Source: Betaproteobacteria bacterium (GTDB lineage: Bacteria; Pseudomonadota; Gammaproteobacteria; Burkholderiales; Casimicrobiaceae). Taken from it: DNA of 64,000 nucleotides. Positions 1-64,000 of this stretch are shown here, piece after piece. Position numbers and translations under genes: made by a program. The stretch spans positions 372,001 through 436,000 of the forward strand of contig JAAFIS010000001.1 of NCBI GenBank assembly GCA_013298695.1, given 5' to 3'. The notes under the pieces were generated by a model. The model was given only the letters and a program-made list of their open reading frames with translations. It was not told the origin of the DNA and made no database searches. How positions within the stretch are numbered: position 1 is the stretch's first letter; every line of letters begins with the position of its first letter.

Positions 1-729
1 GTTATTAAGTTGCATAACCGCGACACAGCGGTGCTTTCCCTTAAAAAGGAAGGCGCTGGCCCTGTCACGGCGGCTGATATCGAGTCATCGCACGAAGTTG
101 AAATCATCAACCCTGAGCACGTGATCGCAAACTTGACGCAAGGCGGCAAGATTGATCTCGAAATCAAGGTTGAACGTGGCCGCGGCTACGTGCCAGCAAC
201 GGTTCGTACCGCTGCCGGTCAAACTGCGAATCGTAAAGTGGGTTCGATCCTTCTTGACGCCTCGTTCAGCCCGGTGAAGCGCGTGAGCTACATCGTTGAA
301 TCGGCTCGCGTTGAACAACGCACCGATCTCGACAAGCTCGTGCTTGATATCGAAACCAACGGTGCAATTGAACCGGAAGGCGCAGTTCGCTACGCGGCTA
401 GCATCCTGGTTGATCAACTCTCGTCGTTCGCTGATCTGCAAGGCACTGACATGCCTGCGCTTGAGCGCGCTTCGGCATCGTTTGATCCGATTTTGCTGAA
501 ACCGGTTGACGATCTCGAACTTACGGTTCGTTCGGCTAACTGCCTCAAAGCAGAAAACATTCACTATATCGGTGATTTGGTACAACGTTCGGAAACGGAG
601 CTCCTCAAGACTCCGAATCTCGGTCGCAAATCGCTCAACGAAATTAAGGAAGTGCTTTCGCAGCGCGGTCTCGCGCTCGGTGCTAAGCTCGATAACTGGC
701 CTCCGGCCGGTCTCGATCGCGGTAACTAA
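1..729 (+). CDS. rpoA: RNA polymerase alpha subunit, C-terminal part (5' end outside window)
   Basis: The reading frame is open from base 1, so the gene is cut by the window edge and 242 residues remain. They cover the end of the N-terminal assembly domain, the linker and the complete alpha-CTD, which contacts UP elements and activators. The CTD is recognisable by [24 protein letters not shown] and the helix-hairpin-helix stretch [16 protein letters not shown]. The gene is followed 21 bp later by rplQ, the normal end of the alpha ribosomal operon in proteobacteria. Apparent open frames on the opposite strand are antisense shadows. Confidence 0.98.
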
Positions 730-750
730 GCGAAAGTCAGGAGATACATC

Positions 751-1155
751 ATGCGTCACGGAAGTGGACTTCGCAAACTCAATCGGACCAGCGCTCATCG
801 TCAAGCACTGCTTCGCAATCTTTCAACCGCGTTGCTTCGTTATGAAGTGATCCGCACCACTTTGCCTAAAGCAAAAGAGTTGCGTCGCGTCGTTGAACCG
901 CTCATCACGCTCGGAAAGAAGCCGTCGCTCGCTAACCGTCGTCTCGCATTTGATCGCATTCGCGATCGCGAGATCGTCGGCAAAGTGTTCAACGAACTCG
1001 GTCCGCGCTACGCCAATCGCAATGGTGGCTATGTGCAGATCCTCAAGTACGGTTTCCGTCAGGGCGACAACGCTCCGATGGCTCTCGTTTCGCTGATGGA
1101 TCGCCCAGCTGCTGTGGTTGAAGAAGCCGCCGCTGACGAAGCGAAAGCCGAATAA
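751..1155 (+). CDS. rplQ: 50S ribosomal protein L17
   Basis: The product has 134 residues and begins [19 protein letters not shown], the diagnostic L17 N-terminus. The usual body follows ([25 protein letters not shown]). L17 is a large-subunit protein bound to 23S rRNA near the exit tunnel. The C-terminus ends in an Ala/Glu-rich tail, common in betaproteobacteria. An AGGAG ribosome-binding site lies 8 nt before the ATG. It is the last gene of the operon and is followed by a clear intrinsic terminator. Confidence 0.98.
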
Positions 1156-1186
1156 GCGACAGTTGCGCGCAGCTGCGCGTCAAGAA

Positions 1187-1214
1187 AAAGCCGACACGCG
1201 TGTCGGCTTTTTTT
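1187..1214 (+). terminator. Rho-independent terminator of the rpoA-rplQ operon
   Basis: A perfect 20-bp palindrome (AGCCGACACG/CGTGTCGGCT, 1189-1208) is followed at once by seven T residues (1208-1214) and preceded by an A run, so it could also act on the other strand. It lies 31 bp after the rplQ stop. Confidence 0.93.
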
Positions 1215-1246
1215 GCGGCTTAAATAATGCAGCTATTTAACGATAC

Positions 1247-1329
1247 CCCCAGTTATATCGGGCGATAAGGCAAATCAACGACATTATCAAGTAGATAGAA
1301 AAATTGTTTGACACCCAATTTTATAGGGC
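1247..1329. repeat. Twin-core palindromic intergenic element, copy 1
   Basis: Two 17-nt core sequences, CCCCAGTTATATCGGGC (1247-1263) and ACCCAATTTTATAGGGC (1313-1329), start exactly 66 bp apart. Between them is AT-rich DNA with ATTATCAA starting 20 nt after the first core. The flanks inside the cores are weakly inverted repeats. It sits between the rplQ terminator and the convergent YeaQ-type gene. It belongs to the dispersed family described in the findings; its function is unknown. Confidence 0.7.
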
Positions 1330-1362
1330 GACGCCGAGTTTTTGTTGTTTACTCGCGGCTCG

Positions 1363-1617
1363 TTAACTAGTCGATTTTTTCGTGAGCAAGCTATAGATAA
1401 ACACGACAACCACTGCGCCGACGATAGAGGCGATCCAGTGCGTCCCTGCTTTCGCCGACACGATACCGAGCTGCTGCCCGCCGTAAGTGCCCACCAACGA
1501 ACCGATGCAGCCTAAGATGGCGGTGATGATGATGCCGCCTCCTTGCTTACCGGGCACCAAAAACTTAGCGACGGCACCCACCACTAGTCCGACCAACGCG
1601 AAAATGATGTATTCCAT
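1363..1617 (-). CDS. GlsB/YeaQ/YmgE-family stress-associated membrane protein
   Basis: The 84-residue product begins MEYIIFALVGLVVGAVAKFL and continues through PGKQGGGIIITAILGCIGSLVG to a third hydrophobic segment. This gives the three-helix, glycine-rich layout of the YeaQ/YmgE transglycosylase-associated family. The start at 1617 is chosen because a strong GGAGG-type ribosome-binding site lies just upstream on this strand (complement of 1621-1634). A longer frame reaches further upstream but lacks such a site. The family is often stress-induced; its biochemical role is not established. Confidence 0.9.
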   Translation of the reverse strand: MEYIIFALVGLVVGAVAKFLVPGKQGGGIIITAILGCIGSLVGTYGGQQLGIVSAKAGTHWIASIVGAVVVVFIYSLLTKKSTS

Positions 1618-1790
1618 AATTTTCCTCCTCCTTAGTGAAAACACGGATACTGTACACCAATGCGGGTTAGCCCGCGTTTCTTGCACGCTGACACCGACGC
1701 TGTTGCTGGTTGACGCGCAATGGCGTGAGTGAATCCCGGTAGCAATCGGCAGCGATCAGCACGCATTGGCTTGTGTGAAAGGTTCTAGAG

Positions 1791-1886
1791 ATGGAATGGA
1801 TACAAAACCACCTAGCGGAATTGGCGATGTCGGCGGCGATGGCCTGGCAAGGAGCGAGCGGGCGCTTCGCGACAGCGAAGCGATGA
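1791..1886 (+). pseudogene. Truncated duplicate of the DUF4126 gene start
   Basis: Bases 1787-1847 are identical over 61 bp to 2060-2120, the start of the intact gene downstream. After codon 19 the copy diverges and reaches a TGA at 1884-1886, giving a 31-codon remnant. The true gene keeps its own AGGAG site, so this copy is probably a dead by-product of an insertion or duplication. It could still act as a short upstream reading frame. Confidence 0.75.
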
Positions 1887-2059
1887 GGCCGAAGGCGCGC
1901 CCCGCGACCTCAGAACGTTTTTTTGAATCAAGTCGCGGAGGTTCGGACGCGGCTTCGTCGTCTCACGCGGCGGGTCTTCGACCTTGTCGGCTACCCTAGC
2001 GGGTAGCCGCGCCTTCGCTCCTCGCAGACGACGCAGCAGCCCCAGGCAATCAGGAGAAC
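1848..2059. mobile_element. 212-bp insert between the duplicated 61-bp segments; possible small non-autonomous element
   Basis: The insert is flanked by perfect 61-bp direct repeats. Near its ends are imperfect inverted arms: AAGGAGCGAGCGGGCGC near 1849 on the left and the complement of GCGCCTTCGCTCCTCGC at 2009-2025 on the right. Inside is a strong hairpin, GGCTACCC-TAGC-GGGTAGCC (1989-2008). No protein is encoded. A MITE-like element and a duplication by replication slippage are both possible, and a 61-bp target duplication would be unusually long. Confidence 0.35.
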
Positions 2060-2063
2060 AGAG

Positions 2064-2684
2064 ATGGAATGGATACAAAACCACCTAGCGGAATTGGCGA
2101 TGTCGGCGGCGATGGCCTGGGGCGCAGGGATTCGCCTCTACCTCGTCGTTTTTGTTGTTGGCCTACTTGGCAAATTTGGCTACGTGCCGCTGCCTGAGGC
2201 TATGAAAATTATTGCAAATCCGATTGTGCTGGGCGCCGCGGGTTTCATGACGTTCATTGAGTTTTTCGCCGACAAGATCCCGTGGCTGGATAGCGCGTGG
2301 GATGCAGTGCATACGTTCCTGCGTATTCCTGCGGGCGCAGCGATGGCGGCTGGCATGCTGGGTGATAGCGGCGACGGCGTGGCGATGGCCGCCGCACTGA
2401 TCGGCGGCACGCTTGCAGCAGGCACTCACTTCGGGAAGGCCGGCACCCGCGCTGCGGTGAACACATCCCCCGAGCCGTTTAGCAATATCGCCGTGTCACT
2501 CGCGGAAGACGTCACGGTGGCGGGCGGACTTGCGCTAGCCGTTGCAAACCCTTGGGTGTTCTTGGGATTGCTGCTAGTTTTTGTGGTCGCGCTGATTATT
2601 TTGCTGCGCTACCTCGTCAAGGGGCTACGCGCGGTGTTGCGGAAGGTGTCAAACTGGTTGCTGCCAGCGCCAAACTCCGCGTGA
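2064..2684 (+). CDS. DUF4126 family membrane protein
   Basis: The 206-residue product has an amphipathic N-terminus followed by several hydrophobic segments. It shows the family pattern around GIRLYLVVFVVGLLGK, ADKIPWLDSAWDAVH and the FLRIPAGAAMAAG segment. These proteins are predicted inner-membrane proteins of unknown function. The ATG at 2064 follows CAGGAG by 8 nt. It converges on dnaE with only 18 bp between the stops. Its first 57 bp of coding sequence are repeated 273 bp upstream. Confidence 0.88.
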   Translation: MEWIQNHLAELAMSAAMAWGAGIRLYLVVFVVGLLGKFGYVPLPEAMKIIANPIVLGAAGFMTFIEFFADKIPWLDSAWDAVHTFLRIPAGAAMAAGMLGDSGDGVAMAAALIGGTLAAGTHFGKAGTRAAVNTSPEPFSNIAVSLAEDVTVAGGLALAVANPWVFLGLLLVFVVALIILLRYLVKGLRAVLRKVSNWLLPAPNSA

Positions 2685-2702
2685 TGCGTCAGCCGGGCCG
2701 AA

Positions 2703-5700
2703 TCAAAACTCCAGCTCTGCCGAGAGTTTCGAAAGCAACTCGGTTTTCGGCGTGATTCGCCATTGCTCGCCAAGATCGACGCGACCGCCGTAGCCGTCTT
2801 TACGCAAGTCAATGGTTACCGCGACGGAGCCGCCGACGTAGGGTTTAAGCAAACTCAGCAACTCGTTGGCTTCTTTCGCCGCGCTTTTCCCGTTGAGTTT
2901 CACGATCAAGCGACGCGCGTATTGCGCGCGAGCTTGGTCGATTGTGTAGAGCTGATCCGCGACGACTCGTGTGCCCATGCCTTCGCGCCCTGCTGAAATT
3001 TTCGCTTCGATCACAATCGGAATATCTTCTTTGAGCCAACTTCGATGCGCTTCAAACTGCGTTGCCGGAATCATCACTTCAAAGATGCTCGTACGATCAT
3101 CGAGCGTCAAAAAACACATGCGACCGTTGCGCGAATTGATCGTGCGCACTGCGTTAACGATCCCCGCGAGTCGCTGCTTGGTATCACTGGGCTCAATGCG
3201 CGCCAACGGCATCGTTGTCACGGCTGAGAGATCTTTGCGATACGCCTCGTAGGGGTGACCACTCAAATACAAACCCAGCGCCGATTTTTCGTTCGCGAGC
3301 GTCTCAAGCAAATCCCACGGGCGCGCGTCGACTAATGCGACGGCGTTCACGCTCGGGTCGTCGCCGAATAAATTGTTCTGAGCGATGTTGGCCTGCGCGC
3401 GCTCGGCCTCGCCCAGCGCCGCACCCACGCTCGCGAACGCGCTCGCACGATTGCTATGAAGTTGATCGAACGCGCCGCTCTTCACAAGTGCCTCAACGGT
3501 TCTTCGATTCACGGTTTGCGTGTTCACGCGCTTGCAAAAATCAAACAGATCGGTGAACGCTCCGCCTTCGTCTCTGGCGCGAAGAATTTCGATGACCGCA
3601 CCTTCTCCGGTGCCCTTCACGCCACCTAAACCGTAGCGAATCGTGCCTCGATCCACGGGCACGAACCGGTACTCACCAAGATTCACATCGGGCGGCTCGA
3701 AGCGTAGCCCGATATCGCGCGCGTCGTCGAGCAAGATACGAACCTTGTCGGTGTCGTTCATCACGGCGCTCATGTTGGCTGCCATGAAAGCGGCCGTGTG
3801 ATAGCGCTTAAAGTAAGCCGTTTGATAGGCGAGCAATGCGTAGGCCGCGGAGTGCGACTTGTTAAAGCCGTAGCCCGCAAACTTTTCCATGTCGTCAAAG
3901 AGCCGCTTTGCGAGTTCTTCAGCAACGCCGTTTTTGAGCGCGCCTTGGACAAAGATCAAGCGATGTTTCGCCATTTCTTCGGGCTTCTTTTTGCCCATCG
4001 CGCGTCGCAACAAATCGGCGCCACCGAGCGAATAGCCGCCGATAATTTGCGCGGCCTGCATCACCTGCTCTTGATAGACCATGATGCCCAGAGTCTCTTC
4101 GAGCATCGGCTTCAACCGATCGTCGTAGTACTCAACCGCTTGCTTACGATCTTTGCGCGCGATGTAGTCTGGAATCAGCTCCATCGGGCCCGGGCGATAG
4201 AGCGCATTGAGCGCTGTGAGATCTTCTAGCCGAGTTGGACGCGTCTTCAAGATCAGATCTTGCATGCCCGCCGATTCAAACTGGAAAATTGCGATAGGTT
4301 TGCGTTCGCGAATCAGCTGATAAACCGAAGCGTCATCTAGCGGCAGCGTCTGCAAGTCAACCTCGAAGGTCGGATCCAGTCGTCTACAAAAGCGGATCGT
4401 CCAATCAAGAATGGTGAGCGTTGTTAACCCGAGAAAATCGAACTTGACCAGCCCAACGGCTTCAACGTCGTCTTTGTCGAACTGGCTCACCATTGGCGAG
4501 CCCTCATCCTGCGAGTACAGTGGGCAGAAATCGGTAAGCTTGCCCGGTGCGATTAGCACGCCGCCTGCGTGCATGCCAACGTTTCGCGGCAGGCCTTCAA
4601 GTTGCTCAGCCAGCGCCAGTAACGCCGACACGTCTTCTTCATTTTTCTCGCGATCAGCAAGAAGCGGTTCGGCCTCTTTCGCATAAATCGTATTGGCCGC
4701 ACGATCCTTCGGATCGGCGGGCATGCGCGTGAGTGTTGTCCATTTGCCCGGTTGAAACGGAATCAGTTTCGCCACGCCATCAACGAAGGTGTACGGCATA
4801 TCGAGCACGCGTCCGCAATCGCGGACTGCCGCTTTTGCGGCCATCGTGCCAAAGGTTGCGATTTGCCCGACACTTTGCGCGCCGTATTTATTACGAACGT
4901 AGTCGATCACCCGATCACGCCCATCCTGGCAGAAATCGATGTCGAAGTCGGGCATCGATACGCGTTCAGGATTCAAGAAGCGCTCGAAAAGCAAGTTGTA
5001 TCGGAGCGGATCAAGATCGGTAATTCCCAGAGAGTATGCGACCAGCGAGCCTGCACCCGAGCCGCGTCCGGGGCCAACCGGAACTCCGTTGTTTTTCGCC
5101 CAACCAATGAAGTCGGCAACGATCAAAAAGTAACCCGGAAAACCCATCTTCACGATGGTTGCAATTTCGAATTCGCAACGCTCGATATAGCGCGGACGTT
5201 CGCGGTCGCGCTCGGCCGCTTCAGGAAAAAGAACCGATAATCGTTGCTCAAGCCCGGTGAGCACTTCGTTGCGCAAATGTGCTTCGATCGTGACGCCCGC
5301 CGGCAGCGGAAAGTCGGGCAGGTAATTGGTGCCGAGCTTCAAATTCAGCGTGCAACGCGTCGCAATGGCTACCGTATTCGCGATTGCTTGCGGGTAGTCG
5401 CTAAATTTTTCGCACATCTCTTGTTGCGTAAGAAAGTGCTGCTTCTCGGTGAAGTTATGAGGTCGCCGCGGGTCGCCCAGTGCGTAGCCTTCAGCAATAC
5501 AAACGCGCGCATCGTGCGCGTAAAAATCGTTGGACGTCGCAAACTGAATCGGGTGCGTTGCAACGACTGGAATCTGTAACTCGTTCGCCAGTGCGACGCT
5601 CGCCGCCACGAAATGATGCTCGTCTTTGAATCCAGCGCGGTGAATTTCCATCGCATAGCGATTCGGGAAACGCGATTGCCATGCCTGCGCCGCTCGTTCA

Positions 5701-6197
5701 GCCTTTGTTTTTTGGCCGTAGCGCAGCGCTAAACCCACGTCGCCAAACCAGCCGCCGGACAAACAGTAGACGCCTTCGGTTGCGCCACCTTGTGCCGCGT
5801 CCTCTGAGGCGTTTTCAAACCACTCGGGTTTGAGCAGCGCTTTGCCTCGAACTTGGTTATCGCGAAAGGCGCGGGTCAACCAATCGCAAATCTTCAAGTA
5901 ACCCGCGTGTGATTCGGCAAGCAAAAGAACGCGAAACGGCTCTGCGTCGGAAGAGCTCGCGTCGCCTGCGATTCGCGCATCAATCCAGGCATCGACGCCG
6001 CAAATGGGTTTGATGTTTTTTGCTTTCGCCGCCTTCAGGAATTTGACGAAACCAAAGAGGTTGCCTAGATCGGTGATGGCGAGCGCGCGCTGATCATCAT
6101 TCGCAGCAAGCTTGATCGCCTCGTCGACACGCAACGTCGAATCGACGATCGAGTATTCAGAGTGCAGGCGAAGGTGGACGAAACGTGGCGCAGACAT
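2703..6197 (-). CDS. dnaE: DNA polymerase III alpha subunit
   Basis: This is the catalytic subunit of the replicative polymerase, 1164 residues, the normal length for the DnaE1 type. The N-terminal PHP domain starts with FVHLRLHSEYSIVDS. The polymerase core contains GPGRGSGAGSLVAYSLG (about 376-391) and the catalytic acidic motif PDFDIDF (416-422). Later come the tandem helix-hairpin-helix region (KSGAFDQLH) and the OB-fold segment (RLAGIVNAVRTINSRNG). It is monocistronic and diverges from the aminotransferase gene across 177 bp. Confidence 0.98.
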   Translation of the reverse strand: MSAPRFVHLRLHSEYSIVDSTLRVDEAIKLAANDDQRALAITDLGNLFGFVKFLKAAKAKNIKPICGVDAWIDARIAGDASSSDAEPFRVLLLAESHAGYLKICDWLTRAFRDNQVRGKALLKPEWFENASEDAAQGGATEGVYCLSGGWFGDVGLALRYGQKTKAERAAQAWQSRFPNRYAMEIHRAGFKDEHHFVAASVALANELQIPVVATHPIQFATSNDFYAHDARVCIAEGYALGDPRRPHNFTEKQHFLTQQEMCEKFSDYPQAIANTVAIATRCTLNLKLGTNYLPDFPLPAGVTIEAHLRNEVLTGLEQRLSVLFPEAAERDRERPRYIERCEFEIATIVKMGFPGYFLIVADFIGWAKNNGVPVGPGRGSGAGSLVAYSLGITDLDPLRYNLLFERFLNPERVSMPDFDIDFCQDGRDRVIDYVRNKYGAQSVGQIATFGTMAAKAAVRDCGRVLDMPYTFVDGVAKLIPFQPGKWTTLTRMPADPKDRAANTIYAKEAEPLLADREKNEEDVSALLALAEQLEGLPRNVGMHAGGVLIAPGKLTDFCPLYSQDEGSPMVSQFDKDDVEAVGLVKFDFLGLTTLTILDWTIRFCRRLDPTFEVDLQTLPLDDASVYQLIRERKPIAIFQFESAGMQDLILKTRPTRLEDLTALNALYRPGPMELIPDYIARKDRKQAVEYYDDRLKPMLEETLGIMVYQEQVMQAAQIIGGYSLGGADLLRRAMGKKKPEEMAKHRLIFVQGALKNGVAEELAKRLFDDMEKFAGYGFNKSHSAAYALLAYQTAYFKRYHTAAFMAANMSAVMNDTDKVRILLDDARDIGLRFEPPDVNLGEYRFVPVDRGTIRYGLGGVKGTGEGAVIEILRARDEGGAFTDLFDFCKRVNTQTVNRRTVEALVKSGAFDQLHSNRASAFASVGAALGEAERAQANIAQNNLFGDDPSVNAVALVDARPWDLLETLANEKSALGLYLSGHPYEAYRKDLSAVTTMPLARIEPSDTKQRLAGIVNAVRTINSRNGRMCFLTLDDRTSIFEVMIPATQFEAHRSWLKEDIPIVIEAKISAGREGMGTRVVADQLYTIDQARAQYARRLIVKLNGKSAAKEANELLSLLKPYVGGSVAVTIDLRKDGYGGRVDLGEQWRITPKTELLSKLSAELEF

Positions 6198-6374
6198 TCA
6201 CTGCATTTTACGAAGCGGGATGTGCGTGGGTCGCAACACTTTTGTCGAACGTGATAGAGGCCGCATGCGCACTCACTTTCATAACATCGAGAAAAATTCT
6301 CCGCAGCGATTTCGACGAAAATTGGCAGCGGCGGTGCTCAAAGCATCGCGAATATTTCAAGTGAACCCATCGAT

Positions 6375-7580
6375 ATGACAACCAACAATACGCTTGTGAG
6401 CCCAGTTTATATGGGCGCTCGCGCTGCAATAGCTCAACTACGACAATCAAAGATTCGAGACGTCGCAAACGCGGGAATAGGGCGAAGCGATGTGCTGCCG
6501 TTTTGGTTTGGCGAACCTGACGAAACCACGCCCGCGTTCATTCGCGATGCCGCTGCGGCAAGTCTCACCCGAGGCGAAACGTTTTACTCGCACAACCTCG
6601 GATTGATCGAATTGCGCGAAACGCTTGCGAGTTACGTCTCCGCGCTGCACCCGAATCCGCGATTGCCGATCACAGCAAACAACATCGCGGTCACGAGCTC
6701 GGGGGTCAACGCTTTGTCGCTGGCGGCACAGGCGCTGGTCGATCCCGGAGACGATGTGGTGTGCGTGACGCCACTCTGGCCCAATTTGGTGGAGATACCG
6801 AAAATCCTCTCGGCCAACGTGCGCTGCGTACCGCTAGAGTTTGACGCGACACGAGGGTGGACGCTCAACATCGAGCGGCTCCTGAGCGCGCTCACGTCCA
6901 CAACCAAACTTCTCATGGTGAACTCGCCGAACAACCCGACCGGTTGGACGCTGAATCGCGACGAGCAACGCGCGATTCTGGAACACTGCCGTGAACGCGG
7001 CATCTGGATTGTGGCCGACGACGCGTATGAACGACTGGTCTACGATGAGACGAGCTGCGCGCCGTCATTTCTGGATATCACAGACGAAAGTGATCGCGTC
7101 ATTAGCGCCAACACATTCTCCAAGTCTTGGTTGATGACAGGCTGGCGCTTGGGCTGGCTCGTCGCGCCCGCGGCGCTCATTGAACATTTGGGAAAAGTCA
7201 TCGAGTACAACACCTCGTGTTCACCGGTCTTTGTCCAGCGCGCGGGCATCGTTGCCGTGCGCGACGGTGAGTCGGTGATTGCCCGCACACAGAAACGTTT
7301 CAGAGCCGCGCGCGACCATCTTTGCGCTGCGCTAAACGCGATAGACGGCGTGAGTGCGCCAGCGCCGCCCGGGGCAATGTATGCGTTTTTCAAGGTGGAT
7401 GGCTTAACCGACTCGCTCGCATTTTGTAAGCAGCTGGTTGCCGATCAAGCGCTCGGACTTGCGCCCGGTGCAGCGTTTGGCGATGAGGGCGAAGGCTTTG
7501 TGCGTTGGTGTTTCGCAAGCGAACTCAAGCGGCTGGATGACGGATTGCAGCGATTTCGCGAAGGCGCAAAACCTGCTTAG
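6375..7580 (+). CDS. Class I/II pyridoxal-phosphate aminotransferase
   Basis: The 401-residue product is a fold-type I aminotransferase. Visible landmarks are the glycine-loop region VTSSGVNALSLAAQAL, NSPNNPTGW (about 183-191), the cofactor aspartate region VADDAYERLVYDE, and the Schiff-base lysine K250 in FSKSWLMTGWRLGW. The substrate cannot be fixed from motifs; aspartate, valine-pyruvate or aromatic specificities all occur in this group. No convincing ribosome-binding site precedes the ATG. The next gene is a transporter on the same strand 80 bp away. Confidence 0.93.
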   Translation: MTTNNTLVSPVYMGARAAIAQLRQSKIRDVANAGIGRSDVLPFWFGEPDETTPAFIRDAAAASLTRGETFYSHNLGLIELRETLASYVSALHPNPRLPITANNIAVTSSGVNALSLAAQALVDPGDDVVCVTPLWPNLVEIPKILSANVRCVPLEFDATRGWTLNIERLLSALTSTTKLLMVNSPNNPTGWTLNRDEQRAILEHCRERGIWIVADDAYERLVYDETSCAPSFLDITDESDRVISANTFSKSWLMTGWRLGWLVAPAALIEHLGKVIEYNTSCSPVFVQRAGIVAVRDGESVIARTQKRFRAARDHLCAALNAIDGVSAPAPPGAMYAFFKVDGLTDSLAFCKQLVADQALGLAPGAAFGDEGEGFVRWCFASELKRLDDGLQRFREGAKPA

Positions 7581-7660
7581 CCGATAGCCAGTCTCTGCGC
7601 CCCGTACGCCGACCTTTGCAAAGCTCCTCGCCAACACCGCTGAAAATTTTCTAGCTACCT

Positions 7661-9043
7661 TTGACTGCACTTTCCGCAACGCTTTCGAAATCGACGAGAG
7701 CTCTCACGCCGCTTCCCAAACTCGCGCACGTCGCCGCGCCAATCTATATTGAGCTTGCGCTCGCGATCAGCGTGGGGCTGTTCACGACCTATCTTGTTTC
7801 GCGCAAGGGTGATTCCAGTGCTGCCGCGTTCGCGTTGACTCAGCACATCACAACGCTGCTGTTGCTGTTATTTCGAGTCGTTGGCGCTGGAATTTCGGTA
7901 AGTGTGGCCAATCGCATTGGTGCCGGCGATCATCGCGGTGCGCGCGCGATTGTGCGAACCAGCTTTGCGGCTGCAGGCTGGGCCGGCGTTTTGATTTCAG
8001 CCACGATCTTGTTGGCGGCCGAGCCGATTCTCAGTGTGATGCGCGCGCCGCCGGACGTGCTGCCGCTCGCAGCTCCGTTCATCCGGGCGATGGCGCTTGC
8101 GGTGATTCTCGACGCCCTCAACACCACGCTGGCCAGTGCGCTGCGAGCTCATCTTTTTGTGCGCGACACGCTCAAAGTGTTCGTGGTGATGAATGCAGTC
8201 CAAGCGCTCCTTGCGTTCATTCTGTTTCCTCGATACGGTTTGCCTGGCTATGCGCTCGCGGTTACGCTCGCCTACAGCCTGGCCTTCGCACTTCATCTTT
8301 ATTTCGCGTGGCAACGACTCGGGTTTCTGCCAAGCTTCGCAAATCGCGCGCGAGACTGGTGGGATGTGGATCGCGCAGCACTGAAACCTGTGCTCCATGT
8401 GGGTTTACCTGCGGCGGCGGAAAACATTGGCTACCGAGTGGCCTTTATGGTGAGCGTTGTTGTGGTGAGCGGGCTGGGCAGCGCATCGCTTGCAACCCAG
8501 GCGTACGTCTTGCAAATTAACTACGCAGTGTTGCTTTCGAGTCTTGCACTAGGGCTGGGCGTTGAGATCATCGTGGGGCATCTGGTCGGCGCACGCGAAT
8601 TCAAGCGCGCGCAGCATTTGGTGCGCCGCGCGTTGGCGCTCGGGATGGTGCTGGGCGCAGGCATTGCAATGATTGCCGCGCTCGCAGGTGATGCTTTGCT
8701 TTCAATATTTACCAAGGATCCAGAGATCATTGCCGTGGGCGTCACGCTGATGTGGATCAACGTGATCTTAGAGCCCGGTCGTTCTTTTAACTTAATCGTA
8801 ATCAACGCATTGCGTGCGGCGGGCGACACTAAGTTCCCCGTTGTCGCGGGCATTGGATCGATGGTGATTGTGCTCGCGGGCGGTTCGTGGTTTTTGTGTT
8901 CAGTCTTGAATCTTGGGTTGGTTGGTATTTGGATCGCTTACGCGCTGGACGAATGGCTACGCGGTCTCATGATGTGGTGGCGCTGGCGAACGCTCGCGTG
9001 GGTGCCTTACGCTCGAATCGTCGCACGTGCGCGGACGCATTGA
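7661..9043 (+). CDS. MATE family efflux transporter
   Basis: The 460-residue polytopic protein shows the two-fold repeated 12-helix layout of MATE exporters. Motifs include QHITTLLLLLFRVVGAGISV and VANRIGAGDHRGA in the first half and GLGVEIIVGHLVGAREFKRA in the second. Such carriers export drugs or metabolites in exchange for Na+ or H+. The start is a TTG at 7661 without a good ribosome-binding site. The true N-terminus may lie a few codons downstream, but no ATG is available before the first helix. Confidence 0.92.
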   Translation: MTALSATLSKSTRALTPLPKLAHVAAPIYIELALAISVGLFTTYLVSRKGDSSAAAFALTQHITTLLLLLFRVVGAGISVSVANRIGAGDHRGARAIVRTSFAAAGWAGVLISATILLAAEPILSVMRAPPDVLPLAAPFIRAMALAVILDALNTTLASALRAHLFVRDTLKVFVVMNAVQALLAFILFPRYGLPGYALAVTLAYSLAFALHLYFAWQRLGFLPSFANRARDWWDVDRAALKPVLHVGLPAAAENIGYRVAFMVSVVVVSGLGSASLATQAYVLQINYAVLLSSLALGLGVEIIVGHLVGAREFKRAQHLVRRALALGMVLGAGIAMIAALAGDALLSIFTKDPEIIAVGVTLMWINVILEPGRSFNLIVINALRAAGDTKFPVVAGIGSMVIVLAGGSWFLCSVLNLGLVGIWIAYALDEWLRGLMMWWRWRTLAWVPYARIVARARTH

Positions 9044-9160
9044 TTGGTCATCGCACTACTTCGCATGCAAAAGGCGTTGACGGCGACGCAAGCGACGTCA
9101 TTCTCAGTTAATCTTCGCGCTTAACGCGCGTTGGACAGTGCGCGTGACGGAAGTGCAACG

Positions 9161-10024
9161 ATGCTGCTGCTAGACGTTTCGCATCACAAACACCCATCCC
9201 ATGTGTCGGGTTGGTCGTGGTTGCTCATCGCGCTGATTGCAAATTTTTTGCTATTTCGAACAGCTATCGACGCGCTTGATCCGACGATATCGAATCTGAG
9301 AAACAATGCTGCCGAGCATCGCGCTGCTTCGCCGTCATCGCAGAACGTGATCACGATCGCGCAACCTGCGTCGCTCGCGAGCGATCATCAACTCGCCGCA
9401 GTAAGTCAGGTGTGGGACACGGTGTGGCGCGCCGATTCTGCTTCAGCAATCGCGAACGAAGGCTACATTCACGCCGCGGTTGCGCTTCGTGACGCCGCAG
9501 ATGCGGGCGATCTTGCGGCAGCCGCACAACTCGTTGGCGCAGCCAATTGGTGCGTGTCGGCCGGTCCGCTTGCTATGACTTACGAATTGATTGGCGGAGA
9601 ACGGCGCGATTGTGTTCAATACTTCGGCAGCGACATTGATTCGCGCGCGGCCCTGCGCGCGGCCTTGTTTCGCTGGACGATGCGGCTTGCCAACGCGGGG
9701 CTGGGCGATGCAACGCTCTACGCCTCAGTACTCACGCGAGAACTTACGGCGGTCAATCCGGTGGTTGATCCAGCCGAGCTGTCGCAGGAGTATGCCGCGC
9801 AACTGATGGGGCAATTGATCGCGTTGAGCGAAAAGGGTTCAGCGGACGCAGCGTCCGAGTTAAATGCGCACTACGCAGGCGCGTCGTCATTGAATCTGCG
9901 CGATGAATCGTTAGCGATGCGCTTCGCGGCTCGCACCGAGCAGCTCGACCCCCTCCGCGAGGGGCTGATCGCTTCAACGCTGGAATTCATTCGCAACAAA
10001 GCGCTGACACCGGAGGCGAAGTGA
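9161..10024 (+). CDS. Membrane-anchored hypothetical protein
   Basis: I do not recognise this family. The 287-residue product has a short N-terminal region, one strongly hydrophobic segment (SWLLIALIANFLLF, about residues 19-32) and then a mainly alpha-helical, alanine-rich soluble part. The topology suggests a single anchor with the soluble part outside the cytoplasm. The start at ATG 9161 is preferred over an upstream TTG because GGAAG lies 7 nt before it. Its end converges on the M23 peptidase gene. Confidence 0.7.
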   Translation: MLLLDVSHHKHPSHVSGWSWLLIALIANFLLFRTAIDALDPTISNLRNNAAEHRAASPSSQNVITIAQPASLASDHQLAAVSQVWDTVWRADSASAIANEGYIHAAVALRDAADAGDLAAAAQLVGAANWCVSAGPLAMTYELIGGERRDCVQYFGSDIDSRAALRAALFRWTMRLANAGLGDATLYASVLTRELTAVNPVVDPAELSQEYAAQLMGQLIALSEKGSADAASELNAHYAGASSLNLRDESLAMRFAARTEQLDPLREGLIASTLEFIRNKALTPEAK

Positions 10025-10093
10025 TCGAGAGCGCCGAATGTAGTGTTGCGGAAAAGATGCGTTTTTAAATCACATCAAGGACACCACACGCCA

Positions 10094-10999
10094 CTAGTTT
10101 TTTCGCTGCCAGGAGGGCGGTGCGATGAATAACTCTGGCTCTACGGCAACCTCGTTGAGATACACCGTCCAGTGCAGATGCGGGCCGGTTGAGCGTCCCG
10201 TAGAGCCAACGAGGCCGATGCTCTCACCCTGTTTTACCGAGGCGCCGACCTTAGCAGTGATTTCGCTCAAGTGGCAATACAGTGTGATCAGGCCGTTGCC
10301 ATGATCTATGAAAACAGTTTTCCCGCAGAAGTAGTAGTCGCCCGTGTCGATTACGATGCCGTCGCCGGGTGCACTTATCACGGTCCCAGTGGGTGCGGCG
10401 ACGTCGAGGCCCGCATGCGGGGAGCGTGGTTTGCCGTTTAACACGCGTTGCAAGCCGAAACGACTCGACAACGGGCCTTTCGCGGGCAACACGAATTGAG
10501 CGTTTGTGTCGTTTGCCTCGCGCCAATGTGAGCGAACCGTTTTCAGGTGCGCGGATTCGCGCTCGATGCGTGCCATGACCTCTGCAGGCGGCTCAACCAT
10601 TGCTTTATTGAGCTTCAGTTTTTGGATTGGATACTTTTTCTCTTGCACACGAAAAGGTATCGACTGCGCCGATGCATTGTTGAGGATGCTAATTTGGTGT
10701 TCACCTGGCGCAATCGTCAGGGGTAAACCAACGACTGCGATCCAATGCGTTGCATCGCGCGTGACCCATACGCGGGTGCCGTCTCGAGTGACCTCTGGCC
10801 TCGTGGCGCTCGCCTCGGCGACACGGATTAAGGCCACACCGCCTGGAACACGCAGGTCGCGCGGGAGCTTGCTCGATTCCGTCGCGTTGGCAATATCAGC
10901 CAACGCGCCCAACAAGAGCGCGGCAAACAAAAGCGCGGCAAAAAGCGACAGTTTGCGTGACGAAAACCGACGTCGCGGGTAAAAAACAGAGCAGCACAT
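10094..10999 (-). CDS. M23 family peptidoglycan metallopeptidase
   Basis: The 301-residue protein has an N-terminal hydrophobic signal or anchor segment (about 17-38), a beta-rich central domain and a C-terminal LytM/M23 domain. The zinc ligands are visible: H195 and D199 in HAGLDV, and H274/H276 in GPHLHW, with H243 in LYCHLSEI. It should cleave peptide cross-links in the periplasm or activate amidases. A bactofilin gene lies divergently upstream; bactofilins and M23 peptidases are often genetically linked in cell-shape control, so a shared role is a reasonable inference. Confidence 0.93.
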   Translation of the reverse strand: MCCSVFYPRRRFSSRKLSLFAALLFAALLLGALADIANATESSKLPRDLRVPGGVALIRVAEASATRPEVTRDGTRVWVTRDATHWIAVVGLPLTIAPGEHQISILNNASAQSIPFRVQEKKYPIQKLKLNKAMVEPPAEVMARIERESAHLKTVRSHWREANDTNAQFVLPAKGPLSSRFGLQRVLNGKPRSPHAGLDVAAPTGTVISAPGDGIVIDTGDYYFCGKTVFIDHGNGLITLYCHLSEITAKVGASVKQGESIGLVGSTGRSTGPHLHWTVYLNEVAVEPELFIAPPSWQRKN

Positions 11000-11128
11000 T
11001 CGGTTATTTTGCAGGTTCCGAAAGCGCTGCGCAGCAGCGATGCTTACGCGTTAGCGGACGGAGATTCAGAGCGTGCTACGAACGAGCCCGAACAGAGTGG
11101 AAGTCGGAATTCAGCTATTAGTTGTAAA

Positions 11129-11212
11129 CGTCAAATTAATTGGGCGATGACGTAATTTATTGGAATTATCAAAAATACCAATAAATTGCATTATCACCCA
11201 AATAAATATGCG
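11129..11212. repeat. Twin-core palindromic intergenic element, copy 2 (best hairpin)
   Basis: The cores are CGTCAAATTAATTGGGC (11129-11145) and ACCCAAATAAATATGCG (11196-11212), 67 bp apart, with ATTATCAA at the same register as in copy 1. Here the interior arms are nearly complementary. Bases 11139-11163 pair with 11178-11203 at about 21 of 25 positions around a 14-nt loop. The copy could form a long stem in RNA or a cruciform in DNA. It lies between divergent genes. Confidence 0.75.
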
Positions 11213-11438
11213 TGTCGCTGGGGAATCTGCATTTAGTTTAAAGTCGTTTCTAGTGTCGTTCTGAGGCGACGCACTGCCTGAGAAACTTCGGTCGCGAAGC
11301 AACTATCGAAAAATGCCGGTGTCATACTCGTGGTTGCATGATAGGTGCCGAATTTGCGGGACAGCGCAGCGGATCGGAAACGATCAGTTGCTATCGGGCG
11401 ATGCGGTGGTGTCATGCGGCTACGGGGGAGTGTTTATC

Positions 11439-11458
11439 GGATGCGTGATTTCGCATCC
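11439..11458 (+). promoter_or_regulatory. Leader hairpin upstream of bactofilin ribosome-binding site
   Basis: A perfect 7-bp stem, GGATGCG (11439-11445) and CGCATCC (11452-11458), with a 6-nt loop ends 6 nt before the GAGGAG ribosome-binding site at 11465-11470. It could modulate translation of the bactofilin mRNA; this is inference from position only. Confidence 0.4.
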
Positions 11459-11477
11459 CCAATTGAGGAGACCTTCG

Positions 11478-12155
11478 ATGCTCAAAAATTCGTTTCTTGG
11501 ACGACGTGAAGAACCAACGCCCGCGCGCCCGTCTATTGACTCGCCGTTGTATCCGCCGAAAAGCGATGCGCCGCCGCTCGCTGCCGTCGCTGTGAGTACC
11601 AATCACACGACGCTTGCTTCCCCCACTGCACGCACCGACGCGACTGATGTGCGAGGTGCGCCAACGAGCGCTGCCTCAGCTGCTGGCGCCACTGCTGCGG
11701 CTTCTGCAGCCGCAGGCACACACACCACCGGACCGCGCTTGACGGTCGGCCCAAACATCAAATTGCGTGGCGCAGAAATCAACGATTGCGACACTCTGGT
11801 GGTAGAGGGTCACGTTGAAGCTTCGATGGATAGCAAGACGCTCGAAATCCTCCAAGCGGGTTCCTACGATGGTACCGTGAGCATCGACATCGCAGAGATT
11901 CACGGTAAATTTTCTGGCAACTTAACTGCGCGCAAGAAGCTCATCGTTCACGGCACCGGTCATGTCACGGGCACTGTTCGCTACGGCTCGCTGCTCGTCT
12001 CCGAAGGCGGCATCGTCAGCGGCGACGTCGCTTCGCTCGACACTAAGGTAGATGCACAAGCGCACTTGTTTGCCGGCTATCCATCGTCGCGCATTCCGGG
12101 CACACCGGATAAGCCGCCGGTGGCAGGAAAGCCGATTGAGCATGCGCGCGCATGA
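11478..12155 (+). CDS. Bactofilin (polymer-forming cytoskeletal protein)
   Basis: The 225-residue product has a disordered Ala/Thr/Pro-rich N-terminal half. It is followed by a right-handed beta-helix bactofilin core (TVGPNIKLRGAEINDCDTLV through ALIFAGYP-like repeats to about residue 200) with the repeated G-x-V/I spacing typical of DUF583. Bactofilins polymerise without nucleotide and scaffold envelope enzymes. The ATG at 11478 is preferred because GAGGAG sits 8 nt before it; an upstream in-frame extension has no such site. The gene overlaps a small downstream frame by 14 bp. Confidence 0.92.
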   Translation: MLKNSFLGRREEPTPARPSIDSPLYPPKSDAPPLAAVAVSTNHTTLASPTARTDATDVRGAPTSAASAAGATAAASAAAGTHTTGPRLTVGPNIKLRGAEINDCDTLVVEGHVEASMDSKTLEILQAGSYDGTVSIDIAEIHGKFSGNLTARKKLIVHGTGHVTGTVRYGSLLVSEGGIVSGDVASLDTKVDAQAHLFAGYPSSRIPGTPDKPPVAGKPIEHARA

Positions 12156-12372
12156 CGCGACTCAGTTAGCGTCGGTTTCGAGCGCGCATGAGCGTCTAAT
12201 TGAGTTCATGCCGCTCGCGGCGGACGGTTCGCCGAGAGCGACTGTCAGCGAGCTGCGCGCGCCGTTGGTTGCGTCGCTCGACCGGCGCGAGTCGTTTGCG
12301 TGGTGGGAATTCGAAAGCGAGGAAAAGCGAAGGCTCGCACTCGACGTTCTGATGCGGAAAATGTTTCGCTAA
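12142..12372 (+). CDS. Small hypothetical protein overlapping the bactofilin gene
   Basis: This 76-residue frame starts with ATG 14 bp before the bactofilin stop, so it could be translationally coupled. It is charged and probably helical, ending EEKRRLALDVLMRKMFR, with no membrane segment. I recognise no family. The overlap argues for a real gene, but its size leaves doubt. Confidence 0.45.
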   Translation: MRAHDATQLASVSSAHERLIEFMPLAADGSPRATVSELRAPLVASLDRRESFAWWEFESEEKRRLALDVLMRKMFR

Positions 12373-12423
12373 GCGCACGCACACCAAACGCTGCGTTGAG
12401 CATCCCTCGCCTTGGGCTACACA

Positions 12424-13971
12424 TTACTCGCGTGCAAACAGCGAGTGATGTGTATCGCGCAGCAGGTTCTTTTGAACTTTGCCCATCGCGTTGCGCGGAA
12501 GTTCGGCGGCGACAAACACGCGCTTGGGAACCTTAAAGTTTGCGATGCCTTTTTTAAGCGTCGCGATCATCGCGTCTGCGTCGAGTGTGGCCCCCGTTTT
12601 CGCCACAGCGATCGCAACGACGGCCTCACCAAAATCCGGGTGCGGCACGCCGATCACGGCTGACTCAGCAACGCCCGGCATGTCATTAATGTAGCTCTCA
12701 ATTTCAGCCGGATACACGTTGTAGCCACCGCTAATGATGAGGTCTTTGCTGCGGCCCACGATCGTGAAATAGCCGCGTTCGTCGCGCTTGCCGACGTCGC
12801 CGGTTTTAAACCACCCGTCGCTCGTAAATTCTTCTTTTGTCTTTTCAGGCATGCGCCAGTAACCCGAAAAAACGTTAGGGCCGCGAACTTCGATGCCGCC
12901 GATTTCATCAACGTCGCAACGTTCAGCACGATCGTTGCTGAGGCGCACGTCGACACCGGGTAGAGGAAATCCCACAGTGCCGCCGCGTCGCTCACCTTGC
13001 GATGCTAGATAGGGGTTTGAACACAGCATGTTGGTCTCGCTCATGCCGTAGCGCTCGAGAATCGTATGCCCGGTGCGCTCGCGAAATTCGTTGAACGTCT
13101 CGATCAACAACGGTGCAGAACCCGCAATAAAAAGCCGCATGCGGCTGCAAACTTCCCGCGTTAGGCGCGAATCCGCGAGCAAACGCACGTACAGCGTAGG
13201 CACTCCCATAAACACCGAAGCCCGTTTCAATTGGGCGATAACGCCTCTTTGATCGAATTTCGAGAACCAAATTAATTTTGCTCCTGTCAGCAAAAAACAG
13301 TGGCTCGCAACGAATAGACCGTGTACGTGGAAGATCGGCAATGCATGGATTAGTACATCGCGCTCTGACCAGTCCCAGTAGTCCACTAACGTTTTCGCGT
13401 TCGAGAGCAAATTCCCGTGCGAGAGCATCGCGCCCTTGCTGCGGCCCGTTGTGCCGCTGGTATACAAAATAGCGGCGAGATCGTTGGCTGATTTGTGTGC
13501 GATCGAATGGGTCTTGGGCTGATCGGTAGCGGCATCGAGCACAGTGCCGATGCCGTCTTCATCGAGCGTGAACAAATGCGCCACGCCAGCTGCGTCGGTA
13601 ATGGGCTTTGTCCACGCATAGTTGCGGGTGCTACAAACAAACATCGCCGGTTCCGCGTTGCCCACAAAGTATTCAATCTCACTTGCTTGATACGCGGTGT
13701 TTAATGGCAAATACACATAGCCCGCCCGCAGCACTGCGAGATACAGCATCAACGCTTCAACGCTCTTCTCGGTTTGCACTGCGACCCGCGCGCCTGGCGC
13801 GAGCTTGAGCGATTGCAACATATTGGCAAGGCGCGCGGTTTGTGCCTCAATATCGGCCCAGGTAACCTCTCGATAGATCGTCCCGGTTGAGGGTTCCGCA
13901 ATCTCAATGGCAGTGCGATTGCGATCCGCAGGAAACGCCGACGCGATTGCCGCAAACAAGTTTTCGTTCAT
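12424..13971 (-). CDS. matB: Malonyl-CoA synthetase (AMP-binding family)
   Basis: The 515-residue acyl-CoA ligase carries the AMP-binding P-loop YTSGTTGRSKGA and the adenylate motif ERYGMSETNML. The substrate-linked region has GERRGGTVGFPLPGVDV, and the C-terminal hinge is GRSKDLIISGGYNVYPAEIE. The GMSETNM segment and GTVGFPLPGV match malonyl-CoA synthetases rather than acetyl- or long-chain ligases. It makes malonyl-CoA from malonate, CoA and ATP. It is the last gene of the operon starting with the GntR regulator and including malonyl-CoA decarboxylase, which supports the assignment. Confidence 0.92.
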   Translation of the reverse strand: MNENLFAAIASAFPADRNRTAIEIAEPSTGTIYREVTWADIEAQTARLANMLQSLKLAPGARVAVQTEKSVEALMLYLAVLRAGYVYLPLNTAYQASEIEYFVGNAEPAMFVCSTRNYAWTKPITDAAGVAHLFTLDEDGIGTVLDAATDQPKTHSIAHKSANDLAAILYTSGTTGRSKGAMLSHGNLLSNAKTLVDYWDWSERDVLIHALPIFHVHGLFVASHCFLLTGAKLIWFSKFDQRGVIAQLKRASVFMGVPTLYVRLLADSRLTREVCSRMRLFIAGSAPLLIETFNEFRERTGHTILERYGMSETNMLCSNPYLASQGERRGGTVGFPLPGVDVRLSNDRAERCDVDEIGGIEVRGPNVFSGYWRMPEKTKEEFTSDGWFKTGDVGKRDERGYFTIVGRSKDLIISGGYNVYPAEIESYINDMPGVAESAVIGVPHPDFGEAVVAIAVAKTGATLDADAMIATLKKGIANFKVPKRVFVAAELPRNAMGKVQKNLLRDTHHSLFARE

Positions 13972-14090
13972 CTGTTTCCCGTGCGTTTCTTTTTTATTTC
14001 GCGAGTGAGTGGCTAGGTGCCTTAAACCACAGCGTGCTTCAATCGGTGCGCGCGCTTGGCTGCGGATTTTCTCGCTCGCTTGAACGCTGC

Positions 14091-15080
14091 TTAGTCGAGC
14101 TTCGCGCCCGAAGTCTTCACGACGTCAGCCCAGCGCTTGATTTCTGCGTTTACAAACCGCGCGAAAGCGTCACCGTAGAGATTCGGCGTTTCTGCGCCGA
14201 TGTTGTTCCAAATTACTTTGATCTCATCGGTCGCAAAGGCTTTGCGCAATTCCGCTTGGAATTGCGCGACCACGGCAGGAGGTGTACCTGCAGGAGCCCA
14301 GAGTCCATACCATGTAGAAACGTTGTAGCTAAGCCCCGATTCTTTGGCCGTCGGAATGTTGGCGAAGCCGGGCGCGCGAGCGTCTGATGCGACCGCCAGT
14401 GCTTTGATCCTACCCCCTTTGATGTGCGCCGCTGAAGAGCCCATGCCGTCAAACATGACATCGATCTGCCCGCCGACTAAATCGGCCAGCGCAGGCCCAG
14501 CGCCTTTGTACGGCACGTGCTGAATCTTTACACCCGCTGCGGCGTTAAACAACTCGCCTGCTAAGTGATGTGAAGAGCCGTTGCCCGCAGATCCGTAGTT
14601 AAGCTTGCCTTCGTTTTTCTTCGCAAACTCGATAAAACTTTTCAAATCCGCGACCGGTACGCGTTGTGGGTTCACCACGACAACCTGCGGAACCGAGGAC
14701 ACCAATGCAACCGGAACAAAGCTTTTTTCAATGTCGTAATCGAGTTTCGGATAGAGCGAAGGCGCAATGGCGTGATGCACCGCACCCATGAAAAATGTGT
14801 AGCCGTCGGGAACTGCTTTAGAGGCAATGTTTGCGCCTAACGTGCCGCCCGCGCCGCCGCGGTTGTCGATGATGAACTGTGTGCCCAGTGTTTTTGAAAG
14901 ATGAGCCGACAGCGGTCGCGCAAACGCGTCGGTGCCGCCACCTGCAGGGAAGGGGACGACGATGGTGACCGGTTTGGCCGGCCAGTTTTGAGCGATTGCC
15001 TCGGTATGAACGAGCGACGCAGCAACCGCGGCAATGCCGCTGAGAGCGCAAACTAACAGACGCGGGATAAATAGTTTCAT
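14091..15080 (-). CDS. Bug family (TctC-type) tripartite tricarboxylate transporter receptor
   Basis: The 329-residue periplasmic receptor has a signal peptide (about residues 1-30, ending EAIAQ). The Bug pattern follows: WPAKPVTIVVPFPAGGGTDAFARPL, IDNRGGAGGTLGANI, and YGSAGNGSSHHLAGELF. Such proteins capture carboxylates in the periplasm. Its place between malonyl-CoA decarboxylase and synthetase suggests malonate as ligand, which is inference. An AAGGAG site lies upstream. No TctA/TctB membrane components are present in the window. Confidence 0.93.
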   Translation of the reverse strand: MKLFIPRLLVCALSGIAAVAASLVHTEAIAQNWPAKPVTIVVPFPAGGGTDAFARPLSAHLSKTLGTQFIIDNRGGAGGTLGANIASKAVPDGYTFFMGAVHHAIAPSLYPKLDYDIEKSFVPVALVSSVPQVVVVNPQRVPVADLKSFIEFAKKNEGKLNYGSAGNGSSHHLAGELFNAAAGVKIQHVPYKGAGPALADLVGGQIDVMFDGMGSSAAHIKGGRIKALAVASDARAPGFANIPTAKESGLSYNVSTWYGLWAPAGTPPAVVAQFQAELRKAFATDEIKVIWNNIGAETPNLYGDAFARFVNAEIKRWADVVKTSGAKLD

Positions 15081-15127
15081 GGCTGGTTTCTCCTTAGTGG
15101 TGTGTTTTTATTGGATTATTGAGTTGT

Positions 15128-16462
15128 CTACATCAATGATTTCACGGCGCGCGAGTGCACGACTTCGCCGTTTACAAACGCTTCGTGCGATTCTTCGACT
15201 CGTTTCAAGTCATACAAGTAATTCACCATCAAACCTGCTGATTGTTTAAGGCCGGTGCTCGAAGTGTTCGCGAGCAGATTGATACGCTCTAAACGCGCGC
15301 CATTGTCGAGGTGAAAACGCGCCACAGCGTCTCCTGTGGTGTGCGGCGATTCGTAGGTGAGGTAGTAGCTTGCGAGCGACAACAGAGCTTCATTTTGCTT
15401 TTCACCAAGCGTGCTCAAAGTGTCGAGGTGGTTCAACGTTGACAGCTCGCCGCCCGTAGCTCTGATAAGCAGATCGTAGGCGTCTTGCAATCTTGCGTTT
15501 GCAGCGGTTTTCAGCTTCGCCGTAATGAGTGGTGAGCTCACGCGTTGCAGCCACGTCAGAAATCCTGGTATGGGGGACAGCGTGCAATAGGTTTTAATCT
15601 GCGGAAGCTCAGTCTGCAATTCGTTGGCCACGCGCTTGATCAAAAAATTGCCAAGATTGACACCGCGCAATCCACTCTCGCAATTACTGATTGAGTAGAA
15701 CGCAGCGAAACGAAACTGTCGTGACGATCCGATCGGCGCACGCTTATCGATCAACGGCGCAATTGCGGAGGGCATTTCTCGCACCAAAGCAACTTCCACG
15801 AAAATGAGGGGCACGTTTGCAAGCTGCGGATGGAAGAACGCAAAGCATCGGCGATCCGGTTGCAAGCGACGGCGCAAATCGTCCCAGCCGTCAATCGTGT
15901 GCACGGCTTCATGCTGAATGATTTGTTCGAGCAAATGCGCAGGCGAATTCCAATCTACGCGACGCATTTCTAAAAATCCCGGATTGAACCAAGAAGATAG
16001 CAAGTGCAGCAAATCGGCCTCAATAGCCTGCCAGGTGGGATTCTTTTTCAACCGAGATAACAAATGTCGCCGCAGTCGAACTATTGCTGCGGTGCCGCCT
16101 GGCGCACGATTTAATCGACGAAACAATTCCTGCCGCGGCGGCTCGGTCGCCTCCATCAAAACGGCCAGCGATTTCGCGTCAGCCACGCGTGCATAGGCTT
16201 GCGCAGCCACAAGCGCGCGTTCCGGGTCTGGCGAAAATTCTGTCACCAAACCGTCGAACAAACCGTCGAGTTCGCGATCAGTGAGTTGCTCAAGCAATGA
16301 AATCACCTGATGCGCAATCGCAGGTGAGTTCGCTTCCGCGCGGATCGATAACATCCGATGGCATTCGCGGAGCGCTTTTGCGACCAATCGCTCGCTCGCG
16401 TAATCGCCGATGCGCTCGGTGGCCTTGCGCACTCCGGGGATCGCGCTGAAATTACCCAGCAC
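15128..16462 (-). CDS. Malonyl-CoA decarboxylase
   Basis: The protein of about 444 residues shows malonyl-CoA decarboxylase landmarks. There is an N-terminal helical domain (ISLLEQLTDRELDGLFDGL), then HPQLANVPLIFVEVAL, FYSISNCESGLRGVNLGNFLIK and TYCTLSPIPGFLTWL in the GNAT-like catalytic domain. It converts malonyl-CoA to acetyl-CoA and CO2, the step after MatB. I place the start at GTG 16462, overlapping the regulator stop by 11 bp. A TTG at 16546 would give a longer form overlapping the regulator by 95 bp. Confidence 0.92.
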   Translation of the reverse strand: MLGNFSAIPGVRKATERIGDYASERLVAKALRECHRMLSIRAEANSPAIAHQVISLLEQLTDRELDGLFDGLVTEFSPDPERALVAAQAYARVADAKSLAVLMEATEPPRQELFRRLNRAPGGTAAIVRLRRHLLSRLKKNPTWQAIEADLLHLLSSWFNPGFLEMRRVDWNSPAHLLEQIIQHEAVHTIDGWDDLRRRLQPDRRCFAFFHPQLANVPLIFVEVALVREMPSAIAPLIDKRAPIGSSRQFRFAAFYSISNCESGLRGVNLGNFLIKRVANELQTELPQIKTYCTLSPIPGFLTWLQRVSSPLITAKLKTAANARLQDAYDLLIRATGGELSTLNHLDTLSTLGEKQNEALLSLASYYLTYESPHTTGDAVARFHLDNGARLERINLLANTSSTGLKQSAGLMVNYLYDLKRVEESHEAFVNGEVVHSRAVKSLM

Positions 16463-17165
16463 GGGCGCGACCTTGATACGACTTGTTGACGTTGTTTGCA
16501 GTTGCTTCCAGTTTGCGCAATTGCTTGAGTGCTGAGTGTTGCGCAATCAAGTGATCATGCATCGCGCGCTCGGCGCGTTCGGCGTCGCCCTCGATCATTG
16601 CCGCGAGCAACACGCGATGCTCAGCAATCGAGGCCGTGATGCGGCCTGGCAGCGCTAGCTGTCGCCCGCGCAGCATGCGCACAAAGCGACGCAGATCTCC
16701 GGTCACTCTATCGAGCCAACGATTGTTCGCGAGCGTCTGGACGTACGAGTGGAAGGTGTGATTTGCCGTGTAATAAGCGTCAATATCGTTGCCGCTCGCA
16801 GCGAGTTCGAGGGCTTCATGCATGCGCTGCAATTCGCCTCGTTCTGCGTTGCCCGCATTGCGCGTCGCCTCAAACGCGCAACGTCCTTCAAGCAATGCCA
16901 TGATCGGGAACAAGGCATCAGCGTCAGCCTCGGTCATCGCGACCACCCGACAGCCGCGACGCGGTACGAGCTCGAGCAATCCTTCAGCAACCAGAACCTT
17001 GAGCGCTTCACGCAACGGCGTTCGGCTGATATCCCATTGAGCTGCGAGTGCAACCTCATCGATCCAGTCGCCGGGCGCGAGTGCAGCATCAAAAATTAGC
17101 GCTCGAATCCGCTCCGCGACCTGATCGTGAAGCGAATACCCGCGAAATGGAATGACATCACTCAT
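16452..17165 (-). CDS. GntR/FadR-family regulator of the malonate operon
   Basis: The 237-residue product has an N-terminal winged helix (VAERIRALIFDAALAPGDWI, ISRTPLREALKVLVAEGLL) and a C-terminal FCD all-helical ligand domain (ALLEGRCAFEATRNA, YYTANHTFHSYV, EHRVLLAAMIEGDAERAERA). It heads the malonate operon and overlaps the decarboxylase gene, so it most likely controls it in response to malonate or malonyl-CoA. A palindrome 130 bp upstream is a candidate operator. Confidence 0.93.
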   Translation of the reverse strand: MSDVIPFRGYSLHDQVAERIRALIFDAALAPGDWIDEVALAAQWDISRTPLREALKVLVAEGLLELVPRRGCRVVAMTEADADALFPIMALLEGRCAFEATRNAGNAERGELQRMHEALELAASGNDIDAYYTANHTFHSYVQTLANNRWLDRVTGDLRRFVRMLRGRQLALPGRITASIAEHRVLLAAMIEGDAERAERAMHDHLIAQHSALKQLRKLEATANNVNKSYQGRARAG

Positions 17166-17296
17166 AGGTTGATCGGGTTATGTGTTTTCTGTCGGTGCGA
17201 GGTGCGAGCAGTAGAGCGCGCGACGCATCACTCGGCTGGAAGAATTAGGAAACGGCTGCTGCACAGCTGAGCCAATGTGCCCTCACTACGCTGAAA

Positions 17297-17322
17297 TGTA
17301 ATTCTGTAATTACAAAATTACA
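17297..17322. promoter_or_regulatory. Nested TGTAATT palindrome, candidate GntR operator
   Basis: A perfect 10-bp palindrome TGTAATTACA (17305-17314) is flanked symmetrically by TGTAATT (17297-17303) and AATTACA (17316-17322). The 26-bp whole is palindromic but for one base pair. GntR/FadR proteins bind short dyads of this size upstream of their own operons. The assignment to the adjacent regulator is inference. Confidence 0.45.
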
Positions 17323-17353
17323 ATGAAAATGTACATCAATAAAATCGATATAA

Positions 17354-17436
17354 GTCCCTTTATAGTGGACCATTCGAGGACTTAACTGAATTAGCGAAAA
17401 TTGAGGAAATACCTTATAAGCCAAATAAATTAGTGG
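17354..17436. repeat. Twin-core palindromic intergenic element, copy 3 (divergent sequence)
   Basis: Cores GTCCCTTTATAGTGGAC (17354-17370) and GCCAAATAAATTAGTGG (17420-17436) are 66 bp apart. The interior has ATTAGCGA at the register of the family box. The core bases differ from the consensus, but the first core keeps its end-pairing, as expected if structure is conserved. A TAAGTCC/GGACTTA pair (17351-17357, 17378-17384) adds a second possible stem. Confidence 0.55.
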
Positions 17437-17607
17437 ATACATGCAATTTTCTAGTCATCAGCTTGCCATCGTTTTGTACGCACTTATCCCTGTACACGCA
17501 GCGTGATCAGACGTAAACTCTAAGAAGTATCTGTGTGGCGCGCGTATTACAAGTTTTATAAACCGCCCTACATCGCTGATTGACGTAACGTAGGGGGGCG
17601 TTGCTTA

Positions 17608-18366
17608 ATGCAACCATTTCGCGCTGTTGCTTTGCAGTTTCTTGCAAAGTTCGTTTTATTTTCTTTCGCGGTCGCTGTACTAGTGACGACGTCTGCACAT
17701 GCGTCCGAAGAAAAAGCCCGAGCGCTTGCCGAGCGTGTGTTTCCAGGAAAAAAAGTCGACGCCTCGAGAAAACTTCCGGATTTACCTTTCTTCGAAATCT
17801 GGATTGCGCGGAATTTGGTCTACACCGATCTCGACGCAAAAGTGATGATTCTCGGCGACCTGATGGATAGTTCGAACCTGTCGAGCCTGCGCGAAGCCCG
17901 CATCACGGAGCTCTTTTCGTTCAAACCGGAAGACTTACCGCTAGACACCGCGGTGAAAACCATTCGCGGCAACGGCGCCAGCGTAATTCGCGTTTTTGCA
18001 GACCCGAACTGTGCATTTTGCAAACAGTTTGAGGCAGAGTTAAAGACTCTCACCGATGTCACGATCTATACCGTGCTCTACCCTGTGCTCGGGCCTGATT
18101 CGATAAAAAAATCGCGCAACATTTTGTGCGCAGCCAATCCTGAATCCGCGTGGCGCGCATGGGTTGATGCTGGAACTCAACCGCCGGATGCTCCGGCGAC
18201 GTGCAATCCGTCATTCGAAAAAATTCTCGCGTTCGGTGCTGATCGAAATATCGCAACGACGCCGACAACGATTTACGCCAACGGTTTTCGCATGGCCGGC
18301 TTTACGCCTGCGATGACCGTGCGCACACTGAGCGCGCGAGCCCATCTCGCCGCTAAGCCGAAGTAG
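17608..18366 (+). CDS. DsbC-like periplasmic thiol:disulfide protein
   Basis: The 252-residue protein has a signal peptide (about 1-32, ending SAHAS), a small N-terminal domain and a thioredoxin-fold domain. The redox motif is C135-A-F-C138 (ADPNCAFCKQF) and the cis-proline loop is ATTPTTIYANG. This is the layout of DsbC/DsbG disulfide isomerases. It precedes by 39 bp a cysteine-containing secreted protein gene, which may be a client. Its leader contains a run of six G before the ATG. Confidence 0.85.
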   Translation: MQPFRAVALQFLAKFVLFSFAVAVLVTTSAHASEEKARALAERVFPGKKVDASRKLPDLPFFEIWIARNLVYTDLDAKVMILGDLMDSSNLSSLREARITELFSFKPEDLPLDTAVKTIRGNGASVIRVFADPNCAFCKQFEAELKTLTDVTIYTVLYPVLGPDSIKKSRNILCAANPESAWRAWVDAGTQPPDAPATCNPSFEKILAFGADRNIATTPTTIYANGFRMAGFTPAMTVRTLSARAHLAAKPK

Positions 18367-18405
18367 GGTTTCAAAACCATCTTCATTTTTAATCCCGGGG
18401 GTTTT

Positions 18406-20298
18406 ATGGAAAGAAAGCAATCGACAATTGCGCGGCTAACCGCGTTGTTCGTCGGATCCGTCGCGATGATCGCGGCGAACACTGGTCACGCGCAGTCGTC
18501 TTGCAGCGCGGGGCAAACATCGGTCCCGTTCAGTTTTACGGGGGGTTCACAAACTTACGTTGTGCCATCGGGATTTTCGTCTGCGGTTGTTTATGTCAAC
18601 GGTGCGCAGGCAGGCTCCGGAGCGACTGGCAATAGTAATGCCGGCGCAACGCCAGGCGGGTCTGGCGGACTGGGTGCGAACGTTACTGGCACGCTGGCGC
18701 TCACCGCAGGGCAGACGCTCAACATTTTCGTGGGCGGACAGGGAGCAACCCCGACGGGCGGCTTCAACGGTGGTGCGTCTGGCGGGAGCCAAAACGCGGG
18801 CGGTGGTGGCGGCGCAAGCGACATTCGAATCGGGGGCGTCGCAGCCACCAATCGAGTGGTAACTGCTGGCGGTGGCGGCGGCGGCGGTCGTGGCGGTTGC
18901 GAATCGGCATCCACAGTATCGGGCGGTAGCGGCGGCGCGGGTGGTGGTGGCAGTGGCGCCAACGGTACCGATGCGCCTACCTCCAACGGGGTTGCTGGCG
19001 GCGGCGCGGGGGCGGTAGGTGCGACGGGCGGTACGCCCGGCGTCGGTTGTGCAGGCTTCCTTGGTGTAACCGGCGCTACGGCAACGACCGAAGTTGGCGG
19101 TGCTGGCGGCGCCGGACAAACGTGCTGCTGCTTCAGCTTTGGCTCGATTCCGGGCGGTGGCGGCGGTGGCGGCGGCTTCCTTGGTGGCGGCGGTGGTGGC
19201 GGCGGATCGGCGGGAACGGCGGGCTGCAGTGGAAACGATAAGGGCGCAGGCGGTGGTGGCGCGGGCGGAAGCTCTGATGCCAGCGGCCTTACGTCAGCAA
19301 CGCTCACCCAAGGCGCAAACGTTGGCAACGGCTCGGTTGAGCTTTGTTTGGTGCCCACCACATTCACCGTCACGCCAAGCGTTTCGGGAGGCAATGGGAC
19401 GGCAATCGGCGGCGGCACTGTGGTGCAGAACGCGACCTCGACGGTCACCATCACGCCTAACGCAGGATTCATTACCGCGACGCCGGTGGGTGGTACGTGT
19501 GGCGGCTCACTGAGTGGCAATACATATACGACCAATCCGGTAACCGCAAACTGCACGGTTATTGCCAGCTTCTTGCCGATCGTAAACGGCGCGTGCGGCA
19601 CTGCGAACGGCGTTGCAACCGGCGTCGCGCCAAGCGCAAATTTGTGTGCTGCGGGAACAGCCAGCGCGGTAACCACAGCCGCATCGCAATTTAGCTGGAC
19701 CTGTACCGGCGCAAATACGGGTACCAGTGCAAGTTGTGCAGCGCCAAGAACGTACACCATCACGCCGAGCGTAAGCGGTGGTAACGGCACGGCAACCGGT
19801 GGCGGCACTGTTGCATTTAACGCAACGGGAACAGTGACAATTACCCCAAACGCTGGGTTCTTCACCGTAACACCGGTGGGCGGCACTTGCGGCGGGAGTT
19901 TGTCAGGCACCACATTTACGACCAATTCGGTTACGGCGGATTGCACGGTTGTCGCAAGCTTCACTGCAGCGCTGACACCAAGCGTTGCCGCATCACCCCC
20001 GGCGGGCGGTTCAGTGAGTTGCTCAACGCTGACCAGCATCGGCGGCACATCCACCTGCACAGTGACGCCAAACGTTGGATTCCTGATCAGCTCGATCAGT
20101 GGATGCGGCGGCACCCCGTCGACATCGAGTCCATACGTGAGCGGTCCAATGAACGCTGCGTGTACTGTGTCTGTTGCGTTCGCGGCAGTGCGCGCTGAAG
20201 CAGTGCCGACCACGGGTAGCCTGTGGATCTGGGCGCTCGCAGCGATGGCGCTGTTCGCGGCTGGAATGCGCCTACGCGCTGTTTCTAGAAGGCGTTAA
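18406..20298 (+). CDS. Glycine-rich secreted protein with IPTL-CTERM-like sorting tail
   Basis: The 630-residue protein has a signal peptide (ending NTGHAQ), then a long Gly/Ala-rich domain (about 40-300) with poly-Gly blocks. Two near-identical repeats of about 70 residues follow (PSVSGGNGT...VGGTCGGSLSG), separated by a WTCTGANTGTSASC-type module, with a third diverged repeat near the end. The tail VPTTGSLWIWALAAMALF followed by arginines resembles the IPTL-CTERM sorting signal processed by exosortase-type enzymes. It is likely a surface or matrix protein. A proline-rich frame on the other strand is a shadow of the glycine codons. Confidence 0.85.
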   Translation: MERKQSTIARLTALFVGSVAMIAANTGHAQSSCSAGQTSVPFSFTGGSQTYVVPSGFSSAVVYVNGAQAGSGATGNSNAGATPGGSGGLGANVTGTLALTAGQTLNIFVGGQGATPTGGFNGGASGGSQNAGGGGGASDIRIGGVAATNRVVTAGGGGGGGRGGCESASTVSGGSGGAGGGGSGANGTDAPTSNGVAGGGAGAVGATGGTPGVGCAGFLGVTGATATTEVGGAGGAGQTCCCFSFGSIPGGGGGGGGFLGGGGGGGGSAGTAGCSGNDKGAGGGGAGGSSDASGLTSATLTQGANVGNGSVELCLVPTTFTVTPSVSGGNGTAIGGGTVVQNATSTVTITPNAGFITATPVGGTCGGSLSGNTYTTNPVTANCTVIASFLPIVNGACGTANGVATGVAPSANLCAAGTASAVTTAASQFSWTCTGANTGTSASCAAPRTYTITPSVSGGNGTATGGGTVAFNATGTVTITPNAGFFTVTPVGGTCGGSLSGTTFTTNSVTADCTVVASFTAALTPSVAASPPAGGSVSCSTLTSIGGTSTCTVTPNVGFLISSISGCGGTPSTSSPYVSGPMNAACTVSVAFAAVRAEAVPTTGSLWIWALAAMALFAAGMRLRAVSRRR

Positions 20299-20318
20299 TG
20301 CCACGTTAAACGAAGACT

Positions 20319-20346
20319 AAGGCGCTGCTTGCAGCGCCTTTTTTTT
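20319..20346 (+). terminator. Rho-independent terminator after the glycine-rich protein gene
   Basis: AAGGCGCTGC and GCAGCGCCTT (20319-20328, 20331-20340) form a strong stem followed by an eight-T run (20339-20346), 20 bp after the stop codon. Confidence 0.92.
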
Positions 20347-20378
20347 GCGCGCAGTTCGCGGCTGATACGCTTCCAGTC

Positions 20379-21305
20379 ATGGAAGAAAAAAAATCGTTTG
20401 AACAGCAGCTCACGTTGCGCTCACACCAGGTGTCGCTGCGCCACTGGGGGCCACGTGGCGCGCCTATAGTTGTCATGCTGCACGGCTGGATGGATGTGGG
20501 CGCGTCGTTTCAATTCTTGGTCGATGCGATGAAACACGATTGGCACGTCATCGCGCCCGATCAGCGCGGCTACGGCGGTACCGAATGGACCCGTGAGGCC
20601 GCGGGCGGCTATTGGTTTGCGGAATACTTGGCCGATTTGGAAGCGGTGCTCGATCACGTGAGCCCCGACGCGCCAGTGCATTTGGTAGGGCATAGCTTGG
20701 GCGGAAATGTTTCTAGTTTGTATGCGGGCATTCGCCCGCATCGCGTGAAACGGTTGGTATCTCTGGATGGCTTCGGCATTCCGGCGAGCGGCCCAGCAAA
20801 GGCGGCAGGTGCGTATCGCAAATGGCTAGACGCGATAAAGTCAGCGCCCGCCCTTTCAACCTACGAGTCGCTGGATGCGGTTGCGAATCGGCTGCAAAAA
20901 AATAATGCGCGATTGACACGCGATCGCGCGATATGGCTCGCAAAGCATTGGTCGGAGCTCCGCGATGATGGTCGCTGGCATCTGCGCGCTGATCCTGCAC
21001 ACAAGCTACCTTTCCCCAATGTGTATCGACTCGAAGAAATCATCGCTATTTGGAATGAAGTGACAGCGCCTACGCTGTGGATCGGCGCGAGCGAGTCGGA
21101 AGCAAAGCTTTGGAATGGGTATTCGGACGATACGGTAGTGCCAGTTTCAAGAGAAGGTCACGTGTTTGGTTCGTTCGAAGCTCGCTTAGCGGCGTTTCGC
21201 GATATTGAGTTCGCAGTGATCGCGGGCGCAGGGCACATGCTGCACCACGACGATCCGGAAGCGGTGGCGGCGCTCGTCGAATCACATCTGCTTGCAGCGG
21301 ACTAG
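20379..21305 (+). CDS. Alpha/beta hydrolase
   Basis: The 308-residue enzyme has the oxyanion-hole motif MLHGWMD, the nucleophile elbow GHSLGG (about residue 108) and the catalytic histidine region GAGHMLHHDDP near the C-terminus. It has no signal peptide, so it is probably cytoplasmic; the substrate is unknown. No clear ribosome-binding site precedes the ATG, but a TACGCT hexamer ends 7 nt before it. Its stop overlaps a GTG/ATG start of the ABC permease gene, suggesting coupling. Confidence 0.92.
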   Translation: MEEKKSFEQQLTLRSHQVSLRHWGPRGAPIVVMLHGWMDVGASFQFLVDAMKHDWHVIAPDQRGYGGTEWTREAAGGYWFAEYLADLEAVLDHVSPDAPVHLVGHSLGGNVSSLYAGIRPHRVKRLVSLDGFGIPASGPAKAAGAYRKWLDAIKSAPALSTYESLDAVANRLQKNNARLTRDRAIWLAKHWSELRDDGRWHLRADPAHKLPFPNVYRLEEIIAIWNEVTAPTLWIGASESEAKLWNGYSDDTVVPVSREGHVFGSFEARLAAFRDIEFAVIAGAGHMLHHDDPEAVAALVESHLLAAD

Positions 21306-21307
21306 TG

Positions 21308-22318
21308 ATGATCGTGACACCTGGCAATCGCAGCTTCGCGGTCGCAATGGCGCTCGCCCTCGCCGCTTTGGTGTTCGCGTGTGTGTTGTCACTGGCTGTG
21401 GGAACCTACCCGATCCCATTTTCCAATTTGATATCGTTTTCTTTGACTGATACTGAGATGTCGGTGCTCAGCGCATTGCGCTCTCCGCGGATTGCGGCCG
21501 CGCTGGCCGCGGGCGCAACGTTTGCGCTCGCGGGTGCTGCGATGCAAAGTTTGTTCCGCAATCCGCTTGCCGAACCGGGCTTGTTGGGCGTGCCAACAGC
21601 TGCAGCCCTTGGTGCTGCGATTTCGCTGGTTATCGTGGGCGCGAACTCTGCGCTCGCTCTGTGGCCTGGTGCTCTAGCAGGTGCTTCAGTATCGATGATT
21701 GCGTTGTTGGCATTTTCACAGCGCACGCATCACGGCGCGACAGCACAACTACTGCTCCTCGGCGTTGCACTGAATGCCGCCGCTGCAGCCGGACTCGCAC
21801 TCGTTACCGCTATCGCCACCGAGTCGCAGCTGCGCACTCTCGCGTTTTGGATGCTGGGCAGCTTCGCCAATCAATCGTGGTCGGTGGTCGGTGCGATGTT
21901 GATCGCCGCCTGCGTCGCTCTCGTGGTTCTGCTGCGCGACGCTAACGCTCTAGCAGCGCTTGCTTTGGGAGAACGCACCGCGCGTATGCTGGGTGTGTCA
22001 GCGCACGCGCTGCGGGTTCGCGTTGCAATTGTGAGCGCGTTCGCGATTGCGATCGTGACGGCGTTTTGCGGAAGCGTCGCGTTTGTTGGTTTAGCCGCGC
22101 CGCACATCGCACGCTTGTGGGTCGGTTCTCAGCCGAGGCGCGTGTTGCCACTTGCCGCAGTGATTGGGGCGCTATTGTGTGTCGTTGCCGATATCGTTGC
22201 GCGAGCGCTCGCTGCGCCCGTAGAGTTGCCGGTGGGCGCGATTACCTCGGTGCTCGGCGTTCCCGTTTTGATTGCGCTTGTGATGCGCGCGGCGCGCGTG
22301 CGCGGGGAATTCCTTTGA
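21308..22318 (+). CDS. FecCD-family ABC transporter permease
   Basis: The 336-residue polytopic protein matches BtuC/FecD/HmuU permeases. It has LRSPRIAAALAAGATFALAGAAMQSLFRNPLAEP near the N-terminal third, GVALNAAAAAG in the middle, and GSVAFVGLAAPHIARLWVGSQPR before the last helices. It would import heme, cobalamin or an iron chelate. A GTG at 21305 would add one residue. The ATPase gene follows with a 4-bp overlap, but no binding protein or TonB receptor is nearby. Confidence 0.92.
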   Translation: MIVTPGNRSFAVAMALALAALVFACVLSLAVGTYPIPFSNLISFSLTDTEMSVLSALRSPRIAAALAAGATFALAGAAMQSLFRNPLAEPGLLGVPTAAALGAAISLVIVGANSALALWPGALAGASVSMIALLAFSQRTHHGATAQLLLLGVALNAAAAAGLALVTAIATESQLRTLAFWMLGSFANQSWSVVGAMLIAACVALVVLLRDANALAALALGERTARMLGVSAHALRVRVAIVSAFAIAIVTAFCGSVAFVGLAAPHIARLWVGSQPRRVLPLAAVIGALLCVVADIVARALAAPVELPVGAITSVLGVPVLIALVMRAARVRGEFL

Positions 22319-23049
22319 CCCAGCCGCTACTCGTTGCCGAACGCGTGAGCGTGGTGCGCGGCCAACAAGCGCTGCTGCAGGATGTTTCGTTTTCGTTGGG
22401 CGCGGGTGAAATCATGGGGTTGCTCGGTGCCAATGGGGCTGGTAAGAGCACATTGCTGTCCGCGCTTGCGGGCGAAACTAAACTCACTCGGGGAGAAATC
22501 AGGTTAACCGGCAATGATCTCGCAAGCTTCACTCCACAATCACTCGCTGAGATCAGAGCGTTCAATGCGGTTGAGCCGCCGCTTGCGTTCTCACTATCGG
22601 TGTTCGACTACGTTGCGCTTGGGCAGCCGTTCGCTGACATTGACTGTGCTGCGATTCTGGAAGCACTCGAGCGCGCGCATGCGAAACAATGGATGAATCG
22701 TGATGCTGTGTCACTGTCTTCGGGCGAATTGCTTAGAGTGCAGCTTGCGCGTTCACTCTACCAGCTAGGGACCGCTCAACGCTGTATTTGGTTGCTTGAT
22801 GAACCTTTCGCGCACCTCGATCTTGCGCAACGTCAGTTCGCGTTGCAATTGCTGCGCGCCGTCGCCAGTGAGCGCAACTGGGCGATGGTTTTCTCGACGC
22901 ATGAACCGCGAGACGTGACTTCAATCTGCGATTCCGCACTGCTCCTGCGCGACGGCAAGCAGGTGGCACGCACCATACCCGTGGACTCGATAACGAACGC
23001 ACTTTTGACCGAGTGCTACGGCGTGACGATTGAGCAATGGCCGCTTTAG
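22315..23049 (+). CDS. ABC transporter ATP-binding protein, HmuV/BtuD-like
   Basis: The 244-residue ATPase has Walker A GANGAGKS, signature LSSGELLRVQLARSL and Walker B CIWLLDEPFAHLDL. The TTG start at 22315 overlaps the permease stop and follows GGGGA; a longer frame reaching back to 22066 lies inside the permease and is rejected. Two oddities are visible. The signature is LSSGE rather than LSGGQ, and the segment where the Q-loop glutamine is expected reads RAFNAVEPP with no Gln. It pairs with the permease upstream. Confidence 0.9.
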   Translation: MTQPLLVAERVSVVRGQQALLQDVSFSLGAGEIMGLLGANGAGKSTLLSALAGETKLTRGEIRLTGNDLASFTPQSLAEIRAFNAVEPPLAFSLSVFDYVALGQPFADIDCAAILEALERAHAKQWMNRDAVSLSSGELLRVQLARSLYQLGTAQRCIWLLDEPFAHLDLAQRQFALQLLRAVASERNWAMVFSTHEPRDVTSICDSALLLRDGKQVARTIPVDSITNALLTECYGVTIEQWPL

Positions 23050-23066
23050 CGGCAATCCCGTGCAAA

Positions 23067-23083
23067 CCCAATTTTGATTGGGG
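23067..23083. repeat. Single core-like hairpin after the ABC ATPase gene
   Basis: CCCAATTTTGATTGGGG forms a 6-bp stem with a short loop 17 bp after the ATPase stop. It resembles the core of the dispersed twin-core element. I find neither the second core 66 bp on nor the ATTATC box, so it may be a simple transcription-end hairpin. Confidence 0.4.
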
Positions 23084-23294
23084 CTTCGTGTGTAATGGGT
23101 AACAACTTAGTGAATGGTCTTTTTTGTTTGATCCTGCACAAATTCAGTTCGACGGTCATTAATTAGTAGCGCTAGAAAATTCCTACGCATTTCGTCGCAA
23201 TCGTCTAGGAATTACCCGAGAAATGAACTAGTATCTAGGTGTGTTGTGGCAGCCAGAGCGGTAAACGCGCTGTCACGTGAATCGGGGGGATTGA

Positions 23295-24068
23295 GTGCGC
23301 GCACCACACATATTGAAATTTGTCGGCCGTCTGCTCGGTGCGTCTGCACTTGGGTTTTGCGCCCTGATCGCCCACGCTGATTTGAACGTTCCCACCGGTG
23401 GCAGCTACGCGCTGAACGGCGGAACGCTTGATCTCGGCTGCACCGACCTTATCGTTGCAGGCACGGTGAGCGTCGACAGCGGCAGCGTCACCGGCATCCG
23501 TAACGTGGTGATCGCACCGGGCGGTAGCTTAAGCGCCACCAGCGGCACGCTCTCGCTGTCCGGTGCTTGGAGCAACAGTGGCACCTTTAGCGCAGGCGCT
23601 GGCAGCGTGAACTTTGTCGATCTCGCAGGTTGTGCCCCCTCCGGCGGAACAATCAGCGGCAACACCACGTTCTCCCAACTGAGCTTCACCACTAGCGTTG
23701 GCAAGACTTACCTGTTTGCGGCAGGCTCCACGCAAACGATCTCACAGCAGCTCACCATCCAAGGCGCACCGGGGCTACCGCTCGTCTGGCGCAGCACCAC
23801 AGCGGGACAAGTTGCAACGATTGCCTTGTTCGGCGCGCAAAGTACCAGCAACTTCGGTGCAGCCGACATTGCAGCGATTGCTAATTGGATCGCACCGAAT
23901 CAAACCAACGCGATCAGCGGTGGCAATGTGCGTGTGTTTGGCGACCCCAATGCGCCGATCCCCACGCTGCCCTGGATCGCGCTCCTCGTCATGGCCGCCG
24001 CGCTCTTCAGGATGGGTGTCAATCGGCTCAGTCACGCCAACAATCAAACTCACCGAACCGGAAACTAA
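23295..24068 (+). CDS. Secreted protein with IPTL-CTERM sorting signal
   Basis: The 257-residue product has a signal peptide (ending CALIAHA). The Ser/Gly/Thr-rich beta region ([31 protein letters not shown]) is suggestive of a beta-helix. The C-terminal [17 protein letters not shown] is followed by basic residues, a textbook IPTL-CTERM tail. The start is GTG at 23295, preceded by a six-G run. It lies 2 bp upstream of the collagen-like gene and is probably co-transcribed with it. No exosortase gene is in the window. Confidence 0.85.
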
Positions 24069-24070
24069 TC

Positions 24071-25378
24071 ATGGCAAAGCAATTTCAACGCAAAGCTTTG
24101 GCAACGGCAGTTGCTGCGACCCTCGCGCTTGGTGCGGCAATCACCTACGCCGCTGACGTCGAGATCAAGGCGCCCCCCGGTGGGCGCGTCGTGATCAAAA
24201 ACTCTGACGGCAGCGTCACCGTGCTCACCGCTGATAGCGCAGGCAACATCGTGATTCCTGGGCTTCCGGCGTCGAGCACATCGAGCACCAACATTGTGTG
24301 TTTCGATGCGGCGGGACAGCTCGCAAAATGTCCTGCAGGACTTGTCGGCGCGACGGGACCGACAGGGCCGATTGGTGCCACGGGTGCCACCGGTGCCACG
24401 GGCGCCACGGGTGCAACATCCACCGCAGTCGGCCCGACCGGAGCAACCGGACCGACCGGTGCAACAGGCGCTACTGGATCAACGGGCGCTACCGGCGCGA
24501 CCTCGACCGCTGTAGGCCCGACCGGGCCAACGGGCGCAACGGGCGCCACCGGTGCCACTGGCGCGGCGAGCACGGTTGCCGGTCCGACAGGAGCAACCGG
24601 ACCGACGGGCGCTACGGGATCAACCGGTGCCGCTAGCACTGTAGCTGGTCCGACGGGCGCTACGGGCCCGACCGGAGCTACAGGCGCAACCGGCGCTGTG
24701 GGTGCCGCATCCACCGTGGCCGGACCCACCGGGGCTACTGGAGTCACGGGGCCGCAAGGTGCCGCGGGTCCGACCGGACCAACTGGAGCAGCAAGCACCG
24801 TGCAAGGACCCACCGGCGCTACCGGCTCAACCGGGCCCGCAGGCGTCGCCGGACCTGCCGGACCAACTGGCGCGACGGGTGCCAAAGGCACGGGCGCCTA
24901 CTCGATTTCGCTCAACGGGACCGTTACCACGGCACTTGCCCAACCGTTGTATCCCGTCTCGATTGACATCGGCGCGAACGCGACACTCATCTCGGCAACG
25001 GGTTACCTTATGACCATTAACAGTTCCGGATTTCTGGGCACAGGGTTCTCAGCGAGCTACACCACTACCGACTGCACGGGCACACCATACTTCTCTGCCT
25101 CAGGTCGCTTGCCGGGCAGCGTGTTCGCTGCGCGTAGCGGCCCAACTGGCACCAATAACGACCGGTTGGTGTATATCCCGAAGAACGCCGTTGCAACAAC
25201 GTTTGCGCGCAGCAGCTTTGGTTCTTCTGAAACTGGGGGTGGATCGTGCAATGCAAGTAGCACCACAGTAACCGTTTACCCCGCGACCGATTTGAGTGGT
25301 GCCGCAGCAATCGCAACTACCGGTGTGGGCATCGGTATTGGGCCGCACTTGCCGATTGTTGTGAATTACGTACCGTAG
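24071..25378 (+). CDS. Collagen-like triple-helix repeat protein
   Basis: The 435-residue protein has a signal peptide (ending ITYAADV), a short N-terminal domain (about 30-92) and a Gly-X-Y region (about 93-275). The Gly-X-Y region is almost entirely GPT/GAT triplets. A non-collagenous C-terminal domain of about 160 residues with several cysteines follows. The triplets are broken at six places by a four-residue insert of the STAV/STVA type, at 22- to 28-residue intervals. Bacterial collagen-like proteins form trimeric surface or matrix fibres. The true start is ATG 24071; a frame extending upstream lies in the previous gene. Confidence 0.9.
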
Positions 25379-26457
25379 AAGGCTGCGTTTGCTTGAATCC
25401 GGTCGCGCTCTGCGGTCGGAATCGACGCAGATTTGTTGACCAAGGACGTTGCTGCCGCTAAACCAACCATGCGCGCTTGAGCGGTTCCAAGATAAAACGC
25501 GCTTATCGCGATTTCATCGAGCGCGCGCCACACATAGCTCGCCTCATCTACAAACAAGCGATCCGTAGGGCGCGCCATTTCACTCGCGTGCTTCGCGTAG
25601 AGGTAGGCTTGCGCATATTCGCCGCGCAACCGATGAAAGCGTGCAAGCTCCACGAGCGATTCCGCGCGCGAGGGTCGCGTCTGAAACGCACGCAGATACG
25701 CAGCGCTCACGCGCTCCGGCGGGTCAGCAAGACGCTCGGTTAACGCAGCGACCTGAAACAACGAATACCAAACTTCTTCATCCCAACCGCCCATCGTCGC
25801 GCGGCGTTCATACGCCGTTCGCGATTCTGAGAGTTTGCCTGCATCACGATAGCTTTGCGCGAGATAGAACACGTTGCGCGCGTTGCTCGGTTCATCACGA
25901 AGCGCTGCCTCCAAAATCGCAATGTCTTTAAGATAAGTCGACGGATCACGCGCGCGTGCGCCATCGTGACGAATGAGCACCGTTGGCGCATCGAGCGCAC
26001 CGCTGCGATATGGCTCGACGCATTCAAGATACTCGTGCAGCACGCCTTTCCAGCGCCACGGTCTGCGCGTTGCGATCATCGCCGCGCGGGCATAGCGCAT
26101 CGCGTCGTAATGACAAGCTAGTTCATAAACATCGGCAGAAAGGGCGGGCCACACAAAATTCTCGGGAGCAACAAAGATTTCATCAGCATCAATGAAGAGC
26201 ACGTAATCGCTGCCTTCAGCGCGTGCCAGATCAAGCGCTTCGTTGCGATTGTGAGCGAAGTTTTTCCACGGACGTTCGTGCAGCGAACCCGGAACGCCTT
26301 GCATGACCGCGTGAACTCTTGCGATTGTGTCGTCAGTGGAGCCCGTATCAACAATGCACCAGCTATCCACCAGCGGTTTTGCGGACGCAAGGCAGCGCTC
26401 AATCACGTGTGCCTCGTTTTTTACGATCATGTTGAGACAAATGCGAGGCGAAGCCAT
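25366..26457 (-). CDS. Family 2 glycosyltransferase with C-terminal TPR-like helices
   Basis: The 363-residue protein opens with [18 protein letters not shown], the standard start of this GT2 group. The nucleotide-sugar site includes VDTGSTDDT and the DxD-type motif FIDADEIF. The C-terminal part is helical with TPR-like repeats ([25 protein letters not shown]). It probably transfers sugars to a protein or surface polymer in the cytoplasm. Its 3' end overlaps the convergent collagen-like gene by 13 bp. Confidence 0.9.
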
Positions 26458-26473
26458 ATCAACCAGAGAAAAG

Positions 26474-27058
26474 TCAGCGCAAAGACGTGATACTAGGAGC
26501 GTGCCGCAATTCGCGCAACGGCTGCCGAATTGGTTTCACTGCGTGGAGCGTGTCCACCATTTCGGTGATGACATTTTGTTCGCGACGCATGCGCTCCCAG
26601 AGTTCGGCATCGGGCGGATGACAAAGTGGCGGTGTGGTTTCAAGCGTGACGGAATCAGTAATCCAATCGCCGCGATAACCGCAGTCCGCGCGCCAGTAGT
26701 AAGGTTGCGAAAAGCAACCGAATGAGCCGACGGAGATTTGCCGAACATCGGTTGGGTCTTCGAAGGCATCGTCGCCCGACCCGCAGGGCACACGAATCGT
26801 CGGGATCGCATCTACGGTCGTCCGGCGATGATGAAGCTCTTCCATCATCGGCAACACATTGCGAATGTGTTCGAGCACATGTGAGAAGAGAATTTCGCCG
26901 ACAAAGTTATCTTCTAACCGCAGCGGAGAGCTCGCGCACCGTTTGAGATCAGCAACGATGTTGGCACTCGGAAGCGGAAAACTCTCGACGCCGATCGAGC
27001 CCGCGATGAGGTTACGTCTGCACGCGACATTGAGTCTCTTCAGTGTCTCAGTTCCCAT
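26474..27058 (-). CDS. Degenerate SAM-dependent methyltransferase-like protein
   Basis: The 194-residue product resembles class I methyltransferases found next to glycosyltransferases: LNVACRRN in place of LNLGCGxN, VGEILFSHVLEHI as motif II/III, then IRVPCGSGDDAFEDPT and CFSQPYYWRADCGYRGDW. The SAM-binding glycine motif is disrupted (ACR for GCG) and the usual post-strand GG turn is absent, so activity is doubtful. It lies 16 bp upstream of the glycosyltransferase on the same strand, a likely operon. Confidence 0.65.
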   Translation of the reverse strand: MGTETLKRLNVACRRNLIAGSIGVESFPLPSANIVADLKRCASSPLRLEDNFVGEILFSHVLEHIRNVLPMMEELHHRRTTVDAIPTIRVPCGSGDDAFEDPTDVRQISVGSFGCFSQPYYWRADCGYRGDWITDSVTLETTPPLCHPPDAELWERMRREQNVITEMVDTLHAVKPIRQPLRELRHAPSITSLR

Positions 27059-27100
27059 GCGCCAATGGTATCCGACACTCGATGATCTATCTAAGTATTC

Positions 27101-27191
27101 GCCCTATTTTATCAGGCGATAGAATAATTTTCGTTACGTATCGATTGTGATCGCAATAACGAACAACGCCCGAATAAATAGGGCGTTGTTC
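27101..27191. repeat. Twin-core palindromic intergenic element, copy 4, with strong hairpin
   Basis: Cores GCCCTATTTTATCAGGC (27101-27117) and GCCCGAATAAATAGGGC (27168-27184) are 67 bp apart, with a GTATCGA box at the family register. The second core is extended into a perfect 11-bp stem, GAACAACGCCC/GGGCGTTGTTC (27161-27171, 27181-27191), with a 9-nt loop. It has no T run, so it is not a standard terminator. It lies between two genes on the minus strand. Confidence 0.72.
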
Positions 27192-27238
27192 GAAGGTGCT
27201 GGAAGCCGAAACTGCATCGATTCCCGTCTATAAACCGC

Positions 27239-28279
27239 TTAGCGAGGAATCGAATTCACTTCTTTTTCCCACTTCTCGAGCAAGCGCTTACGCTCAGCCG
27301 ATGAGCCGTATTTTTTGAAGTCGTACTGAATTAATTTCATCTGTGAAAAACGCGGCGCTTCGGGCGGTTGCGGTGCATTTTTGTTCGACGGCAATTGATA
27401 TTGCTTGGCTTGCGCGGCGAGTTTCTGCGCGTCCGGAGTAAGCGCCCAATCGTAGAACTTCTTCGCGTTTTCCATGTTGCGCGCGCCCTTCATGATCGAC
27501 ATTGAGCCGACTTCGTAGCCGGTGCCTTCGCAAGGCGCGGCCATGCCGACGGGAAAGCCGTTCTTTTGCTCACCCGGAACATCATGCATGAATGAAACGC
27601 TTACCGCCGTTTCGCCGCGAGCCGCCGCCTTTACCGGCCCCGTTCCTGAACGCGGATAACTTGAAATATTTCGATGCAGCGCTTTCAGATATTCGAAAGC
27701 TTTGTCTTCGCCCATCACCTGCACGAGCGTTGCGAGCGCGGTGTATGCAGTGCCAGACGCTGCTGGATTGGCCATCTGCACGTCACCCTTGAGTTCGGGC
27801 TTGATGAGATCCGCCCAGCACTTTGGAGCCTCAATTTTTTTCTTTGCTAGCAACTCAGTGTTGAAACCGAAACCGAGCGCACCCGCATAAATGCCAACCG
27901 TTTTATTGCCCGCGATCTGCGCTTGATACGTGGCCCACGGATGCAGATCTTTCATCATCGGCGATTGATACACCTCAAGCAAATTTTCTTCCGCTGCCTG
28001 CAAATGCGGATCACCTGTGCCGCCGAACCACACATCGCCTTTCGGATTGCTTCCTTCCGCTTTGATCTGCGCGAAGGTCTCACCCGAGCCTTTGTGCGAC
28101 ACGTTGACCTTAACGCCGGTTTGTTTTTGGAATTCATTGCCAGCGAGCTGGCACCATTCCAACTGCATCGAGCAATAGATGTTTAAGTTGCCTTTGTCTT
28201 GCGCGAATGCCGAAGGCGATGTCGTCGCTATCAACGCCGCAGCGGCCATCGTCGCAGCCGCGATCAATGTCTGTTTCAT
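27239..28279 (-). CDS. ABC transporter periplasmic substrate-binding protein (iron/AfuA-like)
   Basis: The 346-residue protein has a signal peptide ending PSAFAQ. Its mature part resembles class II binding proteins for ferric iron or related ligands: LNIYCSMQLEWCQLAGNEFQKQ, KGDVWFGGTGDPHL, YAGALGFGFNTELL, GSMSIMKGARN. The start at 28279 is chosen for the AAGGAG site just upstream. No cognate permease or ATPase is adjacent, so the ligand is uncertain and it may serve a distant transporter. Confidence 0.87.
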   Translation of the reverse strand: MKQTLIAAATMAAAALIATTSPSAFAQDKGNLNIYCSMQLEWCQLAGNEFQKQTGVKVNVSHKGSGETFAQIKAEGSNPKGDVWFGGTGDPHLQAAEENLLEVYQSPMMKDLHPWATYQAQIAGNKTVGIYAGALGFGFNTELLAKKKIEAPKCWADLIKPELKGDVQMANPAASGTAYTALATLVQVMGEDKAFEYLKALHRNISSYPRSGTGPVKAAARGETAVSVSFMHDVPGEQKNGFPVGMAAPCEGTGYEVGSMSIMKGARNMENAKKFYDWALTPDAQKLAAQAKQYQLPSNKNAPQPPEAPRFSQMKLIQYDFKKYGSSAERKRLLEKWEKEVNSIPR

Positions 28280-28561
28280 AGTCTCTCCTTGTTTACTTCT
28301 AATGGGCTCAGTCGTAGCCAATCACCCACTATAGGCGCGGTAGCTGCGAGTAGCAACGGGGAAAACGCGGGCTTGGCCTGAGCTGGCCACAGGTTCGTGA
28401 AACGAGAGGTCACCTCCGACGTTGCCGCCAGGGAGGCTGTATTCTGTTTTGTGCCCATCGCATTCAATGTCAAGAATACTATCGCTTCCCAAATGGGGAA
28501 GCCGTCTCGTCGTGTCATCGTAGCGTCGGCTAGTGACACGGTAAAGACCAGACCATAAGCG

Positions 28562-29611
28562 CTACTGCGACTTTCCATAGACCTCATTGATTTGTTGCGA
28601 TACGCGAACAAACGTTGTGCACTTCGATAGATCTTTGAGCTTCCGCGCACCGACGTATGTACACGTAGAGCGCACGCCACCCAAAATCTCTTGCACAGTG
28701 TTCTCGACTGGCCCGCGCGCCGGTAGCAGGACTTCCTTACCCTCACTGGCGCGATATTTCGCGACGCCGCCTGCGTATTTTTCCATCGCAACGTCGCTGC
28801 TCATGCCGTAGAACTTGCGTAAGGTTTTGCCGTCTCTCTGTACAACTTCGCCGCCGGATTCGTCGTGCGCGGCGAGCATGCCGCCGAGCATCACGAAATC
28901 GGCGCCGCCGCCAAATGCTTTCGCAACATCGCCAGGAACGGTGCATCCGCCGTCGCCACAAATGTGTCCGCCTAAACCGTGAGCTGCGTCAGCGCATTCG
29001 ATGATGGCGGAAAGCTGCGGATAGCCGACGCCGGTCATTTTGCGCGTGGTGCAAACGCTGCCAGGACCAATGCCTACTTTCACGATGTCCGCGCCTGCGA
29101 GGATTAGCGCCTCCGTGATGTCAGCGGTGACGACGTTACCCGCCATCATGGTTATCGTGGGGAATGCATCTCGAAACTTCCTCACAAAATCAATGAACGT
29201 TTCGGTGTATCCGTTCGCTACGTCGATGCATACAAATTTAATCTGGTCGCCTGTTTTCGTACGCACCTGTTTGAATTTTTCGAGATCGTGTTCAAGAATA
29301 CCGAGCGAATAAAACGCGTGGCGATGCAGCTCGATGTTTGACGAGGTAAAAAATTTTGCGTAATCGTCAATGCCGTAATGCTTGTGCAACGCGACGTGCA
29401 TGCCGTGCTTACCGAGTGCAGCCGCCATTTCGAAGGTGCCAACGGTATCCATGTTCGCCGCGATGATCGGCACGCTTTTGCTCGTTGCGCCCGAATGACG
29501 AAACGTATATTCACGTACCAAATCGACCTTGGCGCGTGAGCCAAGCGTTGAGCGCTTGGGCCGGAACAAAACGTCTTTGAAGTCAAGCTTGATTTCTTCT
29601 TCGATGCGCAT
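28562..29611 (-). CDS. guaC: GMP reductase
   Basis: The 349-residue enzyme of the IMPDH/GMPR family starts [21 protein letters not shown], as in GuaC. It has [13 protein letters not shown], the catalytic loop [11 protein letters not shown] with Cys187, and the flap region [13 protein letters not shown]. It lacks CBS domains, which separates it from IMP dehydrogenase. It reduces GMP to IMP with NADPH in purine salvage. It is monocistronic and divergent from the DUF2891 gene. Confidence 0.96.
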
Positions 29612-29809
29612 ACGGAGTTTCCGCTTTTGGGTGAGCCTGCCGAATCACAGCTTGCGTTTCGCGCGCTCGTCCGTCTACAGGCTAAGCACGGGCGCGGAAA
29701 ACGATACTGCGGGCGTAAAAAAACGAGGTGCCGCAAAAAAACGTGGCAACCTCGTCGAGTTGCAACAAATGGTAGCGCAATCGCCTGTGCTGGTAATAGA
29801 CTTTGACTT

Positions 29810-30832
29810 ATGCATGAAATTAACGCCACCCACGCCGCGTACGCTCGCGCCGCGCTCGAAAACGTTCGGCGCGAGTTTCCGAATTTTGTGATGCATTTCG
29901 CGCTGGACGAAGGGCACTGCGTCGATCTGCGCCCGACCGTACTGCATCCGATTTTTTTCGGGAGCTACGACTGGCATTCAAGCGTTCATATGCATTGGTC
30001 TCTGGCGCGACTGCTTAATTTGTATCCTACATCAACGGAAGCCAAAGCCATCAGCTCTTGCTTTGATCGCCGTTTCGAGCGCGGGCAAGCATTGCAAGAA
30101 CTAGCATATTTCGAAAAATACATAAAACCAACCTGGGAGCGCCCCTACGGTTGGGCTTGGCTGCTTAAGTTGTACTCTGAATTGGCGGTCTGTGTTCATC
30201 CCCATGCGGGCGCGTGGCGCAGCGCGCTGGCTCCGTTGGTCGACTATCTTGCAGACGCTATGCACGATCACTGGAGCACTGCGCCCGCTCCAGTGCGGCA
30301 CGGTGTTCATTCCAACAGCGCCTTCGCCATGATTCATTCGCTGCGCTACGCAGTCACCGTCGGTGATTACGATTTTGCGACGCTGATCAAAACGAAAGCA
30401 CATCAGTGGTTCGACAATGACGTCGACTACCGCATGGCCTACGATTTTTCGGGGGAGGATTTCCTCTCGCCTGCCTTAGTCGAGGCGCTCTTGATGTCAA
30501 TCGTGATGTCGAAGATTGAATTTAGACATTGGTTTGACGATTTTCTTCCCGATCTGAAGTCGGGGCACTATGAAGGTTTTGGTGTCAACGCAGTTAGCGA
30601 CGAGAAAGACGCGAAATTGGTTCACAACCACGGTTTGAACTTATCCCGCGCGTGGTGTTTACTCGGCATTTTGCAATCAATCGACACCCACGATCCTCGA
30701 TGGAAGAGGCTCGGTGAACTAGCGGGTGAATCTGAGCGTGCGGGACGAGCCGCAGTGGTAAGCGGTGACTATGTAAGTACGCACTGGCTCGTCTCCTTTG
30801 CGCTTCTTGCAGAAACCGAGTGGCATCGCTAA
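29810..30832 (+). CDS. DUF2891 family protein
   Basis: The 340-residue product shows the DUF2891 pattern: HPIFFGSYDWHSSVHMHWSLARLL, WERPYGWAWLLKLYSEL, VRHGVHSNSAFAM, FSGEDFLSPALVEA. The many His and Trp residues and the alpha-helical composition suggest an alpha/alpha-barrel enzyme, but no reaction is established. It has no signal peptide. A TAGACT hexamer 7 nt before the ATG and the lack of a ribosome-binding site suggest a short or absent leader. Confidence 0.88.
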   Translation: MHEINATHAAYARAALENVRREFPNFVMHFALDEGHCVDLRPTVLHPIFFGSYDWHSSVHMHWSLARLLNLYPTSTEAKAISSCFDRRFERGQALQELAYFEKYIKPTWERPYGWAWLLKLYSELAVCVHPHAGAWRSALAPLVDYLADAMHDHWSTAPAPVRHGVHSNSAFAMIHSLRYAVTVGDYDFATLIKTKAHQWFDNDVDYRMAYDFSGEDFLSPALVEALLMSIVMSKIEFRHWFDDFLPDLKSGHYEGFGVNAVSDEKDAKLVHNHGLNLSRAWCLLGILQSIDTHDPRWKRLGELAGESERAGRAAVVSGDYVSTHWLVSFALLAETEWHR

Positions 30833-30884
30833 GCGCGGATCGTTTCTCGAAAAACGACCCAGCGGCGCGACCTACAATCGCGAC

Positions 30885-32252
30885 ATGACTTTTACTGAAA
30901 TCGCACTACTCATCATCGCGCTTCTGCTCGTGGTGTTGCTCGTCACCGTGTTTACCCAGCGTGGTGCGATCGTGCAACGCCTGAGCGGCACAATGGGTGA
31001 GCAACTCGAAACAAAGCATCGGGCCATGATTGGCGATGTCGGTGGCATGTTTAATCAAGTGAGCGAACGCGTTGGGCGCGACCTCACCCTTGCAAGCACC
31101 GGGACGCGCGAGGTGATCGGCACCTTGCAGGTTCAAGTCGTGCATTCGCTGTCGCAACAAACTGAAGCGTCGTTGAAACAACTGGCGCTGTTGCAACAAA
31201 CGCTATCAACACAGCAAGATTCGATGAAGCGCGAAGTGCTTGAGCAAATGCTCGGCAAGATGGCGGAGCAAACGCGAGCCAATCAGGAGCTTTTGCAAAA
31301 CACGCTGCGCAATATGCAGCAGCAGATTTCGGTTCAAGCCGAAGCAATGACTAAAACGGTGGACGGTCGGCTTGAACAAATCAGCGGCAAAGTCAACGAG
31401 CGACTCGAAGAAGGGTTCAAAAAAACGAACGAGACCTTCGCAAGCGTGATGGCGCGCCTCGCAGTGATTGATGAAGCGCAAAAAAAGATTGATGGACTCA
31501 CCACCAATGTCGTTAGTTTGCAGCAAGTGCTCTCCGACAAATCCGCGCGCGGCGCGTTTGGTGAAGTCCAACTTGAAGCGTTGGTGCGCGACACTTTGCC
31601 GCCTGACGTGTACGCCTTTCAAGCGGCGGTCGGCGAGGGAAGAGAAAAAGCCGATTGCGTGCTCACGATGCCCGATGGCGCGTCGAAGATGGCGATTGAT
31701 TCGAAATTTCCGCTTTCTAACTATCGCACCTCGATTGACGCAACACATACGGAGGCGGAACGAAACGTTGCGCGACGCCTGTTCGCGTCCGATGTGAAGA
31801 AACACATCAACGACATTGCAACAAAATACATCCAGCCTGGGGCAGGCGCGGATTCGGCGGTGATGTTCGTGCCCTCAGAAGCAGTGTTCGCTGAGATCGT
31901 TGGCAATCATCCCGAAATCGTGGCCCAAGCGCAGGCGCAGCATGTGTGGATGACATCACCGACAAATCTGATGGCAGTGTTACACACGGTGCGCGCGGTA
32001 ATTCGCGATGGCGAAATGCGCAAGCAACTGGGTGTAATGAAGATCGAGTTGGGCAAACTGGGTGGAGATTTCGGGCGCTTTCAAGATCGTATGGACAAAC
32101 TCGCGACACATATCCGACAAGCCAATGATGACGTTCAAGAAGTACAAATTTCGTCGCGAAAAATTACCAGTGGATTTGAGCGTATTAAGTCGGTCGAAAT
32201 AGATGAGGCATCAAAAAAAACGCTGCCGCTGGCATCGAATCTTGATACGTGA
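30885..32252 (+). CDS. rmuC: DNA recombination protein RmuC
   Basis: The 455-residue protein has one N-terminal membrane segment (IALLIIALLLVVLLVTVF), a long coiled coil and the RmuC nuclease-like domain. Landmarks are ARGAFGEVQLEALVRD, ADCVLTMPDGASKMAIDSKFPLSNY, MFVPSEAVFAEI, and MTSPTNLMAVLHTVRAV. RmuC limits inversions at short inverted repeats. ATG 30885 is preferred because it starts directly at the membrane segment. TACAAT ends 6 nt before it and no ribosome-binding site is seen, so the mRNA may be leaderless. Confidence 0.95.
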   Translation: MTFTEIALLIIALLLVVLLVTVFTQRGAIVQRLSGTMGEQLETKHRAMIGDVGGMFNQVSERVGRDLTLASTGTREVIGTLQVQVVHSLSQQTEASLKQLALLQQTLSTQQDSMKREVLEQMLGKMAEQTRANQELLQNTLRNMQQQISVQAEAMTKTVDGRLEQISGKVNERLEEGFKKTNETFASVMARLAVIDEAQKKIDGLTTNVVSLQQVLSDKSARGAFGEVQLEALVRDTLPPDVYAFQAAVGEGREKADCVLTMPDGASKMAIDSKFPLSNYRTSIDATHTEAERNVARRLFASDVKKHINDIATKYIQPGAGADSAVMFVPSEAVFAEIVGNHPEIVAQAQAQHVWMTSPTNLMAVLHTVRAVIRDGEMRKQLGVMKIELGKLGGDFGRFQDRMDKLATHIRQANDDVQEVQISSRKITSGFERIKSVEIDEASKKTLPLASNLDT

Positions 32253-32260
32253 ACAACTGT

Positions 32261-32366
32261 GTAATCCCGGCGAAGGCGGTGACCCAGTCCCTGTAGTGTT
32301 TCTTATGCGTGTAATTTCGATGTATCCCGTCAACTCGGTTTGGGTTCCCGCCTTTGTGGAAATGAC
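32261..32366. repeat. Degenerate inverted repeat of the common CCCGC-GAAGGCGGG type
   Basis: The left arm (AATCCCGGCGAAGGCGGTGA, from 32263) and the complement of the right arm (TTCCCGCCTTTGTGG, 32345-32359) match imperfectly. They enclose about 60 bp. Similar inverted repeats containing a CCCGCxTTCGCGG core are widely dispersed in proteobacterial intergenic regions. This copy is eroded and non-coding, between rmuC and the MtfA-like gene. Confidence 0.55.
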
Positions 32367-32381
32367 CAATAAACGCGATCA

Positions 32382-33200
32382 ATGTTCTCCTGGCTGAAAA
32401 ACAAACGTCGCGAACGTGCGTTGACGCAATACGCGATCCCTGATGACGAGTGGCAGCGTGCGTTGCACACGCTCCCGTTTCTCGATCATTTCGATCTGGT
32501 TCTCGTCGCCCGTTTGCGCGAGCTCACAACGCTGTTTCTCGTTGAGAAAAGTATCACTTCCGGCGCGGAGGAGGGGGAGTACACGTTGGCAGTCACGCCG
32601 CACATGCGCATCGTCATCGCGATTCAAGCCTGTGTGTTGCTGCTTGGCAAGGAGGGAACAGTTACCGACGTGATTGAAGACTTTGCTACGTTTGAAAATG
32701 TAATTGTTTATCCCGGCGATTTTCCGCAGACGCAGGACTTTGAAGATGAATTCGGCGTCGTCCATCAACTCGATGAGCCTATTGCGGGAGAAAGCTGGGA
32801 AGGCGGCCCGGTGCTCCTATCGTGGCCAGTGGTAGAGGCTGGATACGATGAGAGCGGTATGTCGCTCGTAATCCACGAATTCGCACACAAGCTTGACATG
32901 TTGAACGGCGAAATCGACGGCATCCCCTTGATGCCGCAAGAGCGCATCGAACCTTTTCGCAACGCAATCACGGCAGCATATGAAGATTTCTGCATTCATG
33001 TCGATGCGAACGAAGACACCGCGATTGATCCCTACGCGGCGCAAGCGGTTGAAGAATTTTTCGCCGTCAGCTGTGAAGTATTTTTCGAGGCTCCGGAATT
33101 GCTGCGCTTGGAGTATCCTGAGTACTTCGCGCAACTTCGATTGTTTTTCATGCTTGATCCTGTCGCCGGTACGCAGCTTCGCGTTTGCGCAGCAAGCTGA
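32382..33200 (+). CDS. mtfA: MtfA-like zinc metallopeptidase (M90 family)
   Basis: The 272-residue protein has the zinc motif HEFAHKLD (about residues 165-172) and the downstream glutamate region AVEEFFAVSCEVFFEAP. Family segments include PFLDHF, WEGGPVLLSWPVV and DMLNGEIDGIP. In Escherichia coli MtfA is a cytosolic peptidase linked to the Mlc glucose regulator; the role here is not shown. A small membrane-protein gene begins 4 bp after its stop. Confidence 0.92.
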   Translation: MFSWLKNKRRERALTQYAIPDDEWQRALHTLPFLDHFDLVLVARLRELTTLFLVEKSITSGAEEGEYTLAVTPHMRIVIAIQACVLLLGKEGTVTDVIEDFATFENVIVYPGDFPQTQDFEDEFGVVHQLDEPIAGESWEGGPVLLSWPVVEAGYDESGMSLVIHEFAHKLDMLNGEIDGIPLMPQERIEPFRNAITAAYEDFCIHVDANEDTAIDPYAAQAVEEFFAVSCEVFFEAPELLRLEYPEYFAQLRLFFMLDPVAGTQLRVCAAS

Positions 33201-33203
33201 CGC

Positions 33204-33485
33204 ATGTTGGTCCTTTCGCTAGTTTTCGCGATTGCTACGGCGTTTATTCCAATGCCGCGCGTGGCGCATACCCTGATCACAGTTCTGATCATGTGCGGCG
33301 CATTTTTGGCGATGGGTGTTGGTGGCTGTACCCAATATTGGGATAACCACATGCAGCCTGGGCGTAGCACCGGCTCGGGAGTAGTCTTTAGCGCGCTGTT
33401 AGTAATCCTTGCGCGCGCTGTTGCGGTTGGACTATTTGCAAACGCTTCGGACCGCGACGCCACAAGGCGCACGCGTCGCCGGTAA
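33204..33485 (+). CDS. Small hypothetical membrane protein
   Basis: The 93-residue product has three predicted hydrophobic stretches (about 1-17, 20-40 and 60-79) and a basic tail ending TRRTRRR. It recognises no family by eye. It starts 4 bp after the MtfA-like stop and is likely co-transcribed. A CTQYWDNH segment between helices is its only striking feature. Confidence 0.6.
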   Translation: MLVLSLVFAIATAFIPMPRVAHTLITVLIMCGAFLAMGVGGCTQYWDNHMQPGRSTGSGVVFSALLVILARAVAVGLFANASDRDATRRTRRR

Positions 33486-33552
33486 GGGGCGGACCAGCCT
33501 CCTCAGGTCGTCTTTTGCGCGTTGCTCGGTTTTGAACTGACCGACCCGGATC

Positions 33553-35697
33553 TTATTGCGCAAACGTCGCGGCACAGCGCGTATTTAAATATTCGCGCAT
33601 CCCGCCAACGCCATCCCACGCTGCGCGAGTAGGCGTTCCCGTGGATGCCGGTAGGCCTGCGGTCACGTTGCTGCCCTTGAATCCCAACAGTGCACGCAGC
33701 AATATTGCGCCATCGCGGACTGCGTCAACGCTACCGTCGCCGTCCACGTCGACAACTTTGGTCCGCACCAAATCACGCGCGTTTTTCTCAGCGCGATCAA
33801 AGGTGGTCGTTGCACTTGAAGTGACGCCCGAAACGCCGGAAGCAAGCGCCGCGCCGCGAAGTCCCAACATAGCCCGAGCGATCATTACTCCATCAGCCGC
33901 AGCATTTCTTAAGCCGTTGCCGACGCCGTTGACGTCTAGGTTACATGGCATAGGAATTTCATCGACCCAGACATCCGGCGCATTTTCCATTCGAGCGACC
34001 ATCGTCGGGTCAGCCCACATCGTGTTGAGCTGTACTGCGATTGAGTTCGCGGCGGTCGCGCCAACGGTTGGCCCTGTGTTTGAAGCTGGCAAGGTGTTGT
34101 TGCCATGGAGTCTGCACCACGCTTTCACTCGCTCGGTGGTGCTTGAACCGCAGCTGCGCTCGTTGCCGGACAAACCCCACTCGGGATTCGTGTTCAACAC
34201 AACAACGTAGGTCCAGCCGCGTCGATTGCTGATGTAGTTTGCGCGAACGCCGGGAAAACTTCCGGAGTGGCTCAGGCTCCAACCCACCGGAGACGACGTT
34301 TGGTACGTGGCGTACGCTCCAAAACTGTAGTAACCAAATTGAGTAGCAGACGGCGTGTATTGCGAAGGGCCTGAATACACGCTGTCCGAGCCTGTCGTGT
34401 TTGACCCGGGAAAGTCAAGCAGGTGTGGAGCGCGCAACCGATCTTTGATTGACAACACCATACGCGCGTATTCCTGTGCGGAAAAGACCCAAGCGCCCGC
34501 GCCCGAGGTATCGGAGACGATGCGCTGAACGGGACGTGTCACTACACACGGCGAATACGGATCGCGGGAATAAATCGCACACCACGAGTACTGCAGCGTC
34601 GCACCGGAATCGTAGGGAGCGCTGTTGAGTGAAAACGGTTGATCGTAGTAGAAATTAATCTCTTCGTGGTCGGTTCCCGTGTAGTGGCGATCTCGCACAT
34701 CGGTTAACGCCGTTCGCGCGTAATCGATACCCATCGGTGCCAACACTTTTGCGCGTATGTAATCTTCGTAGGTCATTCCAGATTTAATCTCGATTACTCG
34801 CGATGCCCAACAATAGGCAAGGTTTGTGTAGTACTGGTAATACTCGCCGCTTTGGGTAGGCGGAGCGCCGGGTGTGTAGTGCAAAAGGCGAGCGGGCAAA
34901 TCGATTTCGAGATGTCGCTTGCAACTGCGAACAAACTCGGTGGTGTTCGCGACGTTGTACGGATAAGGCATTGGCTTTACGAAACCTACCGCGTCTGGGT
35001 AGTCGATGATGTGACTGGGTTGACCCGCGGGATTGCAGTTGAGTGGCGGCGCGTAAATGACGCAATCGCGATCGAATCCGGCCTCGTGGTTGACGAGTTG
35101 CTTTACAGTCACGTTCAGCATTCGAGCGTCGGTGGGTGCTGCGTCGAACGGCGTGACGGTTGCTCCCTCGCGAAGGATGTCGTAGGCAAGATCGCTCATA
35201 TCGGGTTGCAGCTTGCCGTCGAGCACCAGCTGTTGAATCGCGAGACCAGTGACCAGCTTTGAAAGGCTCGCTACCCGAAAACGAGTGTTTGGAAGCGTTG
35301 TCACGTACGCAGGTTCGTTAAACACATTTGCGCTTGCAGGCGATGTTGTTATGCCAGTCTGTAGCAGGCGACCGGTGGTGTTCGTCGCCGCGTTGTAGGT
35401 GTTGGTGTATGCGCGATTGAAAATCAGTTTGCCTTGATAGGCGACCGCAAGCTGTGCGTTGGGCACGTTCGCGGCGTTCATAAAGCCGCGCATGATGGTG
35501 TCCAATTGTGCGTATTCCGCGCGCGGAGTACCCGGGTCGGCAGGGCCAGTCGAAGCCGCCGTGGGTTCAGGGCCTGCCCCGCCACGAATAATCCACCCAT
35601 TGCTCGACTGCGCCCAGAGCACGCTCGTCGTGTTCAGCAACAAAAATGTGAATGACGCAATCATTGCGCCCGTAGATTTCATCAAAACTCGATACAT
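33553..35697 (-). CDS. Secreted serine hydrolase (beta-lactamase-like) with dockerin-like C-terminus
   Basis: The protein of about 714 residues has a signal peptide (ending SVLWAQ). A class C beta-lactamase/DD-peptidase-type domain follows, with the S-x-x-K motif in VASLSKLV, and YYQYYTNLAYCWAS holding a Y-x-N motif. The C-terminal 160 residues hold two EF-hand-like loops (DVNGVG and VDVDGDGSVDAVRD) each followed by a helix with R/K-x-x-LG. Cysteines bracket the region. The same C-terminal domain ends the three delta-60 proteins upstream. ATG 35697 is chosen; a TTG at 35724 would add nine residues. Confidence 0.85.
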   Translation of the reverse strand: MYRVLMKSTGAMIASFTFLLLNTTSVLWAQSSNGWIIRGGAGPEPTAASTGPADPGTPRAEYAQLDTIMRGFMNAANVPNAQLAVAYQGKLIFNRAYTNTYNAATNTTGRLLQTGITTSPASANVFNEPAYVTTLPNTRFRVASLSKLVTGLAIQQLVLDGKLQPDMSDLAYDILREGATVTPFDAAPTDARMLNVTVKQLVNHEAGFDRDCVIYAPPLNCNPAGQPSHIIDYPDAVGFVKPMPYPYNVANTTEFVRSCKRHLEIDLPARLLHYTPGAPPTQSGEYYQYYTNLAYCWASRVIEIKSGMTYEDYIRAKVLAPMGIDYARTALTDVRDRHYTGTDHEEINFYYDQPFSLNSAPYDSGATLQYSWCAIYSRDPYSPCVVTRPVQRIVSDTSGAGAWVFSAQEYARMVLSIKDRLRAPHLLDFPGSNTTGSDSVYSGPSQYTPSATQFGYYSFGAYATYQTSSPVGWSLSHSGSFPGVRANYISNRRGWTYVVVLNTNPEWGLSGNERSCGSSTTERVKAWCRLHGNNTLPASNTGPTVGATAANSIAVQLNTMWADPTMVARMENAPDVWVDEIPMPCNLDVNGVGNGLRNAAADGVMIARAMLGLRGAALASGVSGVTSSATTTFDRAEKNARDLVRTKVVDVDGDGSVDAVRDGAILLRALLGFKGSNVTAGLPASTGTPTRAAWDGVGGMREYLNTRCAATFAQ

Positions 35698-36046
35698 CTG
35701 CGACCCCGGATAATGGCGCTCCAATGTTTTCGTTATCGGGAGCGATGCTTATTTTTAGAGCGCAGATAGCCGGGCGTCAAGCAATTCAAGCTCAGAAAAG
35801 CGACAGCAAGGCTCCAAGTGTCTTCAAGTCGGCCAGCGCACCCTTAGGCCGTACCAATAACTTGCGCTCGGATCGGGTGCGTCCAAGCCTGAGCACAGTA
35901 GGCTTGCAAAACTCCCTCATGCAACGTACTAGCCTCAAGGCTATAAAGCCTATTTGTATGGGCGATAAGTCAAATTAGTCTACGTGTCAGAAAAATAGTT
36001 TTATTCGCCTTAAGCATTACATAAATGGAGTTTAATACTAATGCTG
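35698..36046. other. 349-bp intergenic region within the delta-60 cluster
   Basis: It contains the promoter region of the serine hydrolase and, at its right end, a twin-core element (35947-36029). The rest (35698-35946) shows no gene, and only a minor AGCCT-CA-AGGCT hairpin near 35930. Confidence 0.55.
35947..36029. repeat. Twin-core palindromic intergenic element, copy 5
   Basis: The first core is AGCCTATTTGTATGGGC (35947-35963), where T-G and A-T changes keep the pairing. The second, much weaker core (near 36013-36029) is at the expected distance. A GTGTCAG box lies at the family register. GGCGATAA near the left and TTATTCGCC near 36001 are additional complementary arms. It ends 17 bp before the stop of the next gene. 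Confidence 0.58.
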
Positions 36047-37753
36047 TTAGGGTAGCGAGTATCCGCAGCGATTGATGAAGTGCGCGCGCAGTTTTGTCCA
36101 AGTTGTCCGCGCAGCTTGCGGCGCGAAGCTGAGCCCTGTCGTGACCGAAGTTCCGGTGAAGCCGAACGCGATGCGCGCATGAATCACGGAATCGGTCGCG
36201 GTTTCGGTGCCATCGCCATCGTAGTCAATCGAGGTGCGCAACAATTTTTTGTAGATCGGCGTCCACGCATCCACGAAAAACGGCACGCCGAGTCCGCTCA
36301 CCATGATGAATCCCGCGAATGGATTTTTGTAGAGACCACTTACCGTCCGAGCGTGAAGTAGCGAATCGCTGACTGCGAGCACGATACCGCTGCTATCGAG
36401 ATCAACATTGCACGCGAGCCCACCTGTCGGCGAACCGTAGTAGCGCGCGACGCAAAAATCGTATTGACTGCTACCGCTGGCATAGCGGCAGCGCCCGGCA
36501 GCGTAGAGTTTTCCGTCGCGCCCGATGGCGGCAGCAAAGCTCTCATCAACTGCAAAACTGCTTTGTGGCCCAAGAATAAGTTTGCTGAAACCTGTGCCAT
36601 TGAAACTGGTGTCGAGTGAGCCGTTGGCGTTGTAGGCGACAAGGCAAAAGCGGCGACCAGCGGGCGAAAAGTCATAACAGTGACCGGCAACGACGATCTT
36701 CCCATCTGCCTGTTCAACGATGGAGCGCGCCTCCGAATATGAATCTGCGATGCGCGTGACCACGTAACCGTTGGTGCCAAATCCGGTATCGAGCGTGCCG
36801 TCTGCGTTGTAGCGTACCGTAGCGAAATCGAACGCCGTACTGCTGTTTACTGTGTTGAAGGCTTGACCTGTAAGCAGTATCTTCCCGTCGCTTTGAACGG
36901 TCATGGCATACGCGTAGTCTTGACTTCCGGGAAGTGCGGCCACGACGCCATTGGTAAACGAGGCATCTGCTTGTCCGCTGCTGGTGAATCGCGAAACACA
37001 AAACACCGGCTGCGAGCTGATAAAGCAGCTTCCGCCAAGTAACACCCGATCATTTGGGTCAATCGCCATCGCGTAGGTTTCGCGATTGAACGTTCCTGTA
37101 AATCCATTGAGCAGCAAACCGTTATTCGCAAACGCGGTGTCGATTGCGCTGCCGTCCTGCAAATAGGCGATTGCGCAAATTTGATTTCCGCAAATGCCAC
37201 CGATCAGCAATCGACCATCGGATTGATAGCCAATGGATGAGGGGTAATTGTTAGAGGTTGCGAGCGATGTCGTCACGACCCCGTTGTTCCCGAATCCGGT
37301 ATCGACTGCGCCCCTGGCATCGAACCGCGCAACGCAAAATTGACGAACGCTTGACGCATTAGCGCACCCGGTTGCGATCAGCGCGCCGCCCGTAGGCGTG
37401 AGCGCAATCGCGGTCGCGGGGTAGACGCCGTTGTTCCCTGCGATCGAAAGCGTAGTCTTGCCCGACGTGCCGTAGCTCGAATCCAGCGAGCCATTTGCGT
37501 TGTAGCGCACGACGCACAAGCTATACGCACTGCCGTTGTAGCAAACACCCGCGACCACAATTTTTCCGTCGAGCTGCACAGCGATCGCGCGTCCGATGTC
37601 TTGCGAACTGGTGTTTGTAGGCGAAAGGATCGACGTTTTCACATAGCCCGTATTCGCGCCGCCCCAGGATAGATCCAACGTGCCGTAAGTCTGTGCAAAC
37701 GCGCCCGCGAGCGCAACGCTTGCGAATAGCGCACTCGCGATCTTTGCGAACAT
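36047..37753 (-). CDS. Secreted delta-60 repeat protein with dockerin-like C-terminal domain (1)
   Basis: The protein of about 568 residues has a signal peptide (MFAKIASALFASVALAGAFAQ). At least seven delta-60 repeats follow, with the pattern LDTSFGxxG and DGKIVVAGxC (for example VQLDGKIVVAGVC, VQSDGKILLTGQ). Such repeats probably fold as a beta-propeller. The C-terminus has two EF-like loops (DLDSSG, DYDGDGTETATD), each followed by a helix with an arginine, and a final RCGYSLP. ATG 37753 is preferred because the signal peptide starts there; an in-frame extension to 37876 is possible. Function is unknown. Confidence 0.83.
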   Translation of the reverse strand: MFAKIASALFASVALAGAFAQTYGTLDLSWGGANTGYVKTSILSPTNTSSQDIGRAIAVQLDGKIVVAGVCYNGSAYSLCVVRYNANGSLDSSYGTSGKTTLSIAGNNGVYPATAIALTPTGGALIATGCANASSVRQFCVARFDARGAVDTGFGNNGVVTTSLATSNNYPSSIGYQSDGRLLIGGICGNQICAIAYLQDGSAIDTAFANNGLLLNGFTGTFNRETYAMAIDPNDRVLLGGSCFISSQPVFCVSRFTSSGQADASFTNGVVAALPGSQDYAYAMTVQSDGKILLTGQAFNTVNSSTAFDFATVRYNADGTLDTGFGTNGYVVTRIADSYSEARSIVEQADGKIVVAGHCYDFSPAGRRFCLVAYNANGSLDTSFNGTGFSKLILGPQSSFAVDESFAAAIGRDGKLYAAGRCRYASGSSQYDFCVARYYGSPTGGLACNVDLDSSGIVLAVSDSLLHARTVSGLYKNPFAGFIMVSGLGVPFFVDAWTPIYKKLLRTSIDYDGDGTETATDSVIHARIAFGFTGTSVTTGLSFAPQAARTTWTKLRAHFINRCGYSLP

Positions 37754-37931
37754 GAGCTGTGCCCTGCCGCACTCAGGCGAACTTCGCGGCGTGCTGAGTA
37801 GATGAGTGAAGAGCGTGAACATAGCGTAGTCGTCCGGCGCAAGAATCGATATCTTTAAAGGCGCGGCGCTTTGCAAATCGGCTCACTCTGACGAAAGCAT
37901 CGCGTGAGTCACTCGTTCCCGTTGAACCCAA

Positions 37932-39476
37932 CTAGGGCGCAATCTGCAGCCCACACTGGTTGACGAGATAGTCGCGAATCACAGGCCAAGATCTGCGTGT
38001 CGCCTGTGTTGCCAAACTCAAACCGTCGGTGACCCGGCTGCCGTTGAAGCCGAGCGAAACGCGGGTTGCGATGATCGAATCCGTAGTCGTGGCGTGAACA
38101 CCATCGCCATCGATATCAAGCGTGCACTGTTTTCCCGGAAACGGACCGCCGACGGTTCGCCTTACGCAGATGTCGAGCGAGCAAGTGCCTGCGATCACGA
38201 GCTTGCCGTCTGGCATCAATATTTGTCCACGAAACTCACTAAATTGCGGGTACGTTTGTCGCGCGATGCCGCTCGCAAGGTTGCCAAACGATGTATCCAG
38301 TTGCCCGCTTTGTTCATAACGAACAACACAAAGCTGCGGTGAGTTTTGTGTGGTCTCGCAATAGGAATACGCAAGCAACTTTCCGTCATTTTGTTGCACG
38401 AGCCCACGCGCTTCGGTGCCAGTAAATGAACTTAGCGTTAGGATGCTGCGCCCTGCGTTGGCGAAAGTGTTGTCGATGCTGCCGTTTGCGTTAAAGCGGG
38501 CCACACAAGTCTGCAAAAAGCCTGACGCTTCCGTGCACGAACCGGCCACCGCCACCTTGCCGTCAAATTGCTGCAGTACCGACGTGGCGTAGGCCACCAG
38601 ACCGATCGAAACACGAGCAAAACCACCGCCAGCAAACGAGGTGTCGGTGCCGCCGCTGTTGGTAACCTTGGTCACGCACATTGATGTGCCGCTCGAGCTA
38701 CCGCAGTTGCCCGCAATCAGCACGCCATCGTCGCCGCGTGACGCTGCCATCGACTGAAATACAGTTGAGTAAGGCGTGGCTCCTTCAAAGTACACTGAAT
38801 CACGTTCGCCGCCCCCCAGAAAATTGCCGTCTGGCGTGCCGTCGGCAAGATAACTCATCACGCAAATTCGGTAAGCCGTTCCGACTACGCAGGTGCCTGC
38901 GACGTAGAAGCGCCCGCCTGGGCGCATCACCACCCCCACTGCGTCGCCTTGAAACCTTCGCGTTGTCGCCCGAATGACGCGACCGCCCGCAATCGGCGAG
39001 GATTCAAGCGAACCGTTTTGAAGAAAGCGGGCGAAACAGGGTCGACCGTCCGGTCCGTTGGCGTCAAACGCTAAGGTGCAGAGCCCGACAAGCAGAATTC
39101 GCCCGTCGTCTTGCACGGCAACCGACGTTGCTTTCACCGACGCAGCCCCTGCAAAATTAGTACTGGCAATTCCGCCTGATCCAAACGCGGTGTCGACGCT
39201 GCCATCGGCGTTGAAGCGGGCGACGCAAAAGGGTTCGGCCGACGTGCCGCCGAGGCATTCTCCAGCCACTAGTATCTTGCCATCGGCCTGCGCCGCAAGG
39301 GCGCTACCGCGAGCTTGGAAGAACGCGCCACGATGCCTTGCAATGTTTTCCGCGTCGCTCGCGGCAAATGACGCATCGACCGTTCCGGGTGCGGTCTGAG
39401 CTCCAGCGGTGACACAGGCCAATGCAAAGAGCAAAAGCGCAGCGCATGCGGCGAACGACGTGGTGATTGGTTTCAT
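37932..39476 (-). CDS. Secreted delta-60 repeat protein with dockerin-like C-terminal domain (2)
   Basis: The 514-residue product has a clear signal peptide (ending CVTAGAQ). It is followed by delta-60 repeats (VDTAFGSGGIAST, DGRILLVGLC, DGKVAVAGSC, DGKLVIAGTC). The C-terminal domain begins at a cysteine (QCTLDIDGDG), has one EF-like loop and helix (TTDSIIATRVSLGFNGSRV), then RRSWPVIRDYLVNQCG. It is paralogous to its two neighbours, so the cluster probably arose by tandem duplication. It lies 14 bp upstream of the stop of the next paralogue. Confidence 0.86.
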   Translation of the reverse strand: MKPITTSFAACAALLLFALACVTAGAQTAPGTVDASFAASDAENIARHRGAFFQARGSALAAQADGKILVAGECLGGTSAEPFCVARFNADGSVDTAFGSGGIASTNFAGAASVKATSVAVQDDGRILLVGLCTLAFDANGPDGRPCFARFLQNGSLESSPIAGGRVIRATTRRFQGDAVGVVMRPGGRFYVAGTCVVGTAYRICVMSYLADGTPDGNFLGGGERDSVYFEGATPYSTVFQSMAASRGDDGVLIAGNCGSSSGTSMCVTKVTNSGGTDTSFAGGGFARVSIGLVAYATSVLQQFDGKVAVAGSCTEASGFLQTCVARFNANGSIDNTFANAGRSILTLSSFTGTEARGLVQQNDGKLLAYSYCETTQNSPQLCVVRYEQSGQLDTSFGNLASGIARQTYPQFSEFRGQILMPDGKLVIAGTCSLDICVRRTVGGPFPGKQCTLDIDGDGVHATTTDSIIATRVSLGFNGSRVTDGLSLATQATRRSWPVIRDYLVNQCGLQIAP

Positions 39477-39490
39477 CGCGCGTGCTCCGT

Positions 39491-41119
39491 TTACTCAACA
39501 ATTTTCATGTCACATTGGGTGCGCAGATATGTACGCAATTCGCCCCATGTTTTCCTCGTTGCGTGCGCGGCAAACACAATACTGTTTATCGCATCGCGCA
39601 GGCGCATACCTCGTGAAACCCGGTTCAGGATCAGCAGATCCGTGGTGCCTAGTACCACGCCGTCGCCGTCAATATCAAGGCTGCATTGTCGGGCGCCGAG
39701 CGGGCCGCCCTGATAGCGTGCAATGCACATCGCGCCGTCGATCGGCGCAGAAGATTCGGTGCAAAGCCCAGCAACGACGATCGCTCCGTCGGGTTGAACG
39801 TGCACCGCGTAAGCAACATCTTGTCCGTCGACGACGTTGGTTTTCACCACGCCATTGGTGCCGAAGCTCGTGTCGACGCTGCCGCCGTCGTTGAGTCGAA
39901 TAGTGCAGAAGTTGGTTCGCCCACTGACCGAACATTCACCCGTCGCAATTATTCTGCCGTCGGGCTGCACTGCGAGCGCGTTAGCCGACGCGAACGCGCT
40001 ACTGAGCGTGGTTTTCACGACGCCGCCACTGCCGAATGTGCTGTCGAGCGCACCTGCAAAATCCAATCGCGCGAAGCAGAATCCATTTGTTAAATTGCCG
40101 ACCACGGGACCGTCGACAACGCAGTAACCCGCAATGACTGATTTTCCGTCGGCTTGTAGCGCGATCGACGTTGCGGCGGCAGACACGGCAAGCGAATTGG
40201 GCACGCACGCGATGCCCGAAATGCCGTAGCCGCTGTCTACAGCGCCGTTTGCAGTGAAACGGTATGCGCACATTACATTGCCAGCCGATGATGAGCCGGC
40301 AACGATGATCGCCCCGTCGCTTTGCAGCGCTAGACCGTAGCCTGCGAGATTCACCGTTGTTGAAAGAAATCGCCGACCTTGATTGCCAAAGCTCGGATCA
40401 AATGCCCCAGAGCTTAAAAAACGTGCAGCACACACGGTGTAATACGTTCCGTCGAAGCAGGTGCCCCCCATCACGATTTTTCCGTCGGGCTGAATCACCA
40501 TTCCGCGCGGATCCGCGTTGCCCGCGCCAACGACTTGATTGACGACGCCGCCGCTGCCAAAGCTTGTGTCGAACACGCCGCTGGCCAGCAACCGCACCAT
40601 GCAAAACGAGCGAATGTTGAAGGCCACGCACGATCCGGCAACAACGATCTTTCCATCGGTCTGAACTGCCGCTGCCGTGGCGTAATCCGCAGCGAGCGAC
40701 AGCGTGATTCGCGAGATTCCGGAGGCATAACCAAACGCCGTGTCCGCCGAACCATCGGCGTTGCGGCGCAGAATGCAGAAGTCGGCAGAGTTGCCGGTGC
40801 CGCAGGTGCCGCCAATAATGAGCTTGCCATCCGGCTGCCGCGCAATCGCGCCCGCTGAATCGAGTTGATCGGCGTTTAGGTTGAGGAAATAGCGACCAAA
40901 CGGGCCACCAAATGTGGGATCAAGATCGCCCGGAAATGCCCAATTTAATTGGGCAAATGACGAAAAAAAATAAATTATCGAGAAGCAGATAAAGTTCCTG
41001 TATGACCAATTTAAATAAGGCAAAAATGGCTGGTGTTGCTTAGTTGATTCGCCGCTTGAACGTCTCCCTAAACTCAACGATATACGCTGCACTTTTTGCC
41101 CCCGATATTCGAAATACAC
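39491..41119 (-). CDS. Secreted delta-60 repeat protein with dockerin-like C-terminal domain (3)
   Basis: The mature part begins FPGDLDPTFGG and holds delta-60 repeats (DGKLIIGGTC, DGKIVVAGSC, DGRIIATGEC). The end is the shared domain QCSLDIDGDG, TTDLLILNRVSRG, and TWGELRTYLRTQCD. The N-terminus is uncertain. The longest frame uses GTG at 41119, giving 542 residues with an unusual polar extension. A TTG at 41023 would give a direct signal peptide (NFICFSIIYFFSSFAQ). Neither has a good ribosome-binding site. The signal-peptide codons coincide with a twin-core repeat element, so the original start may have been replaced. Confidence 0.78.
   Translation of the reverse strand: MYFEYRGQKVQRISLSLGRRSSGESTKQHQPFLPYLNWSYRNFICFSIIYFFSSFAQLNWAFPGDLDPTFGGPFGRYFLNLNADQLDSAGAIARQPDGKLIIGGTCGTGNSADFCILRRNADGSADTAFGYASGISRITLSLAADYATAAAVQTDGKIVVAGSCVAFNIRSFCMVRLLASGVFDTSFGSGGVVNQVVGAGNADPRGMVIQPDGKIVMGGTCFDGTYYTVCAARFLSSGAFDPSFGNQGRRFLSTTVNLAGYGLALQSDGAIIVAGSSSAGNVMCAYRFTANGAVDSGYGISGIACVPNSLAVSAAATSIALQADGKSVIAGYCVVDGPVVGNLTNGFCFARLDFAGALDSTFGSGGVVKTTLSSAFASANALAVQPDGRIIATGECSVSGRTNFCTIRLNDGGSVDTSFGTNGVVKTNVVDGQDVAYAVHVQPDGAIVVAGLCTESSAPIDGAMCIARYQGGPLGARQCSLDIDGDGVVLGTTDLLILNRVSRGMRLRDAINSIVFAAHATRKTWGELRTYLRTQCDMKIVE
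40938..41021. repeat. Twin-core palindromic element, copy 6, inside a signal-peptide coding region
   Basis: The first core is the perfect palindrome GCCCAATTTAATTGGGC (40938-40954). The second is ACCAATTTAAATAAGGC (41005-41021), 67 bp away. The interior has ATTATCGA at the family register. On the minus strand this element encodes the hydrophobic segment and the AQLNWA cleavage region of the third delta-60 protein. It is the only copy found inside a likely reading frame. Confidence 0.75.
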
Positions 41120-41236
41120 TCAGAGTCAGAAGGCGGAATGCGGCGAAATTGAGCTCATTGCGAACCAAGTGGCGAATTCTGAAGTTCGCAGCGCCTTCAA
41201 TTTGAGTGCGTCGTCGTTTTTGCTGCCGGAACATCA

Positions 41237-43963
41237 CTAAGAGGGAAAGTTGTCGACGTACGCGCTACATACTTCAATGGCTTTGCGTATCGCAACAAAT
41301 TCGTCTTTGATGGAGCGTTTGTAGAACGCCTCCCACCGAGGAATGCCCTGCTCGGCGGAGCGGTAAGCCGCGATCGACGCCGCGCAAAGTCGCACGCGCT
41401 CGCTACGTGGAATTTGCTCTGCTATTGCGCGTCTCGCGAGCATTTTCGCCTGTGCCGCGTCTAGGCTCATGCGAGCGGAGACGGCGTCAAATTCCTCACG
41501 CGCTGCTGGCTCCATTGCGGAAACGACCCGCTTGGCTTTTGTCAGAGACGCTTCTACTGCGGCAAAGTCATTGGTTTCGAACTGTCCCTCTACTAGGCGT
41601 GCGAGGCTCCCGATGATTTGTACCGAGAGTCCCGTATTCTCACTATCAAGCGCGGCGCGACGCTCAAGAATTGCTAGTCCAAGCGATTCGTTTCTTATTG
41701 ATGTCGGAAAGTCGCCAGCATCCTTGGCTATCGCTGAGATGTCCGCATAGGCTGTTGTAAGCGACGTAAGAGCACGTGGATCATTTTCACGGCCTACTAC
41801 TCGACGTTGCGCGAGCTCCAACGCAGCGTTCGCCCACTCCAGAGCAGTCTGGTAGTCCACAGTACCGTCGTTTCTTGTGTTTGCTTGTTGTGCGAGTGTG
41901 CCGTACGCGTAGAGCAGGTAGTCTTCGATCTCGTCGCGCTCGCTTTTGGAGGTGCCGCCGCTTAGCATTTTCTCCAGAGCGCTACGCGCCTTCGCGCCGT
42001 ATTCGCGATAGCGTTCGTAATCCCCTTTTTGATCGCCGCGAACATAAAACACATGGCTAACCAGCGCAACCGCCGCCTCGAGACGAAGTTTAAGTAACGC
42101 TGATGACTGACCTAAGTATTTCGAACCTGTTGTCACAGACGTATCAAACCATCGGCGACTTTCTTCTATATCGCCGCTGTTGGAAAGAAAGACCGCGAAT
42201 AGTCGTTGTGCGCGAATAACCCCGGCTATGACCTGTTCGTCGGACGGACTAAGCTCGAGAGCTTTTTGCAACGCCTCAATGGCCTTTGTGTAGCTAGCTT
42301 TCGCAAGAGCTGGCTTTGCAGTACTGCCACCAGAAGCGAGCTGACCCTGCAAGTTCGCGAGCCGCAGCAAACCGCTTCCGGTTTCAAACAGTAAGTCGCG
42401 GTTCCGCGATTTCGGTGGTTCGTCTCCAAGAGCAGACAGATACTGTGTGGCGCCTGTCAGCAGGTTTTCTCGGATCTTTGTAGTTCCTTCAATCCGCTCC
42501 AATTGATCGTAACTCGCAAAGAGAATTTCGTTGACAATTCGTTGGACACTCGAAAAGTGTCGATCACCACGAACCTTTTCGCGCTCTGCAACTTGCAGTG
42601 CCTCACGCGCCACACCTGCCTGATACGTCGATGAAACAATGCCACCGACCAGTCCGAGCGTCGCGAGGCTCGCAAACGCCACACTCCAACGATTGCGCCG
42701 CACAAATTTGTTTGCCCGATAAGCGAGCGAATCTGCATGCGCGATGACGGGTTCGTGCGCGAGGTTGCGGCGAATGTCTTCGCTGAATTGCTCGGCAGAC
42801 GCGTAGCGACGGGCGGGGTCTTTTCGCAGCGCCATGAGCACAATATTGTCGAGATCGCCGCGTAGCGTTTTCTTCAAGCGAGCAACGTCGAGTTTCGGCG
42901 CGTTGTTGGCTTGGGCGCTGTCATCGGCCTCTCGTGCGCCAGTCACAATCGCAGTGCTCGGTTTATCGGGATCAGTCTCCGCGATCTCGCGCGCGAGCGC
43001 CATCGGCTGCGTTGTTTTCGATTTGTAGGGGCTCACGCCCGTGAGCAAGCGGTAGAGCACCACTCCGAGTGAATAGATGTCGCTCGCAGTGGTGATTGCT
43101 TCGCTTTTGACTTGCTCGGGGCTCGCATACGCGGGCGTGAGCGCGAGCATCGTGGTTGCAAGATTGGTTTCTTGCTGTTGCGCTTCTGCATCCGTATCGA
43201 GCAATCGCGCAATGCCGAAATCAAGTAACTTCACAACACCTTGCCGATCCACAAGAATGTTGCTCGGCTTCAAATCACGATGTACGATGAGTCGTTGATG
43301 CGCGAATTGAACCGCACTACACACATCTCGAAACTTCGCGAGCCGCTCAGCAATCGGCAAGCCACGAGTTTCACAATAACTATCAATCGGTTCGCCGTCG
43401 ACGTACTCCATCACGAAATATGGCAAACCATCTTCCGTTGAACCGCCGTCAAGCAAGCGCGTGATGTTCGGGTGATTCAAGCTCGCAAGCATTTGTCGCT
43501 CAGCGCGAAACCGCGCGAGCACGTTTTGCGCGGCCTTCGCGGTCAAGTCGGCGCGCATAATTTTGATCGCAACCAAGGTCTCATACGACGCATCGGCGCG
43601 CTTCGCCTTGAACACCGCACCCATTCCACCCACTGCGATCAAGGCAACAATTTCGTAAGCGCCCAAGCGCTGCCCGATCCAGTGCTCGACGATGTCGGCG
43701 TCGCTCTTCGTGAGCTTCGCGCTCGTCGTGCCAGTCATCGCCGCACGCGCCGCCGAGGCGATGGCGTCGCCGTCAATGAGTGACGTCACATTGGTGTCTG
43801 CGGCGAGCAGCGATTGCAATTCTCGTAGCGCCGAACCATCGTCACCGCAGCGCTCGCGAAGGAACGCATTGCGAGCGTCAAAATCGGCAATTTGCAGCGC
43901 GGCAACCAGGGTCTCGCTAATCCACTCCCAACGATCTTCAGGTGAGTTCAAACGGTCTTTCAC
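41237..43963 (-). CDS. Membrane-anchored serine/threonine protein kinase with TPR-like sensor region
   Basis: The 908-residue protein has a short N-terminal helical region and a Hanks-type kinase domain (about 100-400): glycine loop VGGMGAVFK, catalytic K134 (VAIK), HRDLKPSN with D230, DFG at 248-250, and the SPEQVKSE activation region. A single membrane segment follows (about 427-448), then a long helical, TPR-like domain, probably outside the membrane. The start is GTG at 43963 after GGAGG. It is directly downstream of an ECF sigma factor gene, a pairing known for this sigma group. Confidence 0.93.
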   Translation of the reverse strand: MKDRLNSPEDRWEWISETLVAALQIADFDARNAFLRERCGDDGSALRELQSLLAADTNVTSLIDGDAIASAARAAMTGTTSAKLTKSDADIVEHWIGQRLGAYEIVALIAVGGMGAVFKAKRADASYETLVAIKIMRADLTAKAAQNVLARFRAERQMLASLNHPNITRLLDGGSTEDGLPYFVMEYVDGEPIDSYCETRGLPIAERLAKFRDVCSAVQFAHQRLIVHRDLKPSNILVDRQGVVKLLDFGIARLLDTDAEAQQQETNLATTMLALTPAYASPEQVKSEAITTASDIYSLGVVLYRLLTGVSPYKSKTTQPMALAREIAETDPDKPSTAIVTGAREADDSAQANNAPKLDVARLKKTLRGDLDNIVLMALRKDPARRYASAEQFSEDIRRNLAHEPVIAHADSLAYRANKFVRRNRWSVAFASLATLGLVGGIVSSTYQAGVAREALQVAEREKVRGDRHFSSVQRIVNEILFASYDQLERIEGTTKIRENLLTGATQYLSALGDEPPKSRNRDLLFETGSGLLRLANLQGQLASGGSTAKPALAKASYTKAIEALQKALELSPSDEQVIAGVIRAQRLFAVFLSNSGDIEESRRWFDTSVTTGSKYLGQSSALLKLRLEAAVALVSHVFYVRGDQKGDYERYREYGAKARSALEKMLSGGTSKSERDEIEDYLLYAYGTLAQQANTRNDGTVDYQTALEWANAALELAQRRVVGRENDPRALTSLTTAYADISAIAKDAGDFPTSIRNESLGLAILERRAALDSENTGLSVQIIGSLARLVEGQFETNDFAAVEASLTKAKRVVSAMEPAAREEFDAVSARMSLDAAQAKMLARRAIAEQIPRSERVRLCAASIAAYRSAEQGIPRWEAFYKRSIKDEFVAIRKAIEVCSAYVDNFPS

Positions 43964-43992
43964 AACGCCTCCATTTCGCTAAGGCGCAGCCG

Positions 43993-44616
43993 CTAAGGAT
44001 TCGGCTCACTCGCATTGGGCGCGCTAGCGGATCCGCCCAATTCGCGCAGCAAAAACAAGCGTGCCACAGTCCAGTCGCGTTTCACCGTCGCCATCGAAAT
44101 ATCTAGCGTTTCCGCTATTTGTTCGATGGATTGTTCGCCAAAGAACTTAAGCTCGACAATTTCTGACTGCCGCGCGCTCAGCACCGCGAGTTTTTCGATG
44201 GCGCGATCTAGCGCAACAAAATCCAGTTCGCGCGAAAACGAATCTTCCGTGGATTCACGTGTGTCTGCAATCAGGTCGCCAAGGCATTGCGTACCGAAAT
44301 GCGCAATCGTGCGATCCAGGCTCACAATATCGACGTCGCCGCCGCGCTTTTCAGATTGCTTCGCGCGGGCGTGGTCTACCAAAATGTTGCGCATTACGTG
44401 CGATGCAAGTCGAACAAAACTTGTGCGATCGGATGGCAGCTCACTTTTCGATTGCGCGAGTCGGACATACGCTTCGCTCACGAGTGCCGTGCGCTGCAAG
44501 GTGTGCTCCGAGCGCTCACCCGCGAAATGAATTTGCGCAATGCGACGCAGCTCATCGTAGGTGCGTGCGCTGAGTACGTTTACTCCGCGCAACTGAGTTT
44601 GCGACTCAACGGTCAT
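43993..44616 (-). CDS. ECF-type RNA polymerase sigma factor (kinase-associated group)
   Basis: The 207-residue factor has region 2 (TYDELRRIAQIHFAGE, ALVSEAYVRLAQ, FVRLASHVMRNILVDHARAK) and region 4 (ALDRAIEKLAVLSARQSEIVELKFFGEQSIEQIAETLDIS in part, then MATVKRDWTVARLFLLREL). This form resembles the sigma group often encoded beside Ser/Thr kinases rather than anti-sigma factors. Activation by kinase phosphorylation is known for related pairs and is inferred here. It sits 29 bp upstream of the kinase gene. Confidence 0.92.
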   Translation of the reverse strand: MTVESQTQLRGVNVLSARTYDELRRIAQIHFAGERSEHTLQRTALVSEAYVRLAQSKSELPSDRTSFVRLASHVMRNILVDHARAKQSEKRGGDVDIVSLDRTIAHFGTQCLGDLIADTRESTEDSFSRELDFVALDRAIEKLAVLSARQSEIVELKFFGEQSIEQIAETLDISMATVKRDWTVARLFLLRELGGSASAPNASEPNP

Positions 44617-44759
44617 AGAAATAGCGAATGCAGTTCATTGCGGGTTGGACGAATTCAATAGACTCATCGTGCCACATTGCGCTGAGTTTGCAGCGATTGA
44701 AAACCCGCGCGTGCTCCAAAATGCGGTACGTTTCATTCTTACGGCAGTTTCAGTAAAAC

Positions 44760-44838
44760 GCCAATATTAATTGAGCAAGACGAAATCTACGATAAATATT
44801 GACCTATTAGATAAAACGAGTGTTTGCCCAGGCAAAAA
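44760..44838. repeat. Twin-core palindromic intergenic element, copy 7 (second core shortened)
   Basis: The first core is GCCAATATTAATTGAGC (44760-44776). At +66 lies GCCCA followed directly by GGC, as if the second core had lost its centre; TTTGCC-CA-GGCAAA there is itself a palindrome. AATATTGAC stands near the family box. It lies between the sigma factor and the inositol oxygenase genes. Confidence 0.55.
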
Positions 44839-44880
44839 GTCTTTTTAATTAAATTGTCAAATGAAACTCGCACGCGTCGA

Positions 44881-45687
44881 TCAAAACTTAAGCTCGCCTG
44901 GCAAATACTTGGCCAGTAAGTCTTCGTAATACGGCTTCACATCTTCGAGCTTCGGGCGATTCGGATTTTTCGAATACAAATCATACGGATTGAAGCGCTG
45001 CACCCAGGGTTTCATCGCATCATCTTGCGCGTTGCACAGATGCTGATACTCATGTTCTTTGTGCCACGCATAGAAGCTGTGGAAGCGAATCATGTACAGC
45101 GCTTCCATCGGCAGATACGGTTGCAGCATGTGATACAGATATTCATCATGCCCCCAACTCATATGCACGTTTTCTAGTCCACAGTTCGCTGAATACACGC
45201 CGTATTTCGTTTGCAGTTCGGGCGTTTTTGAATCGGGATTGAGCGCGAAGAATTCGCTGTACACATTCTTATCGGAGTAACCGCAGCCGGTTGGAAACGT
45301 GTCGCCAACGACCGCCCATTGCGGTTCGCCAAACAAGCAAAGCACTTTACCCAGATCGTGAATAAATCCTGTGAGCACCATCCATTCCGGCTCGCCATTC
45401 GCGCGCATTGCCTCCGCGGTTTGCACGAGATGATCGATTTGCGGGAGTGCGATGTCAGGGTCGCTGTCGTCCACCAGTGTGTTCAGAAAATCGAGCGCGG
45501 CCCATGGCGTCATTGTCTGTCGATTAAATTGCAGATACTGCGCTTTCTTTTCGAGCACGAAGGCGTATGTTTGCTTCGCATGATTTTCACGATAGAACTC
45601 GCGCACGGTATCAACCGCGTCGGCGCGCTGCGGCTTCGTGTAATCGCGGTATGCGGTTTTGATTTCTTCGGCGGCTAGTGCGTCCAT
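44881..45687 (-). CDS. myo-Inositol oxygenase
   Basis: The 268-residue product matches the di-iron enzyme that converts myo-inositol to D-glucuronate. Expected iron ligands are all visible: H86 (QIDHLVQTAE), H110-D111 (FIHDLGKVL), H180 (SWGHDEY), H203 (RFHSFYAWH) and D236 (NPYDLYS). Other conserved segments are LFGEPQWAVVGDTFP and MTPWAALDFLNTLVDDSDPD. The enzyme is best known from animals, plants and fungi and is scattered in bacteria. No other inositol genes are adjacent. Confidence 0.93.
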   Translation of the reverse strand: MDALAAEEIKTAYRDYTKPQRADAVDTVREFYRENHAKQTYAFVLEKKAQYLQFNRQTMTPWAALDFLNTLVDDSDPDIALPQIDHLVQTAEAMRANGEPEWMVLTGFIHDLGKVLCLFGEPQWAVVGDTFPTGCGYSDKNVYSEFFALNPDSKTPELQTKYGVYSANCGLENVHMSWGHDEYLYHMLQPYLPMEALYMIRFHSFYAWHKEHEYQHLCNAQDDAMKPWVQRFNPYDLYSKNPNRPKLEDVKPYYEDLLAKYLPGELKF

Positions 45688-45725
45688 GCTTGTAATCCTG
45701 TGTAGGCGCGGGTACGCGCGTAAAT

Positions 45726-46250
45726 TTATGTCTCCGCGAGCTTCTTCAAGTTCGCAAGCCCCGCTTCGAAATCAGGCCCGACCAGTCGATCCATGAAAAA
45801 ACCGAACCAACGGTTGAGCGGATTCATTCCGGCGTCGCCCGACATCGACCAAATCACTTTGGTGCCGTTGCCAGCGGGCTCCAGTTTCAACACGCCGGGT
45901 GAAGGGCTCATGCCTTCCATTTGAAACGCGTAGGTGAGTTGTTTATTGGGCTCAGCAGCGGTGAATTCCATCATGCCATTGCCCTCGGTTTTGCTCTTCC
46001 AAGCCCACTTTGCACCCGCGCCTGCTTCGGGCCCGCTGTAGGTCAATTGCATATTCGGATCGCGCTGATTCCACACCGTCCAACGCTTCCACTCTTTCAC
46101 GTTGTTCAGAAATGGAAATATTTTTTCTGCGGGTGCGTTGATGGTCGTGCTGCGTTGTGCAGAGTAGGCGCTTGGCAGCAGAAACCCCGCGAGTAACAAC
46201 AATACGATCAAGCCGATTAGATACATCACTATTTTGAGTGCAATGCGCAT
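45726..46250 (-). CDS. SRPBCC-family protein with N-terminal membrane anchor
   Basis: The 174-residue protein has a hydrophobic N-terminal segment (MYLIGLIVLLLLAGFLLP, about 9-27) and a START/polyketide-cyclase-like domain (STTINAPAEKIFPFLNNVKEWKRWTVW in part, ending DFEAGLANLKKLAE). Proteins of this kind bind hydrophobic ligands; the ligand is unknown. It lies 38 bp upstream of the inositol oxygenase gene on the same strand, so co-transcription is possible. Confidence 0.87.
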   Translation of the reverse strand: MRIALKIVMYLIGLIVLLLLAGFLLPSAYSAQRSTTINAPAEKIFPFLNNVKEWKRWTVWNQRDPNMQLTYSGPEAGAGAKWAWKSKTEGNGMMEFTAAEPNKQLTYAFQMEGMSPSPGVLKLEPAGNGTKVIWSMSGDAGMNPLNRWFGFFMDRLVGPDFEAGLANLKKLAET

Positions 46251-46370
46251 GGCGGTTTTCCTTTTTCCTCACAGACATCTATATGTGTACCCAAGCTTGA
46301 ATTTTGCGCTGTTTTGAGCAAATACGCTACATTGCGCGCTCGCTGCACCGCAGCGTCAACCCGTGAACTG

Positions 46371-46393
46371 TGGGCGCGTTAGATGCGCGCCCA
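46371..46393. promoter_or_regulatory. Strong hairpin upstream of the livK-like gene
   Basis: TGGGCGCG (46371-46378) and CGCGCCCA (46386-46393) form a perfect 8-bp stem with a 7-nt loop, 32 nt before the ATG. It could be an operator or a leader structure. There is no T run, so a terminator is less likely. Confidence 0.4.
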
Positions 46394-46425
46394 ATGTCGG
46401 GAACTTCTCTTGACTACCTTCTCTT

Positions 46426-47622
46426 ATGAAAACGAAATCGTTCCTCCTCGCAGCTCTTATCGCCGCCGTTGGCTTGCCGGCGTCGGCGCAATCGACCATC
46501 AAAATTGGTGAGATCAACAGCTACAAAGCGCAGCCAGCGTTTCTTGAGCCCTACAAAAAAGGCTGGGAACTCGCGCAGGACGAAATAAACGCTGCGGGCG
46601 GTGTGAACGGCAAGAAACTCGAAACGATTTTTCGCGATGACAACGCGACGCCGGGTGACGCGGTGCGCGTGGCTGAAGAACTCGTATCGCGCGAAAAAGT
46701 TGCGTTGGTTTCAGGGACGTTCCTCTCCAACGTCGGCTTGGCAGTGGGCGATTTTGCGAAGCAACGTAAGGTGCTGTTCATTGCGTCTGAGCCGCTCACC
46801 GACAAGCTCACCTGGGCGACGGGCAACGACTACACCTTCCGCCTGCGCGCAAACACCGCGATGCAAACCGCGATGCTTGTGCCCGAAGCCGCAAAGCTGA
46901 ATAAAAAGCGCTGGGGCATCGTGTATCCAAACTACGAATATGGCCAGTCGGCCGCGAACTGGTTCAAGAAATACATGACTTCGCAATCGACATCCGGCAT
47001 CGAATTCGTGGAGCAAGCCGCGCCGCTCGGCAAGATTGATGCAGGCTCGGTCGTGCAAGCGATGCTCGATGCAAAAGTGGATGCCGTGTTTAACGTGACG
47101 TTCGGCGCGGATTTGCAGAAGTTCGTGCGAGAGGGCAACACACGCGGCTTGTTCACCAATCGCCCCGTAGTGAGTTTGCTCTCTGGCGAGCCTGAGTATT
47201 TAGACACGCTCAAAGACGAAACACCAGCGGGTTGGATCGTCACCGGCTACCCGGTGATGGAAATCAACACGCCCGAACACAAAGCGTTTCGCGACGCCTA
47301 TCAAAAGAAATACAACGACTATCCGCGCTTGGGTTCGGTCGTCGGCTATGCAACGGTGAAATCGATCGCCGCGATGCTAAAAAAATCAGGCTCAACCGAC
47401 GTTGCAAAAATGCAAGGTGCGATGAAAAATCTTGAAGTGATGTCGCCGTTTGGAAAAATCACGTGGCGTGCGCAAGATCATCAATCGACGATGGGCGCGT
47501 ACGTCGGCAAGCTCGCGAAAAAAGACGGTAAGGGCGTGATGGTGGATTGGCGGTATGTCGACGGCAAAACGGTGCAGCCAACGGATGACGAAGTGAAGCG
47601 TTTGCGGGCAAGCGCGAAGTAA
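46426..47622 (+). CDS. livK: Branched-chain amino acid-type ABC transporter substrate-binding protein
   Basis: The 398-residue binding protein has a signal peptide (ending GLPASAQ) and a type I periplasmic-binding fold: IKIGEINSYKAQPAFLEPYKKGWELA, NAAGGVNGKKLETIFRDDNATPGDAVRVAEEL, SGTFLSNVGLAVGDFA, and WGIVYPNYEYGQSAANWFK. It heads the liv-type cluster with the fused permease and two ATPases. The substrate may be a branched-chain amino acid, an amide or an aromatic acid; motifs do not decide. Confidence 0.9.
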   Translation: MKTKSFLLAALIAAVGLPASAQSTIKIGEINSYKAQPAFLEPYKKGWELAQDEINAAGGVNGKKLETIFRDDNATPGDAVRVAEELVSREKVALVSGTFLSNVGLAVGDFAKQRKVLFIASEPLTDKLTWATGNDYTFRLRANTAMQTAMLVPEAAKLNKKRWGIVYPNYEYGQSAANWFKKYMTSQSTSGIEFVEQAAPLGKIDAGSVVQAMLDAKVDAVFNVTFGADLQKFVREGNTRGLFTNRPVVSLLSGEPEYLDTLKDETPAGWIVTGYPVMEINTPEHKAFRDAYQKKYNDYPRLGSVVGYATVKSIAAMLKKSGSTDVAKMQGAMKNLEVMSPFGKITWRAQDHQSTMGAYVGKLAKKDGKGVMVDWRYVDGKTVQPTDDEVKRLRASAK

Positions 47623-47650
47623 GTTTTAGAGTTCATCTTCTGTAGTCATC

Positions 47651-47734
47651 GCCCAATCTAGTTGGGCGATACCATCGTTTTTATAGATTATCAATATGTA
47701 GTCAAATAGCAGTCATCGCCAAAACAATTTGTGT
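47651..47734. repeat. Twin-core palindromic intergenic element, copy 8, inside the liv-type operon
   Basis: Cores GCCCAATCTAGTTGGGC (47651-47667, arms of seven bases) and GCCAAAACAATTTGTGT (47718-47734) are 67 bp apart. ATTATCAA is at the family register. It separates the binding-protein gene from the permease gene, so it could uncouple their expression, for example by RNA processing or attenuation. Confidence 0.72.
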
Positions 47735-47799
47735 TATCACTGATGTAGTTGGAATGCGGCAAGACGTATGTCTACTTGCATTCGATATGCTCGCAACGC

Positions 47800-49677
47800 A
47801 TGACCGCTCTCCTCGTTCAAACACTTAACGGCCTCGCTGCCGCATCGTCGCTATTTCTCGTCGCGGTGGGTTTGTCACTCATCTTCGGCGTCACGCGCAT
47901 CGTGAATTTCGCGCATGGCTCGTTCTATATGTTGGGCGTATACATCGCGTACTCGGTGGCGACGTACTTTGGAAACGCTTTTGGTTTTTGGGGTGGCGTG
48001 CTTGCTGCCGGTGTTGCGGTTGCGTTGCTCGGTGTAATCGTCGAAGTCGCGATCTTGCGCCGGATTTACGCTGCACCGGAGCTGCTGCAATTGATCGCCA
48101 CCTTCGCGCTCGTGCTCATCATCAAAGATGCTGCGCTCTACATTTGGGGGCCTGAAGATTTGCTCGGACCGCGCGCGCCGGGATTCACTGGCGCCGTGGA
48201 AATTTTCGGAAGACCATTTCCAACTTACGATTTGCTCCTGATCGTGCTTGGCGTTGCGATGCTCTTCGCGTTGACCACGTTTATTAAGCGAACGCGTTTT
48301 GGATTGTTGCTACGCGCAGCGACTGAAGATCGCGAGATGACAGACGCGCTCGGCGTGAATCAGAAATTGTTGTTCACCGCCGTGTTCGCACTCGGCTGCT
48401 TCCTTGCGGGGTTCGGCGGCGCGCTGCAATTACCGCGCGAACCAGCGACGCTGAACATGGATTTGAACATCATCGCGGACGTGTTCGTCGTTGTTGTTAT
48501 TGGTGGATTGGGTTCACTGTATGGCGCGTTCGTTGCCGCAGTGATTATCTCGCTGGTGAAAGCGTATTGCATCGGTCTTGGAAACGTCGCGATGTTTGGC
48601 GTCGAATTTGAGTTCAGCAAACTCACACTTGTTGCTGAATTTATCGTGATGGCGCTGGTGCTCGTGTTCAAACCCAACGGCTTGTTCGGTAGGCCGTTTT
48701 CACATCCGCGCGCGAGTGAAGTGATCGAAACACCCATCGGAAAACCTTCGAACGTGCAATACGCTACGTTGCTCGTCGGGCTTATGCTCGCCGCTTCGCT
48801 ACCGTTGGTGTTCGATGAATACACTTCGGTGCTCGCAACGGACGTATTGATCTTTGCGCTCTTCGCTGCGAGTCTAGGGCTCATCATTGGGACGGCGGGC
48901 TTGGGCTCGTTTGGCCATGCCGCGTATTTCGGTCTCGGTGCATACGGTGCGGCGCTTGCTGCGAAAGCGGGCTTTGGTTTTGCGCCTTCGCTTGTCTGCG
49001 GCGTTGCGCTCTCACTGACCGCATCGATCGTGTTCGGCTGGTTCTGCGTGCGGCTCTCCGGCACTTACATGGCGATGCTCACGCTCGCCTTCGCGCAAAT
49101 CGTGTGGTCGATTGTTTTTCAGTGGGACGCGGTCACCGGCGGCAGCAACGGGATCGTCGGCGTGTGGCCGCCGGAGCTATTTTCTGATCGCGACAATTTC
49201 TACTGGCTCGCACTTGCGCTCTGCGGTGCGGGCGTGCTGTTCTGTTGGTGGATTGTTTACACGCCATTGGGCTACGCGCTACGCGCCTCACGCGACTCGC
49301 AGGTGAAGGCGCACGCGATTGGGCTCTCGGTGATGCGTTTGCAGTGGGCGGCGTTCGCATTGGCAGGCGCGCTGGGCGGTGTGGCCGGAGCAATCTACGC
49401 ATTCTCTAAAGGCAGCATCTCGCCGGATGTTTCTGCGATTCCGCGCTCTGTTGACGCGCTCGTGATGGTGTTGCTTGGCGGTATCAACACGCTGCTTGGG
49501 CCCGTAGTTGGTGCTGCTGTGTTCACGTGGCTACAAGACACGCTCGCGCGATCGACCGAATACTGGCGCGCGGTGCTCGGTGCGATTATTTTGTTGCTTG
49601 TGATGGTGTTTCCAAAGGGGATTGTGGGATCGATCCAATCGCTCACGGCTTCTATGAAAAAACGGAGCGCCGCATGA
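47800..49677 (+). CDS. Fused LivH-LivM ABC permease
   Basis: The 625-residue protein joins two permeases usually made separately. Residues 1 to about 300 are LivH-like (LIFGVTRIVNFAHGSFYMLG, LGVNQKLLFTAVFALGCFLAG, VIGGLGSLYGAFVAA). Residues from about 320 are LivM-like (GLIIGTAGLGSFGHAAYFGLGAYGAALA, YTPLGYALRASRDSQVKAHAIG, LGGINTLLGPVVGAAVF). The start is ATG 47800. Its stop overlaps the livG start in ATGA. A fused form is known in some proteobacteria, and it fixes the two subunits at 1:1. Confidence 0.93.
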   Translation: MTALLVQTLNGLAAASSLFLVAVGLSLIFGVTRIVNFAHGSFYMLGVYIAYSVATYFGNAFGFWGGVLAAGVAVALLGVIVEVAILRRIYAAPELLQLIATFALVLIIKDAALYIWGPEDLLGPRAPGFTGAVEIFGRPFPTYDLLLIVLGVAMLFALTTFIKRTRFGLLLRAATEDREMTDALGVNQKLLFTAVFALGCFLAGFGGALQLPREPATLNMDLNIIADVFVVVVIGGLGSLYGAFVAAVIISLVKAYCIGLGNVAMFGVEFEFSKLTLVAEFIVMALVLVFKPNGLFGRPFSHPRASEVIETPIGKPSNVQYATLLVGLMLAASLPLVFDEYTSVLATDVLIFALFAASLGLIIGTAGLGSFGHAAYFGLGAYGAALAAKAGFGFAPSLVCGVALSLTASIVFGWFCVRLSGTYMAMLTLAFAQIVWSIVFQWDAVTGGSNGIVGVWPPELFSDRDNFYWLALALCGAGVLFCWWIVYTPLGYALRASRDSQVKAHAIGLSVMRLQWAAFALAGALGGVAGAIYAFSKGSISPDVSAIPRSVDALVMVLLGGINTLLGPVVGAAVFTWLQDTLARSTEYWRAVLGAIILLLVMVFPKGIVGSIQSLTASMKKRSAA

Positions 49678-50423
49678 CGCCCGCGCTCGACATCCTAGGT
49701 CTCAAAAAATCCTTCGGCGGCGTCGCTGCTGTCAAAGGCATCGATTTCAATGTGAACGCAGGCGAAGCGGTCGCGCTTATCGGTCCGAACGGCGCTGGAA
49801 AAACCACTTGCTTCAATCTCATTAACGGGCAACTCAAACCCGACGCAGGCAGCGTTTCGCTCTTTGGAGAAAACATTACTTCGCGAAGCCCCGAAGCGCT
49901 TTTCCGTGCAGGCGTCGCGCGCACCTTTCAAATCACCGCGACGTTTGCCACGATGACCGTGCGAGAAAACGTGCAGCTCGCGCTGATGAGTCACAACGGT
50001 AGCGCAACCAAAGTCTTCTGTTTCGCAACCTCGCAACACGCGGCGCGCGCCGACGTTTTGCTCAACGACGTCGGTTTGCAATCGCAATCCTCGCGCCCAT
50101 GTGCAGAACTTGCTTACGGCGATCTGAAACGCCTCGAACTCGCCGTCGCACTCGCGAACGATCCGCGCTTGCTCTTGATGGACGAACCCACCGCTGGCAT
50201 GTCACCACAAGAGCGCGATGGACTCATGCAACTCGCGCTCACGGTGTGTCGTGAACGCAAGCTCGCGCTCTTGTTTACTGAACACGACATGGATGTGGTT
50301 TTTAAATTTGCGGATCGCATCATTGTGATGAATCGCGGGCGCTTGATCGCGCAAGGCAGGCCGGATGAAGTTCGCGCAAATGAAGAGGTGAGGAAAGTCT
50401 ATTTGGGAAGCACGCATGTCTGA
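49674..50423 (+). CDS. livG: ABC transporter ATP-binding protein LivG
   Basis: The 249-residue ATPase has Walker A GPNGAGKT, the LivG-typical FNLINGQLKPDAGSV and VARTFQITATFATMTVREN, and Walker B LLLMDEPTAGMSP. The signature region ELAYGDLKRLELAVAL replaces LSGGQ, usual for LivG. ATG 49674 overlaps the permease stop by 4 bp. Its 3' end overlaps livF by 8 bp, so the three genes are translationally coupled. Confidence 0.94.
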   Translation: MTPALDILGLKKSFGGVAAVKGIDFNVNAGEAVALIGPNGAGKTTCFNLINGQLKPDAGSVSLFGENITSRSPEALFRAGVARTFQITATFATMTVRENVQLALMSHNGSATKVFCFATSQHAARADVLLNDVGLQSQSSRPCAELAYGDLKRLELAVALANDPRLLLMDEPTAGMSPQERDGLMQLALTVCRERKLALLFTEHDMDVVFKFADRIIVMNRGRLIAQGRPDEVRANEEVRKVYLGSTHV

Positions 50424-51135
50424 GCCGTTGCTTGTCGTCAAAAAGTTGAACGCTCGCCTCGGCGCTGCACAGCTTTTGTTCGACGTGAGTTTCGAAGCGA
50501 GAGCAGGCGAGGTGCTCGTACTCGTAGGGCGAAACGGTGCTGGAAAAAGCACGACGCTCAAAGCGGTCATGGGACTCGCTTCGATAAGCAGAAAAGGGCT
50601 CAGTGGCGAGATTACGTTTGCAGGTCAATCGATCATCGGGCGTGAAGCTCACGAAATCGCTCGCTTGGGGCTAGGTTACGTGCCTGAAGAGCGACGTATC
50701 TTCACCGATCTCACCGTCGCCGAAAACCTTGAAGTCGGACGCATGCCTTCGCGAACGAATGTGAGCGATGCGCCGCGCTGGAGCGTTGAGCGCGTATGCG
50801 AACTCTTTCCAAAGCTCGCTGAGATGTTGGATCGCCCCGGCGGACACATGTCTGGCGGTGAACAACAGATGCTCACCATTGCGCGCACGCTGATGGGCAA
50901 CCCGCGCGCGATATTGCTAGATGAACCGTCGGAAGGTCTCGCACCTATCGTTGTCGAACGCATCGCCGAGAGCATTAAGGCGCTTAAACGCGAAGGGCTT
51001 TGCGTGATCTTGTCCGAACAGAACATGCAATTTGCGAGCGCTGTTGCTGATCGTGCCGCATTGATTGAGCGGGGCACAATGACCGCTAGCGGAACCTTTG
51101 CCGAGATCTCCGCGAGCATGGTTTCTGTTGGCTAG
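50416..51135 (+). CDS. livF: ABC transporter ATP-binding protein LivF
   Basis: The 239-residue ATPase has Walker A GRNGAGKS, the LivF-typical LGYVPEERRIFTDLTVAENL, signature MSGGEQQMLTIARTLM and Walker B ILLDEPSEGLAP. It completes the transporter with LivG and the fused permease. A 172-bp gap without a clear terminator separates it from the trypsin-like gene. Confidence 0.95.
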   Translation: MSEPLLVVKKLNARLGAAQLLFDVSFEARAGEVLVLVGRNGAGKSTTLKAVMGLASISRKGLSGEITFAGQSIIGREAHEIARLGLGYVPEERRIFTDLTVAENLEVGRMPSRTNVSDAPRWSVERVCELFPKLAEMLDRPGGHMSGGEQQMLTIARTLMGNPRAILLDEPSEGLAPIVVERIAESIKALKREGLCVILSEQNMQFASAVADRAALIERGTMTASGTFAEISASMVSVG

Positions 51136-51307
51136 ACGCTGTATTGCGGGAAACTGATTGCGCTAAGGTTCGCTACCGACGCGTATAGAAATCGTCTAGT
51201 CGAAGAGGTCAAACCAGGCGAAAAGTAGTGGTGAACTGAGAGTAATTCATCGATGAAATGGACTTGCACACTGTCGTGCAAATTCAAACAGTCAATGGAG
51301 TTACATC

Positions 51308-52738
51308 ATGAATGACTTTACCGATATCGTTTCCTCCGGCATGTCGAGCGGCGGCAACACTGCAACCGCCGACGAGTTTGGTTCATCCACAAGTTATACG
51401 CCTAGCAAAGCGCAATCGACACCCCGTCAGCAACCGCCCTTCAAATACGGCGCCGCTCCGGTCAGTGCGAAAAACATGAAAGGCGAAGTCGTTGGTGACA
51501 CTTCAGTGCCTACCTCGACTAGCTTCGAATCAAGCGGCAGCAATGATCCGTTCGCTGAGGTTGGCTCTGCGGGTGGCTCAGAGAGCACCGCTGACACTGC
51601 GGAAGCTTCACCAGAAGCGCTTGCGAGCGCCGCAAGCAATCAAGGAGCACGCTCTGATCTTCCCGCTGAATATGTGCGCGCTGAGAGCGACGCCGAGTCG
51701 GGTAGCGATGCTGAGTTTCTCGCGGAAGTGGGCGAAGCGCACGCTCCAGGCGGCAACCAGGAGTTTCTGCCGTTGCTCGCTGCAGCAATCCCAACGCTCA
51801 TTTCTACGGTGGGCCCAGCGCTTGCAAAGGCGGTCATGAATAAGGCCTCGCCGCGGGTCAAGCGTGTGATCACTGCGGTCGGGCAAGCCGCACCAAAGGT
51901 ATTGCCGCAGATCCTGCCGAAGGGTGCTATGCCCAGCGGCGCAGGTTCGATCATCGCGACCCTCATTCGTTTGCTACAGCAACAAAACAGTAAAGAGTCC
52001 AGCGGCGAATTTGGCGAAACCGAAGGCAGCGTTGATGAAGCTCTCGCCGCCGAGGTCGCCCAAGCGATGGAAGTCATCATCGGCAATGACGACCGCGTAC
52101 GAATCACCGCAACCAACAATCAGCATTGGCGTCGGGTGTGCGCTTTGCGCATTACCTTTCCTAACGGTGCGGTGTTTCGCGGAACCGGATTTCTTATCGG
52201 TCGCCGCGCAGTTGCTACTGCGGGGCACTGCGTATACCTACCGGGTCAGGGCGGTTGGGCAAAATCGGTTGAAGTCATTCCCGGCATGAACGACTCAACG
52301 CGTCCCTTCGGCTCAGCGACGTCATCTAACCTGCGCTCAGTTGCTGGATGGACACAGCAAGGAAAACCAGAGTGTGACTATGGCTGCATCGTTCTTCCCG
52401 AAGGAAGCTTCCGCGGCGCGAATCTGGGTGCATTTGGTTTCGGCGCTCTGCCTGCACCGGCCTTGGTTGCGCAACCCGCGATTCTTGGCGGCTACCCAGG
52501 TGACAAACCGTTTGCGCAGCTCTGGGGCATGTCGCGCACAATCAAAACTGTGAACCCCGCAACGCTTGTGTACGACATCGACACGGTCGGCGGCCAAAGC
52601 GGCGCGCCGGTGTATGTGATTCGCAATAATCAGCGCATCGTTGTTGGAATTCACAATTACGGCGCGGGCGCGGGAAACTCAGCAACACGAATCACGGCAC
52701 CCGTGTATTCAGTGCTCAACGCGTGGAGCGCACTCTAG
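51308..52738 (+). CDS. Trypsin-like serine protease with long N-terminal region, no signal peptide
   Basis: The 476-residue protein has a polar, low-complexity N-terminal region (1-150) and a hydrophobic/amphipathic helical segment (about 152-222). The C-terminal S1B/V8-like protease domain carries the full triad: H307 (ATAGHCVY), D357 (CDYGCIVL) and S431 (GGQSGAPV). There is no signal peptide, so it is probably made as a cytoplasmic precursor or exported by an unusual route. It is followed after 100 bp by a CarboxypepD-reg-like gene. Confidence 0.85.
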   Translation: MNDFTDIVSSGMSSGGNTATADEFGSSTSYTPSKAQSTPRQQPPFKYGAAPVSAKNMKGEVVGDTSVPTSTSFESSGSNDPFAEVGSAGGSESTADTAEASPEALASAASNQGARSDLPAEYVRAESDAESGSDAEFLAEVGEAHAPGGNQEFLPLLAAAIPTLISTVGPALAKAVMNKASPRVKRVITAVGQAAPKVLPQILPKGAMPSGAGSIIATLIRLLQQQNSKESSGEFGETEGSVDEALAAEVAQAMEVIIGNDDRVRITATNNQHWRRVCALRITFPNGAVFRGTGFLIGRRAVATAGHCVYLPGQGGWAKSVEVIPGMNDSTRPFGSATSSNLRSVAGWTQQGKPECDYGCIVLPEGSFRGANLGAFGFGALPAPALVAQPAILGGYPGDKPFAQLWGMSRTIKTVNPATLVYDIDTVGGQSGAPVYVIRNNQRIVVGIHNYGAGAGNSATRITAPVYSVLNAWSAL

Positions 52739-52838
52739 GTGTTGCAGGCGATGGCGAGCTGTCGGCTCGCAATCGTCGCTTAACTCAACCCGAGGAGGCA
52801 GCGCGCGCGTTGTCTCCTTTTTTGATGCAGGTGAAAAC

Positions 52839-53396
52839 ATGACTTCGACCATTCAAGGATTTGTAGCCTCCGCGCCAAGCGGAGTTAGAGCGCCTGCCGT
52901 GCCAGTGTCGCTTGCGACCAGCGGCGCAGTGAATCCAATTTCAATTACAACGGATCGCGAAGGCTGGTTTGCGTTCACGCAACTGCCCGCGGGGCGCTAT
53001 CGAGTATCAACCCCGGGTGCGCGCAGCGAGGAAATCGCACTCGATCGATACAGCACCATCACGCTTGAACTGGCGATTCCCGAATACAACACGCGCGAGC
53101 ACGGTTCGATCGCCGGTAAAGTGGTTGCAGTAACAACGGGATATCCGATAGAAAACGCGAGCGTAATGGTGCTTCACGGCGCCGGTTCTGCGCCCGACAT
53201 TGCTCCGCTCACCAACGCGCAGGGGCGGTTTTCTCTGGAGGGCCTAGCGGCGGGAGAATGGCGTCTTCGCGTATTCGCACCGTCAGGGCAGACTGCGACG
53301 CCGCGCATTGAAGTTCGAGCGAATGAAACCGCAATGGTGACGGTGGTCATTGGTGGCGACAGTGACAATTGCGGGTGTACTTACAACATGGAATGA
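52839..53396 (+). CDS. Two-domain CarboxypepD-regulatory-like beta protein
   Basis: The 185-residue product has two Ig-like regulatory repeats of about 85 residues each. Both show the pattern TDREGWFAFTQLPAGRYRV / TNAQGRFSLEGLAAGEWRL. The tail is DNCGCTYNME with two cysteines. It has no signal peptide. ATG 52839 follows CAGGTG; a frame extending to 52641 lies inside the protease gene. Such domains often mediate binding in or near peptidases. Its place after the trypsin-like gene suggests it is a partner or target. Confidence 0.78.
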   Translation: MTSTIQGFVASAPSGVRAPAVPVSLATSGAVNPISITTDREGWFAFTQLPAGRYRVSTPGARSEEIALDRYSTITLELAIPEYNTREHGSIAGKVVAVTTGYPIENASVMVLHGAGSAPDIAPLTNAQGRFSLEGLAAGEWRLRVFAPSGQTATPRIEVRANETAMVTVVIGGDSDNCGCTYNME

Positions 53397-53420
53397 CCCG
53401 CGCTGTGAAGCAAATAGATA

Positions 53421-53452
53421 GCGACCACCGGGTGTAATCCCGGTGTGCTCGC
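53421..53452. terminator. Hairpin between convergent genes, possible terminator
   Basis: CACCGGG and CCCGGTG (53426-53432, 53439-53445) form a perfect stem, extended by GCGA/TCGC outside it. A T-rich stretch (53455-53463) follows about 10 nt later on the plus strand but overlaps the end of the convergent gene. It would end the trypsin-like transcription unit. Confidence 0.5.
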
Positions 53453-53454
53453 AG

Positions 53455-54939
53455 TTATTTTTTTGTAACTCGACGTGGGTACGAGATCGCAGTGGGGTGT
53501 GCCAGAATTCGCGGCGTTTTAAGCCCGGCAAACGGCACGTTTTCATGAAGTTTGCGCAAGAAGGCGACCCATCGCGTTTGCCGCAAGAATTCGATGACCT
53601 GCGGCTGTGGAATGCAGCGCCCCGGGATTGTTTCCAGGTAATACGGTGAACGCCAGTCCCACAGACCCGCGAGCGTGGGATCCGGCAAAAAAATGTTCAT
53701 AGCGAGCGACGGATCATCCAGCGTCCACTCTACGTTCGGGTCGACCCAAGGATGCGCGCGCTCACCGTAGATGAAAACACCAGCCAACGAACTCGAAAGA
53801 TCCTGCGCTGCAAGCGTGACCTGCGGGTCAATCGAGGCACTGCGCAAGCTCGCTGCCAATGAGCCAAGATCAGTCAGCTCGTCGGGGACGTCAAGACGAA
53901 AGTCGCCCCGTGTGTCGTACTGCTGCGCGCGTGCGATTGCCTTCACTACAAGATCGCGTTTCTCGGGGAGCGATGAAATAAGTGCGGCAGCGGTTGCGTC
54001 TACCGCTGCTGCGACGGCATCCATGCGCGACAAGGAAATGGCACACCCAACAGTAGGGTGTGGTTTCGGCTGTGCGGCTAGCGCCTTGCGGTTTGCGGTT
54101 GCGAATGCGCGAGCGAGCGTCTCGCCTGTCTTCGTAGGCGACGAGAAAAATTCCGCAAATGCCTCGGGGTATGCGCGACCGGCCGTGAAGAAGTTATAGC
54201 TCGGATAGCCTACGGCGAAATCTGCGTGCGGAGAGACAGAGTGTAGAAGTTCAACTGACATGTTGAAGCAGTTGTTGAAGTGGATCACCGCAATGTTCGA
54301 GATCTTTTCCTTGCGATTGCTGACATAGCTTGCGAGTGCATGACCGATGCCCCATGTTGAAATCGGAAGGTGGCTTGCAGGCAGCATCGGCTCTCCCATG
54401 GGTAGCATGGGCTCACCCATCGGCAACAACGGCGCACCGCTGCTCGCGTCTTTGGGATTCATGCTGTCTGGCGATATGACCCACTCGATCTTGGTGGTTC
54501 CGAACGTCGTCAGCGCTGCGACCGTGAGCTTGGTTGCGTCAATTTCAGGAAAATAGCCCGCGCCATGTCCCTCCATCGCAAGCGCAATTGTGGAACCGGG
54601 AAATTGGTTGTCAGCAATCTCAAGTAGCCCGCGAAGCGTTCGCGGTGACGCCATCGCGCATTTAAGCTGTGGTCGGATCGATTCCTGCCCTTGCGCGTCA
54701 ATTGTGATGAGCCACGTGTCGTCGTTTTGTCGATCAACCAGGAGACACACGTTGACGCCCTGCGCTGCCACTGCACGGGCGTTCTCTAGCAGAGGATGGT
54801 CAAGGATTTCGCGAGTTTCGCCATCTGGATACTGCGATAGCACTTCGTCGTTGCCGAAGGGCGCGAAAACAACGAGCGTCAGAGCGCCTTTGATGGGTTG
54901 GTCAGCATTGAATCGGCGCGCTGGAATGGGCTGCGGCAT
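53455..54939 (-). CDS. Clostripain-like (C11, clan CD) cysteine protease
   Basis: The 494-residue protein has the clan CD arrangement. A central strand leads to His125 in LAMEGHGAGYF, and a later strand leads to Cys224 in VIHFNNCFNMSVELL, followed by ADFAVGYPSYNFF. Between them (about 170-190) is a proline-rich linker holding a duplicated LPMGEPM heptapeptide, at the place where clostripain is cleaved into two chains. There is no signal peptide. ATG 54939 follows GGAG by 7 nt. It is divergent from the TPR regulator and convergent with the trypsin-like pair. Confidence 0.83.
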   Translation of the reverse strand: MPQPIPARRFNADQPIKGALTLVVFAPFGNDEVLSQYPDGETREILDHPLLENARAVAAQGVNVCLLVDRQNDDTWLITIDAQGQESIRPQLKCAMASPRTLRGLLEIADNQFPGSTIALAMEGHGAGYFPEIDATKLTVAALTTFGTTKIEWVISPDSMNPKDASSGAPLLPMGEPMLPMGEPMLPASHLPISTWGIGHALASYVSNRKEKISNIAVIHFNNCFNMSVELLHSVSPHADFAVGYPSYNFFTAGRAYPEAFAEFFSSPTKTGETLARAFATANRKALAAQPKPHPTVGCAISLSRMDAVAAAVDATAAALISSLPEKRDLVVKAIARAQQYDTRGDFRLDVPDELTDLGSLAASLRSASIDPQVTLAAQDLSSSLAGVFIYGERAHPWVDPNVEWTLDDPSLAMNIFLPDPTLAGLWDWRSPYYLETIPGRCIPQPQVIEFLRQTRWVAFLRKLHENVPFAGLKTPRILAHPTAISYPRRVTKK

Positions 54940-55162
54940 GGTCTGGCTCCTTATTTCGTTGAGGCGGGTCATTCGCCAAGGCAAGTTTGCTTTCACCAGG
55001 CTCGCAAGTCATCTCCACTTTTTGTCGCGCTTGGCTGATAAGTGCGACGATTTGTGGACGATTTCAACGCACCGCTCGACGCTGTCACGTTTCGCAGTTT
55101 GTTTGCGTCCTTAACATTAGAAAGCGAGCGTTTGACTCGTAGAGACCGCCCGGGAGTTTTTG

Positions 55163-57346
55163 ATGAACTTAGAAACACGTTGCCTCGAGCTCGCGCTCGC
55201 GGCACATCGAAATGGCGATCTCGCGGCCCTCTGTCAGCAGCGCCCGCGCATTGTCAGGTGGCTACTGCGTAAGTATGCGCAGCCGCTTTTGTGGCACGTC
55301 CACGCCACCGAGGGTGCAGCGCTCAACGACGTTGTGGCGCTGTGGCTTCGTTGGGCACTCCGCGAAAGTGCGCCGGACTTGCGATCGACCGAGGCGTTGC
55401 ATCGCAGTGCGTGGCTGGGTGCCCCGATCTGGCGGCCGTATGTTGCCCTTGCTTCGCACTACGGTTTTTTTGCGGTGCCCGATTTTCGCGAGCGCTACTG
55501 CGCTCGGCGCGACGAGCCTCCGTTTGAGCGCATCTGCGGGCTATGGGGTATCGCGCCCAGCAGCTTTTATCGCTATCTGGATCGTGGCAAGCGAAAACTC
55601 GCGGCGCAATTGTTTGTGCCGCTAAATCGCGAGCGATTTAGCTCATTGTGCGATTTCATTCGAATCACCTCGGTGGCCGCACCCGGTGTCGAAGGCTTAC
55701 CTGCAACACATTTTGATGGGCACGAGCTACATCGAACGCAGCAACGTGATCACCTTTCCACGTTTTGGCGGCTCTTGCGTAGCGAGCAAACGCGCGGCGC
55801 TATCGAGTATGCGGGCGAGCATTTCACGAGCTTCTGCGAATATGAGTTGATTGATCCACTGCTAGATCAGGTTGCAAACGGTGCACAGGAAGTGCACGAA
55901 CGAATAGGTTTGAGCCTGCTGCGAGCCCGGATCGCGCAATCGCAAAACCGCCCGGAAGCACAGGCGCAGGAGCTGCGTCGCGCGCTCGAACTCGCCTCAT
56001 CCGTCAACGATTTGCTAGCGCTTGCGCGCGTCTATGCGGCGACTGCGCGCTCGGCCGAACTGCGCGACGTTGATCGAGCAATGGCCGACTATCGCGCGAG
56101 CATTGACCACTACGACCGTATTTTGTTGAGCGCTCCCGACGATGCAGAGCGCCTCGATTCCGAACGCGTCGCAGCGTCAATTCGGCTCGCCTGGCTCTAC
56201 ATTCAACGCAACGATCCGACAGCGACTCACTTAGTTGCGCATTGCGAAGCCCGCGCCAATGACGCGAACACTGATATCGAAACGCTTGCAAGCCTCGCGC
56301 AAGCGCGCGCGGAACTCTCGCGTCGAGTCGGAGATCGGCAAACGGCGATCAGTGCGAACCTTCGAGCACTGCAGTTTTACGAGCGAACTGCGAACACCTC
56401 GCAAGCCCTGCGCGTTTGTGGGACGCTTGTGCTGCTCTACGGTGAGCTGAAAGAGTTGCCGCTGGCGCGCGAGTACGCCGACCGCGTTTTTCGCAACGAA
56501 CGTTTAGGCGTTGAGGCGCACACGGTGGCTGCGACGTACTTGAACTTGGGCGTTGCGTATTTCTGGAGTGACGAGTTTGATGCGGCCATCGACGCCTATC
56601 AATGCGCGCTTGATATTGCCAGCAAGAACCGCTTGCACCCACTTACTGGGCGTGCTCACTACAACATGGCGGAGACTTTTTATCGCAGGCTTCGCATTAC
56701 CAACGACGCTGTTGACGAGCGCTTTGGCGACACCCATGTCGAATTTGCAGTTTCTATCTGGGAGCGCTCTGGCGACAAAGCGGCCTGTGAAGCGACCCGC
56801 AACTTGAAGAGCACCGTGCTCGGTTTGCGTGAACATTTGGTGTACGACCGTTTGCTGCCCGCAGAGCTAGCGGCTCATTTCGATGAGCTCACGCGCATCC
56901 AAGCGCAACGACTCGCGATGCAGCGCGCGAATTGCGACGAGGCACGAGCGCTCGCACTGTTGTCAGTTGCAAAAGAGTATCTCGACATTGCAGTGAAAGA
57001 GCGCGAACGCGCACTCGCGCTGTTGCGGGATCGCTCCATCAGCGCTGCGGTTGATGAGCGGTTGCGCGCTTTGTCGGAAGCGTTTCATCGATCACTGTCG
57101 CTAGAAGAATCGCTCATTGAGCGCTGGCGCAATGAGTCGAAAGGCGTTGTACCAGAGGACAAGCTGGATCGACTCGCCAAGCACTTGGCGCGCTCCGACA
57201 CCATCAAGAAAAGCACTTACGCAACGCTTTGCGCGGTGAGCCCCGCAACCGCGTCAAAACATCTTGCATTGCTCGCGCAATCGGGGCTGCTGGTGAAAGC
57301 CAATCGCGGAAGGGCAACGCTATTCCGACGGGTCGATCCCCACTAA
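55163..57346 (+). CDS. TPR-rich protein with C-terminal winged-helix-like domain
   Basis: The protein of about 727 residues has an N-terminal helical region and an array of TPR-like helical pairs (about 250-560; for example TYLNLGVAYFWSDEFDAAIDAYQCAL in part). The C-terminal segment (about 685-727) includes YATLCAVSPATASKHLALLAQSG and reads like a winged-helix DNA-binding unit. It is probably a cytoplasmic regulator or scaffold for the adjacent protease genes, which is inference. ATG 55163 follows GGGAG. A short region near 180-190 (GIAPSSFYRYLDRGKRKLA) also resembles a helix-turn-helix. Confidence 0.7.
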   Translation: MNLETRCLELALAAHRNGDLAALCQQRPRIVRWLLRKYAQPLLWHVHATEGAALNDVVALWLRWALRESAPDLRSTEALHRSAWLGAPIWRPYVALASHYGFFAVPDFRERYCARRDEPPFERICGLWGIAPSSFYRYLDRGKRKLAAQLFVPLNRERFSSLCDFIRITSVAAPGVEGLPATHFDGHELHRTQQRDHLSTFWRLLRSEQTRGAIEYAGEHFTSFCEYELIDPLLDQVANGAQEVHERIGLSLLRARIAQSQNRPEAQAQELRRALELASSVNDLLALARVYAATARSAELRDVDRAMADYRASIDHYDRILLSAPDDAERLDSERVAASIRLAWLYIQRNDPTATHLVAHCEARANDANTDIETLASLAQARAELSRRVGDRQTAISANLRALQFYERTANTSQALRVCGTLVLLYGELKELPLAREYADRVFRNERLGVEAHTVAATYLNLGVAYFWSDEFDAAIDAYQCALDIASKNRLHPLTGRAHYNMAETFYRRLRITNDAVDERFGDTHVEFAVSIWERSGDKAACEATRNLKSTVLGLREHLVYDRLLPAELAAHFDELTRIQAQRLAMQRANCDEARALALLSVAKEYLDIAVKERERALALLRDRSISAAVDERLRALSEAFHRSLSLEESLIERWRNESKGVVPEDKLDRLAKHLARSDTIKKSTYATLCAVSPATASKHLALLAQSGLLVKANRGRATLFRRVDPH

Positions 57347-57451
57347 GCGCAGCGCGTGTTGAAGCGCGGTCGAGAGGTCAAGCGCTGTGGTGGTGTTGCG
57401 AAGTTGGGTGACTTGGACTTCACCCTTCGCGCCGACACCTAAATCGTGAAA

Positions 57452-57535
57452 ATCCTATTCGATTGGGCGAAACGCTATATAAATGTATATAGCGAGGAAC
57501 AGAAAATATGACGCTACGGCTCAATTAAAATGGGG
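57452..57535. repeat. Twin-core palindromic intergenic element, copy 9
   Basis: Cores ATCCTATTCGATTGGGC (57452-57468) and GCTCAATTAAAATGGGG (57519-57535) are 67 bp apart, with TATAGCGA at the family register. The left interior also forms its own perfect stem, CGCTATATA/TATATAGCG (57473-57481, 57486-57494), with an AATG loop. It lies between the TPR gene and the LOG family gene. Confidence 0.68.
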
Positions 57536-57595
57536 TTATCGGGGAAGTGTTGTTATGAATACTAGACCGACACTGCGCCTTCATAAAATCTTCTG

Positions 57596-58201
57596 ATGAA
57601 CGCCGTAAACCTTGATTACCCAAATTCCATTAAACGTCTCGCGATTTATTGCGGCGCTAACACTGGCAGCGATCCCGCCTATAAAGCCGCCGCAGTTTCG
57701 CTTGCTCATACGCTCGTAAGAGAAAACATCGGCATCGTGTATGGCGGCGGCGGCGTCGGGCTCATGGGGGTCGTGGCCGATGCGGCAATTGCCGCTGGCG
57801 GCGAAGTGATCGGTGTGATTCCTGAGGCAATCAAAGCGCTTGAGCTTGGCCACACCCAACTCACCGAACTACACACCGTGCCCGACATGCATTCGCGCAA
57901 GGCGATGATGCTCGCACTCTCGGATGCCGTGATCGCGCTGCCCGGCGGATTTGGAACGATGGATGAAGTGTTTGAGGCGCTCACCTGGAGCCAGCTCGAC
58001 TACCACCGCAAACTCTGCGGTTTTCTTAACGTGAAGGGCTTTTACGATCCACTTTTTCAGTGGATCGACCACGCCGTCGCGGTGGAACTCATCAAGCCAA
58101 TCAATCTCGAGCTCACCGTGCGCACCCACGACATTGACGAGATGATCTATGAACTGCGTACGCGGCCGTTTCCGCTGGCGCAGAAGTGGATGGGGCGTTG
58201 A
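57596..58201 (+). CDS. LOG family protein (nucleoside 5'-monophosphate phosphoribohydrolase)
   Basis: The 201-residue protein has the two signature motifs of the family, YGGGGVGLMG (about 49-58) and PGGFGTMDEVFE (about 120-131), with an N-terminal Rossmann strand IYCGANTGSDP. LOG proteins release adenine-type bases from cytokinin or AMP nucleotides. Bacterial members are often annotated TIGR00730. It is cytoplasmic. pgsA follows after 60 bp on the same strand. Confidence 0.94.
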   Translation: MNAVNLDYPNSIKRLAIYCGANTGSDPAYKAAAVSLAHTLVRENIGIVYGGGGVGLMGVVADAAIAAGGEVIGVIPEAIKALELGHTQLTELHTVPDMHSRKAMMLALSDAVIALPGGFGTMDEVFEALTWSQLDYHRKLCGFLNVKGFYDPLFQWIDHAVAVELIKPINLELTVRTHDIDEMIYELRTRPFPLAQKWMGR

Positions 58202-58261
58202 ATAGTTAGCGTTTGACGCAGTTCTCAGCGAAGCTGACGGCACGCGTGCCAAAATAACCGC

Positions 58262-58867
58262 ATGCCCGTCAATCTTCCGATCATTCTCACTTGGATTCGC
58301 ATCGCAGCGATTCCGGCGTTTGTCGGTGTGTTTTATCTGCCTCACGATTGGATGACGCCGGTTCAGCAAAACTGGACCGGGGCGCTCATTTTTTCCGCCG
58401 CTGCGATCACCGATTGGTTGGATGGTTACCTCGCGCGAAAGTGGGGGCAAACCACCGCTTTTGGCGCATTCCTTGATCCGGTTGCCGATAAGTTGATGGT
58501 CGCGGCAGCGCTGGTGATCCTGGTGCAGATGAAACGCGCCGATCCGATGCTCGCGTTCATCATCATTGGCCGTGAGATCGCCATTTCAGCGCTGCGCGAA
58601 TGGATGGCGCGCGTTGGGCAATCAAAATCCTTGGCAGTCAACACACTCGGCAAATTCAAAACCGCTGCACAAATGACGGCGATCATTTCGTTATTGCTTT
58701 GGGAACCCGTGATTCCAGGGGTGTCAACTCAGATGCTCGGGCAGTTCGCGCTTGTAGTTGCTGCAGTGCTTACGCTGTGGTCGATGTTCTATTACCTCCG
58801 TCGCGCCTCGCCCCACATGCACAAGGCACCCATCAAAGAACCAACGCATATCGGAAATAGCGATTGA
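58262..58867 (+). CDS. pgsA: CDP-diacylglycerol-glycerol-3-phosphate 3-phosphatidyltransferase
   Basis: The 201-residue membrane enzyme starts MPVNLPIILTWIRIAAIP and has the CDP-alcohol phosphotransferase motif D-G-x2-A-R-x8-G-x3-D-x3-D as DGYLARKWGQTTAFGAFLD with PVADK. It makes phosphatidylglycerophosphate, the committed step to phosphatidylglycerol. No ribosome-binding site is visible; a CAAAAT hexamer ends 6 nt before the ATG, so the mRNA may lack a leader. It precedes the tRNA-Asn gene. Confidence 0.95.
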   Translation: MPVNLPIILTWIRIAAIPAFVGVFYLPHDWMTPVQQNWTGALIFSAAAITDWLDGYLARKWGQTTAFGAFLDPVADKLMVAAALVILVQMKRADPMLAFIIIGREIAISALREWMARVGQSKSLAVNTLGKFKTAAQMTAIISLLLWEPVIPGVSTQMLGQFALVVAAVLTLWSMFYYLRRASPHMHKAPIKEPTHIGNSD

Positions 58868-58877
58868 TGGCGCACTA

Positions 58878-58916
58878 GCCCAATGAAATTGGGCGATGGC
58901 GATTTTTGCCATCGAC
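58878..58916. repeat. Single core of the dispersed element plus adjacent hairpin, after pgsA
   Basis: GCCCAATGAAATTGGGC (58878-58894) is a near-perfect copy of the core. It is followed at once by a second hairpin, CGATGGC-GATTTTT-GCCATCG. The second core expected at +66 is missing, so this may be a truncated copy. It may end pgsA transcription. Confidence 0.55.
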
Positions 58917-58947
58917 TAGATCTGGGGTGCCGCTCGCGCGCTCGGAT

Positions 58948-58977
58948 TTGCTGGCAGTGGCGAAATATGGCTATAAT
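58948..58977 (+). promoter_or_regulatory. Sigma-70-type promoter of tRNA-Asn
   Basis: A perfect -10 box TATAAT (58972-58977) and a partial -35 box TTGCTG (58948-58953) are separated by 18 bp. The -10 box ends 12 bp before the mature tRNA start. Confidence 0.75.
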
Positions 58978-58989
58978 TTAAGGCTTCAT

Positions 58990-59065
58990 TCCTCAATAGC
59001 TCAGTTGGTAGAGCGCCGGACTGTTAATCCGTAGGTCCCTGGTTCGAGCCCAGGTTGAGGAGCCA
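58990..59065 (+). tRNA. tRNA-Asn (GTT anticodon)
   Basis: The 76-nt sequence forms a full cloverleaf. The acceptor arms are TCCTCAA / TTGAGGA, the D-arm contains AGCTCAGTTGGTAGAGC, the anticodon loop CTGTTAATC has GTT, and the T-arm contains GGTTCGAGCCC. CCA is encoded. It has its own promoter and a terminator downstream. Confidence 0.98.
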
Positions 59066-59077
59066 GATTCAAGTGTA

Positions 59078-59106
59078 AAAAAGCCCGCTTAACGCGGGCT
59101 TTTTTT
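59078..59106 (+). terminator. Rho-independent terminator after tRNA-Asn
   Basis: AGCCCGC (59082-59088) and GCGGGCT (59094-59100) form a stem with a 5-nt loop, preceded by an A run and followed by seven T (59100-59106). Confidence 0.93.
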
Positions 59107-59145
59107 GTTTTCAGGGGCTGCAACGTGCGCACCGTTTGTTGCCGA

Positions 59146-60330
59146 TCAACGCCCGGCTAGAAGCTTTTCGTCGCCCAGTCGCCTCGAAAACGCGTAAACC
59201 GCGACCGTCGCGATCACCACAGGAATGAGCCACATCGCCGCCCATTCAATCGCGGGAATGGCTTCTGAGCGAAGCACTTTCGAGAGCACCGCGTACTGCC
59301 CATTCACCGGAACGAACGCGTCCCACCACGGTGCTTGCGTCTGCCGCAGGAAACTAATCATTGGCAGCAACCCAACGAGCGACGCGCCCATTGAGAGTGA
59401 GCTCTGCGCCTCTTTTGCAGTTTTCCCTGCGGCACCCATCGCGAGCAGCACGGCGGGCACCATGAAAGCAAAGGGAATCAACACCGCCATGAAGCCCATG
59501 AACTCGCGCGCGCCAAAATTAAACGGCACACCCAGCTTTGCGAGCGGCACAAACTGTAGTGCGATCAAAAATCCGCTCAACGAAATCGTCACCGCGAGCA
59601 AGTTCACGCTGCTCACCGCAAACCATTTCGCTACCGCAAGCTCGCTGGTGGTGACGGGAGTCGTGAGCAACGGCTCCAGCGTTTGCCTCTCCCTTTCGCC
59701 AGCTGTTACGTCAAGCGCGGCTGCAATTGCGCCCATGAGCCCTGCAAACAATGCGTAGAAGCTCATGATCTGCAGCAAGCGCGCGCCGCGCTGCTCTGGC
59801 GACGAAAGATCGAGTTCTTCCACTTTAACGGGCATCGCGACGGCAGGGGCAATGCCTCGCAACATCAATCGCTCGGCACCGATTCGCGCTGCATAAGACT
59901 GCACTTCGCGGGACAATTTTGCCGCGATCGGCGACGAGCGGTCTCGCGATGACTCGGTGATCAACGTGATTTTTGCGGGGTAGCCTTGAGCGAGTGCCGA
60001 CGCGAAATCCGGATCAACCAAAATCACTGCATCGAGATCGCCGCGCTTGACCCGCGCTTCGTAGTCGACAGGATTGGCGTCAATTTTTACGCCACGACGC
60101 TCAAGATGGCGCACCAAATCCGGCGCGAATTGCGCGTTGACTATCGGCGCGGTGATTTTGTCGATGCGCTCAGAAACCGCTTTTGTCACGAAATACAAAA
60201 TGCACAGCACGAGCGGCCCGGAAATGGCGACCGCGAACAGCGCCCAGAAAATGCTTTTTCGATCGCGCAGCAAGTCGACTAGTTCTTTGCGTGCAACGAT
60301 TGCGGTGCGGCTAAGAGAAAACGTTTTCAT
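59146..60330 (-). CDS. natB: ABC-2-type permease, NatB-like
   Basis: The 394-residue protein has an N-terminal helix after VARKELVDLLRDRKSIFWALF, a large extracytoplasmic domain (about 55-190) and five or six C-terminal helices. GERERQTLEPLLTTPVTTSELAVAKW marks the ABC-2 permease coupling region. It resembles NatB sodium or drug exporter permeases. It overlaps the ATPase gene by 4 bp and is last in a three-gene unit. Confidence 0.88.
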   Translation of the reverse strand: MKTFSLSRTAIVARKELVDLLRDRKSIFWALFAVAISGPLVLCILYFVTKAVSERIDKITAPIVNAQFAPDLVRHLERRGVKIDANPVDYEARVKRGDLDAVILVDPDFASALAQGYPAKITLITESSRDRSSPIAAKLSREVQSYAARIGAERLMLRGIAPAVAMPVKVEELDLSSPEQRGARLLQIMSFYALFAGLMGAIAAALDVTAGERERQTLEPLLTTPVTTSELAVAKWFAVSSVNLLAVTISLSGFLIALQFVPLAKLGVPFNFGAREFMGFMAVLIPFAFMVPAVLLAMGAAGKTAKEAQSSLSMGASLVGLLPMISFLRQTQAPWWDAFVPVNGQYAVLSKVLRSEAIPAIEWAAMWLIPVVIATVAVYAFSRRLGDEKLLAGR

Positions 60331-61106
60331 GCGAAAAGCCCCTCGTCGCTGCCAATCAGTTTTACGAATCCGTCTTCGAGCGTGGTTGCGCCGCTTGCTT
60401 TAAGCGCCTCGGCGGGGGTGCCGTCGAACATCACGCGGCCTTTCGCAATGATCACGACGCGGTCGCATAACGCTGCTACCTCCTGCATGATGTGGCTTGA
60501 AAACAGCACGCATTTGCCCTGCGCTTTCAAACCGCGGATCAGCTCGCGCATGCTTCGGGTGGACATGATGTCAAGCCCATTCGTTGGTTCATCCAGCAGC
60601 ACTGTTTGTGGATCGTGAATCAGTGCGCGGCCAATCGCCACTTTCATCCGCTCGCCTTGAGAAAAACCTTGTGTGGGCCGATCCGCGAGGGCGCTAAGTC
60701 CAAGCTCTGAAATCAACAGCTCAGCGCGTGCAGCTGCGCTCGATTCGCTCATGCCCTGCAGCTTTGCAAAATAGATCAGGTTCTCGCGGGCCGTCAGGCG
60801 CCAGTAGATACCTTTCGCGTCACCCAATACGCCAAGCTTTTGGCGGATGGCCGCTCTTTGTTGGGTGAGGTCAGCGCCGTCGATCGTTGCGCGACCACTG
60901 TCGGGCGTAAGCAACGTTGAGAGCATGCGCAAGGTCGTTGTTTTGCCTGCGCCGTTGGGGCCGAGCAGACCGGTGATCTCGCCGTCGCGAGCGTCGAAGC
61001 TCACGTTGCTTACAGCGCTAACGACACGTGTTTTCGTTTTGAGCGCGAACGTCGATGTGCGCTCCTTCACCGTAAAGTTTTTCGACAACGCCTGGGCGGA
61101 AATCAT
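60327..61106 (-). CDS. natA: ABC transporter ATP-binding protein, NatA-like
   Basis: The 259-residue ATPase has Walker A GPNGAGKT, TTLRMLSTLLTPDSG, signature FSQGERMKVAIGRALIHDP and Walker B TVLLDEPTNGLDI. The start at 61106 is fixed by GGAGG on this strand 8 nt upstream and by a TAATG overlap with the stop of the hydrolase gene. An in-frame extension to 61169 is rejected. It powers the adjacent ABC-2 permease. Confidence 0.92.
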   Translation of the reverse strand: MISAQALSKNFTVKERTSTFALKTKTRVVSAVSNVSFDARDGEITGLLGPNGAGKTTTLRMLSTLLTPDSGRATIDGADLTQQRAAIRQKLGVLGDAKGIYWRLTARENLIYFAKLQGMSESSAAARAELLISELGLSALADRPTQGFSQGERMKVAIGRALIHDPQTVLLDEPTNGLDIMSTRSMRELIRGLKAQGKCVLFSSHIMQEVAALCDRVVIIAKGRVMFDGTPAEALKASGATTLEDGFVKLIGSDEGLFA

Positions 61107-62605
61107 TATTTGGCCTCCAAAGCGTTGACGTAGAACAGCGGCCGCGGCAGCTTGAGCTCGGCCTCGCACTCGTCTTTTGTCTCCGCAGTCGAGCCCGTCT
61201 CGACCAATTTGCGTATTAAGCGGCGAACACAGGTGTGCGGCGACACGATATGGCCCATACCTTCGACGACGACCTGCTTACTGTTGCTTAGCGTTTTTGC
61301 GGCGAGTTCGCCCTGTGAGGGTGGCGTCACGGGGTCTAATGAGCCCGACAACACTAAGGTTGGAATCGCGCTCGTCGTGGGCTCGAAAAACGACGGCTCA
61401 ACGCGCCCGTGCGGGAAGCCTTTGCAAAAACCGAAAAACATTTCGGAGACGGCACCGAAGCGATCGCTCTTTAGCGGCGTTTGCCCGAGCATGTCTTCCG
61501 CACAGGTAACCGCGATTCGTTGAGTGATCGAAGTTGTCGGTCCGCCTGATGAATTCGCACTCATCATGGCAGCGAATGGCGCGAAGTTGTCCGCGTTTGC
61601 CTGAGCAACCAGATAGGGGACCATGCGCGCGGTCTCGGGAATGTAGAGCGTTGGCCACAGCAGCGTCGCAAACGAAAGATCGGTGATGGTCGCTTGAAAC
61701 GGTTTGCCGTCTGCCGGATGAGCGATAGTCACGATGCGCGGGTTTGATTTCAGGTTGCGGAGCAACGAATCTAGATCGGCTTCAAGCGTTGGAAACGCTT
61801 TGGCGCATTCAGGTTGTGCAGCGCAGGCGGCAACCAATCCGCGAAGTTGCGCATCAGAATTCATGAGCGCGTCGTTGGGCAAGCGCAGCGTGGTGGGTGC
61901 TACGCCATCAATGACCGAGGTACGGATCGATGCTGGGTGCAGTTTCATATACCGCAGCGAAACTCGTGAACCGTAGCTGCCACCCCATATGTTGATCGTT
62001 GGATATCCGAGCGCTTTACGAACCAGTTCAAGGTCTGCGATGTAGTCGTCGGTTTTGTGAGTTGCGGCGTTGCCTGTTAGCGTGGCGACGCACTTGGCAA
62101 GCTCCTGCTCGATTCTGGCCGTGGTCGTATTGAAACCATCCACAATCATCTCGCGCGGTTTGAGTTTTTCTGGCTCAAGCGTGCCCGAGTCACAGCTCAA
62201 GGTTTTGCTGCGACCAGTGCCGCGTTGATCGACCAAAACAATATCGCGATTGCGGCGAAGCGTAAACAACGAGTTCACTAAGAAGCCAATGTCGCTTGCG
62301 GCCTGACCGGGGCCGCCGGCAAAGAAAAACACGGCGTCCTTCTCCGGAAAACGCGTGAGCGCTGGCAGCAGCGCGACATGGATCTTGATTTTTGCGCCGT
62401 CGGGTTTCGAGTGATCCTCTGGGACTTCCATCATCGCGCAGCGCGCTTCAGTGTCAAGACTGAGCAGCCTGCAACTTGAGAAAGCGAGCGCCGACTGGGT
62501 TGAAGCCGTTTGCGTGCTGCAGGCGCCGAGAGAAAGCACGAGCGCCAGTGCGCTAAGCGCAGCGGCGACGCGAGAGCGACGAGTTCGAATGAACAGTGAA
62601 ATCAT
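61106..62605 (-). CDS. Lipoprotein alpha/beta hydrolase (tripeptidyl-aminopeptidase/S33-like)
   Basis: The 499-residue protein has a lipoprotein signal peptide with lipobox LGAC (LALVLSLGACS), so it should be membrane-anchored. The hydrolase fold shows FFFAGGPGQAASD, the nucleophile GGSYGS, the aspartate region LSGSLDPVTPP and histidine GMGHIVSPHTC. It resembles secreted S33 aminopeptidases. ATG 62605 follows AGGTGG. It is coupled to the natAB genes by a one-base overlap, suggesting a peptide export or processing link. Confidence 0.9.
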   Translation of the reverse strand: MISLFIRTRRSRVAAALSALALVLSLGACSTQTASTQSALAFSSCRLLSLDTEARCAMMEVPEDHSKPDGAKIKIHVALLPALTRFPEKDAVFFFAGGPGQAASDIGFLVNSLFTLRRNRDIVLVDQRGTGRSKTLSCDSGTLEPEKLKPREMIVDGFNTTTARIEQELAKCVATLTGNAATHKTDDYIADLELVRKALGYPTINIWGGSYGSRVSLRYMKLHPASIRTSVIDGVAPTTLRLPNDALMNSDAQLRGLVAACAAQPECAKAFPTLEADLDSLLRNLKSNPRIVTIAHPADGKPFQATITDLSFATLLWPTLYIPETARMVPYLVAQANADNFAPFAAMMSANSSGGPTTSITQRIAVTCAEDMLGQTPLKSDRFGAVSEMFFGFCKGFPHGRVEPSFFEPTTSAIPTLVLSGSLDPVTPPSQGELAAKTLSNSKQVVVEGMGHIVSPHTCVRRLIRKLVETGSTAETKDECEAELKLPRPLFYVNALEAK

Positions 62606-62748
62606 GACCCACCTTTTTTGTTCGGACCGGTACGCAGCAGCTTGCGGCGCTACGCCGGATGAGATAAGCGTAGCCAAAGCGCGTTCGCGCGACACTCAAT
62701 TGCGATGAATTGCCGAAATCGCGGCGCGAAGGCTCGCAAATCGATGAC

Positions 62749-62940
62749 TTAAACGCCGACCGCGCGCAGCACTAATTGAACCAATCCGATCAGCGTGATG
62801 ACCAGCACCAACGCGCAAAGAATTCCGGCGGCAATCAGGTGCTGAGGTTTAATCGATTCATCGCTGGTTGCCGCACCGCGCTTCCGGATGCCTACGAAGG
62901 CGGATAGCACCGCGAGCACCGCCGCAGCGAAGCCCTTCAT
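62749..62940 (-). CDS. DUF2970 family small membrane protein
   Basis: The 63-residue product has the DUF2970 pattern: AVLAVLSAFVGIRKRG, then SIKPQHLIAAGILCALVLVITLIGLV. This gives one amphipathic or membrane helix and one clear transmembrane helix. The family is small and mostly betaproteobacterial, with unknown function. Confidence 0.85.
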   Translation of the reverse strand: MKGFAAAVLAVLSAFVGIRKRGAATSDESIKPQHLIAAGILCALVLVITLIGLVQLVLRAVGV

Positions 62941-62968
62941 CGGTGCGCCGATTCATGGAACGCGCTCA

Positions 62969-63475
62969 TTACTTCGCGGCGCTACGTACCGCGTCCAAAA
63001 AGCGTTGACCCGTGGCCTCTCCCATCATTCGATCCAAAGAGGCGCGAGTCTGGGTGACGGTGTCGCGGAGTTCTTGTGCGTTTTTGCATCGCTCGATTTT
63101 GATCGCCATCGTTTCTGCACCGGGGCCGAGCACGTCGTTAAGGAAGCGCACAGCCGCATTCCGTGCTGCATTGAACTGCTGCTGCGTCGGCTCGGTGGAA
63201 TCTGTCGGCGTCGTACTGGCGGCGCTTGGCCCCGGCGACATGCTCGAAGAAAACGACATTCCATCAGACGAATCAATCACTCCGCTTGCTTGAAGCTCAA
63301 GCAACAACGGCTCGATTTCTGCAGGGCGCACCACCGCGGCGAGCTTGGCAACGGTATTCTTTCCATCGATCATGATGAGCAATCTTCGCAACTCGGCTCG
63401 CAATCCAAGTTTGCGCGTTGCGATTTCAACGTTCCCCGCCTCGGTCTTTCTGAAAATTGTGTTGGGACTTAGCAT
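62969..63475 (-). CDS. Conserved-type hypothetical protein
   Basis: The 168-residue product begins MLSPNTIFRKTEAGNVEIATR and continues ELRRLLIMIDGKNTVAKLAAVV. This pattern reminds me of betaproteobacterial proteins of unknown role with a degenerate winged-helix N-terminus. A Ser/Pro/Thr-rich linker (about 73-97) joins it to a helical C-terminal domain (RFLNDVLGPGAETMAIKIERC). It has no membrane segment. It is 28 bp upstream of the DUF2970 gene. Confidence 0.7.
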   Translation of the reverse strand: MLSPNTIFRKTEAGNVEIATRKLGLRAELRRLLIMIDGKNTVAKLAAVVRPAEIEPLLLELQASGVIDSSDGMSFSSSMSPGPSAASTTPTDSTEPTQQQFNAARNAAVRFLNDVLGPGAETMAIKIERCKNAQELRDTVTQTRASLDRMMGEATGQRFLDAVRSAAK

Positions 63476-63674
63476 GGTCGTAAACGCACATTTTGATCGT
63501 GAGGTCGAGCTTCAAAATCTTACACCCGGCTGACGTATTGTGCGCGTTTCAAATCAGATAGCTCTTATTTTGACCAAGCGTGTTGCGCAATCGATTAGGG
63601 TTGTTGGCACAAACGCCAGGAAATTGCGGAAAAAGCGCGGAATTCACTCGACTTGAAGCAATTTCGCGCGCGAC

Positions 63675-63691
63675 GCCCGCACTAATTGGGC
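63675..63691. repeat. Single core of the dispersed element upstream of the hypothetical gene
   Basis: GCCCGCACTAATTGGGC matches the core, and GTTATTCAA lies near the register of the family box. The second core is not recognisable. A different palindrome, GCGCTTAAGCGC within 63731-63751, lies close to that place and may be the terminator stem of the aminotransferase gene, though without a T run. Confidence 0.5.
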
Positions 63692-63762
63692 GAAACTGCA
63701 CGGGGCCGTTGTTATTCAAGTGAGATACCGGGTGGCGCTTAAGCGCTCACCGTCTCTGTCGA

Positions 63763-64000
63763 TCACTCGACGCTTGCGATCGCGCCTTTCAGTGTGTCAA
63801 ACAACTGATCAATGTGCGTTTTCTCGATGACAAACGGCGGCGACAACGCAATGATGTCGCCGGTGGTGCGAACCAGAATACCGCGCTTGTAGCATTCGAG
63901 AAACACGTCAAATGCTCGTCTGACGGGCTCTCCTGGGCGCGGCGCAAGTTCAACCGCGCCGATGAGCCCTGTGTTTCGAATGTCGATGACGTTTTTCGTG
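63763..64000 (-). CDS. Class III aminotransferase, C-terminal part (omega-amino acid:pyruvate type)
   Basis: The gene runs off the right edge of the window; 78 complete codons remain. The visible part reads NVIDIRNTGLIGAVELAPRPGEPV, then FLECYKRGILVRTTGDIIALSPPFVIEKTHIDQL. This is the typical end of beta-alanine/omega-amino acid:pyruvate transaminases. These PLP enzymes move amino groups from omega-amino acids or amines to pyruvate. The catalytic lysine lies outside the window. Confidence 0.9.
   Translation of the reverse strand, partial: TKNVIDIRNTGLIGAVELAPRPGEPVRRAFDVFLECYKRGILVRTTGDIIALSPPFVIEKTHIDQLFDTLKGAIASVE

What the first reader, a model, noticed from the sequence alone, without database searches (positions are those of the whole stretch)
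1247..57535. A dispersed 84-bp intergenic element with two palindromic cores at fixed spacing
Seen directly: nine intergenic or start-proximal places (1247, 11129, 17354, 27101, 35947, 40938, 44760, 47651, 57452) carry a 17-nt quasi-palindromic core, best form GCCCAATTTAATTGGGC. Each is followed 66-67 bp later by a second core of the same type. Between them an ATTATCRA-like box (R = A or G) starts about 20 nt after the first core. Some base changes in the cores keep pairing (for example CCTAT...ATGGG at 35949). Single cores occur at 58878 and 63675. I recognise no known repeat, riboswitch or attachment site with this layout. It may be a palindromic MITE/REP-like family, an RNA processing or attenuation element, or a protein-binding array.
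Basis: partly seen in the sequence, partly recalled or inferred. Interest (0 to 1): 0.85.

Follow-up and report, generated by a model that had tools for sequence, protein, structure and literature searches.

The report
Symmetric intergenic DNA site with dialects
Many copies of a two-fold symmetric, roughly 120-base DNA site sit mostly between genes in one group of uncultured betaproteobacteria, where an unidentified protein probably grips or wraps the DNA, and related species spell the inner part of the site in different ways.

Summary
All nine reported places are real: a matrix counted only from copies outside the window scores them 29.5-89.7 against a maximum of 1.2 in 30 simulated windows. 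The unit is a two-fold symmetric DNA frame of about 118 bp, not 84: outer boxes CAGCT...AGCTG, two 17-bp dyad cores 67 bp apart, TCGA at the exact centre. An 856-kb stretch holds about 110 clear copies, mostly intergenic, favouring gene 3' ends and convergent pairs, without recent duplicates or target-site duplications. Positions are partly shared between species. Several relatives keep the rigid frame; three use another core, AACGACC-N7-GGTCGTT (102-218 sites against 0-7 in 14 other genus members), and gyrA rejects those three as one clade. RNA hairpin, REPIN/RAYT, MITE and terminator readings were tested and fail or gain no support. Gyrase wrapping fits size and symmetry, but not the phasing or the near-constant GyrA. 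Best reading: a double-stranded protein-binding, probably wrapped, site with an unidentified reader of changeable specificity, acting as a bidirectional boundary at transcription-unit ends (reader, wrapping and function inferred).

The parts
1230..1347 (.). dyad element 1 (cores at 1247 and 1313; centre 1288.5), in a convergent gap
   Evidence: leave-window-out score 63.8, control max 1.2; context
11112..11229 (.). dyad element 2 (core at 11129; centre 11170.5), in a divergent gap
   Evidence: score 89.7; context
17337..17454 (.). dyad element 3, weakest of the nine (core at 17354; centre 17395.5), in a divergent gap
   Evidence: score 29.5; context
27084..27201 (.). dyad element 4 (cores at 27101 and 27168; centre 27142.5)
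   Evidence: score 58.9
35930..36047 (.). dyad element 5 (core at 35947, second core degenerate; centre 35988.5)
   Evidence: score 47.3
40921..41038 (.). dyad element 6 (perfect core at 40938; centre 40979.5), overlapping the called start of a minus-strand gene
   Evidence: score 74.2; context
44742..44859 (.). dyad element 7 (core at 44759/44760, second core degenerate; centre 44800.5)
   Evidence: score 52.9
47634..47751 (.). dyad element 8 (core at 47651; centre 47692.5), just 3' of a Peripla_BP_6 gene
   Evidence: score 69.8; gene
57435..57552 (.). dyad element 9 (core at 57452; centre 57493.5)
   Evidence: score 66.2
6383..6500 (.). weak candidate copy at the start of an aminotransferase ORF
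   Evidence: score 23.1; may be chance or a half element
13203..13320 (.). weak candidate copy inside ORF 12424..13971
   Evidence: score 24.1
   Evidence: score 17.7; tRNA 58990-59062

Best explanation
The element is a composite double-stranded DNA binding site with two-fold symmetry. SHOWN: a rigid frame of about 118 bp (outer AGCTG boxes at about +/-56 bp, dyad cores at +/-33.5, AT tracts at about +/-13, TCGA in the centre), repeated many times, mostly between genes and biased to gene 3' ends and convergent pairs, partly kept at orthologous places between species, with the core word differing between species. INFERRED: two dimers of one protein sit on the two cores and, with contacts at the centre and outer boxes, bend or wrap the DNA (AT blocks recur about every 9.8 bp). 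The particle acts as a bidirectional boundary at the ends of transcription units, limiting read-through or the spread of supercoiling. The protein that reads the core changed its specificity, or was exchanged, between lineages, and the sites followed in place.
For: Symmetric logo with spacers at background information; about 46 bits per site here; little or no pairing covariation. Rigid frame pattern with N48 gaps, up to 3 mismatches: 205, 172, 165, 136, 132 and 95 matches in six relatives, reversed control 0 in all 17 genus genomes, and 0 of 294 order genomes outside the genus. Position: 98 of 110 copies not inside a called gene, 83% with under a quarter of their length coding; convergent gaps 24 against 12.4 expected; centre within 80 bp of a stop codon 43% against 25%. 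Orthology: G002 orthologs have the element in 7 of 13 when the G000 gene does, 3 of 67 when not (p 5e-5); G005 3 of 6 against 3 of 62 (p 0.007); past gyrA in 10 of 15 genomes. Dialects: type II core 102-218 in three genomes, 0-7 in 14. G012 has a type II element 107.5 bp past the gyrA stop where G005 and G011 have type I at 105.5 and 102.5. A gyrA tree splits the type II species; holding them as one clade is rejected (AU p 1.6e-42).
Against: No reader protein found; the only regulator family compared (Lrp/AsnC) shows no clear dialect-linked change. A cosine near 9.8 bp explains at most 30% of the AT profile, so wrapping is a guess. The GTCGAC-centred frame pattern matches this genome once and G002 never: their centre and outer boxes are looser variants. 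The positional test is not significant for G012 (1 of 7 against 1 of 28) or G010 (1 of 4 against 0 of 10), and genes flanking one element are not independent. Divergent gaps hold 13 of 88; that is low by length (24.2 expected) but not per gap (17.3 expected, p 0.15), so a 3'-end role cannot be the whole story. Within-core pairing has a small excess in G000 (z 4.0). 3' ends with and without the element carry intrinsic terminators equally often (17 of 92 against 49 of 310). The tree is one gene, and G012, G005, G011 and G008 have odd base composition. No expression, footprint or topology data; gene calls are my own simple caller.
Confidence: 0.5

Rival explanations
1. Strong DNA gyrase sites: gyrase straddles the centre and wraps both arms, and the sites lie where transcription piles up positive supercoils.
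For: The E. coli gyrase motif is 130 bp and symmetric about a 4-bp stagger, with AT/GC-phased arms, and gyrase is enriched downstream of transcribed operons (PMC6379681, passages). The element has the same length and symmetry, a 4-bp palindromic centre, and 3'-end/convergent bias. In phage Mu, the AT profile of the G000 element has its best offset within +/-15 bp exactly at the annotated gyrase cut (centre 17881.5; within +/-12 bp), rank 300-384 of 36,578 positions in three scoring variants.
Against: Best period is 9.4-10.2 bp, not 10.75. Mu's site is not among the top hits; with 3-bp smoothing it falls to rank 1501, the central 18 bp carry no signal, and relatives fit worse (rank 2305 for G005, 5013 for G012). 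Gyrase prefers -2A/+6T (PMC12324340, passages), but this genome has T at 38 and A at 45; G005 and G012 have A/T there. The GyrA C-terminal part differs at only 10 of 326 residues between G005 and G012 although their cores differ, and base-specific positions reach 1.7 bits.
Confidence: 0.16
2. A species watermark kept by biased DNA uptake or a similar molecular drive, like the uptake-sequence dialects of Neisseriaceae.
For: Species dialects, many independent copies, gene-end bias, no shared spacers; uptake-sequence dialects are published (PMC3630211, seen only as title and start of abstract).
Against: Uptake sequences are 10-12 bp (recalled), this is about 118 bp with a dyad centre; 98 of 110 copies are not inside called genes; competence was not tested.
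Confidence: 0.1
3. A REP/REPIN or MITE family spread by a tyrosine or other transposase.
For: Two inverted palindromes 67 bp apart resemble REPIN doublets at 71 bp (PMC3116915, passages); Y1_Tnp occurs in 15 of 17 genus genomes and is not found in G016 and G008, where no clear copy was seen in the DNA fetched.
Against: REPINs form hairpins with compensatory changes; none clear here. The one Y1_Tnp gene found in G000 lies beside a different GTAG-type repeat. Highest pairwise identity among the top 110 copies is 0.57; no target-duplication offset stands out; positions are partly orthologous.
Confidence: 0.08
4. A pair of back-to-back RNA hairpins acting as a bidirectional terminator or RNA-processing signal.
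For: 3'-end and convergent bias; some cores are stem-loops followed by T, such as the one 3' of gyrA.
Against: Pairing no better than shuffled in G002, G005 and G012 and only slightly so in G000; single-strand folds of the nine are mixed; 7 of 92 element-bearing ends have a terminator inside the element and terminator frequency is unchanged.
Confidence: 0.06

Closest known systems
E. coli gyrase motif / strong gyrase sites (Mu SGS, pSC101 par)
   Same: about 130 bp, symmetric about a 4-bp centre, AT/GC phasing, transcription-unit ends
   Different: period near 9.8 rather than 10.75, high base specificity, core dialects despite near-constant GyrA
REP/BIME/REPIN elements with RAYT transposases
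   Same: many extragenic palindromic doublets at fixed spacing, species-specific words
   Different: no clear hairpin covariation, no GTAG or CGTC tag noticed, the local Y1_Tnp gene has another REP beside it, positions partly kept between species, a central and two outer modules
DNA uptake sequences (Neisseriaceae dialects)
   Same: species dialects of a dispersed word, often near gene ends (recalled)
   Different: length, rigid 118-bp dyad, mostly extragenic; uptake untested
Dispersed nucleoid-protein sites such as parS, matS (recalled)
   Same: palindromic chromosomal protein sites
   Different: far more copies and far longer composite site; no reader known

Membership tests
Gyrase strong site | two-fold symmetric region of about 130 bp around a 4-bp centre | tested here: met
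   symmetry about +41.5, conservation from about -27 to about +103, weak beyond
Gyrase strong site | arms phased at about 10.75 bp | tested here: not met
   best period 9.4-10.2 in four species; in the outer arms of three of them 10.75 fits nearly as well (R2 0.14-0.21 against 0.16-0.22)
Gyrase strong site | cleavage-centre preference -2A/+6T | tested here: inconclusive
   not met in G000, met in the G005 and G012 consensus
Gyrase strong site | binding and cleavage by gyrase | not testable with these tools
   needs Topo-Seq or footprinting
REP/REPIN | palindromes pair as a hairpin with compensatory changes | tested here: not met
   no excess in G002, G005, G012; small excess in G000
REP/REPIN | RAYT gene flanked by the same repeat | tested here: not met
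   the Y1_Tnp gene of G000 lies beside another REP; nearest element about 1.7 kb away; not checked in relatives
REP/REPIN | inverted doublets at fixed spacing in extragenic space | tested here: met
   cores 67 bp apart, 98 of 110 not inside called genes
MITE | near-identical copies and target-site duplications | tested here: not met
   maximum identity 0.57 in the top 110 of G000, 0.59-0.61 in G012 and G005; no duplication offset stands out in four species
Structured RNA / riboswitch | match to a curated family | tested here: not met
   only a tRNA in the window at gathering thresholds
Intrinsic terminator | hairpin plus T-tract, taking the place of other terminators | tested here: not met
   17 of 92 against 49 of 310, p 0.53
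DNA uptake sequence | short word preferentially taken up | not tested
   no uptake data; length argues against
Lrp/AsnC operator array | regulator whose recognition helix changes with the dialect | tested here: inconclusive
   30 loci of 33 matches in seven genomes; of three orthologs shared by G005 and G012, two keep the recognition helix and one differs by a residue there, judged by eye

The most novel reading that the evidence does not exclude
Probability: 0.3. Interest if true: 0.92.

Novelty: new variant of a known kind. Interest (0 to 1): 0.8.

Why it matters
A long dispersed site whose core word differs across the chromosome between close relatives, while its frame and some of its positions stay, is hard to explain by transposition or by ordinary regulon drift. 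Identifying its reader would show how a genome-wide protein-DNA code is rewritten in place, and could reveal a sequence-positioned DNA-wrapping particle or boundary system in bacteria. Six relatives with clear counts, one of them a single-contig genome, make it testable.

Tried and rejected
RNA structure: per-copy folding gave mixed z-scores; pair tests show no clear covariation. RAYT/REPIN: Y1_Tnp distribution looked suggestive, but the G000 gene lies beside another REP. MITE: no duplications. Intrinsic terminators: no difference. Lrp/AsnC reader: no clear dialect-linked change. Gyrase: kept as a rival. pSC101: the AT profile puts 4727.5 at rank 4-5 of 9324, but I had no source for its cut position, so it is not counted as evidence; the recalled pBR322 site near 990 in the shared tet region did not score well (best within 15 bp rank 249). 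G016, G008 and G017: with four dialect matrices the best scores in the 160, 67 and 120 kb fetched were 0.4 or lower, some slightly above the control maximum; this does not exclude another dialect. R1 found 6 matches in G008 (best 9.5e-8) and 0 in G016. The site counts of 153 (G000) and 84 (G002) above control include 4 and 7 shifted alignments of the same element; above score 38 there are 107 and 42, in G005 30 of 33, in G012 23 of 25, in G010 7 of 25. One search missed the G000 copy because it scanned from the stop codon onward; its centre is 66.5 bp after the match end. Literature: eight searches listed nothing that by title or abstract describes this element; they cover only the open-licence library. 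Casimicrobium was searched as a guess at the genus and not confirmed.
Full report
OBSERVATION. The nine places are real. A position matrix counted from 99 copies outside the window gives them 29.5-89.7, while 30 simulated 64-kb windows reach at most 1.2; the 99 copies were themselves found by an iterative search seeded with window and other copies. The core pattern (up to 1 mismatch) occurs 159/155 times (two strands) in the 4.08-Mb genome; the same pattern reversed occurs 0 times. A scan of an 855,900-bp stretch finds 149-153 alignments above a simulated control, some of them shifted alignments of one element; 107-110 score above 38 with none closer than 75 bp to another. By extrapolation (not counted) that is about 500 clear copies per genome.

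ANATOMY. In the 110 strong copies (score above 38; the weaker 39 of 149 left out) the information profile is symmetric about position +41.5 from the first core. Reading outward from the centre: TCGA; AT tracts at about 13; the 17-bp dyad GCCCAATTtAATTGGGC centred at 33.5; an AT step near 44; and AGCTG at about 56. Several spacer blocks have information near zero, and flanks average 0.005-0.008 bits. The total is about 46 bits here and 35, 65 and 75 in G002, G005 and G012, the last two inflated by few sequences. Pairwise identity of the top 110 copies averages 0.41 with a maximum of 0.57, so they are not recent duplicates of each other. Of 32 near-perfect cores in the stretch, 27 lie in two-core elements and 5 are solo.

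NOT RNA, NOT A TRANSPOSING REPEAT. Letters at facing positions do not covary in G002, G005 or G012; in G000 within-core pairing is 0.499 against 0.470 (z 4.0) and whole-dyad pairing 0.406 against 0.392 (z 2.9) (an earlier test on 110 copies gave z 0.9-3.0). Rfam finds only a tRNA in the window at gathering thresholds. No target-site duplication offset stands out in four species. The single Y1_Tnp gene found in G000 (C1:100153-100674) lies beside a GTAG-type REP, of which forms have 3-6 copies in the stretch and which is unlike the element. Its nearest element is about 1.7 kb away.

WHERE THEY SIT. By a simple gene caller, 12 of 110 copies are inside a gene and 98 are not; 83% have less than a quarter of their length coding. 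Of 88 lying wholly in gaps of at least 124 bp, 24 are in convergent gaps (12.4 expected by available length, p 0.0005; 12.9 per gap, p 0.002) and 13 in divergent gaps (24.2 expected by length, p 0.0035; but 17.3 per gap, p 0.15). The centre is within 80 bp of a stop codon in 43% (25% expected) and of a start in 5.7% (10.8% expected). Intrinsic terminators are equally common at 3' ends with and without an element (17 of 92 against 49 of 310).

RELATIVES AND DIALECTS. The type I core pattern is absent in 20 and at 1-2 per strand in 3 of the 23 family and order relatives tried. Species-wise training gives the same architecture in G005, G002 and G012; G012 has the core AACGACC-N7-GGTCGTT (type II). 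The rigid frame CAGCTTTT-N48-GTCGAC-N48-AAAAGCTG with up to 3 mismatches occurs 205 times in G007, 172 in G012, 165 in G003, 136 in G011, 132 in G006, 95 in G005, 36 in G013, 19 in G001 and 0-8 in the other nine, among them G000 with 1 and G002 with 0, whose centre (TTATCGATAA-like) and outer boxes are looser; its reversed control is 0 in all 17. In an order-wide sample of 300 genomes, six of them from the genus, only G005 and G000 match; the reversed control matches once each in four others. The type II core (up to 1 mismatch) occurs 218, 123 and 102 times in G007, G003 and G012 and 0-7 times in the other 14; its control is 0-6. So frame and core vary independently: G005 has the frame with type I-like cores, as do the gyrA-side copies of G011 and G006; G007 and G012 have the same frame with type II, and G003 has the frame and type II cores by count.

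SAME PLACES, CHANGED WORD. If a G000 gene has an element within 260 bp of its 3' end, its G002 ortholog has one in 7 of 13 cases against 3 of 67 otherwise (p 5e-5); at 5' ends 4 of 8 against 2 of 72 (p 6e-4). G005: 3 of 6 against 3 of 62 (p 0.007), 5' ends 0 of 2 against 2 of 66. G012 1 of 7 against 1 of 28 and G010 1 of 4 against 0 of 10 are not significant. Past gyrA an element lies with its centre within about 170 bp of the stop in 10 of 15 genomes with that region in hand: G000 and G010 (the weakest), G004, G015, G001, G002, G012, G011, G005 and G006; not in G009, G007, G008, G003 and G014. There G005 and G011 have type I elements centred 105.5 and 102.5 bp past the stop, and G012 a type II element at 107.5, in the same slot. 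A gyrA tree groups G012 with G011 and G005 (84/90), and G007 with G003 (100/100) inside another clade (100/100); holding the three type II species together costs 236 log units (AU p 1.6e-42; the group was named after the tree was seen). Caveat: one gene, and four rows of odd base composition, G012, G005 and G011 among them. The simplest reading is a separable trans-acting reader that was changed or exchanged, with sites following in place (inference).

MECHANISM. AT-rich blocks recur with a best period of 9.4-10.2 bp in four species, suggesting that one face of the DNA is bent against a protein; the fit is loose (R2 0.16-0.30). Gyrase was the first candidate: its E. coli motif has this length and symmetry (PMC6379681, passages and one section), its DNA wrap prefers inward AT (PMC11626157, passages), and the element's AT profile has its local maximum exactly on the annotated Mu gyrase cut. 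But the period differs from 10.75, the Mu site ranks only 300-384 of 36,578 (1501 when smoothed), relatives fit it worse, the cleavage-centre preference (PMC12324340, passages) is not met in this genome, and the GyrA C-terminal part differs at 10 of 326 residues between G005 and G012, whose cores differ. I therefore prefer an unidentified dimeric reader on the two cores, forming a bidirectional boundary at transcription-unit ends.

COMPARISON. REP/REPIN: similar doublet spacing (71 bp in PMC3116915, passages; tag families in PMC3733652, passages), but hairpin, transposase and mobility features are not met. Uptake sequences: similar dialect behaviour (PMC3630211, listing only), but different size; untested. 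No listing in eight literature searches describes this element by title or abstract.

Noticed in passing
G000 C1:100153-100674 (locus L022:153-674, minus): A RAYT-like Y1_Tnp gene beside GTAG-type palindromes (GGTGGGCACGGGGTGCCCACC and relatives), a low-copy REP family separate from the element.
   Followed up: partly
genus genomes: Y1_Tnp is present in 15 of 17 genus genomes and not found in G016 and G008, two small genomes where no clear copy of the element was seen in the fetched DNA.
   Followed up: partly
L136 (G003), 3' of gyrA: A CGTC-type palindrome (CGTCATTCCCGCGAAGGCGGGAAT), resembling the CGTC repeats of PMC3733652.
   Followed up: no
window 27160-27190: The second core of element 4 extends into a long inverted repeat that folds as a 12-bp stem, unlike most of the nine.
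   Followed up: no
L124 and L137 (G010, G014), 3' of gyrA: These sister species share a terminator-like hairpin after gyrA; a degenerate element matches in G010 (score 43) but not in G014.
   Followed up: no
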